Shown here: piece by piece, positions 1-64,000 of the stretch
How the letters are laid out: each line of letters begins with the position of its first letter
How positions within the stretch are numbered: position 1 is the stretch's first letter
DNA from: Neoaquamicrobium microcysteis
Lineage (GTDB): Bacteria > Pseudomonadota > Alphaproteobacteria > Rhizobiales > Rhizobiaceae
Length of the DNA: 64,000 nt
Assembly: GCF_008180155.1 (NCBI RefSeq)
Contig: NZ_VSZS01000067.1
Span: forward strand, 186,001-250,000
Reading direction: 5' to 3'
The notes under the pieces: model-generated
The model's database searches: none
Seen by the model: the letters and a program-made list of their open reading frames with translations, nothing else
Told to the model about the DNA's origin: nothing
Program-made: the position numbers and the translations under genes

Positions 1-299
1 AACACGAGCGCCAGTTCAAGCCGCGCCCAGGTGCCGGTCGGTCCGGCAAGATTGGTGGTTATGGGCTCCAGATAGACGACGCCCATCGCCTCCTGCGCTT
101 CGGCGATATTGGTTTCCGTCGCCTTTGCCACGTCGGTGTCGGCCGTGTGCTCGACGCTCGGCTGCTGGCTGTTGAGATAGAGGCCCGAGCCCCATCCGAT
201 GCCGATCGCAACCACCGACAGCCCCACAAGGAGCGCGATCTGCAGCAGAAGGGATGGTCCTCCCTTCTTTTCCGGCGCGGTATCGTCGACTATCGCCAC
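1..299 (-). CDS. fliL: Flagellar basal body-associated protein FliL (3' part beyond the window)
   Basis: This is the N-terminal part (about 99 residues) of an inner-membrane protein at the left edge. From the GTG at 299 it reads a short cytoplasmic start, a hydrophobic membrane segment at about residues 15-37, then the beginning of the periplasmic domain (VVYLEPITTNLAG), which fits FliL. FliL sits beside the stator around the MS ring and stabilises the motor. It lies 10 bases past the flgH stop on the same strand, the usual rhizobial order flgH-fliL-fliP. The GTG start is inferred because no ATG is near. The identification is fairly secure from order and topology. Confidence 0.8.
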   Translation of the reverse strand, partial: MAIVDDTAPEKKGGPSLLLQIALLVGLSVVAIGIGWGSGLYLNSQQPSVEHTADTDVAKATETNIAEAQEAMGVVYLEPITTNLAGPTGTWARLELALV

Positions 300-309
300 G
301 GTGCGGTCC

Positions 310-1011
310 CTAGAACGGAAGCAGATTGTCGAGGATCTGATGCCCGTAGGCGGGCTGCTGCACCTCGGTCAGACGGCCCCGGCCGCCATAGGAGATGCGC
401 GCCTCTGCGATCCGCTCGTAGGAAACCGTGTTCGCCGCGCCGATATCGGACGGCCGCACGATGCCGGTGATCGTCAGCACCCGAAGTTCGGCGTTCACCA
501 GCACTTCCTGCGAACCGCTGATCACGAGGTTCCCGTTCGGCAGCACCTCCGTCACCACTGCGGCCACCTGAAGCTGGATGTCCTCGGAGCGGGCGGTCGC
601 CCCTGCCCCCTTGGAGCTGGTGTTGGAATCCACCTCGGCATTCGCTTCGCCGCCGGTGCCGATCCCGAGCCACGACAGGTCGGCGCCGAAGCCGATGCCG
701 CGGCTGCCGGTACGGCTGCGCTCGGATTCGTTGCGGAATCGCGCCCGGTCGTTGATGCGGATGTCGACGGTCAGGATGTCACCCGCCCTCAGCGCGCGCG
801 CATCGGTGAAGAACTTGCTCTGCCGGTCGTCCCACAGCGAATATTTGCGCACCTGCGGCTCGGGCGGCGTCGGGTAGGTGTAGATGGCCTTGGAGTCGCC
901 CACGCCGTATCCCACGGGCGATAGCGTCGGCGGCACGCCGACCTCCTCCTTCACGGTGGAGCAACCGGCAAGCGCAAGCGCTGTAATGAGAAGAAGCGGC
1001 TTGCGCATCAT
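310..1011 (-). CDS. flgH: Flagellar L-ring lipoprotein FlgH
   Basis: FlgH, 233 residues, forms the outer-membrane L ring around the distal rod. The N terminus is a lipoprotein signal peptide with the lipobox L-A-G-C at residues 14-17, so Cys17 should be lipidated. The length matches the family and the central region (SLWDDRQSKFFTDARA, GDILTVDI) is typical of FlgH. Two ATG codons are adjacent; the first overlaps the motE stop by 4 bases, which suggests translational coupling. It is part of the leftward rod/ring operon, directly after flgI and motE. Confidence 0.96.
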   Translation of the reverse strand: MMRKPLLLITALALAGCSTVKEEVGVPPTLSPVGYGVGDSKAIYTYPTPPEPQVRKYSLWDDRQSKFFTDARALRAGDILTVDIRINDRARFRNESERSRTGSRGIGFGADLSWLGIGTGGEANAEVDSNTSSKGAGATARSEDIQLQVAAVVTEVLPNGNLVISGSQEVLVNAELRVLTITGIVRPSDIGAANTVSYERIAEARISYGGRGRLTEVQQPAYGHQILDNLLPF

Positions 1012-1547
1012 GTCGGGTCCTGCTTGCGGGTCGCGCTCGCCATGATGCCGGTGAGCGTCGCAGCCGCGTCCTTGTTCATTTCGTTGAGGATGACGCCCGC
1101 CTTGCGGACGTTCAGCTTCATCAGAATACCTGCCGCCACTTCGACATTCACCGCAGCCAGCCTTTCAGCGGCGGCGTCCGGGCGCATGACGGAGTAGATT
1201 TCGACGAGGTTCTCTTCAGCCTTGGCGAGGAAATCGTTGCGGCGCGCAAGCCACTCCTCGTATTCCTCGCGCTTTTCCTCCAGCGCCACGATGCGCTGGT
1301 CGATGTCCTTCTGGAGCGTTTCCAGTTCTGCACGTTGCAAGGCATAGCGGCGGTCGCGCGCGGCGTCTGCGATGTTGGAGCAGAAACGGCGGATGTCGTC
1401 ATCCAACTCACCTGCCGCTTCCGTGATCGCGTTCACGGCCTGCGTCGCCGCCGGCGTTCCGCCGAAGACGAGCGCGCCGAAGACGATGCCGGCGCCTGCG
1501 GCCAGCGCGCTGGCGCTGCGGGTTCTGAGGATGGAATGCCTGCTCAT
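1008..1547 (-). CDS. motE: MotE family flagellar chaperone of MotC
   Basis: This 179-residue protein begins with a signal or anchor segment (about residues 13-33), continues as a charged coiled coil (about 60-115) and ends in a small helical MgtE-N-like domain. In Sinorhizobium meliloti, MotE at this exact position between flgI and flgH is a periplasmic chaperone for the motility protein MotC. motC is present here at 25712, so the pair is complete. It overlaps flgH by 4 bases and follows flgI by 10 bases. The assignment rests on gene order plus domain layout. Confidence 0.85.
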   Translation of the reverse strand: MSRHSILRTRSASALAAGAGIVFGALVFGGTPAATQAVNAITEAAGELDDDIRRFCSNIADAARDRRYALQRAELETLQKDIDQRIVALEEKREEYEEWLARRNDFLAKAEENLVEIYSVMRPDAAAERLAAVNVEVAAGILMKLNVRKAGVILNEMNKDAAATLTGIMASATRKQDPT

Positions 1548-1557
1548 TGCGGTCGTC

Positions 1558-2766
1558 CTACTGCAGCACGAGTTCGGCCTGGAGCGCGCCTGCCGACTTG
1601 ATGCCCTGCAGGATCGCGATGATGCCGTCGGGCTTCACGCCGAGGCGGTTGAGACCCGAAACCAGCGTCTCGAGATCGGGGCCGTCCAGCAGCGCGATGT
1701 GAGCGTCCGGCTGGTTGACGTCGATCGCGGTGAAGGGCTCCACAGCCGTCTCGCCGCGCGAGAACGGTTCGGGCTGCACCACGCGTGGCATCTCGGTGAT
1801 GCGCACAGTCAGCGCGCCATGGGTGATCGCAACCCGCGAGATGCGCACCTGCTGGCCGATCACGATGGTGCCGGTGCGTTCGTCCACCACCACCCGGGCC
1901 GGCGCGTCGGATTCGACCACGATGTTTTCAAGCTCGGCAAAGAAGCGCGCCGACGAGATGTCCACCGGTCGCTGGATCGTCACCGTGCGGGCGTCCTGTT
2001 CCATCGCGACGCGCTGGCCGAAGCGGCTCATCGCATATTCGTTGATCGCGTCGGTCACCCGCACCGCGGTCGAGAAATCGGGATTGCGTAGCTGGAGCGT
2101 CAGCGTGTTGTCGTGTGTGAACGACTCTGGAACCTGCCGCTCGACGATCGCGCCGTTGGGCACGCGCCCGCTGGTCGGCACGCCCTGCGTAACGGTCTCT
2201 GCCTGTCCCTGCGCCGAAAAGCCGGAGACGATGACCGAGCCCTGCGCGACCGCATAGATTTCGCCGTCCGGTGCGCGCAGTGGAGTCATCACGAGCGTGC
2301 CGCCGGCCAGCGAGGCCGCGTCGCCCATCGAGGAGACGTTCACGTCGATGCGTGCGCCCGACTGCACGAAGGGCGGCAGGTTCGCCGTGACGATCACGGC
2401 CGCGACGTTGCGGGAGCGTGATGTCCCGCCGCGCGTGGAGATACCGAGATTTTCCAGCATCGCGCGCATCGACTGCTCGGTGAAGGGCGAGTTGCGCAGC
2501 CCGTCGCCGGTGCCTTGCAGGCCGATAACGAGGCCGTAGCCGACGAGCTGGTTGTCGCGCGCGCTTTGCAGCGTAGCTACATCCTTGATGCGGGATACAG
2601 GCAGCGACATGCCCGAAAGCCGGTCGTGGCGGTGCACGCCGCCATAAGCAGCCCCACCACGCAGTTCGCCCGCCGGCTGCGCACCGTTCGCAAGCGCCTC
2701 GTCGGCGCTCGATACGCTCACCAGTCCGACCGCGAGGCAGAATGCGAGTGCCAGTGCGCGGATCAT
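1558..2766 (-). CDS. flgI: Flagellar P-ring protein FlgI
   Basis: FlgI, 402 residues, builds the periplasmic P ring that acts as a bushing for the rod. A Sec signal peptide covers about residues 1-21 (cleavage near VSSADEA). The mature part shows family features such as SRIKDVATLQSARDNQLVGY and the C-terminal GVKPDGIIAILQGIKSAGAL. Its ATG overlaps the flgA stop by four bases. FlgA, its assembly chaperone, is the gene immediately upstream. Confidence 0.97.
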   Translation of the reverse strand: MIRALALAFCLAVGLVSVSSADEALANGAQPAGELRGGAAYGGVHRHDRLSGMSLPVSRIKDVATLQSARDNQLVGYGLVIGLQGTGDGLRNSPFTEQSMRAMLENLGISTRGGTSRSRNVAAVIVTANLPPFVQSGARIDVNVSSMGDAASLAGGTLVMTPLRAPDGEIYAVAQGSVIVSGFSAQGQAETVTQGVPTSGRVPNGAIVERQVPESFTHDNTLTLQLRNPDFSTAVRVTDAINEYAMSRFGQRVAMEQDARTVTIQRPVDISSARFFAELENIVVESDAPARVVVDERTGTIVIGQQVRISRVAITHGALTVRITEMPRVVQPEPFSRGETAVEPFTAIDVNQPDAHIALLDGPDLETLVSGLNRLGVKPDGIIAILQGIKSAGALQAELVLQ

Positions 2767-3230
2767 GATGCGGAGACCATGATGCTGCCGTCATTCATGA
2801 CGGTGCCGGTGAAGACGGCTCCGCTGTCGACGTTGCGCACCCGCACGAGGTCGCCCGCGCCGCCCGCCTGCAACGGCACGCCGGCAATCGAGATTTCCAG
2901 CCCGCCATGCACGAACCGCACCTGCACCGGCGTCCCCGTTTCCACCAGATAGGCGTTGCGCACGGACGTCAGCCCGATCAGGCGACCGGGCAGCAGCGTG
3001 CGCTGCGCCACCTTGCCTTCGAGCTGCTGGCGTTCGCGCGCGATGGAGGCGAGGTTGTTGAGCTGCCGGCGAAGCGGCACTTCCTGCAAGGCGTCGGTGG
3101 TGACGGTCTCGCCCGGATAGATGACGCGCGTCGCCACGACCACCATCTCCTGCGCGAACGCCGGCAGAACACCCGTCAGCGCGGTCAGCGCGGCAGCCAG
3201 CAATGTCGTGCGCAGGAAACGGCGCATCAT
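2763..3230 (-). CDS. flgA: P-ring assembly chaperone FlgA
   Basis: This is a 155-residue secreted protein with a Sec signal peptide at about 1-26 (cleavage near PAFAQ). A SAF-type domain follows, with VIYPGETVTTDALQEVPL and a C-terminal GDLVRVRNVDSGAVFTGTV. FlgA escorts FlgI in the periplasm during P-ring polymerisation. It overlaps flgI by 4 bases and starts 5 bases after the flgG stop. The length is that of the short alphaproteobacterial FlgA, lacking the extra N-terminal part of enteric forms. Confidence 0.95.
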   Translation of the reverse strand: MMRRFLRTTLLAAALTALTGVLPAFAQEMVVVATRVIYPGETVTTDALQEVPLRRQLNNLASIARERQQLEGKVAQRTLLPGRLIGLTSVRNAYLVETGTPVQVRFVHGGLEISIAGVPLQAGGAGDLVRVRNVDSGAVFTGTVMNDGSIMVSAS

Positions 3231-3235
3231 CTGTC

Positions 3236-4024
3236 CTATCTCAGTCCCTGGGAGACGACCGCGGCCATCTCGTCGGCCGCCTTGATGACCTTTGAATTCA
3301 TCTCGTAGGCGCGCTGGGCCGAGATCAGCTCGGTGATTTCCTTCACCGGGTCGACGTTGGACGACTCCAGATAGCCCTGCTCCACGGTGCCGAAGCCCGG
3401 ATCACCCGGAATGCCCACATTGGCGGGCCCGGAAGCCGCCGTTTCCTGGAACAGCTTGTCGCCCAGCGGCGTCAGGCCTGCCTCGTTCGAGAAGCTCGCG
3501 ACGGTCAGCTGGCCCAGATCCTCCAGCTCGATCTGCCCGTCGAAACGCGCGAAGAACTGGCCGGACTTGTTGACGACGATCTCGACCGCGTCTTCCGGAA
3601 TGACGATGCCGCCTGCCAGCAGGAAGCCGTCGGCCGTCACAAGCTGACCCTCGCCATTGGTGTTGAAGCTGCCGGCGCGGGTATAGAGCGGCTCGCCGTT
3701 CACGCCTTCCACCTGGAACCAGCCGCCGCCCACCAGCGCCACGTCCAGCTTGTTGCCGGTGGAGGTCAGCGCGCCCTGCGTGTGGATGTTGCGGATCGCG
3801 CTCGTCTTGACGCCGAGGCCGATATGCGAGCCTTCCGGCACGATCGCCTGGTTGGCCCGGTTCGGCACGCCCTGCATGCGCTCCACCTGGTAGAACAGGT
3901 CCGAGAACTCGGCGCGCGCGCGCTTGAACGAGGTGGTGTTGATGTTGGCGAGGTTGTTCGCGATGACCTCGAGATTGGTCTGCTGCGCGTTCATGCCGGT
4001 GGCGGCGATGGCCAGAGCTTTCAT
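3236..4024 (-). CDS. flgG: Distal rod protein FlgG
   Basis: FlgG, 262 residues, polymerises into the distal rod that crosses the P and L rings. The N terminus ([20 protein letters not shown]) is the flagellar rod/hook signature and the C terminus ([21 protein letters not shown]) is the paired helix that stacks in the rod. The length is exactly that expected for FlgG. It lies 12 bases after fliE in the leftward operon. Confidence 0.97.
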
Positions 4025-4036
4025 GATTCAGGTTCC

Positions 4037-4363
4037 TCAGATCGCCATGCGGCTGATTTCGAGATAGGAGCTGACGATCTTGTCCCGGATCGCGATGGCC
4101 GCCTGCAGCGTCTGCTCGGCGTTCATCACCGCATCGACCACTTCGCGGGTGTCCGCTTCGCCCTGCAGCGCCTTGAGCGACAGGCCCTCGGCGTTGCGCA
4201 GCGTTTCCACCGCCTGCCCCGATGCCGCCGAAAGCGCGGCCGTGAACGTCGCTTCGGGCGCGATGTTGGGGCGGGTGAGGCCGGGTCCGGCGATGTTGGC
4301 CAGCCCGTCGAGCATGCCCGTCACCTGTCCGGCCTTCTCTACCCCTGCAAGTCCCTGGATCAT
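4037..4363 (-). CDS. fliE: Hook-basal body adaptor FliE
   Basis: FliE, 108 residues, links the MS ring to the proximal rod. The C-terminal half (EVVDAVMNAEQTLQAAIAIR) is the conserved FliE helix region; the N-terminal part is variable as usual. Its ATG shares one base with the flgC stop (TAATG), indicating coupled translation. Confidence 0.95.
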   Translation of the reverse strand: MIQGLAGVEKAGQVTGMLDGLANIAGPGLTRPNIAPEATFTAALSAASGQAVETLRNAEGLSLKALQGEADTREVVDAVMNAEQTLQAAIAIRDKIVSSYLEISRMAI

Positions 4364-4779
4364 TACTGGCCTCTCATCAGGTCGATGGTCATGGAAATCA
4401 GCTCACGGGCCTGCTTGATGGTCTGCAGGTTGGCTTCGTAGCTGCGGTTGGCCTCGCGCATGTCCGCCATCTCGACGAGCACGTTGACGTTCGGCATCTT
4501 GACGTAGCCCAGATCGTCCGCAGCCTCGTGGCCCGGCTGGAACTCGGTCGTGAAAGGCGTCTTGTCCGGCGAAATCGCCGAAACCTCGACCATGCGCGCG
4601 CCCGACGCGCGGTCGAGCTCGGCATTGAAGGTGATGGTCTTGCGCTGGTAGGGATCGGCGCCCGGAAAGCTGCCTGTCGACTGCGAGTTGGCCAGGTTTT
4701 CCGAAACGATGCGCAACCGTTCGGACTGTGCGCCCAGGCCCGATGCGGCCACCTTCAGCGAGGAAATCAAAGGGTCCAC
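4363..4779 (-). CDS. flgC: Proximal rod protein FlgC
   Basis: FlgC, 138 residues, is one of the proximal rod subunits. It carries the N-terminal rod signature ([20 protein letters not shown], then NLANSQS) and the C-terminal [20 protein letters not shown] helix. The size is normal. It starts 2 bases after flgB and overlaps fliE by one base. Confidence 0.97.
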
Positions 4780-4781
4780 GA

Positions 4782-5162
4782 TCAGCCTCTCGTCGTCATC
4801 AGCAGCATGCGGTGGAAGGATTTGACGATGGCGGTGTTCAGCTCGAACGTGCGGCGCACCTCGCCCGACTTCATCAGCTCGTTTTCAAGCACCACCGAGT
4901 TGCCAGAAGGCATCGCCGGCTTGTCCTCGTTCACCTGCCGCACGCTTGCAGCTTCGGGCCCGCCGCCGAACGAAATGTGCCTGGGATGCGTCGCGCGCAT
5001 CGAGACGTCTGTCTGCTTCAGCACGGCCTCGAAGGGCTGCACTTCCAGCGTTCCGTAACCGGGCGTGTTGGCATTGGCGATGTTGCTGGACACGGCGGTG
5101 TGCCGCACGGCAAGCCACCGGGCCTGCTGGGAAGCCAGATCGAACAGGTTTACGGGTTGCAT
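4782..5162 (-). CDS. flgB: Proximal rod protein FlgB
   Basis: FlgB, 126 residues, forms the rod base. The N-terminal motif ([14 protein letters not shown]) is diagnostic. A GGGAG ribosome-binding site precedes the ATG. A gap of about 60 bases separates it from the unknown gene upstream and contains a copy of the shared flagellar promoter element (5188-5213), so flgB probably begins its own transcription unit within the larger leftward cluster. Confidence 0.96.
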
Positions 5163-5187
5163 CGCTACTCCCTTGGCGCGTAGCGAT

Positions 5188-5213
5188 ACCCTAGGGAGCC
5201 AGTCTTGCGCGGA
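5188..5213 (-). promoter_or_regulatory. Flagellar promoter element before flgB
   Basis: On the minus strand this reads CGCAAG, nine bases, then CTAG; the CTA ends 28 bases before the flgB start. The same spacing occurs before fliF, flhA, flgE, motA and the DUF1217 gene. A partial second CGCAAG lies immediately upstream (5215-5220). The functional role is inference. Confidence 0.6.
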
Positions 5214-5225
5214 CCTTGCGCGGGC

Positions 5226-6311
5226 TTACCGCTCCAGTTCGACGACCCTGTCGAGCGTGGTGACCAGCACCCAGTGCCCGTCGCGCTGCTCGATGGATGC
5301 GACGGTGCTGGCGTCCGGCAGGCGCGAGCCGCGCTGCACCACCCACAGGCCGTCGCCGTCCTGGATCATGGCGCGGCCGTTGGCGACGTGCACCAGCCGG
5401 AAACCGATCAGGTCGGAAGGAAAGGGCTGCTCCGAGGCCGGCACCGCGCGCATCTGTTCTTCTTCCGCCGGAACCGTGGCGGTCGGGAAGAAGTCGAGCT
5501 GCATCTTCGGCACTTCGCCGCTCGAGATCGGCTTCATCGCCAGCGCAGGCTGGAAGACGACCTGCGAAGGCGCGGTCATCGATCCGCGTCCCTCGAACAC
5601 GAACTCCCTCACGCCGAACTTCTCCTGGTTGAAGAAGATGTACCAGGGAAACAGCGCGCAGGTCAGGCCCAGCACCGCACCCAACCCGCCCACGACGAAG
5701 TCGCTTCTGTCACGCTTCTTCTTCTGCGCCGGGCGGGGCGGAATGGCGGGAGCCACCTTCGGCTTCGCCGCCCCTTCCCGGGGCTTGGCCGGCACGGCAG
5801 GCGCCGTCAGTTCCGCAAGCTGCACCGGCGCGGCTTTCGCCGGCGCCAGAGGCGCCTTCAACTCGGCAAGCGCCAAGGGCGCCTTCAGCTCGGCGAGCGC
5901 CACGGGTTTCTTGGCTTCGGCCAACACCTTCGGCGCGACAACCGCTGGCGGCGTCTTCGCCTCGGCTGCCACCGCCACCGACACCTTGCGCTTGGCCTTC
6001 GGCTTCTTCGGCTTCGGCTCCACCTTCGGCGCCTTCACCTCTTCGAACGGGTCGGCAACCTTGGTCCGGCGCAGGCCCAGCCTCTCCAGCAACCCTTTGC
6101 GCTTGACGGGAAGAGATGCGTTGTATGCCTCGCGCTCCGCCTTGTCGCGCAGGTGGTGCAGCGTGCGGATCGTCACTTCCGGCGTCAGCGTCTCGGTGCG
6201 GTTCTTCACCGCCCCGCCGTTGAGGACGATGGCGTCGGCCGGCGCCGGCTCGTCGCCTGCAAGGCTCATCCCTTTTGCACGGCCAAAGCCGAACCTATTC
6301 GACAGGTTCAT
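5226..6311 (-). CDS. Unrecognised single-pass membrane protein of the flagellar operon
   Basis: A 361-residue protein of unknown function. Residues 1-90 are hydrophilic and charged. About 90-205 is a low-complexity Ala/Lys/Pro stretch with a tandem LAELKAPLA repeat. One membrane segment follows at about 211-233, then a C-terminal domain of about 130 residues that should be periplasmic if the positive-inside rule holds. A GGAGAAG site 8 bases before the ATG supports the start, which overlaps the fliI end by 17 bases. Its place between fliI and flgB suggests a flagellar role; an uncharacterised ORF occupies the same slot in other rhizobia. Confidence 0.85.
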   Translation of the reverse strand: MNLSNRFGFGRAKGMSLAGDEPAPADAIVLNGGAVKNRTETLTPEVTIRTLHHLRDKAEREAYNASLPVKRKGLLERLGLRRTKVADPFEEVKAPKVEPKPKKPKAKRKVSVAVAAEAKTPPAVVAPKVLAEAKKPVALAELKAPLALAELKAPLAPAKAAPVQLAELTAPAVPAKPREGAAKPKVAPAIPPRPAQKKKRDRSDFVVGGLGAVLGLTCALFPWYIFFNQEKFGVREFVFEGRGSMTAPSQVVFQPALAMKPISSGEVPKMQLDFFPTATVPAEEEQMRAVPASEQPFPSDLIGFRLVHVANGRAMIQDGDGLWVVQRGSRLPDASTVASIEQRDGHWVLVTTLDRVVELER

Positions 6312-7707
6312 CTGCCGGCTTCTCCCTGCTTCTCAGATGGCGCGCCAGATCGGCGAACGGGTCCGGCGACGGACGGTCCTGCGGAGACTGCGACAGCGCC
6401 TCGTATATGACCGGCACCTGCCGCACGGCCAGGTCGAGTTCGGCATCCGCTCCCGGCTGGTACGCACCCAGCAGGCGGATGTCGCGCGTATCCTCGAACC
6501 GCGCGATCATGCTGCGCAGCCTCGTCACCAGCGCGCGCTGTTCCTTCGTCCACGCCTTCGGCGCAAGGCGCGAGATCGACGCCAGCGGATCGACGGGCGG
6601 ATAGCGCCCCTGCTCCGCGATGGAACGGTCGAGCACGACGTGCCCGTCCAGGATGCCGCGGATGGAATCGGCTACCGGGTCGTTGTGGTCGTCGCCGTCC
6701 ACCAGCACCGACAGGATCGCGGTGATCGAGCCCGCCCCGTCGACGCCCGGCCCGGCCCGCTCCAGCAGCTTGGGCAGGTCGGTGAATACCGATGCGGGAT
6801 AGCCCCGCGCGACCGGCGGCTCGCCGACGCCGATGGCGACTTCGCGCAGCGCATGGGCGAAACGGGTAATCGAATCCAGCACCAGCAGCACCCGCTGCCC
6901 CTGCTCGCGGAAATGCTCCGCCACGCGCATCGCCATTTCGGGCGCGCGCTTGCGCATCATGGCGCTTTCGTCGCTGGTCGCCACCACGGCCACAGTCTTG
7001 GCGAGGCTTTCCGCCCCGATCGTGTCTTCGAGAAACTCGCGCACCTCGCGCCCGCGCTCGCCCACCAGCGCAACCACCACGGTGTCGAACGCCTCCGCGC
7101 TGGCCAGCATCGCCAGCAGCGTGGACTTGCCGACGCCAGAGCCCGCAAAGATGCCAAGGCGCTGGCCGAAGCAGATCGGCGTGAAGATGTCGATCACGCG
7201 CACGCCGGTCATGAAGCCGGTGGCCACGCGCTGACGCGACATCGCCAGCGGTGCGGCGGCGGTTCCCTCCACCTTGCCCGCAACCAGCGCGCCCTTTCCG
7301 TCCACCGGGCGGCCCAGCGCGTCGATGGCGCGGCCGCGCCACGAGGCATGCGGCGCTGCGCCCCGCGCGGTCCGGATCACGACCGCATCGCCGATGCCGG
7401 CGTCCGGGTTGCGCTCGTAAGGTGCGATGAGCACGTCTTCGGGTCCGATGCGCACGATCTCGCCCGAGCGCGCGCCCGACGACGACCGGTGCTCGACGAC
7501 ATCGCCCAGCCGCGCCGTGGACGAGATTCCCCGTACGCGATAGTGGCTCGGCGAAACCTCGTCGATGCGTCCACCGTTGCGCAGCAGCATGCGGTCGTTG
7601 GCAAACAGCGAGTGCGCGCGTTCCAGCGCCAGCAGCGGCGTGTCGCGCTGCGGCGTCGGCAGATGGGCTGCCTCCGACTCCGGCGTCGGTTTTGCCACGG
7701 CGGTCAT
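6295..7707 (-). CDS. fliI: Flagellar export ATPase FliI
   Basis: FliI, 470 residues, is the ATPase of the flagellar type III export apparatus, paralogous to the F1 beta subunit. The Walker A loop GSGVGKST is at about residues 189-196, and VLLVLDSITRFAHALRE is the Walker B/T3S ATPase signature region. The N-terminal beta-barrel and C-terminal helices are present and the length is normal. It follows flgF by 6 bases. Its partners FliH-like and FliJ-like are encoded at 23827 and 38155. Confidence 0.97.
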   Translation of the reverse strand: MTAVAKPTPESEAAHLPTPQRDTPLLALERAHSLFANDRMLLRNGGRIDEVSPSHYRVRGISSTARLGDVVEHRSSSGARSGEIVRIGPEDVLIAPYERNPDAGIGDAVVIRTARGAAPHASWRGRAIDALGRPVDGKGALVAGKVEGTAAAPLAMSRQRVATGFMTGVRVIDIFTPICFGQRLGIFAGSGVGKSTLLAMLASAEAFDTVVVALVGERGREVREFLEDTIGAESLAKTVAVVATSDESAMMRKRAPEMAMRVAEHFREQGQRVLLVLDSITRFAHALREVAIGVGEPPVARGYPASVFTDLPKLLERAGPGVDGAGSITAILSVLVDGDDHNDPVADSIRGILDGHVVLDRSIAEQGRYPPVDPLASISRLAPKAWTKEQRALVTRLRSMIARFEDTRDIRLLGAYQPGADAELDLAVRQVPVIYEALSQSPQDRPSPDPFADLARHLRSREKPADEPVE

Positions 7708-7713
7708 CGCACG

Positions 7714-8436
7714 TTACCGCGGCCCGAGAGTGCTGATCGCCTGATCGAGCGTGGATTCGCTGTCGCGGATCAGCCCCGATACCTGCTCGAACGCGCGCTG
7801 CACCTGGATCAGCCGTGTGATCTCCAGCACCGGATTGACGTTCGATTCTTCGACGAAGCCCTGCTTCACGCCCACGTCGATCCGGTCGACGACCGGCTCT
7901 GGCGGCCCCCATGGCACGATGCCGGAATTGGCGTAGCGGGTGAAGTTCAGGCCCGGCTGGAACTCGTAGAGCCCCAGCACGCCGATCTGCACGCCGTTCT
8001 GGCGCAGCGAACCGTCCGCGCCCGCCTCGGGCGGCCCGCCCTGCGGATCGAGCTGGATGGGCGCACCGCCCGCGTCGAGAACACGGTAGCCTTCAAGCGT
8101 GACCAGTTCGCCCGTATCGAGCATGGTGAAGCGGCCGTCGCGCGTCATCACCGGCCCTACCGGCGTTTCGATGGCAAACCACGCGTCGCCCTGAATGCTG
8201 AAATCGAGCGGGTTGCCCGTCTCGCGCAGCGAGCCGACCTTCTGCGACAGGTATGTGTCGCCTGCCGAGACGAATGACACGGATTCCGTGCCGAGGCCGC
8301 TGACGATGTCCTCGAACTTCACCCCCGTCGCGCGGAAGCCGACGGTGCCGGCATTCGCGACGTTGTCGGCGATGGTGGTCAGGCGCTTGTCGAGCGCGAT
8401 CTGCGAGGAAAGGGCTACGTAGATTCCAGACTGCAA
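7714..8436 (-). CDS. flgF: Proximal rod protein FlgF
   Basis: FlgF, 240 residues, is a rod protein placed between the proximal and distal rod. It shows the rod N-terminal motif (IADNVANAGTVGFRATGVKF) and the C-terminal ESNVNPVLEITRLIQVQRAF. It is shorter than FlgG, as expected. It lies 9 bases after the DUF1217 gene and just before fliI. Confidence 0.95.
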   Translation of the reverse strand: MQSGIYVALSSQIALDKRLTTIADNVANAGTVGFRATGVKFEDIVSGLGTESVSFVSAGDTYLSQKVGSLRETGNPLDFSIQGDAWFAIETPVGPVMTRDGRFTMLDTGELVTLEGYRVLDAGGAPIQLDPQGGPPEAGADGSLRQNGVQIGVLGLYEFQPGLNFTRYANSGIVPWGPPEPVVDRIDVGVKQGFVEESNVNPVLEITRLIQVQRAFEQVSGLIRDSESTLDQAISTLGPR

Positions 8437-8445
8437 GGGGCGTTC

Positions 8446-9567
8446 CTATCTCTGCATCTTGGCGATCGCCATCATCGTGTCCATCGAGATGCCGAATTCC
8501 ATCGGCTGGAACAGGCTGACGAGCATCGATTCCGGCGAGGTCGTGGGATTGTTCATCTCCCACATGGTGGTGAAGCGCTGCATCAGCTTGCCGAGCTTCT
8601 CGGGATCCTGAAAATCCTCGAGGTTGATCTTGGACTCGATCAGCGCGGCCTGCTTGTCGATGTCGAGCTGTGCGACGGCGTCCGGCAGGCCCAGCAGCGT
8701 GCGCACGACCGTGCCGAGCGCCTTGTCGCCGAGGATCTGGTAGGCGTTGGTGATCTCGCCGGCCTTGCGCGAGAAATAGAGCGCGAGCCGCACGCCCTCG
8801 TTCTGGGCGCCGGCATCTTCTTCCAGCGCCTGGCGCAGATATTTGTCCACAGCCGGCCGCTGCGAGAGGTTGTAGGTGGTCGCGGCCTCGCCCAGCCCCG
8901 CGAAATCGAATGTCTTTGCGAACGCCGCCCACTTTTCGTTTTCGTCGACGTTGGCGGGACTTTTCGGATCGTCGATACCGCCCTCGAGCATCTTGCGGAT
9001 AAGCTTCGGGTCGTCGATCGCGTCGTCGAGGCCGATGGCGTTCAGCGCGTAGGTCAGCAGCCGCTCATTGTCCTTGTGCAGGAAATCGTCGATCGATTTC
9101 ACATTGCCGATGTTCTGCGCGTAATAGGCGCTTTCCTGGATGTGAAACTGCGACGGCGCTCCGTTCGGAGGCGTGTTGACCTTGAGATACAGGTCGATGA
9201 CCGGATGTTCAGCCGCCGCATAGGTGGTGGCGAACTCGCCATAGGCGGCGAAGTTGAAGCTCTTGACGAACTCTGCGTAGCGCTTGTCGATCAGCTTGTT
9301 GGCGAAGCTGTCCGGATCGGTGACGCCCTCTTTGAGCGCCTTGACCATGAACGCCTTGGCGTAGGTCATGTCTTCGAGGCCGTGGGCCTTCATCGCATAG
9401 TTGAACAGGCGCGGGTTGTTGACGAACTCGTCGATCGTCTTAACCTTGGTGATGTTGGCGAGGTAATATTCGGTGTCGCGTTGCACGACCGGCTGCTTCT
9501 CGACACGGTCGAGAGACTTCCCCAGATCGCGGGTTATCAGGTTGTAACTCATATACGTATTGATCAC
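8446..9567 (-). CDS. DUF1217 family flagellar protein
   Basis: A 373-residue DUF1217 protein, a family found next to flgF in rhizobia. It contains at least three copies of a helical unit of about 100 residues, each with an I..VKSIDDFL-like start and a later A..FDFA.GE..TTY-like stretch. I chose the GTG at 9567 (INTYMSYNLITRDLGKSLDR) because a GGAGG site lies six bases upstream and the family begins with a similar STYLSYD motif; longer starts have no support. The precise function is not known to me. It heads the leftward operon with flgF and fliI. Confidence 0.88.
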   Translation of the reverse strand: MINTYMSYNLITRDLGKSLDRVEKQPVVQRDTEYYLANITKVKTIDEFVNNPRLFNYAMKAHGLEDMTYAKAFMVKALKEGVTDPDSFANKLIDKRYAEFVKSFNFAAYGEFATTYAAAEHPVIDLYLKVNTPPNGAPSQFHIQESAYYAQNIGNVKSIDDFLHKDNERLLTYALNAIGLDDAIDDPKLIRKMLEGGIDDPKSPANVDENEKWAAFAKTFDFAGLGEAATTYNLSQRPAVDKYLRQALEEDAGAQNEGVRLALYFSRKAGEITNAYQILGDKALGTVVRTLLGLPDAVAQLDIDKQAALIESKINLEDFQDPEKLGKLMQRFTTMWEMNNPTTSPESMLVSLFQPMEFGISMDTMMAIAKMQR

Positions 9568-9597
9568 GCACGCCTCCACTTCACCGGATGGACCTGT

Positions 9598-9624
9598 CGT
9601 CAATACCGAAAAATGCTTGCGCGA
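9598..9624 (-). promoter_or_regulatory. Flagellar promoter element before the DUF1217 gene
   Basis: Minus strand TCGCGCAAG, nine bases, then GTATTG, ending 36 bases before the GTG start at 9567. It is inverted relative to the motA copy at 9672-9692; the outer CTTGCGCGA/TCGCGCAAG arms are a perfect 9-bp inverted repeat within one intergenic region. Confidence 0.55.
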
Positions 9625-9671
9625 AACTGAACGGCCTTGGTTGCATCCTATGCAGCGCCTGCCATTCAGCC

Positions 9672-9695
9672 TCGCGCAAGCCATGCGCGATAGTC
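9672..9695 (+). promoter_or_regulatory. Flagellar promoter element before motA
   Basis: TCGCGCAAG, nine bases, then ATAG, ending 37 bases before the motA GTG at 9730. It differs from the fliF, flhA, flgE and flgB copies at the first base after the spacer (A instead of C). Confidence 0.55.
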
Positions 9696-9729
9696 AGCAG
9701 GATGACAGCGCGCATGTAGAGGTGAACCT

Positions 9730-10605
9730 GTGGGCATAGTGATCGGATTTGTGGTGATCTTCGGGTGCGTCCTTGGCGGCTACATGGCCATGGGCGGACA
9801 TCTCGGCGTGCTCATGCAGCCGTGGGAGCTGGTCATCATCGGCGGCGCGGGCGTCGGCGCCTTTCTCATCGCCAATCCGATGTCCACCGTTAAGGATGCC
9901 GGCAAGGCGATCATGGAGGCGTTTCGCCAGGACGTTCCCAAGGAGCAGCACTATCTGGAAACGCTGGGCGTGCTGCACAGCCTGATGCGCGAGCTGCGCA
10001 CCAAGTCGCGCAACGAGGTCGAGGCCCACATCGACAATCCGCAGGATTCGGCGCTCTTCCAGGCATACCCGCTGGTGCTCGCCAACACCGACCTCACCAA
10101 CTTCATCTGCGACTACTGCCGCATCATCATCATCGGCAACGCGCGGCCTTTCGAGATCGAGGCGCTGATGGACGAGGAAATCCACACCATCAAGCACGAC
10201 AAGCTCAAGTCCTATCATGCGCTGGTGGTGCTGGCCGACGCCTTCCCCGCGCTGGGCATCGTCGCCGCCGTGCTTGGCGTCATCAAGGCCATGGGCGCCA
10301 TCGACCAGTCGCCCGAAATCCTTGGCGGTCTGGTCGGCGCTGCCCTCGTCGGCACCTTCCTCGGCATCTTCCTCAACTACGCCGTCGTCGGCCCGCTGGC
10401 CCAGAAGATCAAGATCGTGCGCGACAAGAAGAACCGGCTCTACATCATCGTGAAGCAGACGCTGCTGGCCTACATGAACGGCTCGCTGCCGCAGGTCGCG
10501 CTGGAATTTGGCCGCAAGACGATCTCGGCCTATGATCGCCCGTCGATCGATGCGGTCGAGCAGAGCACGCTGCACGGCGCAGACGCTGCGCGCAGTGCGG
10601 CCTGA
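9730..10605 (+). CDS. motA: Flagellar motor stator protein MotA
   Basis: MotA, 291 residues, is the inner-membrane proton-channel subunit that works with MotB. Four membrane segments are visible: two near the N terminus (about 1-21 and 30-52) and two at about 165-220, the latter containing [17 protein letters not shown] with the conserved proline. A large cytoplasmic loop lies between them. The GTG start is preceded by AGAGG. It is the first gene of the rightward motA-fliM-fliN-fliG-flhB operon; its partner motB is at 24477. Confidence 0.97.
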
Positions 10606-10622
10606 ACGGGCGGGGCGATAGC

Positions 10623-11552
10623 GTGACAGAGGCTGCAGCAACAACCAGAAACCCGATCGTCGAGCGGCTGATCGGCGACACGGGCGAGCCGGACCACATC
10701 ATCAAGGCGGCCCGCGCGCTTGGGCTTCGTGCCCTCCCTGCCATCCGCCAGAGCCTCAACGAGCAGGTCTCCTACCCGATCGAGATCGAGGTCGACTCGG
10801 TTTCGCTGGCGCGCATGTCGGAAGCGCGCAGGCCCGATGTGGACAACGACGCCCTCGTCGTCGCCTCCTCCGCAACCTCGCCCGACGCGCTGATGCTGAT
10901 CGCCGATGCCGGCGCCATCGCGCTTCTGGTCAGCGCGCTGTTCGGCGGCGACCCCGACATGCCGGCCACGCCCATCGAGCGCGCGCTCACCTCCATCGAG
11001 CTGGAGCTGGCCTCCGTCGTGTTCGAGGCGACCGCAAAGGCGCTCAACGGTTCTGGCGTGCGCGCGCTCTCGATCAAGTTTCCGATGTCGGCTGCGATCT
11101 CCGGCAAGGACCTCAAGAAGCTCGTCATCCGCGACGGGCCGGCGGTCCGCATCGCCTTCACGCTCATCGCACCGTCTGGCGAGGGCCGCTTCATCGTCAT
11201 GATGCCGCAGCGCGTTCTGCTTCTGCATCGTGGCGAAGGTCAGGCCGAAATGCCCGAGCCGGAGCAGGGCGCGGCCTGGACCGCGCGCTTCAGCGAAGAG
11301 GTCATGCGTTCGGCCGTCAGGCTCGAGGCGACGATCCCGCTGTCGCGCATGACGCTTGGCGAACTGTCCGAGCTGTTCGTGGGCCAGGTCATCGAGATGC
11401 CCGAGACCGCACCGACCAACACGCGCCTCTCGGCACGCCGCAAGACGCTGTTCACCTGCGAGTTCGGCAAGATCGGCCAGAACTTCACCGTCCAGATCAT
11501 CGAGCCCTACGACGCGGGCAAGGAATTCATAGACGGGCTTGTGACGCGCTGA
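10623..11552 (+). CDS. fliM: Flagellar switch protein FliM
   Basis: FliM, 309 residues, forms part of the C ring that sets rotation mode or speed. The middle CheC-like region and the C-terminal SpoA domain (VRLEATIPLSRMTLGELSEL) are present. The N terminus (TRNPIVERLIGDTGEPDHII) does not show the canonical LSQxEIDALL CheY-binding motif of enteric FliM, so response-regulator contact may differ. It has a GTG start, lies 17 bases after motA and is followed by fliN and fliG. Confidence 0.93.
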   Translation: MTEAAATTRNPIVERLIGDTGEPDHIIKAARALGLRALPAIRQSLNEQVSYPIEIEVDSVSLARMSEARRPDVDNDALVVASSATSPDALMLIADAGAIALLVSALFGGDPDMPATPIERALTSIELELASVVFEATAKALNGSGVRALSIKFPMSAAISGKDLKKLVIRDGPAVRIAFTLIAPSGEGRFIVMMPQRVLLLHRGEGQAEMPEPEQGAAWTARFSEEVMRSAVRLEATIPLSRMTLGELSELFVGQVIEMPETAPTNTRLSARRKTLFTCEFGKIGQNFTVQIIEPYDAGKEFIDGLVTR

Positions 11553-11595
11553 GCCGTGCACCGGCTGAAAGCGACATGCCCTCAAGGAGACGACC

Positions 11596-12054
11596 ATGAA
11601 CCCATCCATCCCCGACTTCGACAACCTCGGCGCGCTCGGCGACGCCCCCGGCGGGTTCGGTGAAGACCAGCAGGAAGCGGAGCTCAACAAGGCGATCGAG
11701 GAGCTTCGCGGCGTTCTTCACGACGAAGAAGCTGTGGATACTCCTGCCTTCGGCGACGAGCCGGCCGGCTTTGCCGCACCTGCGGCCAAGGAGCGTTTCC
11801 AGAATTCCGGCATCATCATGAACATCCCGGTCGACGTGCAGATCGTGCTGGGAAGCGCCGAAATGCCCGTTTCGGAGCTGATGGCGCTGCAAAAGGGCTC
11901 GACCGTGGCGCTCAACCGCCGCATCGGCGAGCCCGTCGACGTCGTCGTCAACGGCCGCAAGATCGCCTGCGGCGAGATCACCGTGCTGGAGAACGACCCG
12001 TCGCGCTTCGGGATCAAGCTCACGCAGATCATTGATACTGCCAAGCCCGGATAA
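11596..12054 (+). CDS. fliN: Flagellar switch protein FliN
   Basis: FliN, 152 residues. The C-terminal SpoA domain (about 72-150: [20 protein letters not shown] and [19 protein letters not shown]) is strongly conserved, whereas the first 70 residues are acidic and variable. FliN packs with FliM at the base of the C ring. AAGGAG lies 8 bases before the ATG. Confidence 0.96.
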
Positions 12055-12095
12055 GCCAGTATACTGTTTTGGTGCGAATCGGGGACAGTGTCGGA

Positions 12096-13106
12096 ATGAG
12101 CCTGGAAGGCAAGCTGACAAAGGCTCAGAAGGCCGCCGCCATCATGGTGGCTATGGGCAAGCCGTCGGCGGGCCGGCTTCTGCGTTTTTTCAAGCATGAA
12201 GAGCTGAAATCGCTCATCGACGCCGCGCGCATGCTGCGCACCATCCCGCAGAGCGAACTCGAGAACATCGTCGCCGAATTCGAGGAAGAGTTCACCGAGG
12301 GTGCCGGCCTTCTCGATTCCGGCGACCAGATGGACACCATCCTCAACGAGTCGCTGTCGCCCGAAGAGATCAGCGCCCTGATGGGCTGGGGCAAGCCGTC
12401 GCTGATGAGCGACGAAGCGCCCCCCATCTGGCCGGAGCTGGGCGAGCTTCCCGCCGCCCGCCTGGGCGCCCTGTTGGCGGGTGAGCATCCGCAGACCATC
12501 GCGATGGTGTTCTCCAGCCTGGAATCCCAGCCCGCCGCCAACGCCCTTCTCACCTTCGAGAAGCCGATGCGCCGCGAGGTGCTTCGCCGCATGCTGTCGA
12601 TGACCACCGTGCAGCCTGCCGCCAAGCAGCTCGTCGATAACCAGCTCAGGGCGCGCCTGGCTTCCGACACCGGCGGCAAGGATGCGTCCGCCGGCCAGAC
12701 CCGCGTCGCCAGCCTGCTCAACGAGCTCGACAAGCCCATCCTCGACGAGCTGGTTTCCGAGCTCGAGGAAAGCGGCGTCGAGGGCATCGAGGCCGTCAAG
12801 GCGCGCCTGTTCACCTTCGAGGACATCGTGATGCTCGACCAGAAGGCGCGCGTCACCCTGTTCGATGGCCTGTCCACCGAGCTGGTCACGCTGGCGCTTC
12901 GCGGCGCCTCGCGCGATCTTGCCGAGGCGGTCCTGTCCTCCATCGGCGCGCGCTCGCGCCGCATGATCGAGTCCGAACTCACCATCGAATCCGACGCGGC
13001 CACTGCCGCCGAGATCGCCAAGGCGCGCAAGCGCATCGCCGCCACCGCCATCGGCCTTGCCGCCACCGGGGCCCTCGAACTGCCTTCCATGCAGAGCGCC
13101 GCCTGA
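12096..13106 (+). CDS. fliG: Flagellar switch protein FliG
   Basis: FliG, 336 residues from the ATG at 12096, is the C-ring subunit contacting the MS ring and the stator. The middle domain has the EHPQTIAMV motif, and the C-terminal domain (FTFEDIVMLDQKARVTLFDG) carries the torque helix region. The frame is open upstream to TTG 12069, but only the ATG has a plausible GGGGA site (12081-12085), so I prefer it. It lies in the motA operon between fliN and flhB. Confidence 0.95.
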   Translation: MSLEGKLTKAQKAAAIMVAMGKPSAGRLLRFFKHEELKSLIDAARMLRTIPQSELENIVAEFEEEFTEGAGLLDSGDQMDTILNESLSPEEISALMGWGKPSLMSDEAPPIWPELGELPAARLGALLAGEHPQTIAMVFSSLESQPAANALLTFEKPMRREVLRRMLSMTTVQPAAKQLVDNQLRARLASDTGGKDASAGQTRVASLLNELDKPILDELVSELEESGVEGIEAVKARLFTFEDIVMLDQKARVTLFDGLSTELVTLALRGASRDLAEAVLSSIGARSRRMIESELTIESDAATAAEIAKARKRIAATAIGLAATGALELPSMQSAA

Positions 13107-13139
13107 CCGCCGCAAGCTCTGCGCTGAACGGGTCGCCCC

Positions 13140-14231
13140 ATGGCCGAACAAGCGGACAAGGAAAGCAAGACAGAAGAGGCCACGGAAAAGAAGATCCGTG
13201 ATGCCATCGAGAAGGGCCAGCTTCCTTTCGCCAAGGAAGTCCCCGTCGTCGGTTCGTTCCTGGCCATCCTCGTCTTCATGATCTTCATCGCCCAGTCCGG
13301 CGCGGTCGAACTCGGCAGCTTCCTCTCCATGTTTCTGGAGCGCCCCGATTCATGGTCGCTGGCGACCAGCCACGACGCCGTGCTCCTCTACCGCCAGGTC
13401 TTCCTCGAACTCGCCAAGCTGCTGGCCGCGCTGATGGCGCTGCTGATCGGCGCGGGCATCGCCGCCTCCGTCTTCCAGAACGTGCCCCGCATGGTGCTCG
13501 ACCGGGTCCAGCCGAAATTCTCGCGCGTGTCGCCCAAGGAAGGCTGGAAACGGCTCTTCGGCGGCAAGGGCCTGGCCGAGTTCGTCAAGTCGATCGGCAA
13601 GCTGGTGTTCGCCGGCGTCATCCTGGCCTTCGCGATGCGCGATGCGCAGACGCGGCTTCTGTCCGGCATGATTACGCAGCCCGAGGCCTTCGGCGCGGTC
13701 ATCCGCGACATCGCCATCGAAATCGTGGTGTCGATTACGGTCATCATGGTCCTGATCGCGCTGATCGACCTGCTGTGGACCCGCTACCACTGGCGGCAGG
13801 ATCTGCGCATGACCAAGCAGGAGGTCAAGGACGAGATCAAGCAGGCCGAAGGCGACCCGATTATGAAGGCGCGGCTGCGCTCGCTGCAGCGCGACCGTGC
13901 CCGCCGCCGCATGATGGCCGACGTGCCCAAGGCCACGCTGGTCATCGCCAACCCGACCCACTACGCCATCGCGCTGCGCTACGTTCGCGACGAGACGCCG
14001 GCCCCCGTCGTCATCGCCAAGGGGCAGGACCTGGTGGCCTTGAAGATCAGGGAGATCGCCGAGGCGAACGAGGTGCCGGTTTTCGAGGATGTCGCGCTCG
14101 CCCGCTCCATGTACAATCAAGTTTCGGTGGATAGTGTGATTCCGCCTCAGTTCTATCAGGCGGTCGCCGAACTCGTTCGGGTCCTATACACAAACAAGGC
14201 AGCTCCGGCTGCCGGCAGGGTGCCGTCATGA
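13140..14231 (+). CDS. flhB: Flagellar export gate protein FlhB
   Basis: FlhB, 363 residues, is the export-gate subunit that switches substrate class. Four membrane segments lie in the first 215 residues. The cytoplasmic domain carries the autocleavage motif NPTH at residues 271-274. Its end overlaps the next gene by 4 bases (ATGA). Confidence 0.97.
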   Translation: MAEQADKESKTEEATEKKIRDAIEKGQLPFAKEVPVVGSFLAILVFMIFIAQSGAVELGSFLSMFLERPDSWSLATSHDAVLLYRQVFLELAKLLAALMALLIGAGIAASVFQNVPRMVLDRVQPKFSRVSPKEGWKRLFGGKGLAEFVKSIGKLVFAGVILAFAMRDAQTRLLSGMITQPEAFGAVIRDIAIEIVVSITVIMVLIALIDLLWTRYHWRQDLRMTKQEVKDEIKQAEGDPIMKARLRSLQRDRARRRMMADVPKATLVIANPTHYAIALRYVRDETPAPVVIAKGQDLVALKIREIAEANEVPVFEDVALARSMYNQVSVDSVIPPQFYQAVAELVRVLYTNKAAPAAGRVPS

Positions 14232-14668
14232 ACCGCCAGCCGCATTCATCGACACGCGAGATCATCGTCGCCGAAGCCATCAAGGAGGTGGTCAGCGAGC
14301 TGCGCCTCGTCGATGTCGGAGACTACATCGCCTATATCCGGCTGGAGCGCTTCGCCAGCGTGGCCGATCTGGTCGATTCGGCCGCCGAGCTGTTTTTCGT
14401 GCCCGGCACGTTGAAGCTCGGCCATGGCGGCGAAGCCCATTCGAGCTGGGAAAATCCCCCGCGCATCGTCCTCGACCTTGAACTGCGCCCCGTGGGCGTC
14501 ACCGTCTATTTCGCGCTGACCATGACCGCGAAGCACGCCTCCGTCGAAGTCAACTATGTGGCCTTCGAGGACGCCTCGCCCGATCCGCTGGAAAACAACG
14601 CCTTCCTCGAACGCGCCCTGGAAGAAGCCCGCATCCGCAAGACCGAGCCGGCGGTGGCGCACAAATAG
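14228..14668 (+). CDS. Conserved hypothetical protein coupled to flhB
   Basis: A 146-residue soluble protein without signal peptide or membrane segment. Its ATG overlaps the flhB stop by 4 bases, so it is translationally coupled to the export gate gene. I do not recognise a domain. Helical N-terminal (SREIIVAEAIKEVVSEL-like) and mixed alpha/beta central parts can be seen. Being the last gene of the motA operon suggests a flagellar accessory role; this is inference. Confidence 0.8.
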   Translation: MNRQPHSSTREIIVAEAIKEVVSELRLVDVGDYIAYIRLERFASVADLVDSAAELFFVPGTLKLGHGGEAHSSWENPPRIVLDLELRPVGVTVYFALTMTAKHASVEVNYVAFEDASPDPLENNAFLERALEEARIRKTEPAVAHK

Positions 14669-15175
14669 CGCCTCCGGCAACAAGCGGCACATTTCATCGG
14701 CCGTCAGCTGCAAGCCGCTCGCCGTCACCTTGCCTGATAAGGGAACGTTTGCCTGCAAGGCCGCTCACGGATCGTTTCAGGTTTACGCCAGAACGCCCCC
14801 TCCACCACCTTCGGCGGTCCTTTGGGGTGAGCCACTTGTCTCACCCGTCCTTCGGACCCCCCGCTTCGCAGGGGAGGAACCAACGGTAGCGGCCGTCCGC
14901 AGCGCGGATTCTTCCCTGCAAAGTGGGGGTAGGAATCTACTAGGTAGCGGCCGTCCGCAACACAGGTTCTTCCCCCGTTTACGGGGGGTCCGAAGGACGG
15001 GCGAGACAAGTGGCTCGCCCTTAAGGACCACGAAGTGGTGAAGGGGGCGTTTGGCTGAAACGGATTTTCCGTGTAGGTCTGAAAGGCTCTAAAGGCGCGA
15101 AGCGCCGTAGGGCCGTTCTGGCGAAAATCTGCAGCGATCCAAGTCAAAACCGCCGGCACCCGACGCGGCACGGCT
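14669..15175. other. 507-base convergent intergenic region holding an inverted-repeat element
   Basis: No gene is apparent between the unknown gene after flhB and the visR end. Most of the interval is the repeat element annotated at 14770-15068. A small GGCGC-GAA-GCGCC hairpin follows at 15094-15106, without a T run. Confidence 0.7.
14770..15068. repeat. Large imperfect inverted-repeat element, copy 1
   Basis: Two arms of about 67 bases (14795-14862 and 14983-15048) are close reverse complements of each other, sharing long runs such as GGGGGGTCCGAAGGACGGG. GTTTCAG/CTGAAAC sequences flank them outside. The centre holds a direct repeat of GGTAGCGGCCGTCCGCA at about 14885 and 14944. A related copy lies at 21845-22035. 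It encodes no transposase, so it resembles a non-autonomous MITE-like or structured intergenic repeat. Confidence 0.8.
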
Positions 15176-15943
15176 TCAGTCGATAAGCCCGCTCCGCAAC
15201 GCCTTCGCCACCGCGTGGATGCGGTTGACGGCGTTGAGCTTCTGCGTCGAGTTCGTGAGATACTGGTTGGCGGTGTGGACCGAAAGGCCGAGCGTGGCAG
15301 CGATGTCTTCGCTCGTCAGGCCGTTGGCGGTCAGCCGCAGGCATTCCACTTCGCGCTTCGAGACGGGCGGCGTCTTGGCGCAATCCTGCACCCGCTGGCG
15401 CGCCACGTCGGCGAAGATCGCAAAGCAGCGCGCATGGGCGTCGCACAGTTCGCCTTCGTCCACCGCCATCGCGTCGCCTGCAAACACGACGACGCCGCTG
15501 CGCCCCCGCTCTATCGAAACCGGAAAGGCGATACCTGCTCTGTCGACCGTGCCGGGGTTGGCGATCTCGCTTGCCCAGCATCGCGCCGCCGCGCCCAGAA
15601 AGGGCGGCTGTTCCGCGTCGCGCCACCACGCGGGCGCTGCCGCGCCGAACATGGCGCGGGCGAAGCCCTCGGCCGCTTTCGAGGAAAGCGACCGCGAAAG
15701 CAGCGACAGGCCGGGAAACTCGCTGTCGAAGACCGGCGCCAGCCGGCGGCTTTCGCCCTGCGGCGCCACGAAAAGCAGGCTGAAATGGTCCGCGCCCAGC
15801 GCGTCCGCAAGGCTGCGGCACAGGCGCGCGGCGTCGCCGAGCGACACCGCCCTTTCCTGGCACTGCGCCTCCGTCCCGTCCGATAAGCCGGGGCCTGCCC
15901 CGTCGGGCAACTGCCCTGCCGGTGGCACGAAAACAGGCTGCAT
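15176..15943 (-). CDS. visR: LuxR-type motility master regulator VisR
   Basis: A 255-residue regulator with an N-terminal ligand-type domain and a C-terminal LuxR helix-turn-helix (VSKREVECLRLTANGLTSED, then IAATLGLSVHTANQYL). In S. meliloti, VisN and VisR act together as the top-level activator of flagellar genes, acting through rem. The second gene of the pair is VisR by order. Its ATG shares one base with the visN stop (TGATG). Assignment to VisR rather than VisN rests on order. Confidence 0.85.
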   Translation of the reverse strand: MQPVFVPPAGQLPDGAGPGLSDGTEAQCQERAVSLGDAARLCRSLADALGADHFSLLFVAPQGESRRLAPVFDSEFPGLSLLSRSLSSKAAEGFARAMFGAAAPAWWRDAEQPPFLGAAARCWASEIANPGTVDRAGIAFPVSIERGRSGVVVFAGDAMAVDEGELCDAHARCFAIFADVARQRVQDCAKTPPVSKREVECLRLTANGLTSEDIAATLGLSVHTANQYLTNSTQKLNAVNRIHAVAKALRSGLID

Positions 15944-16641
15944 CAGATGATCCCGCTTCTGATCGCGGTGGCGATCGCCATGGCGCGGTTGTTTGCGCCG
16001 AACTTCTGGATGGCGTGCGCCACGTAGCTGTTGACGGTGTTGGACGACACGCCGAGGATCAGCGCCACCTCGTCGGTGGTCTTGCCTTCAGACACCCACA
16101 GCAGGCACTCGCGCTCGCGTTCGGAAAGCGGGTCGCGCGACGAGCGGTCGCCGCATGCGGCAAACAACTGGCTCAGCGCATAGCGCATCGCCATGTGGGC
16201 ACGCAGCAGCCCCGTGCGGTCGATGCGCTGGGGCGCGGAGGCCGACAGCAGCGCGAAGATTGCCGCGCCGTCCACACACAGCTTCAGGCAGTAGAGTTCG
16301 GCATGGTCGTGCTCGCGCAGCGCGCGCTTTTCCTCGGCCGTCAGGAAGCACGTCGCAGCCGGCGTCATTGCGCGGTGGACCGTACCCGCCCCCGTCGCGT
16401 AGTCGCTTTCGATGATCTTGGCGATGCCTTCCGAGCCCAGATCTTCCAATGCGTCGAAGACCCAGTTGGACGTGAGAATGCGCACCGATTTCGGGCCGCG
16501 CTCTACCGAGGGCTCGACCAGCATGTATCGCTCGGCCCCCATCTCCGCGCAGATGCGGCGCATGAAGCGCGCAAGCCCGGCCCGGGACGTCACCGGTCCG
16601 GGAGCCTCCTGGGCGAGAGAAACTGAAGCGAGAAGCGTCAT
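15943..16641 (-). CDS. visN: LuxR-type motility master regulator VisN
   Basis: A 232-residue protein from the ATG at 16641. The N-terminal part resembles an autoinducer-binding fold and the C-terminal LuxR helix-turn-helix reads LSERERECLLWVSEGKTTDE, then VALILGVSSNTVNSYV. It pairs with VisR downstream. The frame stays open upstream to 16722, but the additional residues look unlike the family; the ribosome-binding site at the chosen ATG is weak, so the start is uncertain. Its position beside flhB and before the polysaccharide island fits the rhizobial locus. Confidence 0.85.
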   Translation of the reverse strand: MTLLASVSLAQEAPGPVTSRAGLARFMRRICAEMGAERYMLVEPSVERGPKSVRILTSNWVFDALEDLGSEGIAKIIESDYATGAGTVHRAMTPAATCFLTAEEKRALREHDHAELYCLKLCVDGAAIFALLSASAPQRIDRTGLLRAHMAMRYALSQLFAACGDRSSRDPLSERERECLLWVSEGKTTDEVALILGVSSNTVNSYVAHAIQKFGANNRAMAIATAIRSGII

Positions 16642-16965
16642 CGTTCGTGGTCCGATATTGCGGTTGGGCCGCATGGCGGCCGAAAAACTCGAGCACACGA
16701 ATCCGCCCACCGCCCCGCGCAAGCACGAGGCTGTCCAGCGATACGCAAATTACGGACAGAACACTTCCGGCAACGAGCACCAGCTCGCCGCAGAACAGCG
16801 GAACAACACTCTGAATCTGGAAAGACGCCGCAGATATAACGACACATCACGAAAGATGTGCCTCCTGCAACAAACCCTGACCGCCTCAGATCCGCCTACA
16901 TTTAAAGTGATACGTATCCGATTGATTCGCGTCAAGATTCGGCGGAGGCGCCGGACGCAAAAAGA
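16642..16965. other. 324-base upstream region of visN
   Basis: No convincing gene. The interval is less GC-rich than its surroundings, especially 16740-16950, as expected of a promoter region. A perfect 10-bp palindrome, GATACGTATC, lies at 16909-16918. It presumably holds the visNR promoter, which I cannot place precisely. Confidence 0.5.
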
Positions 16966-17769
16966 TCACGCGGCGCGCGATTGTGGCAATTTTGACTCAC
17001 CTGCCAGCGCCATCGCATCGCGCACAGGCAGCACCTCGCACCCCGCCGCCAGCGCCGCTTCGACAGCCCTTTCCATCAGCGCCGGCGAGCAGCCATGCTC
17101 GCTCGGGCCGTCCTGCACATCGTGCGTGTAGAAGACCAGCCACGCCTTGCTGCGCACTGTCTCGGCGATGATCTCCGCAAGCCCCTCGGCGTCGAGCCGG
17201 CAATCGTAGAGCTGCACCGCGCGAAGCTGCGCGCGATCCACCCGGCCCACGTTCAGCCCGTGCCGTACGCCCCGGCAGCTGGTGAACCGGTCCGCCGTCC
17301 AGGCTTTCTGGAAAAAGCCGACCGAGCCGTATGGAAAAGCCATGCTTTCCAGCTTCACGCGGGGATCGGCCGCTGTCAGCCATTGTCTGTTGCGGTCCAG
17401 CTCGTCCGTAAGCCTCGCTCTGTCGAGCGTCTGGACGACTGGGTGAGAGAAGGTGTGGCAGCCGACTTCGTGTCCCTGATCCAGCAGCAGCGACACGTCC
17501 GACGGCGAAAAGAAGCGCCACGGCCCGAACGAGGCATCGGCCAGTCCGCCCGCCAGATAGAATGTGCCGCCGCACCCGTGCTCGGCCAGGATGCGCGCCC
17601 CGTTCGTCACGGCGCTGTCGGGCACGTCGTCGAAGGTGAAGCTGACGACCGGCCGTTCCAGCGCCAGCGGCACGTTCCTCTGCCTCAGCCACAGAGCTGC
17701 GGCACGGTCCGCCCTGCTGGCGATGTCGTGGCTGACGCCTTCGGCGAGCGTTACGGGTCTGGCTTGCAT
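16966..17769 (-). CDS. Polysaccharide deacetylase family protein
   Basis: A 267-residue NodB-fold deacetylase. Motif 1 is SFTFDD with the catalytic and metal-binding aspartates, and motif 2 is HTFSHP with the metal-binding histidine pair (H-x3-H). No signal peptide is evident, so it may be cytoplasmic. GGAGG eight bases before ATG 17769 supports this start over a longer one. It follows the flippase gene by 28 bases, so it probably modifies an acetylated sugar polymer made by the adjacent genes. The substrate is unknown. Confidence 0.85.
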   Translation of the reverse strand: MQARPVTLAEGVSHDIASRADRAAALWLRQRNVPLALERPVVSFTFDDVPDSAVTNGARILAEHGCGGTFYLAGGLADASFGPWRFFSPSDVSLLLDQGHEVGCHTFSHPVVQTLDRARLTDELDRNRQWLTAADPRVKLESMAFPYGSVGFFQKAWTADRFTSCRGVRHGLNVGRVDRAQLRAVQLYDCRLDAEGLAEIIAETVRSKAWLVFYTHDVQDGPSEHGCSPALMERAVEAALAAGCEVLPVRDAMALAGESKLPQSRAA

Positions 17770-17797
17770 CGAACTCTCTCCTCCGAACTCCAGACTG

Positions 17798-19219
17798 TCA
17801 GCGCGCAAAGGCGAACACCTTGCGGGCCACGAACCGCACCGCGAACAGGTCGTAGTACCACAGCACCACCCCCGCGCTCGTCGCCACCAGCGTCATGTCG
17901 GCCGCGATGCGCGCGATCTCGTTGTCGATGGTGCGGGCAAAGACCATGTGGATGACCCAGACGCCGAGCCCCACCGTCGCGATCCTCAGCATGTCGCCCA
18001 TCGGCAGCGGCAGCCGGTACGACGCAGACCGCCACAGCGCCACGACCGCGCAGCTCGCGCACTGCCCGGCGATCAGCGCGATCGCCGCGCCGTGCTCGCG
18101 ATGCTCCGGCACCAGCAGGAAGACGAGCCCCACCGTCACTAGCAGTTGCAGCGCCGATGCGTAGAACTGCAGCATGCCCGACGGCAGGAAATAGACGATC
18201 TGGCCGAAATAGTACGTCCTGAACACGAGGATCGAGCTCGCCACCAGCAGCAGCGGCAGAAGCTCAATGGCTGCGGCGTGAAACTGCGGGCCGAAGAAGA
18301 TCGCGACGATCGTGTCCTTCAACGCCAGCACCAGCACCGAGCCGAACACGGTGATGACGGCGATCGACCGCATAGCTTCGCTGAGCGCTCGTTGCGCGTC
18401 GCCGTGCCTGCCTTCGGAGGCCGCACGCTTGGCAACCGTGATGAGCGACAGCGCAACCACCTCACCGAAAACGAAGAAGCCCTGCTTGAGAAAATCGGCC
18501 ATCGCGCCGTACGGGCCGATGCTGGCCGAGCCGTGGAAATGGCCGAGCGCGAGCCGGTCGATGTTCTGCGCCAGCGCCCATGTGCCGCCTGCCAGCATCA
18601 GCGGCCAGCCATAGCGCAGCAACTCACGCACGACGTCGCGGCTGAACCCGCGCAGCAGGTCGGCCCGGTAGACGATGAACATCGGCACCGCCGAAACCAG
18701 ATAGGCGGAGGCCACGGCGATTGGCAGGGCAACCGCGCTGCCGGCAAACGCGATCAGCACGGCGCTGCCCAGCGTCACCGTCAGTGCCGCGCGCAGCAGC
18801 GTCGCCGTCGCCGACATCTTCGGGTTCATGCGCGTGCGCGGCACCGTCACCGCGAACTCGTGCGCCGCCAGCCCCGCCGTCATCAGGAACAGCGACAGCG
18901 CGAACGACGCGGACAGCGCGCCCTGCCACACCAGCAGCGCCATCGGCGTGGCGACCAGCACCAGCGCCACCGCCTTCATCGCCAGCGCGCTCGACATGTA
19001 CTGCCTGCGCCCCTGCTCCTGGTAGCGGGCGAAGAACGCCTCGTCGATCCAGAACGTCACGGTGCCGTGCAGGATGAACGACCATGCCAGCACCAGCAGG
19101 TAGGTGCCGTAGGTCTCCACATCCCCGAGACGCGTGAAGACCGCCACGGCAAGCAGGTTCAGGCTTGCCGAGGCGACCCTCGATCCCAGAAATACCAGCA
19201 GACCGTTCTGGTGGTGCAT
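17798..19219 (-). CDS. Oligosaccharide flippase, Wzx/MATE-like membrane protein
   Basis: A 473-residue protein made almost entirely of hydrophobic segments (about 12-14), typical of polysaccharide flippases of the MVF/Wzx superfamily that move lipid-linked oligosaccharides across the inner membrane. I chose the ATG at 19219, preceded by AAGGCGG; the longer frame adds about 50 hydrophilic residues without support. It is in an operon with the deacetylase and divergent from the glycosyltransferase. Confidence 0.85.
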   Translation of the reverse strand: MHHQNGLLVFLGSRVASASLNLLAVAVFTRLGDVETYGTYLLVLAWSFILHGTVTFWIDEAFFARYQEQGRRQYMSSALAMKAVALVLVATPMALLVWQGALSASFALSLFLMTAGLAAHEFAVTVPRTRMNPKMSATATLLRAALTVTLGSAVLIAFAGSAVALPIAVASAYLVSAVPMFIVYRADLLRGFSRDVVRELLRYGWPLMLAGGTWALAQNIDRLALGHFHGSASIGPYGAMADFLKQGFFVFGEVVALSLITVAKRAASEGRHGDAQRALSEAMRSIAVITVFGSVLVLALKDTIVAIFFGPQFHAAAIELLPLLLVASSILVFRTYYFGQIVYFLPSGMLQFYASALQLLVTVGLVFLLVPEHREHGAAIALIAGQCASCAVVALWRSASYRLPLPMGDMLRIATVGLGVWVIHMVFARTIDNEIARIAADMTLVATSAGVVLWYYDLFAVRFVARKVFAFAR

Positions 19220-19420
19220 CAACCCGCCTTGTTCACCTGCGTGCGTCCCGAAAAATCCGTTCGCCTCTGTCAAAGCAAGGCGCGTGCCGGTTCCGCCATT
19301 CGCCTGCCTTGCCGCCTGGTAAGCCGTTTCCGCGTACTGGCCCGTCCCTTGCAACCATTCGGACAGTGCATGCGGCAAACCGGCATCCGTGCCGTTTCGA
19401 AACAGGATGGAGTGCAGAAC

Positions 19421-20386
19421 GTGGACAGCCTTTCACCGTCGAAGCTGAAATGGGACAGCGCCTCGCAGCCGTCCGCGCCCGGCCCGGTCAGCGTCATCGT
19501 CCCGGTGCGCAACGGCGAAGCCTTCATCGGCGCCACCATCGACAGCATCCTCGCCCAGGGCGACGTCGTCGGCGAGATCGTCGTCGTCGATGACGGCTCC
19601 ACGGATGACAGCGCCGCCGTGGCGCTGGCCGCCGGCGACCCGCGCATCCGCATCGTTCGCACCACCGGCCTCGGCCTGCCCGCCGCGCGCAATTGCGGCG
19701 TGCGCGCATCGTCCGGTGCGTGGCTCTACTTCCTCGACGCCGACGACCTCGTCCAGCCCGGCGCGCTCGCCCGCCTGCTGGAAGCGGCTGAAAGCGCCCC
19801 GCAGGCCGGCCTCGTCTATGGCGACTACGACCGCATCCACGCCGACGGCACGCCCTTCGGCCGCCGCAAGTTCTTCATGCGCTTTCGCCGCAAGCCCACG
19901 GGCGACGTGCTGGAGAGCCTCGTGCGCAAGAACTGCATGGTCGTCGGCACCCAGATCGTCAGCCGCTCCGTCTACGACGCCTGCGGCGGCTTCGAGGAAA
20001 GCCTCAAGAACCTCGAGGACTGGCACTTCTGGTGCCGCGTCGCCGCCCGCAGCGAATTCCTGTTCGTGCCCGATCTCTATGTGATGAGCTATCGCGTGCA
20101 CCACACTTCCATGATGCACACCAGGCTCCTGCCCTTCGAGGCGATCGAGCCGGCCATCGAGATCGTCTACGGCGATCCCGCGATCGCCCGGCGGCTGGAT
20201 GCGGACCGCCGCGCCCGCTACCGGCGCAGCACCGAGGCCGCGATGATGAGCTACCTCGCCTCGGTCGCCATCAGGCTCGGCACCTACCGAGAGGGTTTGC
20301 GGATGATCCTGCGCTCCATCAGGCGCGACCCCGCCCACAGCCCCCGCGCCGTTGCCCAGTTCGCCGGCGCGTTCGTGGGCCTGTAA
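19421..20386 (+). CDS. Family 2 glycosyltransferase
   Basis: A GT-A fold glycosyltransferase of about 321 residues. It opens with VSVIVPVRNGEAFIGATIDS, contains VVVDDGSTDDS and a FLDADD metal/nucleotide-sugar motif, and has NLEDWHFWCR near the catalytic region. The start is a GTG (19421, with GGAG eight bases upstream, or 19412); the very long open frame upstream overlaps the flippase and is spurious. It probably builds the polysaccharide repeat unit handled by the neighbouring flippase. Donor and acceptor are unknown. Confidence 0.88.
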   Translation: MDSLSPSKLKWDSASQPSAPGPVSVIVPVRNGEAFIGATIDSILAQGDVVGEIVVVDDGSTDDSAAVALAAGDPRIRIVRTTGLGLPAARNCGVRASSGAWLYFLDADDLVQPGALARLLEAAESAPQAGLVYGDYDRIHADGTPFGRRKFFMRFRRKPTGDVLESLVRKNCMVVGTQIVSRSVYDACGGFEESLKNLEDWHFWCRVAARSEFLFVPDLYVMSYRVHHTSMMHTRLLPFEAIEPAIEIVYGDPAIARRLDADRRARYRRSTEAAMMSYLASVAIRLGTYREGLRMILRSIRRDPAHSPRAVAQFAGAFVGL

Positions 20387-20438
20387 GCGGATTTGTTTTC
20401 AAAAGCCGGAAGCGGACCGGTAGAATGAGGATGCGGCA

Positions 20439-21845
20439 ATGACAATGGCTAACTATCAGGACATGACCTCCTATCGCGGCGGCAATCCTCGGGACGCAAA
20501 CGGGCCCGCCTTTCTCGACCTGCGCAGGCTGACGACGACCTTGCGCGAAGGCCTGCGGCTCATCATCGTCACTATGATCCTGCTGGCCACGGCGGCGGTA
20601 TTGGTCGCCGCCCTGCTTCCCTCCACCTACGTTTCGTCCACCCGCATCCTCATCGACCCGCGCGGCCTGCGCGTCGTCGACAACGAGGTCACGCCCCCCT
20701 CTCAGACAGCCGACGCCAACACGGCCATCGTCGAGAGCCAGATGCGCGTCATGATCTCAGACAGCGTGCTGCGTCGCGTGGTGCTTCAAGAAGGCCTCGC
20801 CAGCGACCCCGAATTCGTCGGCCGCGGGGGCCTCGGCTCGGCCATCCGCGACATGCTAGGCCTCTCCGCCTCCGGCCCCACCGAAGCGCCCGAGGTCCAG
20901 GCCCTGCGCGTCCTGTGGGATTCCGTCTCCGTCTGGCGCGCGCCCGACAGCTACGTGGTCGACATCTCCGTGCGCACCGAGGACCCGCACAAGTCCGCGC
21001 GCCTGGCCTCGGCCATCGCCGACATCTACGTCAATTCCGAGATCGAGCAGCGCGGCGACACCGCCCGCTCGGCGTCCGCCGCCCTCTTCGGCCGCCTCGA
21101 CGAACTGCGCGCCAACCTCGCCAGGGCCGAGGAAGCGGTCGAGAGCTACCGCGCAGAAAACCGCATCGTCGACGCCGACGGCGCGCTCATCAACGAGCAG
21201 CAGGTCAGCCAGCTTCGCGCCGAGCTCACCCGCGCCGAGGTCGAGGCCTCGCGCGCCGAGGAGCGTTACCGCCAGATCCGCAGCATCACCGGCAGCGGCG
21301 CGAGCATCGACTCGCTGCCCGAGGCGCTTCTGTCGAGCACCATTTCCCGCCTGCGCGAAGCCTATGTCGCCACCGTGCGCGAAGAACGCTCGCTCAGCCG
21401 TGAGCTGATGGACCGCCACCCCTCGCTCATCCGCGCCCGCGAGCAGGTCGCCGCCCTGCGCGCCCAGATCGACGACGAGCTTGGCCGCATCGCCGTCTCC
21501 GCCGGACAGGAGCTCGACCGCGCCCGCCAGAACCTCGCCCAGCTCACCGCCATGCTGCAGACCTCCGAAAACACGACGCTGGATACCAAGCAGGCCCTCG
21601 TCCAGCTTCGCGAATTGCAGCGCGAGGCGCAGGCCAGCCGCATGGTCTACGAATCCTATCTCGTGCGCGCCCGCGAGATCGACGAGCAGCAGGGCCTCAA
21701 CACCACCAGCGCACGCATCATCTCGCCCGCCCTCGCCCCGGTGAAGCCGCGCGGCCTCTCGCTTTCGGCGGTGCTCGTTCTGGCGCTTGCCGCCGGCGCC
21801 GGCCTAGGCGCGGTTCTGGCCCTCACCCGCGCCGCGATGGACTAG
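20439..21845 (+). CDS. Wzz/ExoP-type polysaccharide chain-length determinant
   Basis: A 468-residue inner-membrane protein with one membrane segment at about 41-60 and one at about 440-462. A long periplasmic coiled-coil region (about 205-400) lies between them, and a proline-rich VKPRGLS precedes the last helix. This is the GumC/ExoP N-terminal architecture, but the C-terminal tyrosine kinase domain is absent. It controls chain length or export of a polysaccharide, together with the flippase and glycosyltransferase. GAGG precedes the ATG. Confidence 0.85.
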   Translation: MTMANYQDMTSYRGGNPRDANGPAFLDLRRLTTTLREGLRLIIVTMILLATAAVLVAALLPSTYVSSTRILIDPRGLRVVDNEVTPPSQTADANTAIVESQMRVMISDSVLRRVVLQEGLASDPEFVGRGGLGSAIRDMLGLSASGPTEAPEVQALRVLWDSVSVWRAPDSYVVDISVRTEDPHKSARLASAIADIYVNSEIEQRGDTARSASAALFGRLDELRANLARAEEAVESYRAENRIVDADGALINEQQVSQLRAELTRAEVEASRAEERYRQIRSITGSGASIDSLPEALLSSTISRLREAYVATVREERSLSRELMDRHPSLIRAREQVAALRAQIDDELGRIAVSAGQELDRARQNLAQLTAMLQTSENTTLDTKQALVQLRELQREAQASRMVYESYLVRAREIDEQQGLNTTSARIISPALAPVKPRGLSLSAVLVLALAAGAGLGAVLALTRAAMD

Positions 21846-22035
21846 ATCGTTTCAGGTTTTCGCTGAAACGCCCCTCCGGCGCTTCGCGCCACCTCCCCCG
21901 CTTCGCAAGGGAGGAACCAAGGGCGCGGATGGCCGCAACGCAGGTTCATCCCCCGTTTACGGGGGGTCCGAAGGACGGGCGAGACAAGCGGCTCGCCCTT
22001 AAGGACCACGCGAAGCGTGGTGAAGGGGGCGTTCG
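21845..22035. repeat. Inverted-repeat element, copy 2 (shorter)
   Basis: This copy shares with 14770-15068 the GTTTCAG edge, the CCGCTTCGC and GGGAGGAACCAA segments, and the right arm (GGGGGGTCCGAAGGACGGG, CTCGCCCTTAAGGACCAC, GTGAAGGGGGCGTT). The left arm is mostly missing. It abuts the end of the chain-length gene and lies just before the fliF promoter. It forms the junction between the polysaccharide island and the resumed flagellar genes. Confidence 0.8.
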
Positions 22036-22128
22036 ACCGCGCGGCCTGTCGGGTAGACCAAGACGCTCCAACCAACGTCCGTTCCTCGCCGCTTTTCTCG
22101 GCTCGCCTCGCGGGGCGGCCCGATTTCA

Positions 22129-22155
22129 TTTTCGCACAAGCTTCGCTCCCTATTC
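22129..22155 (+). promoter_or_regulatory. Flagellar promoter element before fliF
   Basis: TTTTCGCACAAG, nine bases, then CTATTCT. The CTA ends 34 bases before the fliF GTG at 22187. It is nearly identical to the flhA copy at 35213-35240. Confidence 0.65.
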
Positions 22156-22186
22156 TGCAAAGGCCGATATTCCGGAGCGTGAAGCC

Positions 22187-23827
22187 GTGCCTGAACAGAT
22201 CCAGTCCCTCATCGACAATCTTCGCAGTTTTGGGCCCAAGCGCCTTGCCATGCTCGGCGGCGTGGGAGCGGCGGTGATCGCCGTCATCCTCACGGCTTCG
22301 CTCTATCTCAACCGACCGTCATACGAGACACTCTATGTCGGCCTCGACCGTACCGATGTCGGCCAGATCGGTATCGCGCTCGCAGAAGCCGGCATCCGCT
22401 ACGACGTGACGAGCGACGGCACCAGCGTCATGGTCCCGGTCGGCAGCACCGGCCACGCCCGCATGCTGCTTGCAGAGCGCGGCCTGCCCACCAGCGCCAA
22501 TGCCGGTTATGAGCTTTTCGACAATGTCGGGTCGTTCGGCCTCACCTCCTTCATGCAGGAAGTGACTCGCGTGCGCGCGCTGGAAGGCGAGATCGCCCGC
22601 ACCATCCAGTCCATCGCCGGCATCAAGTCGGCCCGCGTCCACATCGTCATGCCCGAGCGCGCCAGCTTCCGCCGCGAGGAGCAGGCCCCGACCGCGTCGG
22701 TCGTTATCCGCGCCGACCGCGAGGACGGCGTGCGCGCCGCGCTGGCCATCCGCCAGCTCGTCGCGGCTGCCGTGCCGCGCCTCAATGCCGACAAGGTCAC
22801 GGTGCTCGACGCCTCGGGCGACCTGCTCGCCGCCGGCGACGATCCGGCCAACAACAGCTTCGCCCGCTCGCTGACGGTGGAGCGCACCGTCGAGACGCAG
22901 ATCGAGGACAACATCCGCCGCGCGCTCTCGCCCTATCTGGGCCACGAGAACTTCCGCACCAGCGTCAAGGCCGACGTCAACACGGATACGCGCCAGACCG
23001 AGGAGACGATCTTCGATCCCGAGTCGCGCGTCGAGCGTTCGGTGCAGATCGTGCGCGCCAACGACCAGGCAAACCAGCGCCAAGCCGCGCCTCCCACCAC
23101 GGTGCAGCAGAACCTGCCGGAAGAAAACGTCGAAGGCGGCGAAGGCCCCTCTTCTTCCGAACAGCGCGAGCGCCGCGAGGAAACCACCAATTACGAGCTG
23201 AACTCCAAGCGCGTCGCCACCATCAGCAACGGCTACAGCGTCGAACGCCTGTCGATCGCGGTCGTCGTCAACAGCGAGCGTCTGGCAGCCGTGCTCGGCG
23301 AGAACGCGACGCCCGAGCAGCTTTCGGAGCGCATCGCCGAAATCCGCGGCGTGGTCGCCTCCGCCACCGGCTTCGATGAAGCGCGCGGCGACGTCATCAA
23401 CGTCTCGTCGGTGCAGTTCATCGAAAGCATGGTCGGCACCGAGATGGCCGCGCCTGGCTGGCTGGAAACCGCCGGCCGCCACACTGGCACGATGATAAAC
23501 GCGCTCGCCTTCGTGATCGTGGTGTTCCTCGTGTCGTGGTTCGGCCTGCGCCCGATGATGGCCGCCATCACCAAGAAGGACGGCGCCGATGCGATGAGCT
23601 TCGACGACATCCAGCTTTCGCTGCCCAACCCGCTCGACGCGATGCAGCTTCCCGACGTCATGGGCGGCGACGGCGAAGGCTTCGCCTTCCCCGACCACAT
23701 GGCCGACGACATCCGCTTCAAGATCAAGCCTGCGCCGCAGGACAGGCTGGCCCAGATGGTCGATCTCAATGAAGAACGCAGCGCGCTGATCCTGCGTAAA
23801 TGGGCGGGCCAGGAGGCCGCGGCCTGA
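22187..23827 (+). CDS. fliF: MS-ring protein FliF
   Basis: FliF, 546 residues, forms the inner-membrane MS ring on which the motor is built. One membrane segment is at about residues 21-43 and a second at about 430-450; the periplasmic part shows VTRVRALEGEIARTIQSI, a family hallmark, and the C terminus binds FliG. The GTG at 22187 has GGAG nine bases upstream. The frame is open further upstream but runs into the repeat element. The stop overlaps the next start (TGATG). Confidence 0.96.
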   Translation: MPEQIQSLIDNLRSFGPKRLAMLGGVGAAVIAVILTASLYLNRPSYETLYVGLDRTDVGQIGIALAEAGIRYDVTSDGTSVMVPVGSTGHARMLLAERGLPTSANAGYELFDNVGSFGLTSFMQEVTRVRALEGEIARTIQSIAGIKSARVHIVMPERASFRREEQAPTASVVIRADREDGVRAALAIRQLVAAAVPRLNADKVTVLDASGDLLAAGDDPANNSFARSLTVERTVETQIEDNIRRALSPYLGHENFRTSVKADVNTDTRQTEETIFDPESRVERSVQIVRANDQANQRQAAPPTTVQQNLPEENVEGGEGPSSSEQRERREETTNYELNSKRVATISNGYSVERLSIAVVVNSERLAAVLGENATPEQLSERIAEIRGVVASATGFDEARGDVINVSSVQFIESMVGTEMAAPGWLETAGRHTGTMINALAFVIVVFLVSWFGLRPMMAAITKKDGADAMSFDDIQLSLPNPLDAMQLPDVMGGDGEGFAFPDHMADDIRFKIKPAPQDRLAQMVDLNEERSALILRKWAGQEAAA

Positions 23828-24480
23828 TGCCTTCGCGTTCGCTCGCCACTGCCCTGAAGGACTTCGGCGCGCCCACGCGCCCGAATTCCGTTCGGGTTGC
23901 GGCGCCACCGAGCTTCAGCATGCCGGAGATGGACCTGCCGGCCTTCCCCGATTTCCCGGCCATGGAGCCCGTCGATACAGACGCGTTGGTCGCCGAGGCT
24001 GTCGCTGCCGCCGAGGCGGCGTTGAGGGAGCAGCTGGAGCAGGAACACGCCGAGGCGCTGGAAAACGAGCGCAAGCGCCATGCCGAGGAGCTTGCCGAGT
24101 TCCAGAACCAGTTCGCCGACGATGCCAGCGCGAAGATACTCGCCGGCATCGAGGAGATGGAAAACCGCGTCGTGGAACTGACCAGCGCGGTCACGGCCCG
24201 CATCCTTGGCGTGGTGCTGAGCGACGACGTGCGCGAACGCTCGATCCAGCGGCTTGCAGACGTGATCCGCGGCGCGCTGGACGACGACGAGGCCGTGCGC
24301 CTGCGCGTGCGGGGCAGCCTTCCGCTCTACGAAGCGCTGAAGGCAAAGCTGCCGCAATACGAAAATCAGCTCGATTTCACCGAGACGGTCAATTTCGACC
24401 TTTCGGTCACTATAGATGACAGCGTGTTTGAAACCCGGCTTGCCGAGTGGTCTGCGGCGCTGGCGGAGGCAATGGCATGA
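23827..24480 (+). CDS. FliH-like flagellar export regulator
   Basis: A 217-residue protein with a variable N terminus and a long Glu/Ala-rich coiled coil at about 55-110 (EAEAALREQLEQEHAEALE-like). The C-terminal half contains ARILGVVLSDDVRERSIQRL, as in FliH/YscL export ATPase regulators. It is coupled to fliF (TGATG) and to motB (4-base overlap). FliH normally holds FliI ATPase in check and docks it at the C ring. The FliH call is from layout and context; sequence conservation in this family is low. Confidence 0.65.
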   Translation: MPSRSLATALKDFGAPTRPNSVRVAAPPSFSMPEMDLPAFPDFPAMEPVDTDALVAEAVAAAEAALREQLEQEHAEALENERKRHAEELAEFQNQFADDASAKILAGIEEMENRVVELTSAVTARILGVVLSDDVRERSIQRLADVIRGALDDDEAVRLRVRGSLPLYEALKAKLPQYENQLDFTETVNFDLSVTIDDSVFETRLAEWSAALAEAMA

Positions 24481-25715
24481 GTGCCTTCGACGCCGAAGAC
24501 TCAAGACGCGAGATCATCATCGTCAAGCGCGGCGGCGGCGATCACGAAGAAGGCCACCACGGCGGCGTCTGGAAGATCGCGTTCGCCGACTTCATGACCG
24601 CGCTGATGTGCTTCTTCCTCGTCATGTGGCTGGTCAACGCCACCAACGAGGACACCAAGGCCGCCATCGCCAGCTACTTCAACCCGATGACGCTGGTGGA
24701 CTCCGCCCCCAGCAGCAAGGGGCTGGACGATCCGGGCGAGGATTCCGGCGCGCAGAACAGCTCGAACACCCTTACCGAACCGCCGGCACAGGAATCTGCC
24801 GGAAGCTGGGACGACCGCTCCGGCCCCGCCCAACATGCCAATTCGCTGGATCACGACGCCGACCGCAAGACGTCAGACCAGCACCTGTTCTCGGACCCCT
24901 ATGCGGTGCTGGCGGAGATCGCCGCGCAGACGGCCACGCTCCAGAACGTGTCTGCCAAGGGCGACGGCGGCGCGCAGACATCCGGTCCCGCCACCGGCGC
25001 ACAGGGCGGCGAATCCTACCGCGACCCTTTCGCGCCGGATTTCTGGTCGCAGGAAGTTGCAGCCTCCGACGACGCCGAGCTCGACGTGTTCCGCACCGCG
25101 CAGGAAGACCCGGCGCCCGCTGTCGAACAGCAGGAAGCCACCGTCCCGCCCGTCGAGATGGCGGAAATGGTGGAGCCTGCCGTCGTGGCCGCCGATGAGG
25201 AACAGCTTCTCAATGAGGAAGTCGTGCCTGCCGAAGCCGCCGTTCAGCCTCGCACCGCACAGGTAGCCGAGCAGATCAGGCAGGAAATCCTCGACGCCTT
25301 CGGTCGCGACTCCGAGCTCAACCGGACGATTTCGGTGGTGCCGCAGGAAGACGGCATCATGATCTCCGTCACCGACGAGCTCAACTACGGCATGTTCCAG
25401 GTCGGCTCGGCCGTGCCGCAGGGCCAGCTCGTGCTGGCGATGGAAGATATCGGCCGCACCCTTGCCCAGCACACCGGCAAGATCCGCATCAACGGCCATA
25501 CCGATGGGCGTCCGTTCCGCAACGCCGACTACGACAACTGGCGGCTTTCCACCGCGCGCGCCCACGCGGCCTACTACATGCTCGTCCGTGGCGGCATGGA
25601 CGAGGCCCGCATCGGCGAGGTCGCCGGCTTTGCCGACCGCCAGCTCAAGATACCGGAAGAGCCCTTCGCCGACGCCAACCGCCGCATCGAGATCTTCCTG
25701 GAGGTGGACAGGTGA
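24477..25715 (+). CDS. motB: Flagellar motor stator protein MotB
   Basis: MotB, 412 residues. A single membrane segment at about 34-55 contains the ion-channel aspartate, Asp38, in KIAFADFMTALMCFFLVMWL. The C-terminal OmpA-like peptidoglycan-binding domain carries INGHTDGRPF. Between them lies an unusually long Ala/Glu/Pro-rich linker (about 90-260), as in rhizobial MotB, which additionally works with periplasmic MotC. The ATG overlaps the FliH-like stop by 4 bases and the end overlaps motC by 4 bases. Confidence 0.97.
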   Translation: MSAFDAEDSRREIIIVKRGGGDHEEGHHGGVWKIAFADFMTALMCFFLVMWLVNATNEDTKAAIASYFNPMTLVDSAPSSKGLDDPGEDSGAQNSSNTLTEPPAQESAGSWDDRSGPAQHANSLDHDADRKTSDQHLFSDPYAVLAEIAAQTATLQNVSAKGDGGAQTSGPATGAQGGESYRDPFAPDFWSQEVAASDDAELDVFRTAQEDPAPAVEQQEATVPPVEMAEMVEPAVVAADEEQLLNEEVVPAEAAVQPRTAQVAEQIRQEILDAFGRDSELNRTISVVPQEDGIMISVTDELNYGMFQVGSAVPQGQLVLAMEDIGRTLAQHTGKIRINGHTDGRPFRNADYDNWRLSTARAHAAYYMLVRGGMDEARIGEVAGFADRQLKIPEEPFADANRRIEIFLEVDR

Positions 25716-26914
25716 CGAGGCGGCGCGGCAACGGGCTGCGTGCTATGGCGCTCATGGCGCTGGGGTTTGCCTCCACGCAGGCGCATGGCGAGGACGCGGG
25801 CCTGCAACCCTACCAGATGGTGCGGTCGCTGCAGCTCGTGCAGGACCGGATCGCCGGCGGCGACCATGCGGCCCTGCCGATGCAACGCAAGCTGCTCGAG
25901 ATGATCGACGCGCGTTATCGCGCGGCCGTCGATGCAGACTTCGAAGACAGGCGTAATTTCCAGTCTCTGATGATCTACGCGATGAGCGGCGGCAACCCGG
26001 CCACCATCGCCGACCTGCTGGCGCGGATCGACATCGACGAGGCGGACCGTGCGGCGGGCGCCGGCGTGCTCGGCTACCTCACCGGCGATGTCGCGCAGGC
26101 CCGCAATGCGCTCGCCACGATCGACACCACCGTCCAGACCCCCGAGCTCGCCGCCTTTCTCTCATTGGTGAAAGGCTCCGTCGTCGCCGGCGAGGACGCG
26201 GCCACCGGCGTGGCCCTGCTCGACCGCGCGCGCCTGCTCGCTCCCGGCACTCTAGTCGAGGAAGCGGCCCTGCGCCGCACGATCACGCTGGCCTCCAGCG
26301 CCGGCGACACCGAACGGTTCGTCTCGGCCGCGGAGCAGTATGCCCGCCGCTTCCTGCGCTCGCCCTATGCGAGCCAGTTTGCCGAATCCTTCGTCTCCGG
26401 CATCATCTCGCTGAAACAGTCGGACCTCGACCTCGACCGCATCGAGCAGACGATAGCCTGGATGACGCAGGAGCAGGGCCGCACGGTCTATCTGCGCCTT
26501 GCCCGCCGCGCCGCGATCGACGGCGACGCCGAACTTCTCGCCTTCGCCACCCGCAACACCAGCGAGCAGGATCGCGAACGGCCGGATGGCAGCGATCCGC
26601 GCAACGAGCTTTATTCCAGCATCTCGTCGGTCACGTCGGAAACGGTCGAGGAGGTGCTGTCGCGCCTCAAGGATCTCGATCCGACCGGTCTGAACGCGCG
26701 TGACCGCGCGCTGCTCACGGCCGCAAAGACGATCGCCGCTGAAGTAGTCGCCCCCGTCGAGGCCCGCACATCCATGCCGCCGAGACGCCCGCCTGCCGAA
26801 GACATAGAAGAACCAGCCCTTCAGGACGAACCGTCGGATACCGACGCAGTCGTGGTTTCCGCCCGCTCGAAACTCGAAGCCATCGACAAACTGCTCGAGG
26901 AAACGGAAAGATGA
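25712..26914 (+). CDS. motC: Periplasmic motility protein MotC
   Basis: MotC, 400 residues, is a rhizobial periplasmic protein that binds the MotB periplasmic part and is needed for rotation. A signal peptide covers about residues 1-24 (cleavage near QAHGEDA). The mature protein is helical, and a Pro/Glu-rich tail begins near residue 350. It has a GTG start overlapping motB by 4 bases, and its stop overlaps fliK by 4 bases. Its dedicated chaperone gene motE is at 1008. Confidence 0.92.
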   Translation: MTRRRGNGLRAMALMALGFASTQAHGEDAGLQPYQMVRSLQLVQDRIAGGDHAALPMQRKLLEMIDARYRAAVDADFEDRRNFQSLMIYAMSGGNPATIADLLARIDIDEADRAAGAGVLGYLTGDVAQARNALATIDTTVQTPELAAFLSLVKGSVVAGEDAATGVALLDRARLLAPGTLVEEAALRRTITLASSAGDTERFVSAAEQYARRFLRSPYASQFAESFVSGIISLKQSDLDLDRIEQTIAWMTQEQGRTVYLRLARRAAIDGDAELLAFATRNTSEQDRERPDGSDPRNELYSSISSVTSETVEEVLSRLKDLDPTGLNARDRALLTAAKTIAAEVVAPVEARTSMPPRRPPAEDIEEPALQDEPSDTDAVVVSARSKLEAIDKLLEETER

Positions 26915-28311
26915 TGCCCAACGTCGCAATGGGGAATGCCGTCTCCGGCACGCATGCGAAGTCCGGCGAACGTGGCGGCAAGAACGCCGATGCAGCCGAC
27001 CAGCGTTTCGCCGAAGCGCTCGACAAGGGCGCTGACAAGCGCAAGCCGGCAGACGCGCGCGAAGGTGAAAAACCGGCCGGCGCGACATGGCGGACGGCCC
27101 CCTACGCCTCGCCCATGGCCATGCCGCCACGGGCAGAAGTCGACGCCCTGGACGACGGGACGACCGACGCCCTTCCGGCCGATGCCGAGGGTTTGCCGGC
27201 AGTCGCTCCCATGCCTGACGACGAGCCTTCATCCGAGGTTGGATCGGACGAGCCGAAAAAAGTTACTGGGGATGATCCGATAGCCTTGATCGACGCGCTC
27301 ACCGCGCCGCCGTCAAAGCCTTGGCCAGCAAGCGTTTCAGGCCCTGCAACGGCCTCGAATGAGGCCCCGGAAGCGGCCGCGAAGCAGGCCGTCCCGTCTG
27401 ATGTTATCGAAAACAGGCCCGCAAATCCTGTTACGTCGACCTTAACCCCTTCAAATCCTTCGGTTTTCGTCGCCGCGTCAGCCACCACGGCCGCGCCTGC
27501 GCGGCCGGCCGGCGAACAGCCGTCTGCCCGTCGCGCCGACCCGAAATCGCCCGCCCAGCCGCAGTTCTCAACCGCCCGAAACGCCCCTCAGCCCGATGCC
27601 GAGGCCGCCCCGAAGCCGTCCTCCACGCAGGCCGATCTCATGCAGCTCGTGCGTCCCGGAGAGGCTGTTTCCGCCCGTTCCGACGCCCGCTCGCGCTCCT
27701 TCCAGGCCATGCCCGACGCGCTTTCCTCACGCGTCAACGTCGTCTCCTTCAACGCCACGCCCGCCTCCGCACCACCGGTCGCGATGCCGCTTCTGGGCGC
27801 CACGGCAGCCGGCCTCGTCTCCGCGATCGAGGGCGACGGCGCCTGGCGCGCCATGGCTCGGGAAGCCGCTGTGACCACCCAGCAGAACGGCGCGCCGCCC
27901 CACGCCGCGTCCAACTCCCTGCGCATCCAGCTCAATCCGGCCGAGCTCGGCATGGTCACGGCGCGTCTGGTGACCAGCGGAACACAACTTACCGTTGAGT
28001 TGCAGGTCGAGTCGGCCGAGGCCCGCCAGAAGCTGACCACCGACAGCGATTCCATCGTCAAGGCGCTGCGCGCGATCGGCTACGACATCGAGAAGGTCAC
28101 CATCCAGCAGGGTCCGCAGAACAACCTGTCCAACCAGCAGCAGGGTCAGGGCATGGCCGCCGGCCGCGACCAGCTGCATTCGGACCAGCAGCAGGGTGAC
28201 CGCAATGCGCGCGGCCGCGGCAACGGCGCAGCCGGAAACGGGAACGAGGGAACGGGCCATGGCATGGGCGAAACTGCTGCGGAACGTTCTGGCGGCGGCA
28301 TCTATATCTAG
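26911..28311 (+). CDS. fliK: Hook-length control protein FliK (MotD)
   Basis: A 466-residue protein with a low-complexity, Ala/Pro-rich N-terminal region of about 320 residues that would act as the molecular ruler. It ends in a C-terminal Flg_hook domain (LRIQLNPAELGMVTARLV, then LRAIGYDIEKVTIQ). In S. meliloti the gene here was first called motD and later recognised as fliK. A Gln/Gly/Asn-rich tail follows. The transglycosylase gene starts inside its 3' end in another frame. Confidence 0.92.
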   Translation: MMPNVAMGNAVSGTHAKSGERGGKNADAADQRFAEALDKGADKRKPADAREGEKPAGATWRTAPYASPMAMPPRAEVDALDDGTTDALPADAEGLPAVAPMPDDEPSSEVGSDEPKKVTGDDPIALIDALTAPPSKPWPASVSGPATASNEAPEAAAKQAVPSDVIENRPANPVTSTLTPSNPSVFVAASATTAAPARPAGEQPSARRADPKSPAQPQFSTARNAPQPDAEAAPKPSSTQADLMQLVRPGEAVSARSDARSRSFQAMPDALSSRVNVVSFNATPASAPPVAMPLLGATAAGLVSAIEGDGAWRAMAREAAVTTQQNGAPPHAASNSLRIQLNPAELGMVTARLVTSGTQLTVELQVESAEARQKLTTDSDSIVKALRAIGYDIEKVTIQQGPQNNLSNQQQGQGMAAGRDQLHSDQQQGDRNARGRGNGAAGNGNEGTGHGMGETAAERSGGGIYI

Positions 28312-28831
28312 CGCGCTTGCGTCGCCGGCACTCGCTGCCGGCAACGCGTGCGAGGCCGAAATCCTGCGCGCCGCCGAACGCTACGGCGTACCGGCCGGGA
28401 TCCTTTATGCCGTTGGACTTACGGAGACCGGGCGTAAGGGCAGCCTGCATCCCCACGCGCTCAACATCGAGGGGCGAGCCGTCTTCGCACGTTCGCAGCA
28501 GGAGGCGGTTCGCGAGTTCGAGACGGCCCGGCGAAACGGCGTCAAGCTCATCGACCTGGGCTGCATGCAGATCAACCATCACTATCACGCCGAGAAGTTT
28601 TCCGGCGTCCGGCAGATGCTCGACCCGCGCACCAATGTCGATTACGCAGCGCGCTTTCTGGTGCAGCTCAAGCGTCGGCACGACACATGGTCGATGGCCG
28701 TCGCCCGCTACCACGCCGGCCCGAACAACGACCCCGCGCAGAAGCGATACGTCTGCCGGGTGATCGCCAATATGGTCGCCACCGGCTTCGGCCAATGGAC
28801 GCCCGAGGCCCGAGGGTTCTGCAACTCATGA
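28259..28831 (+). CDS. Small lytic transglycosylase of the flagellar locus
   Basis: A 190-residue secreted SLT-type muramidase. A signal peptide spans about 1-27 of the form starting at ATG 28259 (cleavage near PALAAGN). The catalytic glutamate is likely that in GLTETGRKGS; DLGCMQINHHYH and VARYHAGP are the conserved SLT segments. It probably opens the peptidoglycan for the rod, a job done in enterics by the C-terminal half of FlgJ. It overlaps the end of fliK by 53 bases in another frame. Confidence 0.9.
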   Translation: MAWAKLLRNVLAAASISSALASPALAAGNACEAEILRAAERYGVPAGILYAVGLTETGRKGSLHPHALNIEGRAVFARSQQEAVREFETARRNGVKLIDLGCMQINHHYHAEKFSGVRQMLDPRTNVDYAARFLVQLKRRHDTWSMAVARYHAGPNNDPAQKRYVCRVIANMVATGFGQWTPEARGFCNS

Positions 28832-28978
28832 TTGCCAACGCCACTGAAAAGAGTGCCCGCTGAGTCGGCTCCGGAGACTCCCAAAAAACCATCTATAAGA
28901 AATGATGGTTGTCGATGATTCGCCCCAACGGTTAACCCTTTATCCACAACTTGGATTAACTGATTCGGGGGGCGGCCG

Positions 28979-29647
28979 ATGATAGTGATAGTAGACGAGC
29001 GTGAGCTCGTAAAAGACGGATACCACTCGCTTTTCGGCCGTGAAGGCGTGGCGAGTGCAGGCTTTGGCTCCAGCGACTTCGGCGAGTGGGTTTCCACAGC
29101 CGCTGACGACGACCTCAAGGCGGTTCGCGCATTCCTTATCGGCGAATGCTCCAGCGAGTTCGTATCCCCGCGCAAGATCAGGGACCGCACCTCGGCCCCG
29201 GTGATCGCGCTGTCGGACCAGCATTCGCTGGAGAACACGCTGCGGCTGTTCGAATCCGGCGTCGATGACGTCATTCGCAAGCCGGTGCACATCCGCGAAA
29301 TCCTGGCCCGCATCTCGGCGATCAGCCGCCGCGTGCAGGAAGACAAGCCCTACTCCGAGTTCGGTGCGATGCGCATCTTCATGGATGGTCGCGATCTGGA
29401 GATCGACGGCGAGCCGCTGCCGCTGCCGCGCCGCGAGCGTCGCATCCTGGAGTTTCTTGCCAGCAACGCCGGCCGCCGCGTCACGAAGACCCAGGTTTTC
29501 AACGCGATCTACGGCATCTTCGACGAAGAGGTCGAAGAGAACGTGGTGGAAAGCCATATCAGCAAGCTGCGCAAGAAGCTCCGCGAGAAGCTGGGCTACG
29601 ACCCGATCGATTCCAAGCGCTTCCTCGGCTACCGGCTCGTCACGTGA
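28979..29647 (+). CDS. rem: Motility regulator Rem, OmpR-like
   Basis: A 222-residue OmpR-type protein. The N-terminal receiver-like domain ([15 protein letters not shown]) retains the late VDDVIRKP lysine, but the usual phospho-acceptor strand (LVxxDxxLP) is replaced by a sequence without an evident aspartate. The C-terminal winged helix ends with [19 protein letters not shown]. In S. meliloti, Rem is the growth-phase activator of flagellar genes placed under VisNR. The position between the transglycosylase gene and flgE matches that species. Confidence 0.93.
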
Positions 29648-29723
29648 GGCTCCCCTGTTCGCCCGCACCATCCGATGCGGGCGAAATCTGCGTTCTGGCC
29701 CACCGGCACCGCGTCGCAAGCCA

Positions 29724-29750
29724 GCCTCACGCAAGACAGGGCCGCTAACC
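29724..29750 (+). promoter_or_regulatory. Flagellar promoter element before flgE
   Basis: CTCACGCAAG, nine bases, then CTAACC. The CTA ends 40 bases before the flgE ATG. The spacing is the same as at the fliF, flhA and flgB copies. Confidence 0.6.
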
Positions 29751-29787
29751 TCGTGCCCAGCGCCTGAATCTCGAGGAGAATTTTCAC

Positions 29788-31077
29788 ATGAGCTTGTACG
29801 GAATGATGCGCACCGGCGTGTCGGGCATGGCGGCACAGTCCACCCGCCTCGGCACCGTGGCCGACAACATCGCCAACTCCGGCACCAATGGCTACAAGAA
29901 GGCCAGCGTCGAGTTCTCCTCGATGATTATCCCCAATTCGGGCTCCAGCTACATTTCAGGCGGCGTCGCCACCCAGGTCCGCTACTCGATCACCCAGGCC
30001 GGCCCCATCCAGTACACGACCTCGGGAACCGACCTCGCCGTCGATGGCAACGGCTTCTTCGTCGTGCAGAACAGCAACGGCCAGCCCTTCCTCACCCGCG
30101 CCGGCTCCTTCGTGCCGGACGGTGAAGGCCGCCTCGTCAACGCCGCCGGCTTCCAGCTGATGGGCTACAGCTACGAGAACGGCATCCCAAGCACCGTCGC
30201 CAACGGTTTTGCAGGCCTCGTGCCCGTGCAGATCTCGGGACAGGAACTGCAGGCAACCCCGACCACCATCGGCAACTTCGCAGCCAACCTTCCCTACGCC
30301 GCGCCCGACTGGACCGGTGTCGATCTCTCCACCAACCCCGCCAACCCCGTCGGTCTCGACGAGGGCCTGGAAGACGGGTCGGTCATCAAGACGTCGCTCG
30401 TCGCCTACAACAATGTCGGCGAAGAGGTTCTGCTGGACATCTACTTCGCCAAGCAGACGACCGGCGAATGGCAGATGTCGGTCTACTACCAGCCCGACGG
30501 CACCGCCGGATCGTCGTTCCCCTACAGCGGCCCGGCGCTGGCGACCGGAACGCTTGAGTTCGACATCTCGACCGGCAAGCTCGACGCTGCAAGCATGAGC
30601 ACGCTGACGATCGACCTGACGGGACTGAACGGACAGGCCATCGACCTCGATCTTTCGAAGATGACCAACCTGGCGACCGGCTACTCGCGCGGCACTGCCA
30701 CGATGAACGGCAACTCGCCTTCCGCCGTAGAGCGCATCTCCATCGCCAAGGACGGCGTGATGTACGCCGAATATGCCAATGGCGCGCGCACGCCTCTCTA
30801 CAAGCTGGCGCTGGCAACGGTGCAGAGCCCCGACATGCTGCGTGTCGAGCCGGGCAACGTTTTCTCGGCGGGGCTGGAATCCGGCAACGTCCAGATCGGC
30901 TTTGCCGGCGGCGGCGGCCTTGGCGACATTCTCTCCGGCGCGGTCGAGAACTCGAACGTCGATATCGCCGAAGAGCTGACGAACATGATCGAGTCGCAGC
31001 GCAATTACACCGCAAACTCCAAGGTCTTCCAGACCGGGTCCGATCTCATGGACGTTCTGGTCAACCTCAAGAGGTAG
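29788..31077 (+). CDS. flgE: Flagellar hook protein FlgE
   Basis: FlgE, 429 residues, forms the hook. It has the N-terminal signature GTVADNIANSGTNGYKKASV and the C-terminal ENSNVDIAEELTNMIESQRN. The length is normal for rhizobial FlgE. A GAGGAG site lies before the ATG. It heads a long rightward operon (flgE-flgK-flgL-flaF-flbT-flgD-fliQ). Confidence 0.97.
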   Translation: MSLYGMMRTGVSGMAAQSTRLGTVADNIANSGTNGYKKASVEFSSMIIPNSGSSYISGGVATQVRYSITQAGPIQYTTSGTDLAVDGNGFFVVQNSNGQPFLTRAGSFVPDGEGRLVNAAGFQLMGYSYENGIPSTVANGFAGLVPVQISGQELQATPTTIGNFAANLPYAAPDWTGVDLSTNPANPVGLDEGLEDGSVIKTSLVAYNNVGEEVLLDIYFAKQTTGEWQMSVYYQPDGTAGSSFPYSGPALATGTLEFDISTGKLDAASMSTLTIDLTGLNGQAIDLDLSKMTNLATGYSRGTATMNGNSPSAVERISIAKDGVMYAEYANGARTPLYKLALATVQSPDMLRVEPGNVFSAGLESGNVQIGFAGGGGLGDILSGAVENSNVDIAEELTNMIESQRNYTANSKVFQTGSDLMDVLVNLKR

Positions 31078-31108
31078 GTGAAGGCGCTGGGTATGAAGTA
31101 GGGAAACG

Positions 31109-32557
31109 ATGTCACTTTCGACTGCATTAAACATCGCGCAGAATTCGCTTCTGAACACCCAGCGTCAGACCTCGGTCGTTTCGCGCAACATCGCCAATGT
31201 CTACAACAACGACTACGCGCGGCGCACGGCCGTGCTGTCGAGCCTGGCGCCCGGCGCAAAGCTTATCGAGATAAGACGCGCGACCGATGCCGCGCTGTTC
31301 CAGCAGAACCTGTCTGCGCTGTCCGGCTGGACGGCGCAGAGTTCGGTTATGAGCGGCCTCGAGCGGCTGAGCATATCCGTCAACGGCGTCGAGAACGCCA
31401 CCTCGCCCGCCAAGATGATAAGCCAGTTGCAGGAAGCCCTGCAGCTCTATTCCTCGACCCCGTCCAACCGGACGCTGGGTGAAAATGCCGTGGAGATGGC
31501 GCGACAGGTCCTGGGCACCCTCAACCAGGGCACCAACGCGGTCCAGGCGTTCCGCACCGACATGGACGGCCAGATCGGCACGGCGGTCGGCGAGCTCAAC
31601 CAGCTTCTGTCAGACTTCAAGACGGTCAACGACGCCGTCATCAAGGGCACCAATTCCGGCCGCGATATTCTCGACGATCTCGACCGCCGCGACGCGCTCC
31701 TCAAGAAGATCTCGGAATACGTGCCGATCTCCACCATCGGCCGCGCCAACAACGACCTGATGATCGTGACGGCGGACGGCACCACGCTGTTCGAGACCAT
31801 TCCCCGTCACGTCGGTTTCGAACCGACTGCTGCATACGGCGCAGCCACCGTCGGCAACCGGATCACCGTGGACGGCGTGCCGATCTTCAAGGCGACCGGC
31901 GCCAACACCAGCGCGTCGGGTTCGCTCGCGGCCATGCTGCAGATGCGCGATAGCTACGCTACCGGAATGCAGGCACAGCTCGACGAGGTCGCGCGCGGCC
32001 TGATCAAGGCGTTTTCGGAAACCGATCCGAACCCGCCGAACGACACGCTGCCGGGCCTCTTCACGTGGCCGGGCGCGCCGGCCATGCCGGCCGACGGCAC
32101 GCTGATAAACGGGCTTGCGGGTCTCATCACGCTCAATGCGCTCGTCGATCCGCAGCAGGGGGGCAACCCGGAACTGCTGCGCGACGGCATCAATTTCGAC
32201 GTCAACCCGAACAACCATGGCAGCTTCAACGGGCTGCTCCTAGGCTTCGTCAACGCGCTCGATGCGCCGGTCGATTTCGTGACCGTCGATGGGACGACCG
32301 TTAGCAGCGGGCTTCTGAACTACGCGACGGCAAGCATCAGCTGGCTCGAGGATGCACGCAAGACGGCCAATGGCGCTGCCGAGACCAAGGGTGCGTTGAT
32401 GATCCGCACCGCCGAGGCCCTTTCAAACCTGACGAGCGTCAACGAAGACGAGGAAATCGCCCTGATGCTCGAACTTGAGCGCTCCTACGCCGCGTCGGCC
32501 AAGATGATGCAGATCATCGACGAGATGCTCAAGACTCTGCTGAATGTGGTGAGATAG
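31109..32557 (+). CDS. flgK: Hook-filament junction protein FlgK
   Basis: FlgK (HAP1), 482 residues. The N terminus (TALNIAQNSLLNTQRQTSVV, then SRNIANVYNNDY) and the C-terminal helix (VNEDEEIALMLELERSYAAS) are those of the family. It joins the hook to the first junction ring. Confidence 0.96.
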   Translation: MSLSTALNIAQNSLLNTQRQTSVVSRNIANVYNNDYARRTAVLSSLAPGAKLIEIRRATDAALFQQNLSALSGWTAQSSVMSGLERLSISVNGVENATSPAKMISQLQEALQLYSSTPSNRTLGENAVEMARQVLGTLNQGTNAVQAFRTDMDGQIGTAVGELNQLLSDFKTVNDAVIKGTNSGRDILDDLDRRDALLKKISEYVPISTIGRANNDLMIVTADGTTLFETIPRHVGFEPTAAYGAATVGNRITVDGVPIFKATGANTSASGSLAAMLQMRDSYATGMQAQLDEVARGLIKAFSETDPNPPNDTLPGLFTWPGAPAMPADGTLINGLAGLITLNALVDPQQGGNPELLRDGINFDVNPNNHGSFNGLLLGFVNALDAPVDFVTVDGTTVSSGLLNYATASISWLEDARKTANGAAETKGALMIRTAEALSNLTSVNEDEEIALMLELERSYAASAKMMQIIDEMLKTLLNVVR

Positions 32558-32561
32558 ACCG

Positions 32562-33605
32562 ATGAAAGTTTCCTTCGTTTCATCCCAGGCCATTTCGCAG
32601 GCCATACGCTATCAGATGTCGCGCATGCAGGCTGACCTGGTGGTGGCACAGAAGGAAGTTGCGACCCTGCGTGTCGCCGATGTCGGTCTGGCGCTGGGCG
32701 CACGCACCGGCGTGTCGGTTTCGCTCTACCGCGAGATCGACCGGCTCAAGGGCATTACCGATACCAACCAGCTTGCCGCGTCGCGGCTGGATTCGACCCA
32801 GATCGGCATGCGCCAGCTGCGCGAGTCGGCCAGCGACCTGATCGCCACGCTGACCACCGCGGTGTCGGGCGCGTCCGACCCGGCGATCGTCAAGCAGCAG
32901 GCCGACCAGGTGCTTGGCCAGATGACCTCGGTGCTCAACGCCAACCTCAATGGCGAGCATCTCTTTGCCGGTATCAACACCGACGTTCAGCCGTTCAACG
33001 ACTTCCTCGACCCGACCTCGCCAAACCGCGTCGCGTTCGACAACGCCTTTACCACGCATTTCGGCTTCCCTGCCGGTGACCCGGCAGCGGCCGCGATCAC
33101 CGAAGCGGAGATGAACGACTTCCTCGACAACGTCGCGGACCCGCTCTTTTTCGGCGCCGGCTGGGCCGACTGGTCCAACGCCACCGACCAGCAGATCACC
33201 TCGCGCATCACGCTGACGGAAACGGCGCAGACCTCGGTTTCGGCCAACATCCCCGGTTTCCGCAAGCTTGCGATGGCTGCCGCCATCGTCTCGGCGGCGT
33301 TCGACGATTCGATGAGCCAGGCTGGCCGCTCGGCCATCCTGGCGCGCGGGCTCGACCTGCTCGGCTCGGCCGTCAACGACCTCGCCAACCAGGAAGGCAG
33401 CACCGGCATCACCCAGCAGCGGATCGAGAAGGCCAACGAGCGGATGTCGATGCAGATCGACATCTTCACCACCAGCCTGCTCGATCTGGAAGGCGTGGAC
33501 GGATACGAGGCCTCGACCAAGGTAACCGGGCTTCTCGCCCAGATCGAGATTTCATACTCGCTTACCGCAAGGATGCAGCAGCTCAGTCTTCTCCGATACC
33601 TGTAG
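32562..33605 (+). CDS. flgL: Hook-filament junction protein FlgL
   Basis: FlgL (HAP3), 347 residues, connects FlgK to the filament. It has a flagellin-like N-terminal helix (QAIRYQMSRMQADLVVAQKE) and C-terminal helix (VTGLLAQIEISYSLTARMQQ). It starts 4 bases after flgK. Confidence 0.94.
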   Translation: MKVSFVSSQAISQAIRYQMSRMQADLVVAQKEVATLRVADVGLALGARTGVSVSLYREIDRLKGITDTNQLAASRLDSTQIGMRQLRESASDLIATLTTAVSGASDPAIVKQQADQVLGQMTSVLNANLNGEHLFAGINTDVQPFNDFLDPTSPNRVAFDNAFTTHFGFPAGDPAAAAITEAEMNDFLDNVADPLFFGAGWADWSNATDQQITSRITLTETAQTSVSANIPGFRKLAMAAAIVSAAFDDSMSQAGRSAILARGLDLLGSAVNDLANQEGSTGITQQRIEKANERMSMQIDIFTTSLLDLEGVDGYEASTKVTGLLAQIEISYSLTARMQQLSLLRYL

Positions 33606-33651
33606 TAACGCCGGCCCAGACGCAGACCCAGACAGACAAAACGGAAACCGC

Positions 33652-33999
33652 ATGTATCAATTCTCCTACGCCGAAGTGCAGACCGACTCCGTGGCGGATG
33701 CAAAGGACCGCGAAAGGCAGCTGCTGTCGCGCTCCATCGATCTTCTGATCGCCGCACGGGAGAAGGGTACGCGGTCCAACGAGGCGATCCGCGCGATCTA
33801 CTTCCTCAACCGCGTCTGGACGACCTTCGTCGAGGATCTCGGCAGCGAGGACAACGAGCTGCCGCAGGAACTGCGCGCCAACCTCATCTCCATCGGCCTG
33901 TGGCTGCTGCGCGAGGCCGAGGAGGTCCGCCAGGGACATTCCGACAATTTCGAAGGTCTCATCGAGGTGTCGCAGATCATCCGCGACGGCATTCAATGA
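33652..33999 (+). CDS. flaF: Flagellin biosynthesis regulator FlaF
   Basis: FlaF, 115 residues, an alphaproteobacterial helical protein required for flagellin synthesis and antagonistic to FlbT (shown in Caulobacter). The conserved core ([19 protein letters not shown]) is present. Its stop overlaps flbT by 4 bases. Confidence 0.93.
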
Positions 34000-34430
34000 A
34001 GAACACGCTGAAAATCACGCTGAAGGCGAACGAAAAGATCTACGTCAACGGCGCGGTCATCAAGACCGACCGCAAGGTCTCCCTGGAGTTCCTCAACGAC
34101 GTCCAGTTCCTGCTGGAGGGACACGTGCTCCAGCCGGAGGACGCCAAGACGCCGCTGCGTCAGCTCTATTTCATCATCCAGATCATCCTGATGAACCCGG
34201 ACGGCGCGACCGACGCGCGCGACATGTTGCGCAAGTCGCTGCCGCTGATGCTGTCGTGCTTCTCCAACGACCAGATCCTTGCGTCGCTAAAGCATATCGA
34301 CCAGCTCGTCAGCGAAGGCCATGTCTACGAAGCGCTCAAGGCGCTGCGTGCCCTCTATCCTCTGGAAGCCAGCATCCTCGCCGCCGAAGGCGACATGCCG
34401 GCGCCCATCACACTCACCGCAGCGGAGTAG
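33996..34430 (+). CDS. flbT: Flagellin mRNA regulator FlbT
   Basis: FlbT, 144 residues. The N-terminal beta-rich half ([20 protein letters not shown]) and helical second half fit the family. In Caulobacter it binds the fljK 5' leader and represses flagellin translation. The overlap with flaF (ATGA) couples the two opposing regulators. I use ATG 33996; longer frames lie inside flaF. Confidence 0.93.
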
Positions 34431-34435
34431 CACAC

Positions 34436-34894
34436 ATGAACGTTTCCGCGATCACCGGCAGCCTGAATACGCAGAACGCGACCGGCACGCCGCAATCGGT
34501 CGACTACCAGGCATTCCTGCGCCTGCTGGTAGCCCAGATGCAGAACCAGGACCCGACCGCCCCGATGGATTCGACCGACTACGTCGCGCAGCTGGCGACG
34601 TTCTCGCAGGTCGAGCAGTCGGTGCAGATCAACAACAAGCTGACCGAGATGCTGCAAGCGTCCTCGATGGCGCAGGCGACCGGGCTTATCGGCAGGCATG
34701 TCGAAAGCATGGACGGCGAGATCAGTGGCGTGGTCCGCCAGGTCGAGATATATTCGGACGGCATCGTCGCCGTGCTGGAGGATGGCACCAAGCTGGCGAT
34801 CACGCCCGGCGTGATCATTCGCGATGCCGACTTCACGCCGCCGCCCGAACAGACGCCCGGTGACGACGAGACCGGAGGCGAAGAGACCGCATGA
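34436..34894 (+). CDS. flgD: Hook cap protein FlgD
   Basis: FlgD, 152 residues, caps the growing hook. The N-terminal block (DYQAFLRLLVAQMQNQDPTA, then PMDSTDYVAQLATFSQVEQ) is diagnostic. The protein is short, with only a reduced C-terminal domain, as in other rhizobia. The stop overlaps the fliQ ATG by four bases. Confidence 0.95.
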   Translation: MNVSAITGSLNTQNATGTPQSVDYQAFLRLLVAQMQNQDPTAPMDSTDYVAQLATFSQVEQSVQINNKLTEMLQASSMAQATGLIGRHVESMDGEISGVVRQVEIYSDGIVAVLEDGTKLAITPGVIIRDADFTPPPEQTPGDDETGGEETA

Positions 34895-35157
34895 ACGAAG
34901 CCGACGCGCTCGACATCGCACAATACGCGGTCTGGACCGTCCTGACCGCGTCAGGCCCGGCCGTGGCCGTGGCGATGTTCGTCGGCGTCGGCATCGCCTT
35001 CATCCAGGCGCTCACGCAGGTTCAGGAAATCACCCTCACATTCGTGCCCAAGATCGTCTCGATCCTGCTGGCCGTGGCGATCTCGGCTCCCTTCGTCGGC
35101 GCGCAGATCGCAAGCTTCACCAACGTGATGTTCCAGCGCATCGAAACCGGCTTCTGA
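34891..35157 (+). CDS. fliQ: Flagellar export gate protein FliQ
   Basis: FliQ, 88 residues, has two membrane helices (about 15-39 and 49-74) and the motif ALTQVQEITLTFVPKI. It is part of the FliPQR-FlhB export gate. fliR is nearby at 37392 and fliP lies outside the window, probably after fliL. Confidence 0.96.
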   Translation: MNEADALDIAQYAVWTVLTASGPAVAVAMFVGVGIAFIQALTQVQEITLTFVPKIVSILLAVAISAPFVGAQIASFTNVMFQRIETGF

Positions 35158-35212
35158 GCGGCGCTCCACCTTCCTGCTCCGCGGCAAAAGACCGTCGCTG
35201 CCGCCAACCACA

Positions 35213-35240
35213 TTTTCGCGCAAGCTTGACCTCCTAGTCT
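35213..35240 (+). promoter_or_regulatory. Flagellar promoter element before flhA
   Basis: ATTTTCGCGCAAG, nine bases, then CTAGTCTCG. The CTA ends 56 bases before the flhA ATG. It aligns closely with the fliF copy over about 24 positions. Confidence 0.65.
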
Positions 35241-35292
35241 CGGCCGCAGGCGTGCGTTCGCGCGCCCGTGAATCGGTATACGGTCGGCAGGC

Positions 35293-37380
35293 ATGGCACT
35301 CAGCGAAAGCGTCTCACTTCCAGCAACGCGGAACTATGGCCGCGACGTAGCGCTGGCGATCGGCGTCATCACGATCCTGTCGATCCTGTTCCTGCCGATC
35401 CCGCCGTTCCTCATCGACTTCGGGCTGGCACTCTCGATCGCCGTTTCGGTGCTGATCCTGATGGTCGCGCTGTGGATGCAGCGGCCGCTCGACTTCACCT
35501 CATTCCCGACGATCCTGCTCATCGTCACGATGCTGCGCCTGGCATTGTCCATCGCCACGACGCGGGCGATCCTGTCGCACGGCAACGAAGGCACGAACGC
35601 CGCAGGCTACGTCATCGGCGGCTTCTCGAACCTCGTGATGGCCGGCGACTTCGTCATCGGCCTGATCGTGTTCCTCATCCTCATCACGGTGAACTTCATC
35701 GTCATCACCAAGGGCGCTACGCGTATCGCGGAAGTCGGCGCGCGCTTCACTCTCGACGCCATTCCCGGCAAGCAGATGTCAATCGACGCCGACCTTTCGG
35801 CAGGCGTGATCGACGACAAGGAAGCACAGCGCCGCCGCCGCGAGCTGGAAGAGGAAAGCTCCTTCTTCGGCTCGATGGACGGTGCGTCGAAATTCGTGCG
35901 CGGCGACGCCATCGCCGGCCTCATCATCACCGCCATCAACATCATCGGCGGCATCGCCATCGGCTACACCCGCCATGGCATGAGCATGGCGGAATCCTCC
36001 GACGTCTTCGTCAAGCTGTCGGTGGGCGACGGTCTGGCGACTCAGATCCCCGCACTGATCGTCTCGCTGTCGGCCGGCCTCGTCGTCTCGAAGGGCGGCA
36101 CGCGCGGCGCAACGGACGAGGCGGTCTTCGGCCAGCTCGGTGCATACCCGCGCGCTCTGTCGGTCTCGGCGCTGCTGATGTTCGCCATCGGCCTGATGCC
36201 GGGCCTGCCGGCATTCCCGTTCATGGCGCTGGCGCTTTGCCTGGCCACCATCGCCTACGTTATCCCTCAGCAGCGCAAGAAGCAGGCAGCCGCCCTGCAG
36301 GCCGTGGAACAGCAGGCAAAGGACGCCAAGGACGAGGAAGAGAAGCAGTCGATCAAGTCGTCGCTGAAGACCGCCGAGATCGAGCTTCTCATCGGCAAGC
36401 AGCTTTCCACGCGCCTTCTGACCTCGCATCAGGAATTGGCGTTCCGCATGGGCAAGATGCGCAAGAAGTTCGCCACACAGTACGGTTTCGTGGTGCCCGA
36501 GGTCCGGCTCACGGACGACTTCTCGATCCCGCCCAAGAGCTACCAGATCAAGATCCACGGCACCGTGGTCGCCGAATACCAGATGCGCGTCGGCGAGGTG
36601 ACGGTGCTGCTCGGCAACGGGCCGCTACCGGAGGTGCCCGGCGAGGAAGTCCGCGAGCCCGCCTTCGGCATGCGCGCATACTCCGTGTCCGAGATGTTCT
36701 CCGAGGATCTGAAGCGCGAGCGCTTCACCTTCGCCGACAACATGTCCGTGCTTCTGACGCACCTTTCCGAGGTCATCCGCAACAACTTGCCGCAGCTCCT
36801 CTCCTACAAGGACATGAAGGCGCTGATCGAACGGCAGGACCAGGAATACCGCAAGCTGATCGACGAGGTCTGCACCTCGCACATCTCCTATCCGGGCCTT
36901 CAGGCCGTGCTGAAGCTGCTGCTGGCCGAGCGCGTTTCGATCCGCAACCTGCACCTCATCATCGAGGCCATCGCGGAGATCGCGCCGCATGTGCGTCGCA
37001 CCGAGCAGATCGTGGAGCACGTGCGCATTCGCATGGCGCAGCAGATTTGCGGCGACCTGACCGAAAGCGGCGTGCTGAAAGTGCTCCGCCTCGGCAATCG
37101 CTGGGACCTCGCCTTCCATCAGGCGCTCAAGCGCGACGCCAAGGGCGAGATCCGCGAGTTCGACATCGACCCGCGGCTGCTGGAGGAATTCGGCAACGAA
37201 GCATCGAAGGCGGTGCGCCAGCATCTCGATGCCGGCGAGCGTTTCGTGCTCGTTTCCTCGCCCGACGCGCGGCCTTACGTCCGCATGATTATCGAACGGC
37301 TGTTCGCCACGCTGCCCGTGCTGTCGCATGTGGAGATCGCGCGCGGCGTGGAAGTACGCGTCCTCGGCTCCATTTCCTGA
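35293..37380 (+). CDS. flhA: Flagellar export protein FlhA
   Basis: FlhA, 695 residues, is the export-gate channel and docking platform for substrates and chaperones. About eight membrane segments occupy residues 15-320, including [20 protein letters not shown] and [20 protein letters not shown]. The cytoplasmic domain follows. It opens a new transcription unit with fliR and the small genes downstream. Confidence 0.97.
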
Positions 37381-37391
37381 GGTGACGGCCG

Positions 37392-38153
37392 ATGTTTGCC
37401 GCCGGCCTCAATCTGGAAACGATCGCCTTCGCGGCGTTCCTGGCCTTCTGCCGCATCGGCGCCTGCTTCATGCTGATGCCCGGCCTGTCGAGCATGCGTG
37501 TAGCCATGCACGTCAGGCTGTTCGTCGCCATCGCCGTGACATGGGCGCTGCTGGCGCATCTGTGGGACTCGATCATCCCGCATCTGGACCGCACGCCGGA
37601 CGGCATGGTGCTGCTTGTGGCATCGGAACTTCTGATCGGCGCAACGATAGGGCTCGTGACTCGATTCTACACGCTCGCTCTGCAGTTCGCCGCATCAGCC
37701 ATCGCCATGACGGGTGGCTTCGGCGGCATGGCCGGGACGGTGGTCGAGGAAAACGAGCCGCAGGCTCCCCTTGCCGCCCTCATCACGCTCTGCGCGCTGA
37801 TGGTGCTTTTCATCTTTGATTTCCACCACGAGATATTCAAGGCGCTGGTTCTCTCCTACGAGGTCGCGCCCGTCTCGGGCTTCTTCGGCGCGCAGTCTGC
37901 GCTGATCGACCTCGTGGATACGCTGGCGCAATCCTTCTACATCACGCTGAGGCTGGCGAGCCCGTTTCTCGCCTATGCGATCCTGTTCAATCTCGCGATC
38001 GGCTTCGTCAACAAGCTGGCGCCGCAGATACCCGTCTACTTCGTCTCGCTGCCGTTCATCATCGTGGGGTGCCTGACGCTGCTTTATTTCGGCATCGGCA
38101 TGATGCTCAGCCTGTTCGTCGACGGCTTCATTCCGACCACCCTGGGAGGCTGA
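37392..38153 (+). CDS. fliR: Flagellar export gate protein FliR
   Basis: FliR, 253 residues, has about six membrane segments. The sequence ALSYEVAPVSGFFG-like after the long second loop and the FVNKLAPQIPVYFVSLPF motif fit FliR. It lies 11 bases after flhA. Confidence 0.95.
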   Translation: MFAAGLNLETIAFAAFLAFCRIGACFMLMPGLSSMRVAMHVRLFVAIAVTWALLAHLWDSIIPHLDRTPDGMVLLVASELLIGATIGLVTRFYTLALQFAASAIAMTGGFGGMAGTVVEENEPQAPLAALITLCALMVLFIFDFHHEIFKALVLSYEVAPVSGFFGAQSALIDLVDTLAQSFYITLRLASPFLAYAILFNLAIGFVNKLAPQIPVYFVSLPFIIVGCLTLLYFGIGMMLSLFVDGFIPTTLGG

Positions 38154-38154
38154 C

Positions 38155-38541
38155 ATGGCCGAACGCTCGGACCGCCTCAAACGGCTCGTCAGGCTGCAGA
38201 AGCAGATCAAGGCGCTGCACGAGACCCGTCACGCTACCCATCTGTCGAAGGCCGCTACCGCAAAGCAGGAAGCGGCCGAAATGCTGGATGCCCTCAACGC
38301 GGCATCGCCGCTGCCGGGCCTGTTTCCAGACCTCTACAACCGCCGCATCGTGGCGGCTATCGACCGCGAGGTCCGCGAGACCGACCGCGCCAGGCAGGAA
38401 GCCGACCGCGTGGCCACGGCCACAGCACGCACCAACATCGCCGAGCGCGCATGGCGTGAGGCGATGACCGCAGAAGAACGCGCCGCGGCTGAAAAAGAGC
38501 AGCTCGAGAACGTCGAACGCAAGCTGACTAATCTCAAGTAA
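38155..38541 (+). CDS. FliJ-like coiled-coil protein
   Basis: A 128-residue, highly charged, all-helical protein with two long predicted coiled-coil stretches (about 5-45 and 60-126). It starts one base after the fliR stop. Size, composition and context suggest FliJ, the central stalk of the FliI ATPase, which is otherwise missing from the window. The family has little conserved sequence, so this remains a suggestion. Confidence 0.55.
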   Translation: MAERSDRLKRLVRLQKQIKALHETRHATHLSKAATAKQEAAEMLDALNAASPLPGLFPDLYNRRIVAAIDREVRETDRARQEADRVATATARTNIAERAWREAMTAEERAAAEKEQLENVERKLTNLK

Positions 38542-38606
38542 GCCTGCCACAAGCTTGTCGCTGCATATTCACGCCAACGAAATCAATATTTAGGGAGACC
38601 CTGCCA

Positions 38607-39152
38607 TTGGCGATTTCCACCCCCGGCGACATCGTGCTGGACGTGGTGCGCGCTGCCGACCCGGCAGCCGCGGAAGCCGCCCGGGCAAAGCTCGCCTCGT
38701 TTGCCGGCAAGGCACCGGGGGTCGAGTTCTCAGCGGCGGGTTCGCCCTCGCCGGCCGGCGCGCCGTCGGGCTCCGCCACTGCAGAAACCTTCAGGAAATT
38801 CGAAGCCGTCGTGCTGCAGACCTTCGTCCAGACCATGCTGCCCAAGGAGACCGAGGCGGTCTACGGGCAAGGCATGGCGGGCGAGATGTGGCAGTCGCTG
38901 CTGGCCGAGCAGCTGGCAAATGCGATGGCTGCGCGGGGCGGAATCGGCATAGCCGACCGCATCCTGCGCGACCACTATCAGGCGGAGGAAAACGCTTCGC
39001 TCGACCCTACCCGGCATGATGCCGCGGCCGACCTGTCCGAACGGGATGCGCAGGAAATGTTGTCCGTCGCGCTCGTTCAGGAAATCCAGCGCAGGACGGC
39101 GCAATCCCTAAACGAAGACCGTGCGGCCGTCACACCGACCACCGGCCGCTAA
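38607..39152 (+). CDS. FlgJ-like rod-binding protein (no muramidase domain)
   Basis: A 181-residue protein with the FlgJ N-terminal rod-binding domain at about 55-115 (FRKFEAVVLQTFVQTMLPKE, ETEAVYGQGMAGEMWQSLLA). The peptidoglycan hydrolase half of enteric FlgJ is absent; a separate transglycosylase is encoded at 28259. The start is a TTG with AGGGAGA upstream. A weak version of the flagellar promoter element (CACAAG at 38548) precedes it. Confidence 0.8.
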   Translation: MAISTPGDIVLDVVRAADPAAAEAARAKLASFAGKAPGVEFSAAGSPSPAGAPSGSATAETFRKFEAVVLQTFVQTMLPKETEAVYGQGMAGEMWQSLLAEQLANAMAARGGIGIADRILRDHYQAEENASLDPTRHDAAADLSERDAQEMLSVALVQEIQRRTAQSLNEDRAAVTPTTGR

Positions 39153-39182
39153 CATCAGTCAGAGTCAGATGAGAAAAGCTCA

Positions 39183-39599
39183 ATGCCAGACAACGCGGAT
39201 TTCATGCAGCCTTCCCACCCCAGCGGCGAAAGCGCCGGGGCGGCGCTCATGAACCTCTCCGCCATCATCGGCCGCATCGAGGAAACCGTGGACGCCGAGA
39301 CCGCGTCGATCCGCACCGACGTGCGCTTCGACATCAAGGCATCCAACCTTCGCAAGAGCCGCTATTTGTACGAGCTCAACAGGGCGGTCTCCAACCTCGG
39401 CAACATCACGCTGGGCGACGAGCATCGCAGCGACATCATAAGGCTGCGCGAGAAGCTGACGGCCAACGAAGCGGCCATCCTCGCCCACCTCAACGCGGTG
39501 ACGGAAGTCGCCACGCTGATGCAGGAGGCCATCCAGCGCGCCGAGGCCGACGGCACCTACACCGCGAGCGAGTTCGGCAGGATGGATAGCCCTGCATGA
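39183..39599 (+). CDS. FlgN-like flagellar chaperone
   Basis: A 138-residue helical protein with segments ASNLRKSRYLYELNRAVSNL and LREKLTANEAAILAHLNAVT, resembling the FlgN family of FlgK/FlgL export chaperones. The gene end overlaps the next start by 4 bases. The assignment rests on helix pattern and context and is moderate. Confidence 0.55.
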   Translation: MPDNADFMQPSHPSGESAGAALMNLSAIIGRIEETVDAETASIRTDVRFDIKASNLRKSRYLYELNRAVSNLGNITLGDEHRSDIIRLREKLTANEAAILAHLNAVTEVATLMQEAIQRAEADGTYTASEFGRMDSPA

Positions 39600-40081
39600 T
39601 AAAGTTCATGGTCGCTGCGCTCTGGATCAGCATCGCAACGACGGGCGCGATGCTGTACTCGTTCCAGTCGGCCCAGCAGCCCGAGGGAGCGGCGGAGGCG
39701 GAACCCACCGCGTTCCACGGGCTCGACTATGTGCAGACGGGCATCATCTCGGTGCCCGTCTTCGATCACGGCCGCGTCTACGGATATTTCCTCGCCCGGC
39801 TCGTCTTTACGGCCGAGGGCAAGAGGCTGGCAACGCTGAAGCTGCCTGCCGAAGCGCTGCTTGCCGACCAGGTCTATACGCATCTCTACGCCAATCCGGA
39901 GATCGACTTCACCAAGCGCGACGACCTCGACATCAACGCCTTTCGCGAAAGCATCCGCGCGGGCGTGAACGAGCGGCTCGGCGAACCGCTGATCCACGAA
40001 GTCCTCGTCGAGCAGATCGATTTCCTGCCGAAGGACGAGGCAGGTTCCAGCAAGGCGCAGCCGGCGGCAGCCGTAAACTGA
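39596..40081 (+). CDS. FliL-like membrane-anchored protein of the flagellar locus
   Basis: A 161-residue protein with one N-terminal membrane segment (about 4-22) and a periplasmic domain. The order of elements (YVQTGIISVPVFDHGRVYGY, later VNERLGEPLIHEVLVEQIDF) resembles the periplasmic domain of FliL. Since fliL itself is at the left edge, this would be a second, divergent member. It is the last gene of the flagellar locus and coupled to the FlgN-like gene. No function is established by sequence alone. Confidence 0.75.
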   Translation: MIKFMVAALWISIATTGAMLYSFQSAQQPEGAAEAEPTAFHGLDYVQTGIISVPVFDHGRVYGYFLARLVFTAEGKRLATLKLPAEALLADQVYTHLYANPEIDFTKRDDLDINAFRESIRAGVNERLGEPLIHEVLVEQIDFLPKDEAGSSKAQPAAAVN

Positions 40082-40084
40082 CCG

Positions 40085-40906
40085 TTATTCGAAGCGTGGC
40101 TTGCGCTTCTCCAGAAAGGCCTTGAGGCCTTCTTTCGCATCCGCGCCCGTCTGTGACAGCGCGGCGCTCAGGCTTTCCGTATAGAGCCCGTCCTCGTGCG
40201 ACATGCTGCCGATGCGCGCGATGGACTGGATGATGAGATAGTTGACCAGGGACGCGTTGCCGGCCACCTCGGCGGCCAGTTCGCCAGCCCTGGCAACGGC
40301 CTCGCCGTCCTCGACCAGATGATGCGCCAGCCCCAGCCGCACGCCTTCCTCGCCGTCGTAGCTGCGCCCCGTCAGCATCATCTCGGTCATGCGGTCCGGG
40401 CCCAGAATGCGCCCTACGCGCACCGTCGCGCCGCCACCCACGAAGATGCCGCGCTTGCCTTCCGGCAGCCGGAAGATCGCGGACCGCTCCGCCACGCGCA
40501 CATGCGCGGCAGCGGCCAGTTCAAGCCCGCCACCCATGACCGCGCCAGTCAGTGCGACGACCACCGGCACGCCGGAAAACTGGATCATGTCGGTCAGCCG
40601 GTGCCAGTTGCGGGAATGGCGCATGACCTGTTCGGGCTCGCGCTCGACCTGTTCCGAAAGATCGAGCCCGGAGGAGAAATGGCCGCCCGCGCCGCTGATG
40701 ACGATTGCGCGCACGCCTTCAGGAATCGCTCCGAAGAAGCTTCGCAGCCCGTCCAACATGGCATCGTTGACCGCATTGCGCTTTTCGGGCCGGTTGAGAA
40801 CCAGCCGCGCGATTGACCCCTCGATACTGATCAGAACCGCCGGGTTTTCGCTCTCCACCGGCTTTGCCCCGCCATTGTTGCCGCTTGCGTCACTCACGCT
40901 CGACAC
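40085..40906 (-). CDS. Enoyl-CoA hydratase/isomerase family protein
   Basis: A crotonase-fold enzyme of about 273 residues. The oxyanion-hole sequence (ISGAGGHFSSGLDLSE) and both catalytic glutamates of hydratases (GGGLELA and RLPEGKRGIF) are present, so hydration of a 2-enoyl-CoA is likely. It may begin at GTG 40906 or GTG 40897. It diverges from a MarR gene across a 21-bp inverted repeat (40916-40936). In this module it could act like LiuC/AtuE (methyl- or isohexenyl-glutaconyl-CoA hydratase) or on a hydroxycinnamoyl-CoA; the substrate is not resolved. Confidence 0.88.
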   Translation of the reverse strand: MSSVSDASGNNGGAKPVESENPAVLISIEGSIARLVLNRPEKRNAVNDAMLDGLRSFFGAIPEGVRAIVISGAGGHFSSGLDLSEQVEREPEQVMRHSRNWHRLTDMIQFSGVPVVVALTGAVMGGGLELAAAAHVRVAERSAIFRLPEGKRGIFVGGGATVRVGRILGPDRMTEMMLTGRSYDGEEGVRLGLAHHLVEDGEAVARAGELAAEVAGNASLVNYLIIQSIARIGSMSHEDGLYTESLSAALSQTGADAKEGLKAFLEKRKPRFE

Positions 40907-40915
40907 TGCCCCATA

Positions 40916-40936
40916 ATTGTTTCATCATATAACAAT
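40916..40936. promoter_or_regulatory. Predicted MarR operator, hydratase/marR intergenic
   Basis: ATTGTT, nine bases, AACAAT: a 21-bp inverted repeat located 10 bases upstream of the hydratase start. It has the same length and outer half-sites as the site at 43471-43491 before the ligase gene. Such sites next to a marR gene are usually the binding sites of that repressor. Confidence 0.7.
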
Positions 40937-41107
40937 ATATCGGTTTTGCAGGGCGCCGTCGAGGGGATCGGCAAAACGGGTGAAAACCATCTGCCGCCAC
41001 GATAGGATGGCGATACGCAGCCGCGATTCGAGAGCCGGCAACGCATCGATCCGTCGAACCGGAACGTTTTCCGGCCGCGAGCATGTGAGGAGACGCGTCG
41101 AGGACTC

Positions 41108-41593
41108 ATGGCAGGCAGCACGGACGGCGAAAAACGAAACCACACCTCCGGCGTGCCCGCCGGCATTCCCGAGATGGGCGAGATCGTCGGCTACAAGCTG
41201 CGGCGGGCACAGCTCTTCGTGTTTCAGGATTTCATCGAAAGCTTCGCGAAGATGAAGCTGCGGCCGGCCGAGTTCTCCGTGCTGGCGATCATCGCCCGCA
41301 CGCCCGGCCAGAAGCAGACCGAAATCGCCGAGCAACTCGGCATCAAGCGTGCGAACTTCGTAGCCCTCATGGACGGGCTGGAGCGCCGCGGGCTTGCGGA
41401 ACGCCGAAAGGCCGCGACCGACAAGCGCTCGCATTCGCTTCACCTGACGCCGGAGGGCGCACGCTTCGTCGACAAGATGACCAGCGTCTGGCGCAATCAC
41501 GAGGAGCGCCTGATCGAGCGCTTGGGCGGACCCGAGGCGCGCGCCGCTCTGCTGGATCTGCTCGGTCGACTGCTCGACGACCCGGAGCGCTGA
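41108..41593 (+). CDS. MarR family transcriptional regulator
   Basis: A 161-residue winged-helix regulator. The recognition region (KQTEIAEQLGIKRANFVALM) and wing (RRKAATDKRSHSLHLTPEG) are typical. It is flanked by a hydratase gene and an acyl-CoA ligase gene, both on the opposite strand and both with a matching 21-bp operator. MarR proteins in hydroxycinnamate operons (CouR, FerC) respond to aryl-CoA thioesters; a CoA-ester ligand is therefore likely but unproven. GAGGA precedes the ATG. Confidence 0.92.
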   Translation: MAGSTDGEKRNHTSGVPAGIPEMGEIVGYKLRRAQLFVFQDFIESFAKMKLRPAEFSVLAIIARTPGQKQTEIAEQLGIKRANFVALMDGLERRGLAERRKAATDKRSHSLHLTPEGARFVDKMTSVWRNHEERLIERLGGPEARAALLDLLGRLLDDPER

Positions 41594-41600
41594 AGGCGCG

Positions 41601-43457
41601 CTATCGGTTGATGGCGATGACGTGGGGCGGCAAGGGTTCGGCATAGAGGTCTTCCACCAGACCCGCGCGCGCTTCCATGACGGCGCGCTGGTTGATCGAG
41701 CCCTTGTCGGTGATCTCGTGCGCGTCGATCGCCGGGGGGCTGTCGAGGATGATTGCACCCGCTACCCGATTGGAACTGCCGGTGGCCTGTGCCGCCAGCC
41801 GCGCCAGACCTTGCGCGATGGACTGCCGGATTGCGGGATGCGCGGCGAGTTCCGCCTCGCCGGCCGCATGCAGCGACGCATCGGCTTTGCGGGCGGCATC
41901 CACGTCGAGGAACAGCAGCGCGCCGATATGGTTGCGGTCGAGCCCGGTCAGCACCGCATCGCGCACCAGCGGCGCGCAGGCACGCACCACGCCGGCCCGC
42001 ACGGCCGCCATGTTCACCCATGTTCCGGTCGAAAGCTTGAAGTCTTCCGACACGCGGCCATCGAAGAGAAACCCCCTGGCCGGGTCGTTCTCGTCGACAA
42101 ATTTCAGCGCGTCGCCGATGCGGTAGAAGCCCTCCTCGTCGAAGCTCTCCGTGGTCTTGTCGGGTTGCCGCCAGTAGCCTGGCGTGATGTTGGGGCCGCG
42201 CAGCCGCGCCTCCAGCTTTCGGCCGTCGGGCACGAGCTTCAGTTCCAGCCCCGGCGCAGGCAGGCCCACCTCGCCCGGCCGCTCGACGGCCCATGTCGTG
42301 GTGCAGGCGAACGGCGCGGTCTCGGTCGAGCCGTAGCCGGTGATTATCATGATCTTCTCGCCGACGGCCTCACGCGCCAGACGCTCCAGCGCATCCCACA
42401 CATGCTGGGCAAGCCCGGCACCGGCATATTGCAGCAGCTTGACGCGTGAAAAGAAATTGTCGCGCAGGGTGGCATTGGCGGCCAGATGCTCGCTCAGCAT
42501 CTCGTAGCCCTTGGGAACGTTGAAATAGAGGGTAGGCGCCACCTCCTCGAGATTGCGCACCGTTTTCGCGATGCCGGCAGGCGTCGGCGCTCCGTCGTCG
42601 ATATGGAGCGTGCCGCCATTGTAGAGCGCGATGCCGAAATTGTGGTTGCCACCGGCGGTGTGGTTCCAGGGCAGCCAGTCGACCATCACCGGCGGCTCAT
42701 CGCGCAGGAACGCCAGCGCCGACGCGATCATCATCTGGTTGGAGCACATCATACGCTGCGTGTTGATGACCGCCTTCGGCATGCCGGTGGAGCCGGAGGT
42801 GAACAGGAACTTCGCCACCGTATCGCCATCGACGGCGGCGTTGGCGTCATCGACCGCATCGGTCGGCTTCGTCGCCAGCATGTCGTCGAAACTGTCGGCG
42901 GCCATGCCGACGACCGGATCGCGCGCGACGACCAACTTCATCTGCGGGGTCGCCACCGCAGCAAGCGCCTTCGCAAAAGCCCCGCCATCGGCAGCGAAGA
43001 CCATGCCCGGGTTCAGTAGCGAGAAGACGTGGCGCAGCTTTGCGTGGTCGCTGGAGACCAGCGAATAGGCTGGAGAGATCGGCGCGAACGGCACCCCGGC
43101 CATCATGCAGCCCAGCGCCAGCAGGCCATGCTCCAGACTGTTGCCCGAAAGGATCGCCACGGGACGCTCCGCACCGAGGCCGAGGTCGAGCACATATTGC
43201 GCGATGGCGCGCGCCTTTTCACGCGCCTGTGCGAACGAGCATCTGCGCCATTGGCCGTCGGGACCACGGTCTGCAAGGAATGTGCGGTCGGGCGCGGCGT
43301 CTGCCCAATGGTCGAGGCAGTCGATCATCGAGCGCGGATAGTCGCCGAGCGGCTGACGCGAACGCACGACGACGACGCCGTCAGCGCGCCGCTCGACATC
43401 CACCGCCAGTTCGCCCATGTGAACCGGGCGCATGCCCGCAACGGACACTATCGGCAT
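41601..43457 (-). CDS. Feruloyl-CoA synthase-type acyl-CoA ligase
   Basis: A 618-residue AMP-forming ligase. The P-loop TSGSTGMPKAVINTQ and the Y-G-S-T-E motif (TGYGSTETAPF) are clear. The stretches ILSGNSLEHGLLALGCMMAG and FAPISPAYSLVSSDHAKLRH match feruloyl-CoA synthases rather than general fatty acid ligases. GGGAGG nine bases before ATG 43457 fixes the start. It would activate a free acid to its CoA thioester. A MarR operator copy lies immediately upstream of the ribosome-binding site. Confidence 0.85.
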   Translation of the reverse strand: MPIVSVAGMRPVHMGELAVDVERRADGVVVVRSRQPLGDYPRSMIDCLDHWADAAPDRTFLADRGPDGQWRRCSFAQAREKARAIAQYVLDLGLGAERPVAILSGNSLEHGLLALGCMMAGVPFAPISPAYSLVSSDHAKLRHVFSLLNPGMVFAADGGAFAKALAAVATPQMKLVVARDPVVGMAADSFDDMLATKPTDAVDDANAAVDGDTVAKFLFTSGSTGMPKAVINTQRMMCSNQMMIASALAFLRDEPPVMVDWLPWNHTAGGNHNFGIALYNGGTLHIDDGAPTPAGIAKTVRNLEEVAPTLYFNVPKGYEMLSEHLAANATLRDNFFSRVKLLQYAGAGLAQHVWDALERLAREAVGEKIMIITGYGSTETAPFACTTTWAVERPGEVGLPAPGLELKLVPDGRKLEARLRGPNITPGYWRQPDKTTESFDEEGFYRIGDALKFVDENDPARGFLFDGRVSEDFKLSTGTWVNMAAVRAGVVRACAPLVRDAVLTGLDRNHIGALLFLDVDAARKADASLHAAGEAELAAHPAIRQSIAQGLARLAAQATGSSNRVAGAIILDSPPAIDAHEITDKGSINQRAVMEARAGLVEDLYAEPLPPHVIAINR

Positions 43458-43470
43458 CAGCAACCTCCCT

Positions 43471-43491
43471 ATTGTTATCAACCATAACAAT
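43471..43491. promoter_or_regulatory. Predicted MarR operator before the ligase gene
   Basis: ATTGTTAT, five bases, ATAACAAT: a perfect 8-bp-arm inverted repeat of 21 bp, starting 14 bases upstream of the ligase ATG. It matches the site at 40916-40936 in outer half-sites and total length. Confidence 0.75.
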
Positions 43492-43539
43492 ATCGGGTAC
43501 ACGGATCAAGCATCGTCGCGCCGGCCCGGAGATGAAGGA

Positions 43540-45435
43540 TTATTCGCTGTCGGCGATTTCCGCCAGCACGTCGCCCGAACGCACCTGCCCGCCGGCCCGA
43601 CCGCCCACGCGCATGACGATGCCGCCGCACGCGGCAGTCAACGTGGTTTCCATCTTCATCGCCTCGACCACGGCGACCACATCGCCGGGCGCGACCGTGT
43701 CTCCCTCCGCCACAGCCAGATGGCGCAGCAGGCCGGAAACCGGCGAGACGACGAGGCGGTCGTCGCCTGCGCTGCTCTTGCGTTCTAGCGGATCAGGCTC
43801 GTCGAAGACGAAAATCCGGCCGCCGCTGACAAGCCAGAGCGCACGCCCCTGCCTTGTGCTGACAACGGTAGCCGGGTCGAGCCCCGCGACGTCGTGCACG
43901 GTCGCGCCGACCTCGACGCCGGTAAGCCGGCCTCGCTCGAACAGCACTGAGCAGTCGCGCCTTTCGCCACCGCCAAGCAGGGTAACCGGACAGCGGCGCA
44001 GGCCGGTGGAGGAGAACCAATCGTCGCCGTCGGCCAGCGCGAGGATCGCCGAGGCAATGGCGAAATCGCTGTCGGACGGCGCGCCGCCATCCCAGCTTTC
44101 CGCGTCGATCATATCCGTCGTCACTCCGCCGACGCGGAAAACGTCTCCACCGACGAGATCGAGCAGGAAATCGCGATTGGTTTTCACGCCAAGCACGGGC
44201 GTGTCGGCCAGCGCAGACCGCAATCTGCCGATCGCCTCCTCACGCGTTTCCCCATGCGCGACGATCTTCGCGATCATGGGATCGTAGAACGGCGTCACCT
44301 CCCCGCCCTCGGCAAGGCCGTGGTCGATGCGAATGCCGGCACGTTCAGCCGCTTCCGGCCTCCAGCGCAGCACCTTGCCTGTCTGCGGCGCGAAGCCGGC
44401 TGCGGGGTCCTCGGCGCACAGCCGCGCCTCGATCGCGTGGCCGGAGAAGCCTATCTCGTCCTGCTGGAGCGGCAGCGCCTCGCCGGCCGCGACGCGCAAC
44501 TGCCATTCGACAAGGTCCAGCCCAGTGACCATCTCGGTCACCGGATGCTCCACCTGAAGCCTGGTGTTCATTTCGAGGAAAAAGAACTGGCGGTCAGCGC
44601 TGACGATGAACTCGACGGTCCCCGCCCCGATATAGTCCACAGCCTTCGCGGCCGCGACGGCTGCGTCCGTCATCGCACTGCGCATGGCATCATCGACGAA
44701 TGGCGACGGCGTCTCCTCCACGATCTTCTGGTGGCGGCGCTGGCTGGAACAGTCGCGTTCCCCCAAGTGTACGATGTTGCCATGCGTGTCGCCGAAGACC
44801 TGCACCTCGATGTGGCGAGCATTTTCGACCAGTCGTTCAAGAAGAAGCGTACCGTTCCCGAACGCGTTCTCGGCCTCCCGCCGCGCACCTTCGAGCGCAG
44901 CGGGCAGATCGTCGGCGCGATCGACCCGGCGCATGCCACGCCCGCCCCCGCCAGCCGCAGCCTTGACGAGCACAGGAAAGCCCATGCGTGCAGCCTCGGA
45001 AGCAATCCGCTGCGGCGACTGGTCTTCGCCGTCATAACCAGGCACGACCGGCACACCGGCCGCGCGCATCAGCGCCTTGGCCCTCCCCTTGTCGCCCATC
45101 GCGCGGATGGTGGCCGGCGAAGGCCCGACGAACGCGAGGCCGGCGCGCCCGCAGGCTTCCGCGAAATCGGCATTCTCGGACAGGAACCCGTAGCCGGGGT
45201 GCACGGCGTCGGCACCCGTGTGGGCTGTCGCTTCGAGAATGGCGGCGATGTTCAGGTAGGAGTCGGCGGCCGCCGCGCCGCCGATGCGCACCGCGTCATC
45301 GGCCATCCGCACATGCAGGGCCTCCGCGTCCGCGTCGCTGTAGACCGCCACGGTGGCGATGCCCATCTGCCTCGCGGTGCGTATGACGCGGCAGGCGATC
45401 TCACCCCGGTTCGCCACAAGAAGCCTGGCGATCAT
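43540..45435 (-). CDS. Acyl-CoA carboxylase alpha subunit (biotin carboxylase plus biotin carrier)
   Basis: A 631-residue subunit. The N-terminal biotin carboxylase domain (LLVANRGEIACRVIRTARQM) includes an ATP-grasp glycine loop (KAAAGGGGRGMR) and EMNTRLQVEHPVTE. The C-terminal biotinyl domain carries VEAMKMETTL, whose lysine is biotinylated. This is the MccA/AtuF/LiuD architecture. The ATG overlaps the acyl-CoA dehydrogenase stop by 4 bases. It would work with the carboxyltransferase at 46617. Confidence 0.93.
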   Translation of the reverse strand: MIARLLVANRGEIACRVIRTARQMGIATVAVYSDADAEALHVRMADDAVRIGGAAAADSYLNIAAILEATAHTGADAVHPGYGFLSENADFAEACGRAGLAFVGPSPATIRAMGDKGRAKALMRAAGVPVVPGYDGEDQSPQRIASEAARMGFPVLVKAAAGGGGRGMRRVDRADDLPAALEGARREAENAFGNGTLLLERLVENARHIEVQVFGDTHGNIVHLGERDCSSQRRHQKIVEETPSPFVDDAMRSAMTDAAVAAAKAVDYIGAGTVEFIVSADRQFFFLEMNTRLQVEHPVTEMVTGLDLVEWQLRVAAGEALPLQQDEIGFSGHAIEARLCAEDPAAGFAPQTGKVLRWRPEAAERAGIRIDHGLAEGGEVTPFYDPMIAKIVAHGETREEAIGRLRSALADTPVLGVKTNRDFLLDLVGGDVFRVGGVTTDMIDAESWDGGAPSDSDFAIASAILALADGDDWFSSTGLRRCPVTLLGGGERRDCSVLFERGRLTGVEVGATVHDVAGLDPATVVSTRQGRALWLVSGGRIFVFDEPDPLERKSSAGDDRLVVSPVSGLLRHLAVAEGDTVAPGDVVAVVEAMKMETTLTAACGGIVMRVGGRAGGQVRSGDVLAEIADSE

Positions 45436-46592
45436 GTCCGGTTGCTCGTGCCCGGCAACGTGCCTTCCAGCTTGGCGATGATGCCCAGCATGATCTCGTC
45501 GGCCCCTGCCCCGATGGATATCAGCCGCGTATCGCGATAGGCGCGGCTGACGGGATTGTCGGCCGTATAGCCCATGCCGCCCCAATATTGCAGGCAGGCA
45601 TCGGTGAGCTCGCGCGCCAGCCGTCCGGTCTTCAGCTTCGCCATCGATGCAAGCTTCGTCACGTCACCGCCCGCCACATATTTCTCGATCGCGCTCCATG
45701 TCAGCGCGCGCAGCGCCTCGACCTCCGTGCGCAGTTCGGCCAGCCGGAAATGCACCACTTGATTGTCGAGCACCGGGCGGCCGAACGTCTTGCGCTCGCG
45801 CGTATAGTCGATCGTCAGGTCGATCAGCCGGTCGAAGCTTTTCAGCGAGCTTGCAGCCGCGTAGAGCCGCTCTTCCTGAAACTGCAGCATCTGCATCATG
45901 AAGCCGGTGCCCTCATGGCCGATGAGATTGCGGCGCGGCACCCGCACCTCATCGAAGAACAGTTGCGCCGTATCCGACGAGTTCATGCCGATCTTGTGTA
46001 TCTTCTGGCGGCTGATGCCCTTTGCGTCCATCGGAACGCAGATGAGCGACTTGTTCTGGTGCGGCTTTCCTTCAGACGTGTTGGCGAGCAGGCAGCACCA
46101 ATCGGCCTTCATGCCGTTGGTGATCCACATCTTGGTGCCGGAGATGATGTAGTCGTCGCCATCCTTGCGCGCGGTGGTCTTCACCGCCGCGACGTCCGAT
46201 CCGCCGCCGGGTTCCGAAACGCCGAGACACCCGACGACATCGCCTGCGATGGAAGGCGCCAGAAACGCGCGCTTCACCTCATCCGAGCCGAAGCGGTTGA
46301 GGGCGGGCGTGCACATGTCGGTATGGACGCCGATGGCCATCGGCACGCCGCCGCAATGAACGAGCCCCAGTTCCTCGGCCATCACCATCGAATAGGAAAA
46401 ATCGAGCCCGAGCCCGCCATAAGCAGGATCGTACTTGATCCCGAGCAGCCCGAGATCGCCCATCTTCTTGAACAATGCCTGCGAGGGAAACTCCTCTGCC
46501 GCCTCCCATTCATCGACGTGGGGATTGATCTCGGCATCGACGAACTTCGCCACCGTGCGGCGCAAATCTTCATGCTCGGGCGTGAACTGCAT
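45432..46592 (-). CDS. Acyl-CoA dehydrogenase
   Basis: A 386-residue FAD enzyme. The flavin-binding CLGVSEPGGGSDVAA and MWITNGMKADW regions are intact. The C-terminal base position used by short/medium-chain enzymes (YEGT) is replaced by GAGA, whereas a Glu near residue 241 (FQEERLY) matches the helix-G base of isovaleryl-CoA, long-chain and citronellyl-CoA dehydrogenases. Branched or bulky substrates are therefore more likely. It lies between the two carboxylase subunit genes. Confidence 0.93.
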   Translation of the reverse strand: MQFTPEHEDLRRTVAKFVDAEINPHVDEWEAAEEFPSQALFKKMGDLGLLGIKYDPAYGGLGLDFSYSMVMAEELGLVHCGGVPMAIGVHTDMCTPALNRFGSDEVKRAFLAPSIAGDVVGCLGVSEPGGGSDVAAVKTTARKDGDDYIISGTKMWITNGMKADWCCLLANTSEGKPHQNKSLICVPMDAKGISRQKIHKIGMNSSDTAQLFFDEVRVPRRNLIGHEGTGFMMQMLQFQEERLYAAASSLKSFDRLIDLTIDYTRERKTFGRPVLDNQVVHFRLAELRTEVEALRALTWSAIEKYVAGGDVTKLASMAKLKTGRLARELTDACLQYWGGMGYTADNPVSRAYRDTRLISIGAGADEIMLGIIAKLEGTLPGTSNRT

Positions 46593-46616
46593 CTGTCGCC
46601 TCCCTTGTCAGCCGTC

Positions 46617-48227
46617 CTATCCCCGCGCAACTCCGAACGCGTTGGGACGCAGCACGCGCGCGTCGCCTTCGGCTGCGATCGACAGGCACAGGCCCAGTAT
46701 GCGCCGCGTGTCGCGCGGGTCGATGATCCCGTCGTCCCACAGCCGCGCGGTCGCAAACAGCGCGGTCGACTGCGCCTCGACACCGGCGCGGATCATCGCG
46801 CCCTGCTTTGCCAGCGCATCCTCGTCGGCCTGCCTGCCCTCGCGCTCCGCCTTGCCGCGCGCGACGATCTCCATAACCCTGGCTGCCTGCTCGCCACCCA
46901 TCACGGCCGTGCGCGCCGACGGCCACGAGAAGATGAAGCGCGGCGAGAACCCGCGCCCGCACATGCCGTAATTGCCGGCCCCGTAGGAACCGCCGATGAC
47001 GATGGTGAACTTAGGCACGCGGGCGTTGGCGACCGCCTGGATCATCTTGGACCCGTGCTTGATCGCACCCTCGCGCTCCGCTGCCGAGCCAACCATGTAG
47101 CCGGTGGTATTCTGCAGGAAGACCAGCGGCGTTCCCGTCTGGTCGCAGAGCTGGATGAACTGCGCCGCCTTCAGCGAACCGGTCGGCATGATCGGGCCGT
47201 TATTGCCGATGATCCCGATGCGATACCCCTCGATGGCCGCGTGGCCGCAAATCGTGTCCGGCGAATACGCCGCCTTGAATTCGAGGAAATCGGAACCGTC
47301 GGCGATGCGGGCGACCACCTCCTTCATGTCGAAGGGCGCGCGTTCGTCTGCCGGCACGATGCCCGGCAGCTCATCGACGGCATATTTCGGCTCGCGGCTC
47401 GGGCTTCGTTCCGATGCCGCGTCCCATGACAGGTTTTCCATGATCGCGCGGCCCAGCGCCAGCGCCTGCGCATCGTCTTCGGCGACATACTCGCCAAGGC
47501 CTGTGACGCTGCCGTGCAGGTCTGCCCCGCCGAGCATCTCGTCGTCCGCATCCTCGCCGATCGCCGCCTTCACCAGCGGCGGACCGGCCAGAAAAATCTT
47601 CGACCGCCCGCGAACGAGCACGACGTAGTCGGAAAGGCCGGGCAGATAGGCCCCTCCGGCAGTGGACGAGCCGTGCACGATCGCGATCTGCGGAATGCCC
47701 GCCGCTGACAGCCGCGCCTGATTGGCGAAGGAACGCCCGCCTTCCACGAACATCTCGGCCTGATGCAGCAGGTTCGCCCCGCCGCTCTCGACCAGATAGA
47801 TCAGCGGCAGCCGGTTCTCGAACGCGATCTCGTGCAGGCGCAGCGCCTTCTTCAAGCCGATAGGGGGAATGGTGCCGCCCTTGATGCCGCTGTCGGAGGC
47901 CGAGACGATGCAGCGGCGGCCGGCCACCACGCCGATGCCGGCGATGGTGCCGCCGCCCATGATGTTCTTGTCGCCATCATCGTCGTGCATGCGATAGCCG
48001 GCGAGCGTGGACAGTTCGAGGAAAGGCCGGCCGCGGTCGAGCAGCCGCTCGACGCGTTCGCGCGGAAGCAGTTGCCCACGCTCCTCGAAGCGGGCCTTTT
48101 TTGAGGCGGAGTTGTCCCGCACCGCCCGTTCCATCCGTCGCACCTCGGCGAGCCGCGCGTCCATCGCCTCGACGTTCTCGCGAAACGCCGGGGCGTGGGT
48201 GTCGAGACTGGATGACAGGACCGGCAT
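46617..48227 (-). CDS. Acyl-CoA carboxylase beta subunit (carboxyltransferase)
   Basis: A 536-residue carboxyltransferase of the methylcrotonyl/geranyl-CoA type. The N-terminal acyl-CoA and C-terminal carboxybiotin halves are both present; segments such as GSSTAGGAYLPGLSDYVVLV and FLAGPPLVKAAIGE are characteristic. From memory these look nearer to geranyl-CoA carboxylase (AtuC) than MccB, but I could not align them. The ATG at 48227 lacks its own ribosome-binding site and shares one base with the stop of a 28-codon upstream ORF. Confidence 0.92.
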   Translation of the reverse strand: MPVLSSSLDTHAPAFRENVEAMDARLAEVRRMERAVRDNSASKKARFEERGQLLPRERVERLLDRGRPFLELSTLAGYRMHDDDGDKNIMGGGTIAGIGVVAGRRCIVSASDSGIKGGTIPPIGLKKALRLHEIAFENRLPLIYLVESGGANLLHQAEMFVEGGRSFANQARLSAAGIPQIAIVHGSSTAGGAYLPGLSDYVVLVRGRSKIFLAGPPLVKAAIGEDADDEMLGGADLHGSVTGLGEYVAEDDAQALALGRAIMENLSWDAASERSPSREPKYAVDELPGIVPADERAPFDMKEVVARIADGSDFLEFKAAYSPDTICGHAAIEGYRIGIIGNNGPIMPTGSLKAAQFIQLCDQTGTPLVFLQNTTGYMVGSAAEREGAIKHGSKMIQAVANARVPKFTIVIGGSYGAGNYGMCGRGFSPRFIFSWPSARTAVMGGEQAARVMEIVARGKAEREGRQADEDALAKQGAMIRAGVEAQSTALFATARLWDDGIIDPRDTRRILGLCLSIAAEGDARVLRPNAFGVARG

Positions 48228-48313
48228 CAGGCCACGCACCCGGCGAGACGTTCGCTACCGGTGCGCACGTTGCCTGCAAAACAATCCTTGCGCAGGATGC
48301 TGGCGTAATTCAC
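48227..48313 (-). CDS. Candidate 28-residue leader peptide coupled to the carboxylase operon
   Basis: A GTG at 48313 with a strong AAGGGAGGAG site eight bases upstream opens a 28-codon frame beginning MNYASILRKDCFAG and ending LAGCVA. Its stop overlaps the carboxyltransferase ATG (TGATG). About 70 percent of third positions are G or C, as in real genes here. It contains two cysteines and two adjacent-type basic residues, with no signal peptide. It may serve mainly for translational coupling. It could also be chance, so confidence is moderate. Confidence 0.5.
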   Translation of the reverse strand: MNYASILRKDCFAGNVRTGSERLAGCVA

Positions 48314-48358
48314 CGTGGCGCTCCTCCCTTGGCCATGGAGGGGAAACGCTAAATCACG

Positions 48359-48374
48359 TTGACGTAAACGTCAA
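48359..48374. promoter_or_regulatory. 16-bp palindrome before the carboxylase operon
   Basis: TTGACGT-AA-ACGTCAA is a perfect palindrome with 7-bp arms, located 46 bases upstream of the leader ORF and 65 bases upstream of the divergent SCP2 gene. From established knowledge, MerR-family LiuR sites in proteobacterial leucine/isovalerate regulons have a similar ACGT-N2-ACGT core. No such regulator gene is in the window. Confidence 0.6.
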
Positions 48375-48439
48375 TTGCTTGCTATCTGGGCGCAGCACAT
48401 CAACCGCGGCATGGACGCGCCGCCACGAGGAGATTTTTC

Positions 48440-48721
48440 ATGAGCCTTGACGCCATCGCAGACAAGATTCGCCAGCGCGTCGCCGGAAGCGGCTTCGACA
48501 AGTCGGTGAAGTTCGACCTCGGTTCGGACGGCGTCATCGTCGTCGACGGCCAGAACGTCTCGACCGAGGATGCAGGCGCGGACTGCACCATCAGCATGTC
48601 GCGCGACGATTTCGAATCGCTCATCGCCGGCGAACTGAACCCGACCATGGCCTTCATGAGCGGCAAGCTGAAGGTGACCGGCGACATGTCGATCGCCATG
48701 CAGCTCAGCCAGGTGATCTAA
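48440..48721 (+). CDS. SCP2 sterol-binding domain protein
   Basis: A 93-residue, single-domain SCP2 protein (VKFDLGSDGVIVVDGQNV, then NPTMAFMSGKLKVTGDMSIA). Stand-alone SCP2 domains bind lipids or acyl-CoAs. It diverges from the acyl-CoA carboxylase operon, sharing the palindrome region, so a role in carrying the hydrophobic substrate of that pathway is possible. GAGGAG precedes the ATG, and a clear terminator follows. Confidence 0.92.
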   Translation: MSLDAIADKIRQRVAGSGFDKSVKFDLGSDGVIVVDGQNVSTEDAGADCTISMSRDDFESLIAGELNPTMAFMSGKLKVTGDMSIAMQLSQVI

Positions 48722-48749
48722 TCCGTCGCAGGTTCAACGGAACATCGGA

Positions 48750-48778
48750 AAAGGCGGCGCAAGCCGCCTTTTTCTTTT
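48750..48778 (+). terminator. Rho-independent terminator after the SCP2 gene
   Basis: GGCGGC-GCAA-GCCGCC stem flanked by A's on the left and followed by TTTTTCTTTT. Confidence 0.9.
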
Positions 48779-48884
48779 GCGTGAAGCGCATCGAATATTC
48801 CTGTGCGGTCCAGCCGCCCCTCCTTCACGCGACACAGGCACTTGACCTAGAAACGCCGGACACCCCTCGTCCGGAGCGACATCC

Positions 48885-49208
48885 ATGTTTTCTTTCAACT
48901 ATCTGTCGCTGGCCGCGGCTGCCCTGCTCGTTCCCTCGGTGTCGCATGCGGAAGACTTGGTTTTCAGCTTCGAAAACCAGACGAGCTACGCGATCGTCGA
49001 GCTTTACGCTTCGCCCAGCACCACCGCCGAGTGGGAAGAAGACATCCTCGGCCGCGATATACTGGAGGCCGGCGAGGCCGCGCGCGTGACCATCGCCGAC
49101 GGCCGCAGGGCCTGCGAGTACGACCTGCGCGTGGTGTTCGAGGACGGCGATGTCATCGAAGACACCACCGACCTCTGCGAGACGGAAAGCTACACGATCA
49201 CGGAGTGA
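48885..49208 (+). CDS. Small secreted protein of unknown function
   Basis: A 107-residue protein with a Sec signal peptide (about 1-22, cleavage near VSHAEDL). The mature part is about 85 residues, acidic and probably beta-rich (FENQTSYAIVELYASPS, CEYDLRVVFEDGDVIEDTTD) with two cysteines that could pair in the periplasm. No family is recognised with certainty. Confidence 0.8.
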   Translation: MFSFNYLSLAAAALLVPSVSHAEDLVFSFENQTSYAIVELYASPSTTAEWEEDILGRDILEAGEAARVTIADGRRACEYDLRVVFEDGDVIEDTTDLCETESYTITE

Positions 49209-49220
49209 GCCGGCAGGCGC

Positions 49221-49796
49221 TCAGGCGGCCCGTGCGAACAGCGCGCTCTTCGCCTTGCGGCCGGTGGCTCTGAGAACGCCATGGGCGCCGTCGAGCGCGC
49301 CGGGCACGAGTTCGAGCGCCAGGAAACGGTCACGCTCGTAGGGGCCGGGCATCGAAAGCTCGCCAGTCCTGTCGGCGCAGAAGCCGAACCTCGCGTAGTA
49401 CGGTGCGTCGCCCACGAGCAGGATTGCCCCGTGGCCGAGGCGGCGCGCCTCATCAATCGCGTGCCGCATCAGCTTCGAGCCGATGCCGGCCGACTTGAGC
49501 GCAGGATCGACGGCGAGAGGCCCGAGCAGCAGGGCGGCCGGACCGCCCTCGCGCGCCGAGACATCCCACAGCCGCACCGTGCCCACGAGCGAGCCGTTCG
49601 CGTCGCGAGCAACGAAGGCAAGGCCTTCGGACGGGCGACGACCGCGCCGCAGCTTCTCCGACGACTTCCTCTTGCGGCCGCTTCCCATCGCGCGGTCGAG
49701 CAACGCCTCACGCGCGGCAATGTCGGTTGCCGCTTCCACGGCAATCACGAAATCCGCAACGGGTGCGAAATTGTCCTGCTGAAATTCCATCTCCAC
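49221..49796 (-). CDS. GNAT family N-acetyltransferase
   Basis: A 191-residue GNAT enzyme of the YhbS type. The acetyl-CoA-binding stretch is LLGPLAVDPALKSAGIGSKL, followed by LVGDAPYYARFGF. An insertion rich in Arg/Lys (about 38-58, SGRKRKSSEKLRRGRRPSEG) is notable and may contact nucleic acid or acidic partners. The substrate is unknown. Confidence 0.88.
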   Translation of the reverse strand: MEMEFQQDNFAPVADFVIAVEAATDIAAREALLDRAMGSGRKRKSSEKLRRGRRPSEGLAFVARDANGSLVGTVRLWDVSAREGGPAALLLGPLAVDPALKSAGIGSKLMRHAIDEARRLGHGAILLVGDAPYYARFGFCADRTGELSMPGPYERDRFLALELVPGALDGAHGVLRATGRKAKSALFARAA

Positions 49797-49883
49797 GGTC
49801 CTTCACGAGCGGAGGTTGTTCCACAAGCGAGCCCGCCGCCGGCACCGGCCGGCGACAGGATGATCCGAAGGGCTTGCGCCGCT

Positions 49884-51017
49884 TCAGATCACGTAGGATC
49901 GGAGCGGCTCGAAGCCATTGAAGGCAACCGCCGAGTAGGTGGTCGTGTAGGCGCCCGTGCCCTCGATCAGCACCTCATCGCCGATGGTCAGCGAGACCGG
50001 CAGCGGATACGGCGTCTTCTCGTAAAGCACGTCGGCCGAGTCGCAGGTCGGGCCAGCAAGCACGCACGGCTCCAGCGTGTCGCCGTCGCGCGGCGTCACG
50101 ATCGGGTAGCGGATCGCCTCGTCCATCGTCTCGGCGAGACCGCCGAACTTGCCGATGTCGAGAAAGACCCAGCGCACATTGTCGTTGTCGGCCTTCTTCG
50201 AGATCAGCACGACTTCCGACTTGATGACGCCGGCGTTACCGACCATGCCGCGGCCCGGCTCGATGATCGTCTCGGGCAGGCGGTTGCCGAAGTGGCGCGA
50301 CAGCGCACCGAAGATCGCCTGGCCATAGGCCTGCGCCGTCGGCACATCCTTGAGATAGCGGGTCGGGAAGCCGCCGCCCATGTTGACCATGCGCAGCAAG
50401 ATGCCCTCGTCGGCCAGCGTCGAGAACACGAACTTCGCGTCCGCCAGAGCCTTGTCCCAGGCGCCGAGATCGGTCTGCTGCGAGCCGACATGGAAGGAAA
50501 CGCCATAGGCGTCGAGGCCCATCGAGTAGGCGTGGCGCAGCACATCGACCGCCATGGCCGGCACGCAGCCGAACTTGCGCGACAGCGGCCATTCCGCACC
50601 TTCGCCATCGGTCAGGACGCGGCAGAACACGCGGCTGCCGGGAGCGGCGCGCGCGACTTTCTCCACTTCCTCGACGCAGTCGACCGCGAACAGGCGGATA
50701 CCGAGCTGGAAGGCGCGTTCGATGTCGCGTTCCTTCTTGATGGTGTTGCCGTAGCTGATGCGCTCGGCCGGCGCGCCTGCATCCATCGCCATCTCGATCT
50801 CGGCGACCGAGGCGGTGTCGAAGGAGGAGCCGAGCCCGGCCAGCAGGCGCAGGATTTCCGGCGCGGGGTTGGCCTTCACAGCATAGTAGATCTTCGATTC
50901 GGGCAGTGCCCGCTCGAAGGCGTGGAAATTGTCGCGCACGACGTCGAGATCTACGACCAGGCAGGGGCCGGCCGGACGGCGGGTGGCGAGGAAGTCGAGA
51001 ATACGCTGAGTGGCCAT
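49884..51017 (-). CDS. Ornithine (or lysine/ornithine) decarboxylase, fold type III
   Basis: A 377-residue PLP enzyme of the eukaryote-like ODC family. The PLP lysine lies in YYAVKANPAPE (Lys48 from ATG 51017); GGGFPTRY binds the phosphate, EPGRGMVGNAG is the arginine region, and CDSADVLYEK holds the catalytic Cys-Asp. It makes putrescine from ornithine. The start was chosen because the alternative upstream start adds non-conserved residues; the GGAG site is close (3 bases). A long structured leader lies upstream. Confidence 0.93.
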   Translation of the reverse strand: MATQRILDFLATRRPAGPCLVVDLDVVRDNFHAFERALPESKIYYAVKANPAPEILRLLAGLGSSFDTASVAEIEMAMDAGAPAERISYGNTIKKERDIERAFQLGIRLFAVDCVEEVEKVARAAPGSRVFCRVLTDGEGAEWPLSRKFGCVPAMAVDVLRHAYSMGLDAYGVSFHVGSQQTDLGAWDKALADAKFVFSTLADEGILLRMVNMGGGFPTRYLKDVPTAQAYGQAIFGALSRHFGNRLPETIIEPGRGMVGNAGVIKSEVVLISKKADNDNVRWVFLDIGKFGGLAETMDEAIRYPIVTPRDGDTLEPCVLAGPTCDSADVLYEKTPYPLPVSLTIGDEVLIEGTGAYTTTYSAVAFNGFEPLRSYVI

Positions 51018-51029
51018 GTTCGTTCTCCG

Positions 51030-51300
51030 CATCTGCTCAAGCTGCAGGGCTTCGGCGCGCGGCCACGGCCCTGCGGTGGACAAAGGACGCGTTGCGGTGA
51101 GTCAGGGTCCAGCCGGTGGAGACACCGGACCGTGAAACGCGCATCGCGTGGCGGTGAACCCTCGCCTTGCGGCGAAAGTTCGCTTTGTCTGCCTCAGCTT
51201 TGGAAGGGGAGAACCATCCGCACTGCCGGCAATGAAGGTGTGCCTCTTCAGTAACCCCGGTCTATGGACGACCGGCAGAACACCAGAAAGGCCCGCACCG
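51030..51300 (-). ncRNA. Candidate speF-type leader RNA of the ornithine decarboxylase gene
   Basis: Upstream of the ODC start on the minus strand are clear hairpins: CGCC-GCAA-GGCG (51163-51174), ACGCG-ATG-CGCGT (51137-51149), and a compound stem GGTCC/GGACC with an inner GGTG/CACC (51106-51131). Alphaproteobacterial ODC genes are known to carry the conserved speF RNA motif here. I cannot run a covariance search, so the call rests on position and structure. Confidence 0.5.
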
Positions 51301-51440
51301 TCGTTGCTTCAAGGTGTCCTCGGTTCAGGCGGTTGGCCGACTGACCGACTGGAGTGGTTGGCTCCAGGTACCTTACCGTTTTCCTCACCGAACGAGGGGA
51401 CGGCGGACACCCACAGGCACGTGCGACTTTGGGCAAGCGC

Positions 51441-51469
51441 GATATAGGGATAAGCCCCGTCACAATCAA
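51441..51469 (-). promoter_or_regulatory. Possible sigma-70 promoter for the ODC transcript
   Basis: Minus strand TTGATT, 17 bases, TATATC. If used, the transcript would have a leader of about 415 nucleotides before the ODC start, enough to hold the structured RNA. Confidence 0.4.
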
Positions 51470-51543
51470 CGAAAAATTCGTGTCGGGTTGAAAAAAGCCG
51501 TGCGCTGAACGAAGCTGCGCACATCGTTTCCAAAGGTCGAACA

Positions 51544-52743
51544 ATGCCGAGCCGCCACGATCCCTACAACGCGTTTCTGGACCACTCCGAACAGCCCGTC
51601 ACAAGCGCCGGAAACGGCCCGCTTGCCGGGCTTTCGTTGGCGGTGAAGGACATCTTCGACATCGCCGGGCAGCGAACCGGGTGTGGCAACCCGCAGAAGC
51701 TGGCGGAGGCCCGGCCTGCCGAAGCCACTGCGCCCGCGCTCCAGGCGCTGTTCGATGCGGGCGCGCGATTCGCAGGGCGCACCCAGACCGAGGAACTGGC
51801 TTTTTCGCTGACCGGACAGAATGCGCACTACCCGTTTCCAATCAATCCGGTAGCGCCCGACCGTGTGACCGGGGGCTCGTCCTCCGGTTCGGTCGCAGCG
51901 GCCGCAGGCGGGCTGGCGGACATCGCGACCGGCTCCGACACCGGCGGATCGATCCGCGCGCCGGCAAGCTTCTGCGGGGTTATCGGATTGCGCACGACGC
52001 ATAGGGCGATTTCTCTGGAGGGGGCGATGCCGCTTGCGCCGTCGCTCGACACGTTCGGCTGGTTCGCGAAGGATATCGGCACATATGAGAAGGTGGGCGA
52101 GGTGCTGCTGGGCGCGGCCCGCGGGCGGCTGAAGGCGGGCAATTTGCGAGTGCTTCGCCTGCCGGTGCTGGAGGCATTTCTTCTCGGCGATGCGGAAGCG
52201 CAGGAATATCGCCGTATGGAGGCTGCTGTCGGCGCAATCGTCGGCGCGCCCGCAAATGTCGCCCTGACCCACGAGATCGATGCGCTCTACTGGTGCTTTC
52301 GCAATATACAGGCGCACGAGGCCTGGGCTTCGCACGGCGCGTGGATCGGCGCGGCGGACCGGGGGCTTGGGCCGGGCGTCAAGGAGCGCTTCGCCTTCGG
52401 CTCGACGGTCAGTGCCGAGACCGCGCGGACCGAAACGGCGCGACGGCAGGCCTTCCTCGAAGAGCTGACCGCGCGTCTGGGGGACGACGGCGTATTCGTC
52501 ATGCCGACGGTGCCGAGCGCCGCGCCTTTCAAGGATGCATCGTTCGACGACATCCAGACCTATCGCGAGGCGGCGCTGCGGCTGTTGTGCCTGTCCGGCC
52601 TTGCAGGCCTGCCGCAGATCACTTTGCCGCTAGGCACCGTCCACGGCGCGCCGTTCGGCATTTCGCTGCTGGGGCCGGCAGGCTCCGACATGGACCTGAT
52701 CCACCTCGGGCGCACGATCCTGGAAGCAGAAGGGAAAGCCTGA
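51544..52743 (+). CDS. Amidase signature family enzyme
   Basis: A 399-residue amidase. The Ser-cisSer-Lys triad is visible: Lys in LAVKDIFDIAG, cis-Ser in GGSSSGSVAAA, and the nucleophile Ser in GSDTGGSIRAPAS. No signal peptide is seen, so it is cytoplasmic. It resembles plant-type AMI1/indoleacetamide-hydrolase-like amidases, but the substrate cannot be read from sequence. It is two bases upstream of a LysR gene and probably co-transcribed. Confidence 0.9.
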   Translation: MPSRHDPYNAFLDHSEQPVTSAGNGPLAGLSLAVKDIFDIAGQRTGCGNPQKLAEARPAEATAPALQALFDAGARFAGRTQTEELAFSLTGQNAHYPFPINPVAPDRVTGGSSSGSVAAAAGGLADIATGSDTGGSIRAPASFCGVIGLRTTHRAISLEGAMPLAPSLDTFGWFAKDIGTYEKVGEVLLGAARGRLKAGNLRVLRLPVLEAFLLGDAEAQEYRRMEAAVGAIVGAPANVALTHEIDALYWCFRNIQAHEAWASHGAWIGAADRGLGPGVKERFAFGSTVSAETARTETARRQAFLEELTARLGDDGVFVMPTVPSAAPFKDASFDDIQTYREAALRLLCLSGLAGLPQITLPLGTVHGAPFGISLLGPAGSDMDLIHLGRTILEAEGKA

Positions 52744-52745
52744 CC

Positions 52746-53645
52746 ATGGACACGCTGACGCGGATGCGCGCATTCATCGACGTTGTCGAAGCCGAGGGTT
52801 TCTCCGCCGCAGCGCGAAAGATCGGACGGTCGAAGGCGCTTCTATCCAAATATGTGCGCGAGCTGGAAGACGAGCTTGGCGCACTGCTGCTCAACCGCAC
52901 GACGCGCCAGTTCTCGCTGACGGAGACCGGCCACACCTATTTCAAGCGCGCGTCCGAGATCGTGCGCGAGATAGACAGCCTTGCCGACACGGTGCGTGAT
53001 TCGGCTGGCGACGTGCGCGGGCGCATCAAGATCACCGCACCGCGCACCTTCTCCGACGCGCCCATCGGCCTGTCGCTGATCGACTTCGCCAAGGCGCATC
53101 CGGACATCGTGCTCGACATCCACCTCGACGACCGCTTCGTCGATCTGGTCGAGGAAGGCTACGACCTCGCCATCCGCATCACGCGGCTGGAAGATTCCTC
53201 GATGATCGCGCGCCGGCTTTCGCCATTCTCGCTCAAGATTTGCGCAGCACCCGCCTTTATCGAAAAGCACGGGATGCCGGAAAAGCCGCAGGATCTGGCG
53301 CGCATGCCCTGCATTATCGACACCAACGGACGCTGGCTTTCCAACTGGCCCTTCATGCGCGAAAACGGCGAGATGTTCTCGGTCGCCGTCTCCGGCCCGA
53401 TCGAGGCGAACAGCCCGCTGACCACCCGGGCCGCCGCCGTTGCCGAACTGGGCTTTGCGCCGTTGCCGGACTTCATCGCCCAGCCGGCGCTCGACAGCGG
53501 CCAGCTTGTCTCTGTGCTGGACGACTGGGTGCCACGCGGCGGCGGCATCTTCGCCGTCTATCCGCACAGGCGCTACCTGCCGGCCAAGATCAGGGTGTTC
53601 GTAGACTTCCTCGTCCAGTGGTTCAAGCTGCGCGAGGGCGAGTGA
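52746..53645 (+). CDS. LysR family transcriptional regulator
   Basis: A 299-residue LysR protein: N-terminal helix-turn-helix (AEGFSAAARKIGRSKALLSK, then YVRELEDELGALLLNRTTRQ) and a C-terminal effector domain. It belongs to the subgroup with VRGRIKITAPRTFSD. The ATG at 52746 lies 2 bases after the amidase stop. Co-transcription with its possible target is unusual for LysR genes, which are commonly divergent. The effector is unknown. Confidence 0.93.
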   Translation: MDTLTRMRAFIDVVEAEGFSAAARKIGRSKALLSKYVRELEDELGALLLNRTTRQFSLTETGHTYFKRASEIVREIDSLADTVRDSAGDVRGRIKITAPRTFSDAPIGLSLIDFAKAHPDIVLDIHLDDRFVDLVEEGYDLAIRITRLEDSSMIARRLSPFSLKICAAPAFIEKHGMPEKPQDLARMPCIIDTNGRWLSNWPFMRENGEMFSVAVSGPIEANSPLTTRAAAVAELGFAPLPDFIAQPALDSGQLVSVLDDWVPRGGGIFAVYPHRRYLPAKIRVFVDFLVQWFKLREGE

Positions 53646-53671
53646 GCCGTTCGCGCAAAACGGGGCGTCGA

Positions 53672-54403
53672 ATGTCCCATTTTCGCCCCCTTTGTGCGGA
53701 TGCTCGGGCGCGCATCGAAAAGGGACGGGCGACCTTGAGGCGAATCACCAGACGCGGACTGATCGCGGCCACCGCTGTCGCAGGCTGCCTTGTCGGCGCA
53801 GCGCCCGCTATGGCGCATCCGCACGTCTTTGCCGAGGCCAATCTGGAAGTCGCACTCGACGATGGCGGGATGGTCGTAGCCCTTCGCCACGTCTGGCGGT
53901 TCGACGACCTGTTTTCCAGCACCGTGCTGCTGGAGTTCGACAAGAACGCCGACCTCGTGCTGGACAATGCCGAACTGGAGGACGTCGGCGCGGTGATCCA
54001 TGAATCGCTGGCCGAGTTCGACTATTTCCAGTTCGTCACGGCAAAGGGGCGCGACGTGAAGATGCAGGCGCCCGAACGCATCATGGCGAATTTCGAGGAC
54101 AACCAGCTCATCATCCTTTTCGAGTCCCGCCCGGTGGAGCCGCTGAAGCTCGACGGCACCGTCGATTTCGGCGTATACGACCCGACCTTCTACACCGCCA
54201 TCGACTTCTACGACGACAAGAGCCTCGTGGTCGCGGACCTGCCGCAGGGATGTACCCGCGCCGTCGTGCGCCCGGACCCCGACGAGGCGATAGCCATGAA
54301 CCAGCAATCGCTCACCGACGCCTTCTTCAACGACCCGACGGGCGTCGACTACTCGAAGCTCTTCGCCACGAGACTCGAGCTCAACTGCACCGGACAGGGT
54401 TGA
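53672..54403 (+). CDS. DUF1007 family secreted protein
   Basis: A protein of about 243 residues with a twin-arginine-like N terminus (RRITRRGLIAATAVAGCLVG) and cleavage near AMAHPH. The mature part begins HPHVFAEANLEV, the DUF1007 hallmark, in which histidines could bind metal. DUF1007 genes commonly precede a NicO-family transporter, as here with only 2 bases between. The start may be ATG 53672 or TTG 53735. A periplasmic metal-binding role is inference. Confidence 0.85.
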   Translation: MSHFRPLCADARARIEKGRATLRRITRRGLIAATAVAGCLVGAAPAMAHPHVFAEANLEVALDDGGMVVALRHVWRFDDLFSSTVLLEFDKNADLVLDNAELEDVGAVIHESLAEFDYFQFVTAKGRDVKMQAPERIMANFEDNQLIILFESRPVEPLKLDGTVDFGVYDPTFYTAIDFYDDKSLVVADLPQGCTRAVVRPDPDEAIAMNQQSLTDAFFNDPTGVDYSKLFATRLELNCTGQG

Positions 54404-54405
54404 CC

Positions 54406-55470
54406 GTGAAGAAGACCGCCACCCGCATCGTTTTCGCGCTGCTCGCGCTGACGTTCCTGCTCACGCATTTCGTCGGCCACGGCCACGCCCAGAGCTCGCT
54501 AGGCATCGGCACGAACGAGGCGACGCTGCCCTCGACCGGGCTGTTTGCAGGCGTCCTGAACTGGATCAACGTCCAGCAACAGGGTTTTTACCGCTCGCTG
54601 ACGGGCGCGCTGCGAACCATGCGCGACGGCGGGGGCGGCACATGGCTTCTGGTGGGCCTGTCCTTCGCGTACGGGGTCTTTCATGCCGCCGGCCCCGGCC
54701 ACGGCAAGGCTGTCATCTCATCCTACATGCTGGCCAACGAGGTGGCACTGCGCCGCGGCGTGATGCTCTCCTTCGTTTCGGCGATGCTGCAGGGCGTCAC
54801 GGCCATCCTCATCATGAGCGCGGTGTTTCTGGTGCTGCGCGGAACCTCCGTTTCCATGACGGATGCGACCCGCTTTCTGGAGATCGCCAGCTACGTGCTG
54901 GTGATGGGCTTCGGCGCCTGGCTGCTGTGGCGCAAGGCGGGCCCACCGCTGCGCAGGCTTCTGGTCGGGGCGCCGGCGCACAGCCTGTCGTCCGCCGTGT
55001 CGCCCCATCACCATCACGACCATGCGCACCACCATCACCAGCACGACGATCATCATCACGATCATGCGCATCACCACCACCATGATGGCGAAGTCTGCTC
55101 GACCTGCGGCCATGCCCATGCTCCAGACCCGAAGCTGATTTCCGGCGACCGTTTCGACTGGAAGACTGCGTGGGCGGCCATCGTCGCAGTTGGCCTGCGG
55201 CCCTGCACCGGCGCGCTGATCGTGCTGTCGTTCGCCTTCCTGAACGGCCTTTGGGCCGGCGGCGTGCTTTCCGTGTTCGCCATGGCGCTTGGAACCGCGA
55301 TCACGGTCTCGGCCCTTGCCATCATGGCGGTGACGGCCAAAAACTGGGCTGTCGCCTTCGCTGGCGATGGACGGGCCGGCAACCGCGTTCACACCACCAT
55401 CGAAATCGCCGGCGCGGCCTTCGTGTTCCTGCTCGGCGCGGTGCTGCTGACGGCTGCCCTGTCAGTCTGA
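54406..55470 (+). CDS. NicO/RcnA-type nickel-cobalt (or zinc) transporter
   Basis: A 354-residue membrane protein with about six helices after an N-terminal signal-like segment. Motif GVFHAAGPGHGKAVISSYML is typical of the NicO family, as is GLRPCTGALIVL. Between helices is a long histidine-rich loop (about 202-230: runs such as HHHHDHAHHHH) followed by CSTCGHAHA, a metal-sensing or buffering stretch. It is coupled to DUF1007. The direction is probably export, but the metal is uncertain. Confidence 0.9.
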   Translation: MKKTATRIVFALLALTFLLTHFVGHGHAQSSLGIGTNEATLPSTGLFAGVLNWINVQQQGFYRSLTGALRTMRDGGGGTWLLVGLSFAYGVFHAAGPGHGKAVISSYMLANEVALRRGVMLSFVSAMLQGVTAILIMSAVFLVLRGTSVSMTDATRFLEIASYVLVMGFGAWLLWRKAGPPLRRLLVGAPAHSLSSAVSPHHHHDHAHHHHQHDDHHHDHAHHHHHDGEVCSTCGHAHAPDPKLISGDRFDWKTAWAAIVAVGLRPCTGALIVLSFAFLNGLWAGGVLSVFAMALGTAITVSALAIMAVTAKNWAVAFAGDGRAGNRVHTTIEIAGAAFVFLLGAVLLTAALSV

Positions 55471-56427
55471 CAGCTCATCCTCGATATGCGCACGGACGAT
55501 GTCGTCGAAGCTGGCTTCGGCGGTGAAGCCCAGTTCACGCGCACGCCTGGCCTCGAAACGCGTGGGCCAGTTCTTGACCAGCGCCCAGATCGCATCGTCA
55601 TGCTCCTCGCGGATGAGCGCGACGGCATCGCTGCCCGCCACGCGCTGCAGCGCCTCGATCTGCTCGCCGACGGTGACCGCGACACCCGGCAGCGTGATGT
55701 TGCGACGCGGGCCGACAGCAGCGCCATCCAGCGTGGCAGCATGCATGAGAAAGCCTACGGCCGAGCGCGGGCTGGCATGGGTGTGCATCACGTCGCGCGG
55801 GACCGGCAGCACGGCCGGCTGCCCTGCAAGCGGCTCGCGGATGATGTTGGAAAAGAAGCCCGACGCCGCCTTGTTGGGCTTGCCCGGCCTGACGCAGATG
55901 GTGGGAAACCGCAGGCCGATGCCGTCGAAATAGCCACGCCGCGTGTAATCGGTCAGAAGCGCTTCCGACATCAACTTCTGCGTGCCGTATGACGTTAGCG
56001 GCACGGTGTGGAAATCGTCGGGGATCACGTCGGGATACGGCCCGCCATAGACGGCGATGGACGAGGTGAACACCACGCGCGGCGCGTACTCCGCTTCGCG
56101 GATCGCATCGAACAGGGCGCGCGTGCCGTCGAGGTTGACGCGGTAGCCGAGTTCGAGATTGGCTTCCGCTTCGCCGGAGACCACGCCCGCCAGGTGGAAG
56201 ATCAGGTCCGGCCTCTGCGCCACCAGTGCAGCCGAAGCGCCCACATCCGAAAGGTCGCCGACATGGACCGCGACGTGAATCTTGGGCGAGGAGACCGCGT
56301 CGAAAGGCACGACGTCGTGGAGGTCGAGCGCAGCGATGGCCCTTCCGCCGACGGCTCCTTCCTCCATCAGCTGACGGGTCAGTTTGCGCCCGACCATGCC
56401 GGCAGCGCCCGTGACGAGTATCCTCAT
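55462..56427 (-). CDS. denD: D-erythronate dehydrogenase-like epimerase/dehydratase family protein
   Basis: A 321-residue extended SDR. The NAD-binding motif TGAAGMVGRKL is at the N terminus, SSIAVYG and YGTQK give the catalytic Ser-Tyr-Lys, and VRPGKPNKAASGFFSNIIRE resembles DenD of four-carbon acid sugar pathways. GGGAGG lies before ATG 56427. It is the third gene of an operon after an SDR and a tiny membrane protein. It overlaps the convergent NicO gene by nine bases. Partners DenA/DtnK are not in the window, so the role is tentative. Confidence 0.8.
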   Translation of the reverse strand: MRILVTGAAGMVGRKLTRQLMEEGAVGGRAIAALDLHDVVPFDAVSSPKIHVAVHVGDLSDVGASAALVAQRPDLIFHLAGVVSGEAEANLELGYRVNLDGTRALFDAIREAEYAPRVVFTSSIAVYGGPYPDVIPDDFHTVPLTSYGTQKLMSEALLTDYTRRGYFDGIGLRFPTICVRPGKPNKAASGFFSNIIREPLAGQPAVLPVPRDVMHTHASPRSAVGFLMHAATLDGAAVGPRRNITLPGVAVTVGEQIEALQRVAGSDAVALIREEHDDAIWALVKNWPTRFEARRARELGFTAEASFDDIVRAHIEDELSD

Positions 56428-56428
56428 G

Positions 56429-56635
56429 TCAATCCTCCCGATCGCGACGACTGCGCCCGCGCAGCCAGAACACTCCAAAAAAGGCCGCGACGAACAGCAC
56501 GGCCATGATGCCCCCGACAACGGGCGAGGATTCGCCCACCGCCAGCATCAGCGTGGGCATGTAGAAGGCCACGAGGCCGAAGCCGAACAGGATGATGGCT
56601 GCGGCGATCGCAGAGTTGCGCGTGTTGCGGTCCAT
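56429..56635 (-). CDS. Small two-helix membrane protein
   Basis: A 68-residue protein with two hydrophobic helices (about 8-29 and 37-57) and a positively charged tail. Its ATG shares one base with the stop of the upstream SDR gene (TGATG), and its stop is one base before the denD-like start. This tight packing argues that it is real. Function unknown. Confidence 0.7.
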   Translation of the reverse strand: MDRNTRNSAIAAAIILFGFGLVAFYMPTLMLAVGESSPVVGGIMAVLFVAAFFGVFWLRGRSRRDRED

Positions 56636-57393
56636 CAGTTGGTCAACCCGCCGTCGACGGGAATGGCGGTGCCCGTGGTGAAGGCCGCTTCGTCGCCCGC
56701 CAGATAGACCGCAAGTGCGGCGATCTCGGATGCCTCGCCGACGCGCCCCATGGGCTGGCGTGCGACGAACAGTTCGAGCGCCTTGTCCTTGCCGCCCATC
56801 GACCTGCCAAGTTCCTCCACCCGCTCCTCCCATGAAGGCGAGCGCACGGTACCGGGGCAGATGGCGTTGCAGCGCACGCCCCTGGTCACGAAATCCATCG
56901 CCACCGCCTTGGTCAGGCCAATGACGGCAGCCTTGGACGCCCCATAGGCGTAGCGGTTGGCGACCGCCTTCATCGATGAGGCGCATGAAGACATGTTGAT
57001 GATCGAGGTCGTCGCACCGGTCTCGGCCGCCCGCTCGAGCATGCCGGGCAGAAAGGCGCGGATGGTGCGGTGCATGGCCTTGGCGTTGAGGTCGAAGGAG
57101 AAATCCCAGGCCTTGTCGTCGCACTCCAGCACCGTGCCATGATGCACGTAGCCGGCGACGTTGACGAGAATGTCGATCTTGCCGATCTTGGCCGCGTAGG
57201 CGTCCACGGCGCGCGTGGACAGGACGTCGAGCTTCCCCTTCTTCGCCCTCGCCAGTCCTTCGAGCTTGGAGCGGTCCACATCGGTCGCGTGTACGGTCGC
57301 GCCTTCCTTGACGAAGGCCTCCGCGATGGCGCGTCCGATGCCCTGCCCTGCCGCGGTCACCACCGCGACCTTGCCTTTCAGTCTTCCAGCCAT
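56635..57393 (-). CDS. SDR oxidoreductase, BDH2/ketodeoxyfuconate dehydrogenase-like
   Basis: A 252-residue classical SDR. It has TAAGQGIGRAIAEAF (cofactor), NVAGYVHHGTVLECDDKAWD, NMSSCASS, and the catalytic YGASK. ATDVDRSKL after the second strand suggests NAD as cofactor. The sequence is close to the BDH2/DHRS6 type, which includes 2-keto-3-deoxy-L-fuconate dehydrogenases. Together with the denD-like gene this points to sugar-acid oxidation. Confidence 0.88.
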   Translation of the reverse strand: MAGRLKGKVAVVTAAGQGIGRAIAEAFVKEGATVHATDVDRSKLEGLARAKKGKLDVLSTRAVDAYAAKIGKIDILVNVAGYVHHGTVLECDDKAWDFSFDLNAKAMHRTIRAFLPGMLERAAETGATTSIINMSSCASSMKAVANRYAYGASKAAVIGLTKAVAMDFVTRGVRCNAICPGTVRSPSWEERVEELGRSMGGKDKALELFVARQPMGRVGEASEIAALAVYLAGDEAAFTTGTAIPVDGGLTN

Positions 57394-57474
57394 GCGATGC
57401 GTTCTCCCTGGAGCATGTTGCAGACGGGTGGAAACACCCGGCGTCGCATACATGCGGCTAAACCAACAAGTTGG

Positions 57475-57521
57475 ACCATGATGTCGTTCGAAAACCGGTT
57501 CCCACTTTTCGGCATCATGGT
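57475..57521. repeat. Short palindromic intergenic repeat of rhizobial type, copy 1
   Basis: ACCATGATG and CATCATGGT form 9-bp outer arms, with CCGGTTCCCACTTTTCGG inside. This pattern is common between genes in Rhizobiales genomes. It abuts the stop of the metal exporter gene and could act as a hairpin terminator. Confidence 0.75.
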
Positions 57522-58466
57522 CTAGTGCAGGTGTGCGTGAGGCCGGCCGTCGGCGCAATGGCCGAATTCCGGCTCGACGGTGACATGCTCGATGCGATGC
57601 ACCTTGGCCATGCGCAGCTTGATGTCGCAGATCGCTGCATGCGCATCCGCGCCGTCACGCAGGCAGGCGTGCAGCGTCGCCATGTTGCGCGCGCCGTCCA
57701 GCGACCAGACATGCATGTGATGAACGCCGACGACGCCTTCGATGTTCTTCTCGATATCGCGGGCGATGTTGTCGCGGTCGAGGCCGTGCGGCGCGCCTTC
57801 GAGCAACATGTGGCCGGCCTCGCGCACAAGCGTCCACGCGCTGCGGAAGAGCAGCAGCGCGACCAGCGCCGAAAGCATCGGGTCGATCGGATACCAGCCC
57901 GTGAGCAGGATGATGACCGCCGCCGCGATGGCAGCCACCGAGCCCAGCAGGTCGCCCACGACATGCAGGATAGCGCCGCGCATGTTGAGGCTCTCGCGGT
58001 CGCCGCCATGCAGCACGAAGAACGCGCCGATGTTCACCAGCAGCCCCAGCACCGCGATGGCCAGCATAGGGCCGCCGAGGATGGGCGAAGGTTCGGCCAT
58101 CCGGTGCCACGCCTCGTAGACGATCCACATGCCGATGGCGAAGATGGTGAGGCCGTTGGTGTAGGCCACCAGCGTCTTGACCCGGTCGAAGCCGTAGGTC
58201 AGCCGCGAGGTGGCCGCGCGGCCGGCAAGGTGGAACGCGTACCACGCCAGAACGAGCGCCACCGTGTCAGACAGCATGTGGCCGGCATCGGCCAGCAGCG
58301 CCAGCGATCCCGTCAGCAGCCCACCGACGGCCTCTGCGATCATGAAGCCGCCCGTCAGGCAGGCGGCGATGAGAACGCGCGTCTTGTCGCTCGTGCCGTG
58401 GGCATGGCCATGCCCCCCGTGCGAGTGACCGTGGCTGGAATGGTCGTGCGCGTGACCGTGCGCCAT
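57522..58466 (-). CDS. Cation diffusion facilitator (CDF) metal exporter
   Basis: A 314-residue CDF transporter with six membrane helices and a C-terminal cytoplasmic domain. A His-rich N terminus (MAHGHAHDHSSHGHSHGGHG) precedes helix 1. The zinc site residues are seen in LLADAGHMLSDTVAL (HxxxD) and ILHVVGDLLGS (HxxxD), so zinc, cobalt or cadmium export by proton antiport is likely. GAGG eight bases before ATG 58466 sets the start. It lies 10 bases after an acetyltransferase gene. Confidence 0.93.
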   Translation of the reverse strand: MAHGHAHDHSSHGHSHGGHGHAHGTSDKTRVLIAACLTGGFMIAEAVGGLLTGSLALLADAGHMLSDTVALVLAWYAFHLAGRAATSRLTYGFDRVKTLVAYTNGLTIFAIGMWIVYEAWHRMAEPSPILGGPMLAIAVLGLLVNIGAFFVLHGGDRESLNMRGAILHVVGDLLGSVAAIAAAVIILLTGWYPIDPMLSALVALLLFRSAWTLVREAGHMLLEGAPHGLDRDNIARDIEKNIEGVVGVHHMHVWSLDGARNMATLHACLRDGADAHAAICDIKLRMAKVHRIEHVTVEPEFGHCADGRPHAHLH

Positions 58467-58476
58467 TGCGACGTCC

Positions 58477-59160
58477 TCAATTGCCGAGGCTGGCTCGAAT
58501 CTCGCCCAGCCGCCTGTTCTGGCGACCTTCACTATCGAAATTTTGCGGATCAAGCCACTCCTCGAAGGCGCGGCGGATCGTCGGCCAGTCCTTGTCGATC
58601 ATGGCGAACCACGCCGTGTCTCGATTCCTGCCCTTCACGACGAGATGCTGGCGGAAGATGCCCTCGAAGTCGAAGCCGAAGCGAAGCGCCGCCTGTCGCG
58701 ACGGATGGTTCTCGGCATTGCACTTCCACTCGAACCGTCGATAGCCGAGATCGTCGAAGGCATGGCGCGCGAACAGGAACAGCGCCTCGGTCGCAGCCGG
58801 CTTGCGGGCCACGGGATCGTTCCACAGTATGTTGCCGATCTCGATGACGCCATTGGCGGTGTCGATGCGCATGAAGCTCTGCCTGCCCGCGATCCGGCCG
58901 CTCTGCCTGTCGATGACCGTGAAATAGAACGGGTCGGTGCTCGCGGCGGCCTTGTCCAGCCACGGCTGGAACGCTGCCCAGTCCTGCGGCGCTTCGTCGT
59001 AGAGCCAGCGGAAGCGCTGGTCGCGATCTTCCGTCGCGACGGCGGCAAAAAGACCATCGCCGTGACACGCGATGTCCATCGGCTCCAGCCTCACATAGCG
59101 CCCTTCGAGCGGGCTACGGGCAGGCCGTTCGCGCGGCGTCCAGTTGCTGAGATCTTCCAT
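58477..59160 (-). CDS. GNAT acetyltransferase, RimJ/RimL-like
   Basis: A 227-residue GNAT protein (Acetyltransf_3 type) with EGRYVRLEPMD near the N terminus, GNILWNDPVARKPAATEAL at the acetyl-CoA region, and YRRFEWKCNAENHPSRQAAL. Such enzymes acetylate protein N termini or small molecules; the target is unknown. Confidence 0.9.
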   Translation of the reverse strand: MEDLSNWTPRERPARSPLEGRYVRLEPMDIACHGDGLFAAVATEDRDQRFRWLYDEAPQDWAAFQPWLDKAAASTDPFYFTVIDRQSGRIAGRQSFMRIDTANGVIEIGNILWNDPVARKPAATEALFLFARHAFDDLGYRRFEWKCNAENHPSRQAALRFGFDFEGIFRQHLVVKGRNRDTAWFAMIDKDWPTIRRAFEEWLDPQNFDSEGRQNRRLGEIRASLGN

Positions 59161-59242
59161 CGGGGCCCTGCACGATTGACAAACCGGCGACGACGCTCAC
59201 AAGAACACCCTGCCGGGACAAGAACCAGGGAGGGTAGCCCGA

Positions 59243-60427
59243 ATGCTCCAAACCATCGACGCCTTCGATCGCATCGGCGAGGAAAACGCATTCGCGGTGC
59301 TGGCGCGCGCTACCGCGCTGGCCCAGTCGGGCAAGGACATCATCAATCTCGGCATCGGGCAGCCGGACTTCCGCACGCCGGAGCACATCGTCGACGCCGC
59401 CATCAAGGCGTTGCGCGACGGCCACCACGGCTACACCCCGGCGACCGGCCTGCTCGCCACGCGCGAGGCGGTCGCACGCCGCACGCTGACGACGACGGGC
59501 GTCGAGGTGTCGCCGGAAAACGTGATGATCATGCCCGGCGGCAAGCCGACCATGTTCGCCGCCATCCTGATGTTCGGCGCGCCCGGCACGGAAGTCCTCT
59601 ATCCCGATCCCGGATTTCCCATCTACCGGTCGATGATCGAGTTCACCGGCGCCAAGCCGGTACCCGTACCAATTCGGGAAGAAAACGGCTTTGCGTTCTC
59701 GGCAGACGAAACCCTGTCGCTCATCACGCCGAAGACGCGGCTGCTCATCCTCAACTCGCCGGCAAATCCCACCGGCGGTGTGACGCCGCGTGCCGAGATC
59801 GAGAAACTGGTCAAGGGCCTCGCGGCGCATCCGCACGTCGCGATCATGTCGGACGAGATTTACGACGTGATGACCTATGACGGCGAGGAGCACGTCTCGC
59901 TTCTCACCTTCCCCGAAATCCGCGAGCGGCTGATCGTGCTGAACGGCTGGTCGAAGACCTGGGCGATGACTGGGTGGCGGATGGGTTGGTCTATATGGCC
60001 CAACTCTCCCGAGAGCGGCCGCCTGTACGACAAGGTGCGCAAGCTGGCTGTCAATTGCTGGTCTTGCGTCAATGCGCCGAGCCAGTTTGCAGGCATCGCC
60101 GCCATCGACGGCCCGCAGGACGAGGTGGAGAAGATGCTGCGCGCCTTCGACCGCCGCCGCAAGGTCGTGGTCGAGGGTCTGAACGGGCTTGAAGGCTTTT
60201 CCTGCATCACGCCGAAGGGCGCATTCTATGCGTTCCCCAACATTGCGGCCACCGGCAGGCCAGCCAAGGCTTTCGCCTCCGCTCTGCTTGAAGAGGCAGG
60301 CGTCGCGCTTATCGGCGGGCCGGATTTCGGCGTGCTGGGCGAAGGCTATCTGCGCCTGTCGTATGCCAACTCGGAAGAAAACATCCTTCGCGCCATCGAG
60401 CGGATAGCGGCCTTCCTCGGCCGCTGA
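59243..60427 (+). CDS. Class I/II aminotransferase, aspartate aminotransferase-like
   Basis: A 394-residue PLP enzyme. The Schiff-base lysine is in NGWSKTWAMTGWRMGW. INLGIGQPDFRTPEHIVDAA and NSPANPTGGV are the family signatures. The substrate is probably a dicarboxylic or aromatic amino acid, not resolvable here. A GGGAGG site precedes the ATG. Confidence 0.92.
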   Translation: MLQTIDAFDRIGEENAFAVLARATALAQSGKDIINLGIGQPDFRTPEHIVDAAIKALRDGHHGYTPATGLLATREAVARRTLTTTGVEVSPENVMIMPGGKPTMFAAILMFGAPGTEVLYPDPGFPIYRSMIEFTGAKPVPVPIREENGFAFSADETLSLITPKTRLLILNSPANPTGGVTPRAEIEKLVKGLAAHPHVAIMSDEIYDVMTYDGEEHVSLLTFPEIRERLIVLNGWSKTWAMTGWRMGWSIWPNSPESGRLYDKVRKLAVNCWSCVNAPSQFAGIAAIDGPQDEVEKMLRAFDRRRKVVVEGLNGLEGFSCITPKGAFYAFPNIAATGRPAKAFASALLEEAGVALIGGPDFGVLGEGYLRLSYANSEENILRAIERIAAFLGR

Positions 60428-60432
60428 TTAAA

Positions 60433-60535
60433 GCATGTCTCCCGACAGTGGGAACCGGTTTCGGGACAAGGACATGCGTCCAAACAAGTAGCTAAAGTGC
60501 ATGGCGCGAATCTCAAAGATCGCGAAGCACTTTAG
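60433..60535. repeat. Palindromic intergenic repeats of rhizobial type, copy 2
   Basis: Two consecutive hairpins. At 60433-60477, GCATGTC/GACATGC arms enclose CAGTGGGAACCGGTTTCGGG, sharing the GTGGGAACCGGTTT core with the 57475 repeat in inverted orientation. At 60492-60535, CTAAAGTGC/GCACTTTAG arms enclose GCGCGAATCTCAAAGATCGC. They fill the space between convergent genes and the second overlaps the transporter stop codon. Confidence 0.75.
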
Positions 60536-62304
60536 AGCCCGTAGTAGAAATAGATCGTCGTGCAGGCGGCCAAGCCTGCAATGATGTTCATGGGTATGCC
60601 GACCCGCAGAAAATCCGCAAAGCGGTAATTGCCCGCACCGTAAACCAGCGTGTTCGTCTGGTAGCCGATCGGCGTGGCGAAGCTGGCACTGGCGGCGAAC
60701 ATGACGGCCACTACCAGCGGTCGCGGATCGATGCCGATCTGCGCGGCAAGTCCGATGACGATGGGTGTCACGACGACGGCCACGGCGTTGTTGGTAATCA
60801 TCTCCGTCAGCACCGAGGTGAGCATGTAGATCGCGATCAGCGTGAGGAACGGCGGCGCGTTCGTCAGCATCGGCGCAACGGCCGATACGATCAGGTCGAT
60901 GGCTCCCGTCTTCTGCATGCCGGCCCCGATTATGAGCATGGCGAAGATGAGCACGAGAATGGCCCCGTCGATCGAGCCCCAAGCCTCGTCGCTGTCGATG
61001 CAGCGCAGGAGCAGGATGCCGGCAACCGCGATCATCGCCAGTATGCCGATGTCGGCGACGTTGAAGGCGGCAAGCAGAACCACCGCCATCAATGCGATGA
61101 GCGCGATCGGCGCCTTGGAGCGGCGGAATGCACGCCCGCTGGTCTGAGTCACCGACACGAGGAAACCCTGCTGCGTCATGCGGTCGATGCCGTCGGGCGG
61201 GCCTTCGAGCAGCAGTTTGTCCGCGGGGCGCAGCAGCACGGTGTCCAGATCCCTGCCCGGCACGTGCTGGTGCCGGTGAACGCCGAGGATGCGAACGCCG
61301 AAACGGCTGCCCAACCCGAGCGCGCCAAGCGCCTGCCCCATCGATGCGCGATGCGGCGCGACGATGGCCTCCACGATCTGGGTATCCGAAGGCATGCCGC
61401 CCAGGCGGGCGCGCCCAACCCGCAGCGCCTTGTTTTCCCCCAGCGTCAACAATTGGGAGGACGTTGCCGCGATGATGAGCCGGTCGCCCTTGGCAAGCGT
61501 TTGCTCGGCCACGCCTTCGCGGATGACCTCGCCCGCCCGCTTCAGCCCCAGAACACGCAGCCCCGGCAGCTTGAGAGCGCCGATATTGCCGACGGGTTCA
61601 GTGGTGAAGTCGCCCTCGGCCAGGACGGCGATCTCGGTGAGGAACTCCGTATCGTCGGATTTGGACGAGGTGTCCGGCCGGTCGGGCAACAGCCAGCGCC
61701 CGAACACCAGCATCAGCGTGACGCCGGCTGCCGCCGTGATGATACCCACCGGCGTGATCTCGAAAATGGAGAATGCCTGCAGGCCCTGGTCCCGTGCCAC
61801 GCCGTCGACGAGCAGGTTGGTGGACGTACCGATCAGCGTACAGGTGCCGCCCAGTATCGCGGCGTAGGAAATGGGGATCAGCAGCCGCGTCGATGCGATG
61901 TTGAGCTTCTGCGCAAGCTTGATGACGACGGGGATGAGGATGAGGACGACCGGCGTGTTGTTGACGAAGGCGGAAAACAGCACGGCCGCCGACAGCATCA
62001 TGCCGATCGCCAGCAACGGCCGGTTGGACGACCAAGCCAGAATGAGCCCGGAGAAGCCTTCCAGCACGCCGGTACGCACCAGCGCGCCCGTCAGAACGAA
62101 CATCGCGCCGATCGTCAGAGGCGCGGAATTGGAGAACACCGCCATCGCGTCTGCGGCCGGCAGAAGGCCGAGCACGATAAACATCGCCGCGCCCCCTGCG
62201 GCGGTCACCTCTGGCGGAAACCTCTCGAGAAGGAACGCGACGAAGGTGCCCAACACGATGACAAGCGCAACGTAGGGTTCGTAGCCGGCAATCAGGCTGT
62301 GCAT
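60532..62304 (-). CDS. SLC13/DASS-type permease with RCK_C (TrkA-C) domains
   Basis: A 590-residue transporter with about ten or more membrane helices split by a soluble region at about 205-375 containing two RCK_C domains (VLAEGDFTTEPVGNIGALKL, DTQIVEAIVAPHRASMGQAL). Motifs SAFVNNTPVVLILIPVVI and GTCTLIGTSTNLLVDGVA, repeated later as EMITNNAVAVVVTPIVIGL, mark the two SNT-type ion sites. The substrate could be sulfate or a dicarboxylate, driven by sodium. Its end overlaps the hairpin repeat. Confidence 0.9.
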   Translation of the reverse strand: MHSLIAGYEPYVALVIVLGTFVAFLLERFPPEVTAAGGAAMFIVLGLLPAADAMAVFSNSAPLTIGAMFVLTGALVRTGVLEGFSGLILAWSSNRPLLAIGMMLSAAVLFSAFVNNTPVVLILIPVVIKLAQKLNIASTRLLIPISYAAILGGTCTLIGTSTNLLVDGVARDQGLQAFSIFEITPVGIITAAAGVTLMLVFGRWLLPDRPDTSSKSDDTEFLTEIAVLAEGDFTTEPVGNIGALKLPGLRVLGLKRAGEVIREGVAEQTLAKGDRLIIAATSSQLLTLGENKALRVGRARLGGMPSDTQIVEAIVAPHRASMGQALGALGLGSRFGVRILGVHRHQHVPGRDLDTVLLRPADKLLLEGPPDGIDRMTQQGFLVSVTQTSGRAFRRSKAPIALIALMAVVLLAAFNVADIGILAMIAVAGILLLRCIDSDEAWGSIDGAILVLIFAMLIIGAGMQKTGAIDLIVSAVAPMLTNAPPFLTLIAIYMLTSVLTEMITNNAVAVVVTPIVIGLAAQIGIDPRPLVVAVMFAASASFATPIGYQTNTLVYGAGNYRFADFLRVGIPMNIIAGLAACTTIYFYYGL

Positions 62305-62390
62305 CTAGCGGTCCGCTCCTGTACCTGCAGACAATAGGAAGCGACGGTACCCGGCTACATCGCCGGATGCGGAATCCCGCGTCAAGCTTA

Positions 62391-63146
62391 TTATCCGCGG
62401 CCGACGAACGGCATCTTGGAAGCCATTACGGTCATGAAAAGCACGTTGGCCTCCAGCGGCAGGCTGGCCATGTGCACGACGGCATCGGCGACGTGCTCCA
62501 CATCCATGAGTTGTTCCGGCGCGATCTCGCCATTGGCCTGCGGCACGCCCTCGCCGATGGGTGCTGCAAGCTCCGTCAGCGCGTTGCCGATGTCGATCTG
62601 GCCGCAGACGATGTCGAACGGGCGTCCGTCGAGCGCCAGCGTCTTGGTAAGCCCGGTGATCGCATGCTTGGTGGCGGTGTAGGGCACCGAGCCCGGTCGC
62701 GGCGCATAGGCGGAGATCGACCCGTTGTTGATGATGCGACCGCCCATCGGTTTCTGCCGCCTCATCATCCCGAACGCGGCCCGTGCGCACAGGAACGACC
62801 CCGTCAGGTTGACATCGACCACGTCGTGCCAGACCTCGACGGGTATCTCGTCTATCAGCGTCGATTTGTAGCCCATGCCGGCATTGTTGAAGAGCAGGTC
62901 GAGCCTGCCGAACTCGGCGTCGATGCGACCGAAAAGCCTTTCGACCTGGTCGGCGCGGGAAACGTCGCAGACCACCGCCAGCGCCCGCCCGCCATCCGTG
63001 CCCGCCGCGGCGACGGCTTCCTCGAGCTTGTCGATTCGCCTGCCGGTAAAGACCGTGTCCCAGCCGCTCTTCACCAGCGCGATTGCGACGCTTCTGCCCA
63101 CGCCGGTGCCTGCGCCCGTGACAAGCGCGATCTTTCCTTCAGCCAT
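62391..63146 (-). CDS. SDR family oxidoreductase
   Basis: A 251-residue short-chain dehydrogenase. [15 protein letters not shown] binds the cofactor, and FTGRRIDKL at the end of strand 2 suggests [33 protein letters not shown] give the Asn-Ser-Tyr-Lys tetrad. GGAGG eight bases before ATG 63146 fixes the start. Substrate unknown. Confidence 0.9.
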
Positions 63147-63220
63147 GCGAACTTCCTCCACGTTTCAGTAGAGTTGATTTGCAGATGGTAACGGGGATGG
63201 CAAGCGGTGAGGGCTCAAAG

Positions 63221-63247
63221 AAAGGGCGGTCGTGGGGACCGCCCTTA
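63221..63247. terminator. Hairpin between the SDR and membrane-protein genes
   Basis: AAGGGCGGTC-GTGGG-GACCGCCCTT, a 10-bp perfect stem. On the minus strand it follows the membrane protein gene and is followed by TTTCTTTG, so it may terminate that gene. Confidence 0.65.
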
Positions 63248-63330
63248 ATCTGAATCGAGCTTGGGAGGAGGAAAGCCGATCCGACTTCGTTCAGATTGAA
63301 CCTGATTCGTTAACGATACGTTAACGCCGT

Positions 63331-64000
63331 TCAGCCGAGCGCCGGCAGGAACGGGCTGCCCGCAAGAGCTTGCGCGAAGACCAAAATGACGAACAGCGAG
63401 AACGCCGCCGCGACCATCCGGACCGGCCGGCGCTCGTGCGGGCCGAACAACGCCACGGAGAGAAGGCCGAACACCGGCAGGAAGTGCATGGCGTGCGTGG
63501 CGAAGAAATGCGCCACCCGCAGGTCGCCGCCGTCGCGCGCCCACCCCATCAACGCGAGGCCTTCGCTGCCGGCCTGCGTACCGCCGACCCAGTGCGACCC
63601 CATGCTGCTCATGACGCCGGCGGTCAGAAGCGTGAGCGGCAGCGTCAGTGCAAGGCCGAGCACGACGCTCTCGCGAAACGCCGGCGGCAGCCTGAGGGCG
63701 CCGTTGCGCGCGATCTGCCACGCATAGACGGCCGACACGGAAGTAATGAGAACCGCCGCGGCACCCATCGCCCCGTAGATTGCCTGCCCGAACGCGGTGG
63801 GGTTGAAATGCGACGAGGTGCCCATGGCGGCCGCGCCGCCGATCCACAGGATCTCGACAATGGCAGCGAGCACCGCCGATGCCGCAAACACGCGGTACCA
63901 ACGCTTGTCGCGAGTGCCGGCGGGCAGCCAGCGCGCGAAGAACGCGAGCGTGAGAAAATAGACCGCCAGCGAAAACTGAAACTTGAGCGGCTTGAGCCAG
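63331..64000 (-). CDS. Hypothetical multi-pass membrane protein (5' end beyond the window)
   Basis: At least 222 residues with about six hydrophobic segments; the frame stays open to the right edge (reading WLKPLKFQFSLAVYFLTLAF before the internal GTG at 63891), so the true start is outside. Histidine-containing segments (ARVAHFFATHAMHFLP-like) fall within or near helices. I do not recognise a family. Confidence 0.75.
   Translation of the reverse strand, partial: WLKPLKFQFSLAVYFLTLAFFARWLPAGTRDKRWYRVFAASAVLAAIVEILWIGGAAAMGTSSHFNPTAFGQAIYGAMGAAAVLITSVSAVYAWQIARNGALRLPPAFRESVVLGLALTLPLTLLTAGVMSSMGSHWVGGTQAGSEGLALMGWARDGGDLRVAHFFATHAMHFLPVFGLLSVALFGPHERRPVRMVAAAFSLFVILVFAQALAGSPFLPALG

Follow-up and report, generated by a model that had tools for sequence, protein, structure and literature searches.

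Seven promoters of the flagellar gene cluster share a tandem 11-base repeat located just upstream of the site used by RNA polymerase, and the motility activator Rem probably binds there, as judged from sequence and genome comparison. The element is probably a class II flagellar promoter, in which a Rem site would lie over the -35 region and the housekeeping RNA polymerase would act at a weak -10. The promoters and the candidate regulator genes of the window (the whole 64,000-nucleotide stretch of Neoaquamicrobium microcysteis DNA that was analysed) are listed in Table 1.

Table 1. Repeat-bearing promoters and regulator genes in the window.
Feature	Position	Strand	Repeat box	-10-like box	Score	Remark
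flgB promoter	5188-5217	-	5199-5217	TAGGGT 5188-5193	17.2	
DUF1217 gene promoter	9600-9629	-	9611-9629	TATTGA 9600-9605	15.8	flgF next
motA promoter	9667-9696	+	9667-9685	TAGTCA 9691-9696	24.7	genome-wide rank 3
fliF promoter	22127-22156	+	22127-22145	TATTCT 22151-22156	38.0	rank 2
flgE promoter	29722-29751	+	29722-29740	TAACCT 29746-29751	27.4	
flhA promoter	35211-35240	+	35211-35229	TAGTCT 35235-35240	37.1	rank 1
flgJ-like (Rod-binding) gene promoter	38540-38569	+	38540-38558	CATATT 38564-38569	8.0	seventh, weaker; matrix site 38539-38571
rem-like gene	28979-29647	+				named from relatedness and gene order
Two adjacent LuxR-type genes	15176-15943, 15943-16722	-				putative VisR/VisN

The first-pass annotation had reported six CRCAAG-N9-nTA sites, and a pattern search of the window found all of them in place. 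CRCAAG-N10-TA matched the window seven times against 1.25 expected, and none of 100 dinucleotide shuffles reached seven (maximum 4). Six of the matches belong to flgB (5192-5209, -), the DUF1217 gene (9604-9621, -), whose promoter is divergent from that of motA, motA (9675-9692, +), fliF (22135-22152, +), flgE (29730-29747, +) and flhA (35219-35236, +); the seventh (1245-1262, +) lies inside a coding region, antisense to the open reading frame at 1008-1547 (-). The distances from the TA to the start codon agree with those first given for flgE (40), fliF (34), flhA (56), motA (37) and the DUF1217 gene (36), and the value of 28 for flgB is corrected to 29. The short pattern matches the complete 4.84-Mb genome sequence 77 times, so that it is not specific by itself, and CRCAAG was rejected as a functional unit on this count. 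The longer pattern CANNYTCRCRCAAG-N10-TANNNT has three exact genome matches, those of fliF, flgE and flhA, all flagellar; with one mismatch it has three, including motA and the DUF1217 gene, and with two mismatches 29, flgB included.

A weight matrix was built from sites of relatives located 20 to 70 bases before the start codon, with 45 bases of upstream sequence (fliF, 71 of 72; flgE, 72 of 76; flhA, 30 of 31). The six reported sites head its list for the window, with scores from 38.0 to 15.8. A site at 14107 (+) scores 15.7, just 0.1 under the sixth of them, and further window sites above 10 are at 53223 (+, 13.4) and 27036 (-, 10.8). None of the listed sites precedes rem, visN or flaF, where the element had been described as absent. 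What had been called a weak version before the flgJ-like gene turned out to be a seventh conserved site: all 13 relatives examined have a like-built site with CAAG upstream of this gene (scores 0.1 to 11.9).

An order-wide comparison showed two 11-bp direct repeats, nCAGCTTCGCG-CAAGCTTnG, which meet at CRCAAG and stand ahead of a -10-like TAnnnT. The sequence noticed earlier was real but has to be parsed differently: CRCAAG is the junction plus the start of the second half-site and not a unit, the TTTC or CTC ahead of it exists as part of the first half-site, and the N9 comprises the rest of the second half-site and the gap to the -10. Self-identity of the sites peaks at lag 11 (0.48, against 0.17-0.35 for the remaining lags), as seen in two analyses. 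The repeat consensus, AGCTTCG-N4-AGCTTnG, shows the direct repeats 10-11 bp apart that characterize OmpR/PhoB-type sites, and it shares with them a fixed orientation to the gene and a fixed distance to the -10. The box is forward in 86 of 142 promoter regions and reverse in 7, and when the gap between CRCAAG and TA was varied from 4 to 17 bases, only a gap of 10 proved common upstream of fliF, flgE and flhA. The -10 bases appear even when sites are selected by the repeat only (T 0.44, A 0.62, T 0.54). By eye, the repeat consensus contains neither a sigma-28 core (TAAA-N15-GCCGATAA) nor a sigma-54 core (GG-N10-GC).

The expectation that orthologous promoters would keep the element and its spacing was borne out among the best 80 of 563 relatives, where counts take only loci with the gene found by tblastn: fliF has it in 72/72, flgE in 76/77 and flhA in 31/31, and control genes carry the pattern in at most 3/80. 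Identity among relatives is 0.91-0.99 in the core columns and 0.28-0.53 in the flanks, and these values led to rejection of the idea that the element is conserved simply along with its flanks. Site-to-start-codon offsets differ between species. The sites were found again in other families of the order, in which the repeat is often retained with the TA replaced by TC, TT, CA or GA. Matches had also been expected at flagellin and chemotaxis genes. The four-flagellin cluster of the window's own genome has none (best score 2.3, locus L150), but flagellin, CheY-like and chemoreceptor genes do carry sites in some other families (Pfam covered 10 of 29 unlabelled open reading frames).

A genome scan with model R1 recovered only five of the seven window promoters, flgB coming 11th and flgE 12th of 13, which counts against the Rem reading; the flgJ-like promoter was not recovered by this model. 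Seven extra matches in the same genome span just model positions 2-24, without the -10. Five of these overlap a same-strand open frame, one (L221) overlaps a frame on the opposite strand only, and one (L219) overlaps none. Outside the flagellar cluster, a site at C46:143533 (score 12.7) precedes an open reading frame beginning MTTISGTNPFS. It is not clearly conserved, with 3 of 30 genomes matched including its own, and the other two over 48 and 94 bases.

The promoters go with the rem gene, as those of a Rem (class II) regulon should. Rem-linked loci totalling 1.77 Mb contain 166 strong sites, defined by a score of at least 10, versus 0 in 563 kb of control flagellar loci, made up of 212 kb from second systems of Rem-positive genomes (0 sites) and 351 kb from Rem-less genomes (0 sites). 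The sample comprised 60 rem loci, taken from 58 of the 83 Rem-positive genomes, and 31 further Rem-type flhA loci out of 46 found; the controls were 11 of the 15 second FlhA loci and 18 Rem-less genomes out of the 51 that gave a match. Leaving out matches starting after residue 40, short upstream regions and duplicates, flhA has a strong site in 19/51 Rem-type, 0/11 second-system and 0/17 Rem-less cases, and fliF in 10/16, 0/6 and 0/15, respectively. Several counts speak against the Rem reading. Rem-type genes without a strong site are frequent (flhA 32/51, flgE 16/44, fliF 6/16), the strict repeat pattern occurs in 36/214 Rem-less genomes versus 45/83 Rem-positive ones, repeat-only matches occur in the two control sets too (10 and 7), and three Rem-positive genomes have no Rem-type FlhA.

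Rem itself has a Trans_reg_C domain, and its relatives of known structure are of the OmpR/PhoB type. Position 55 is Gly in 141/141 sequences, in a column aligned by eye to the phospho-acceptor Asp, so that Rem joins an OmpR-type DNA-binding domain to a receiver that probably has no phospho-Asp, as a Rem orthologue should. An aspartate-less Rem that directly activates class II genes has already been reported (PMC9812332). The gene cluster around the window's rem-like gene is of the type that surrounds rem in S. meliloti and other rhizobia, where a VisNR-Rem cascade operates. No such Rem site was found in print, in a literature search that did not extend to the primary Rem paper (Rotter et al. 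2006), and passages of the start-site papers PMC10469942 and PMC3616915 gave no Rem motif.

The first-pass suggestion of a Rem target with a weak -10 has the strongest support, with Rem binding as its prediction. A Rem dimer would bind head-to-tail on the two repeats, over the -35 region as placed from the -10 only, and would recruit the housekeeping polymerase to the weak TAnnnT at a fixed distance. Transcription might then start about 7 bases past the -10, which would give the seven window promoters leaders of about 19-46 bases. PhoB boxes likewise have their repeats arranged head-to-tail near the -35 and spaced by one helical turn, and in S. meliloti the boxes overlapping the -35 are found 22-25 bases before the start (PMC3616915), but their sequence differs from the AGCTTCG type of the element, and Rem has Gly at the likely phospho-acceptor position. 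HP1043/HsrA of Helicobacter pylori, an orphan response regulator, recognizes a pair of direct repeats with 11-bp spacing, TTTAAG-N5-TTTAAG (PMC5253667), and has been discussed as one of the constitutively active pseudo-receivers (PMC12632262). Its sequence and regulon differ, and the likeness is not one of demonstrated orthology.

Another OmpR-type regulator could bind the repeat and merely travel with this flagellar system, which we consider very unlikely. Genomes of the order hold several further regulators that weakly match Rem. The OmpR-type proteins FtcR (Brucella melitensis), LafR (Bradyrhizobium diazoefficiens) and ActR (Azorhizobium) are reported to control flagellar genes, and the ChIP-seq motif of FtcR, a reported Rem relative, is TGTGGGCA, which is unlike the 11-bp repeat and counts against Rem. 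This octamer was rejected as the site: upstream of nine gene sets it occurs 0 times on the forward strand and in 1/23 on the reverse (fliR), and in the window it matches at 3412 (-), 16194 (+) and 9729 (+), the last overlapping the motA start codon. The literature searched gave no motif for LafR or ActR. Against another regulator, many of the 60 rem loci have flagellar genes next to rem, FlhA is 58-70% identical to the window's in 46/50 Rem-positive genomes and at most 48% or absent in 70 Rem-less genomes, and Rem is the reported direct activator of class II genes.

Less probable still is a specialised sigma factor reading CRCAAG as -35 and nTA as -10. The other first-pass suggestion, a specialised core promoter, is likewise disfavoured. 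The spacing of the two parts is indeed fixed, but what is conserved is a tandem repeat of 11 bp that other families often keep while losing the TA, which points to a protein-binding site. The usual -35 and -10 are farther apart than CAAG and TA are here. According to the abstract of PMC12826043, Alphaproteobacteria have no known flagellum-specific sigma factor. Binding by VisNR, the LuxR-type master regulators, is highly improbable, although the window holds a putative visR/visN pair. LuxR sites are usually inverted repeats, unlike this box. VisNR was rejected on the distribution of VisN, since among the matches listed those in the N-terminal half of VisN come from 4/59 Rem-positive genomes, all of the window's family, and the remaining ones begin at residue 116 or later, while other families still carry the box; rem homologues without visNR are also reported in A. 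caulinodans and B. diazoefficiens (PMC8429497). General upstream conservation or chance, for which the 77 short-pattern matches might speak, is already contradicted by the relatives' core-versus-flank identity, their varying offsets and the recurrence in other families.

With Rem as the predicted binder, the Rem branch of rhizobial motility gains a testable candidate binding code, and since the repeat conflicts with the published FtcR motif, one of the two needs checking. Candidate regulons become readable from sequence in genomes of the order, and the two flagellar systems of one cell become separable by promoter sequence. With some reserve, we lean towards a single tandem-repeat code, read by a phosphorylation-independent regulator, that would mark one whole flagellar system order-wide while leaving the sister system of that cell unmarked. 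In several families this code may have been acquired by flagellin, CheY-like and chemoreceptor genes, and the usual class II to class III hierarchy would be bypassed there.

The first-pass annotation had placed a common element before six flagellar genes. A scan of the window for CRCAAG-N10-TA gave seven matches, among which were all six of these sites, before flgB, the DUF1217 gene, motA, fliF, flgE and flhA; 100 shuffled windows gave a mean of 1.25 matches (maximum 4). In the whole genome (4,837,867 bases; the window is C46:186001-250000), this short pattern matched 77 times. The longer form CANNYTCRCRCAAG-N10-TANNNT had three exact matches, every one within the window's flagellar cluster, three with one mismatch, including motA and DUF1217, and 29 with two mismatches, including flgB. 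A further genome-wide model of the element (R1; 150 of 2982 candidates scored) ranked flhA, fliF and motA on top and flgB and flgE only 11th and 12th of 13, and its list did not contain the DUF1217 and flgJ promoters.

The pattern was then sought within 200 bases upstream of genes in the best 80 of 563 loci retrieved with Rem, the proposed binder (titles mostly Mesorhizobium, also Aquamicrobium, Aminobacter, Tianweitania and others). It was present before fliF (72/72), flgE (76/77) and flhA (31/31), rare before rem (3/80) and flaF (1/79), and absent before motB (0/72), flgK (0/76), fliR (0/23) and flgJ (0/13). The flgJ-like gene, for which a weak version had been proposed, does have a weaker seventh site, with related ones in 13/13 relatives. 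The fixed spacing also held, since among CRCAAG-to-TA distances of 4 to 17 only 10 was common, each other distance occurring in at most 5 loci per gene. Identity among relatives was 0.91-0.99 in the core columns of the element vs 0.28-0.53 in the flanks.

A gapless alignment of 38 sites from other genera gave the consensus nCAGCTTCGCGCAAGCTTnGnnnCCTAGnnTnn, that is AGCTTCG, four bases, AGCTTnG and then TAnnnT. Its self-identity was maximal at shift 11 (0.48), followed by shift 10 (0.35). In single window sites the half-sites agree at just 3-5 of 7 bases, and therefore the repeat is clear only by comparison. In sites chosen by the repeat only, the -10 T, A and T occurred at 0.44, 0.62 and 0.54, and a C (0.47) six bases past the last T may precede the transcription start. 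Of 142 regions, 86 had a box pointing forward toward the gene and 7 a reverse one. PMC5253667 reports binding of HP1043 to direct repeats at an 11-bp distance, and PMC3616915 describes PhoB boxes of S. meliloti that can overlap with the -35. The binding sequence reported for FtcR, TGTGGGCA (PMC9456535), lies over the motA start codon and at two other places in the window, and was missing upstream in the relatives tested, except for one reverse-strand case.

Among 297 genomes of the order, 83 had a Rem match (E at most 1.2e-45; best value in the other 214, 6e-24). When scored with a matrix derived from the relatives named above, sites of at least 10 within 250 bases before the gene were found at rem-linked flgE (28/44), motA (19/21), flhA (19/51), fliF (10/16) and flgB (8/11), many flgE and flhA genes thus having no strong site. 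This gap, the R1 ranking, the high score at 14107 and the differing FtcR sequence count against the proposed reading of the element. They were sparse before flaF (2/52), rem (1/60) and flgF (1/28), and absent before flgK (0/49), flgL (0/52), fliR (0/51), motC (0/26) and motB (0/17). None preceded flhA or fliF in the second flagellar systems of Rem-containing genomes (0/11 and 0/6) or in Rem-less genomes (0/17 and 0/15). In total, 166 sites scored at least 10 in 1.77 Mb of rem-linked loci vs 0 in controls of 212 kb and 351 kb; the repeat part alone gave 238 vs 10 and 7. The strict pattern CAGYYTCRCRCAAGC was present in 45/83 Rem-containing genomes (87 matches) vs 36/214 Rem-less ones (40 matches), a difference whose Fisher p of 6e-10 is a guide only because the genomes are related.

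The 166 sites were followed by flgE (28), flhA (20), motA (17), flgJ (16), fliF (10), DUF1217 (9), flgB (8), ORFs related to two in the window (4 and 3), rem (2), flaF (2), six others once each, 29 unlabelled ORFs and, in 12 cases, no ORF. A protein-family scan of ten unlabelled ORFs identified five flagellins, two single-receiver (CheY-like) proteins, the sensor part of a chemoreceptor, a receiver-EAL protein and one protein without family. The expectation of sites before flagellin genes was borne out in other families (loci L110, L111, L114, L170 and L173; families f11, f34 and f44) and failed at the four-flagellin cluster of the window genome, where the best score was 2.3. Contig C32 of this genome carries a further flagellin-like gene.

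Additional sites and features in the window genome (unprefixed positions are those of the window)
Feature	Position	Strand	Matrix score	Context
Site	14107-14139	+	15.7	At flhB end, upstream of small ORF at 14228 (no orthologue among fetched relatives); level with weakest of six promoter sites
Site	53223-53255	+	13.4	Match above 10, no promoter assigned
Site	27036-27068	-	10.8	Match above 10, no promoter assigned
Box with -10	G000:C46:143533 (L149:9532)	+		Outside flagellar cluster, upstream of repeat-rich ORF; conservation not clear
Polysaccharide deacetylase and polysaccharide biosynthesis genes	16966-19378	-		Inside flagellar cluster, between LuxR-type pair and fliF

In the literature searched, with two primary Rem papers outside its scope, no published Rem-binding sequence like the present repeat was found, and there is a real chance that part of the finding is already in print. 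PMC9812332 describes Rem as an aspartate-less, direct activator of class II genes, and PMC8429497 reports rem homologues without visNR in two rhizobia. Among the relatives with solved structures are RegX3, KdpE and PhoB. Position 55 of Rem, assigned by eye as the phospho-acceptor position, is Gly in 141/141 sequences. Among the matches listed, the N-terminal half of VisN was matched in 4/59 Rem-containing genomes, which all belong to the same family as the window genome.

An FlhA of 58-70% identity was found in 46/50 Rem-containing genomes, the exceptions being G073 and G017 (no FlhA match), G167 (just a 32% match) and G116 (a 44% match and a 33-residue end fragment). Rem is present without the Rem-linked FlhA type in G073, G017 and G167; their assemblies may be incomplete, their flagella may have been lost, or Rem may have a different role there. 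Rem-less genomes had an FlhA match in 51/70, all of at most 48% identity. Judged by these identities, the type of FlhA follows the presence of Rem.
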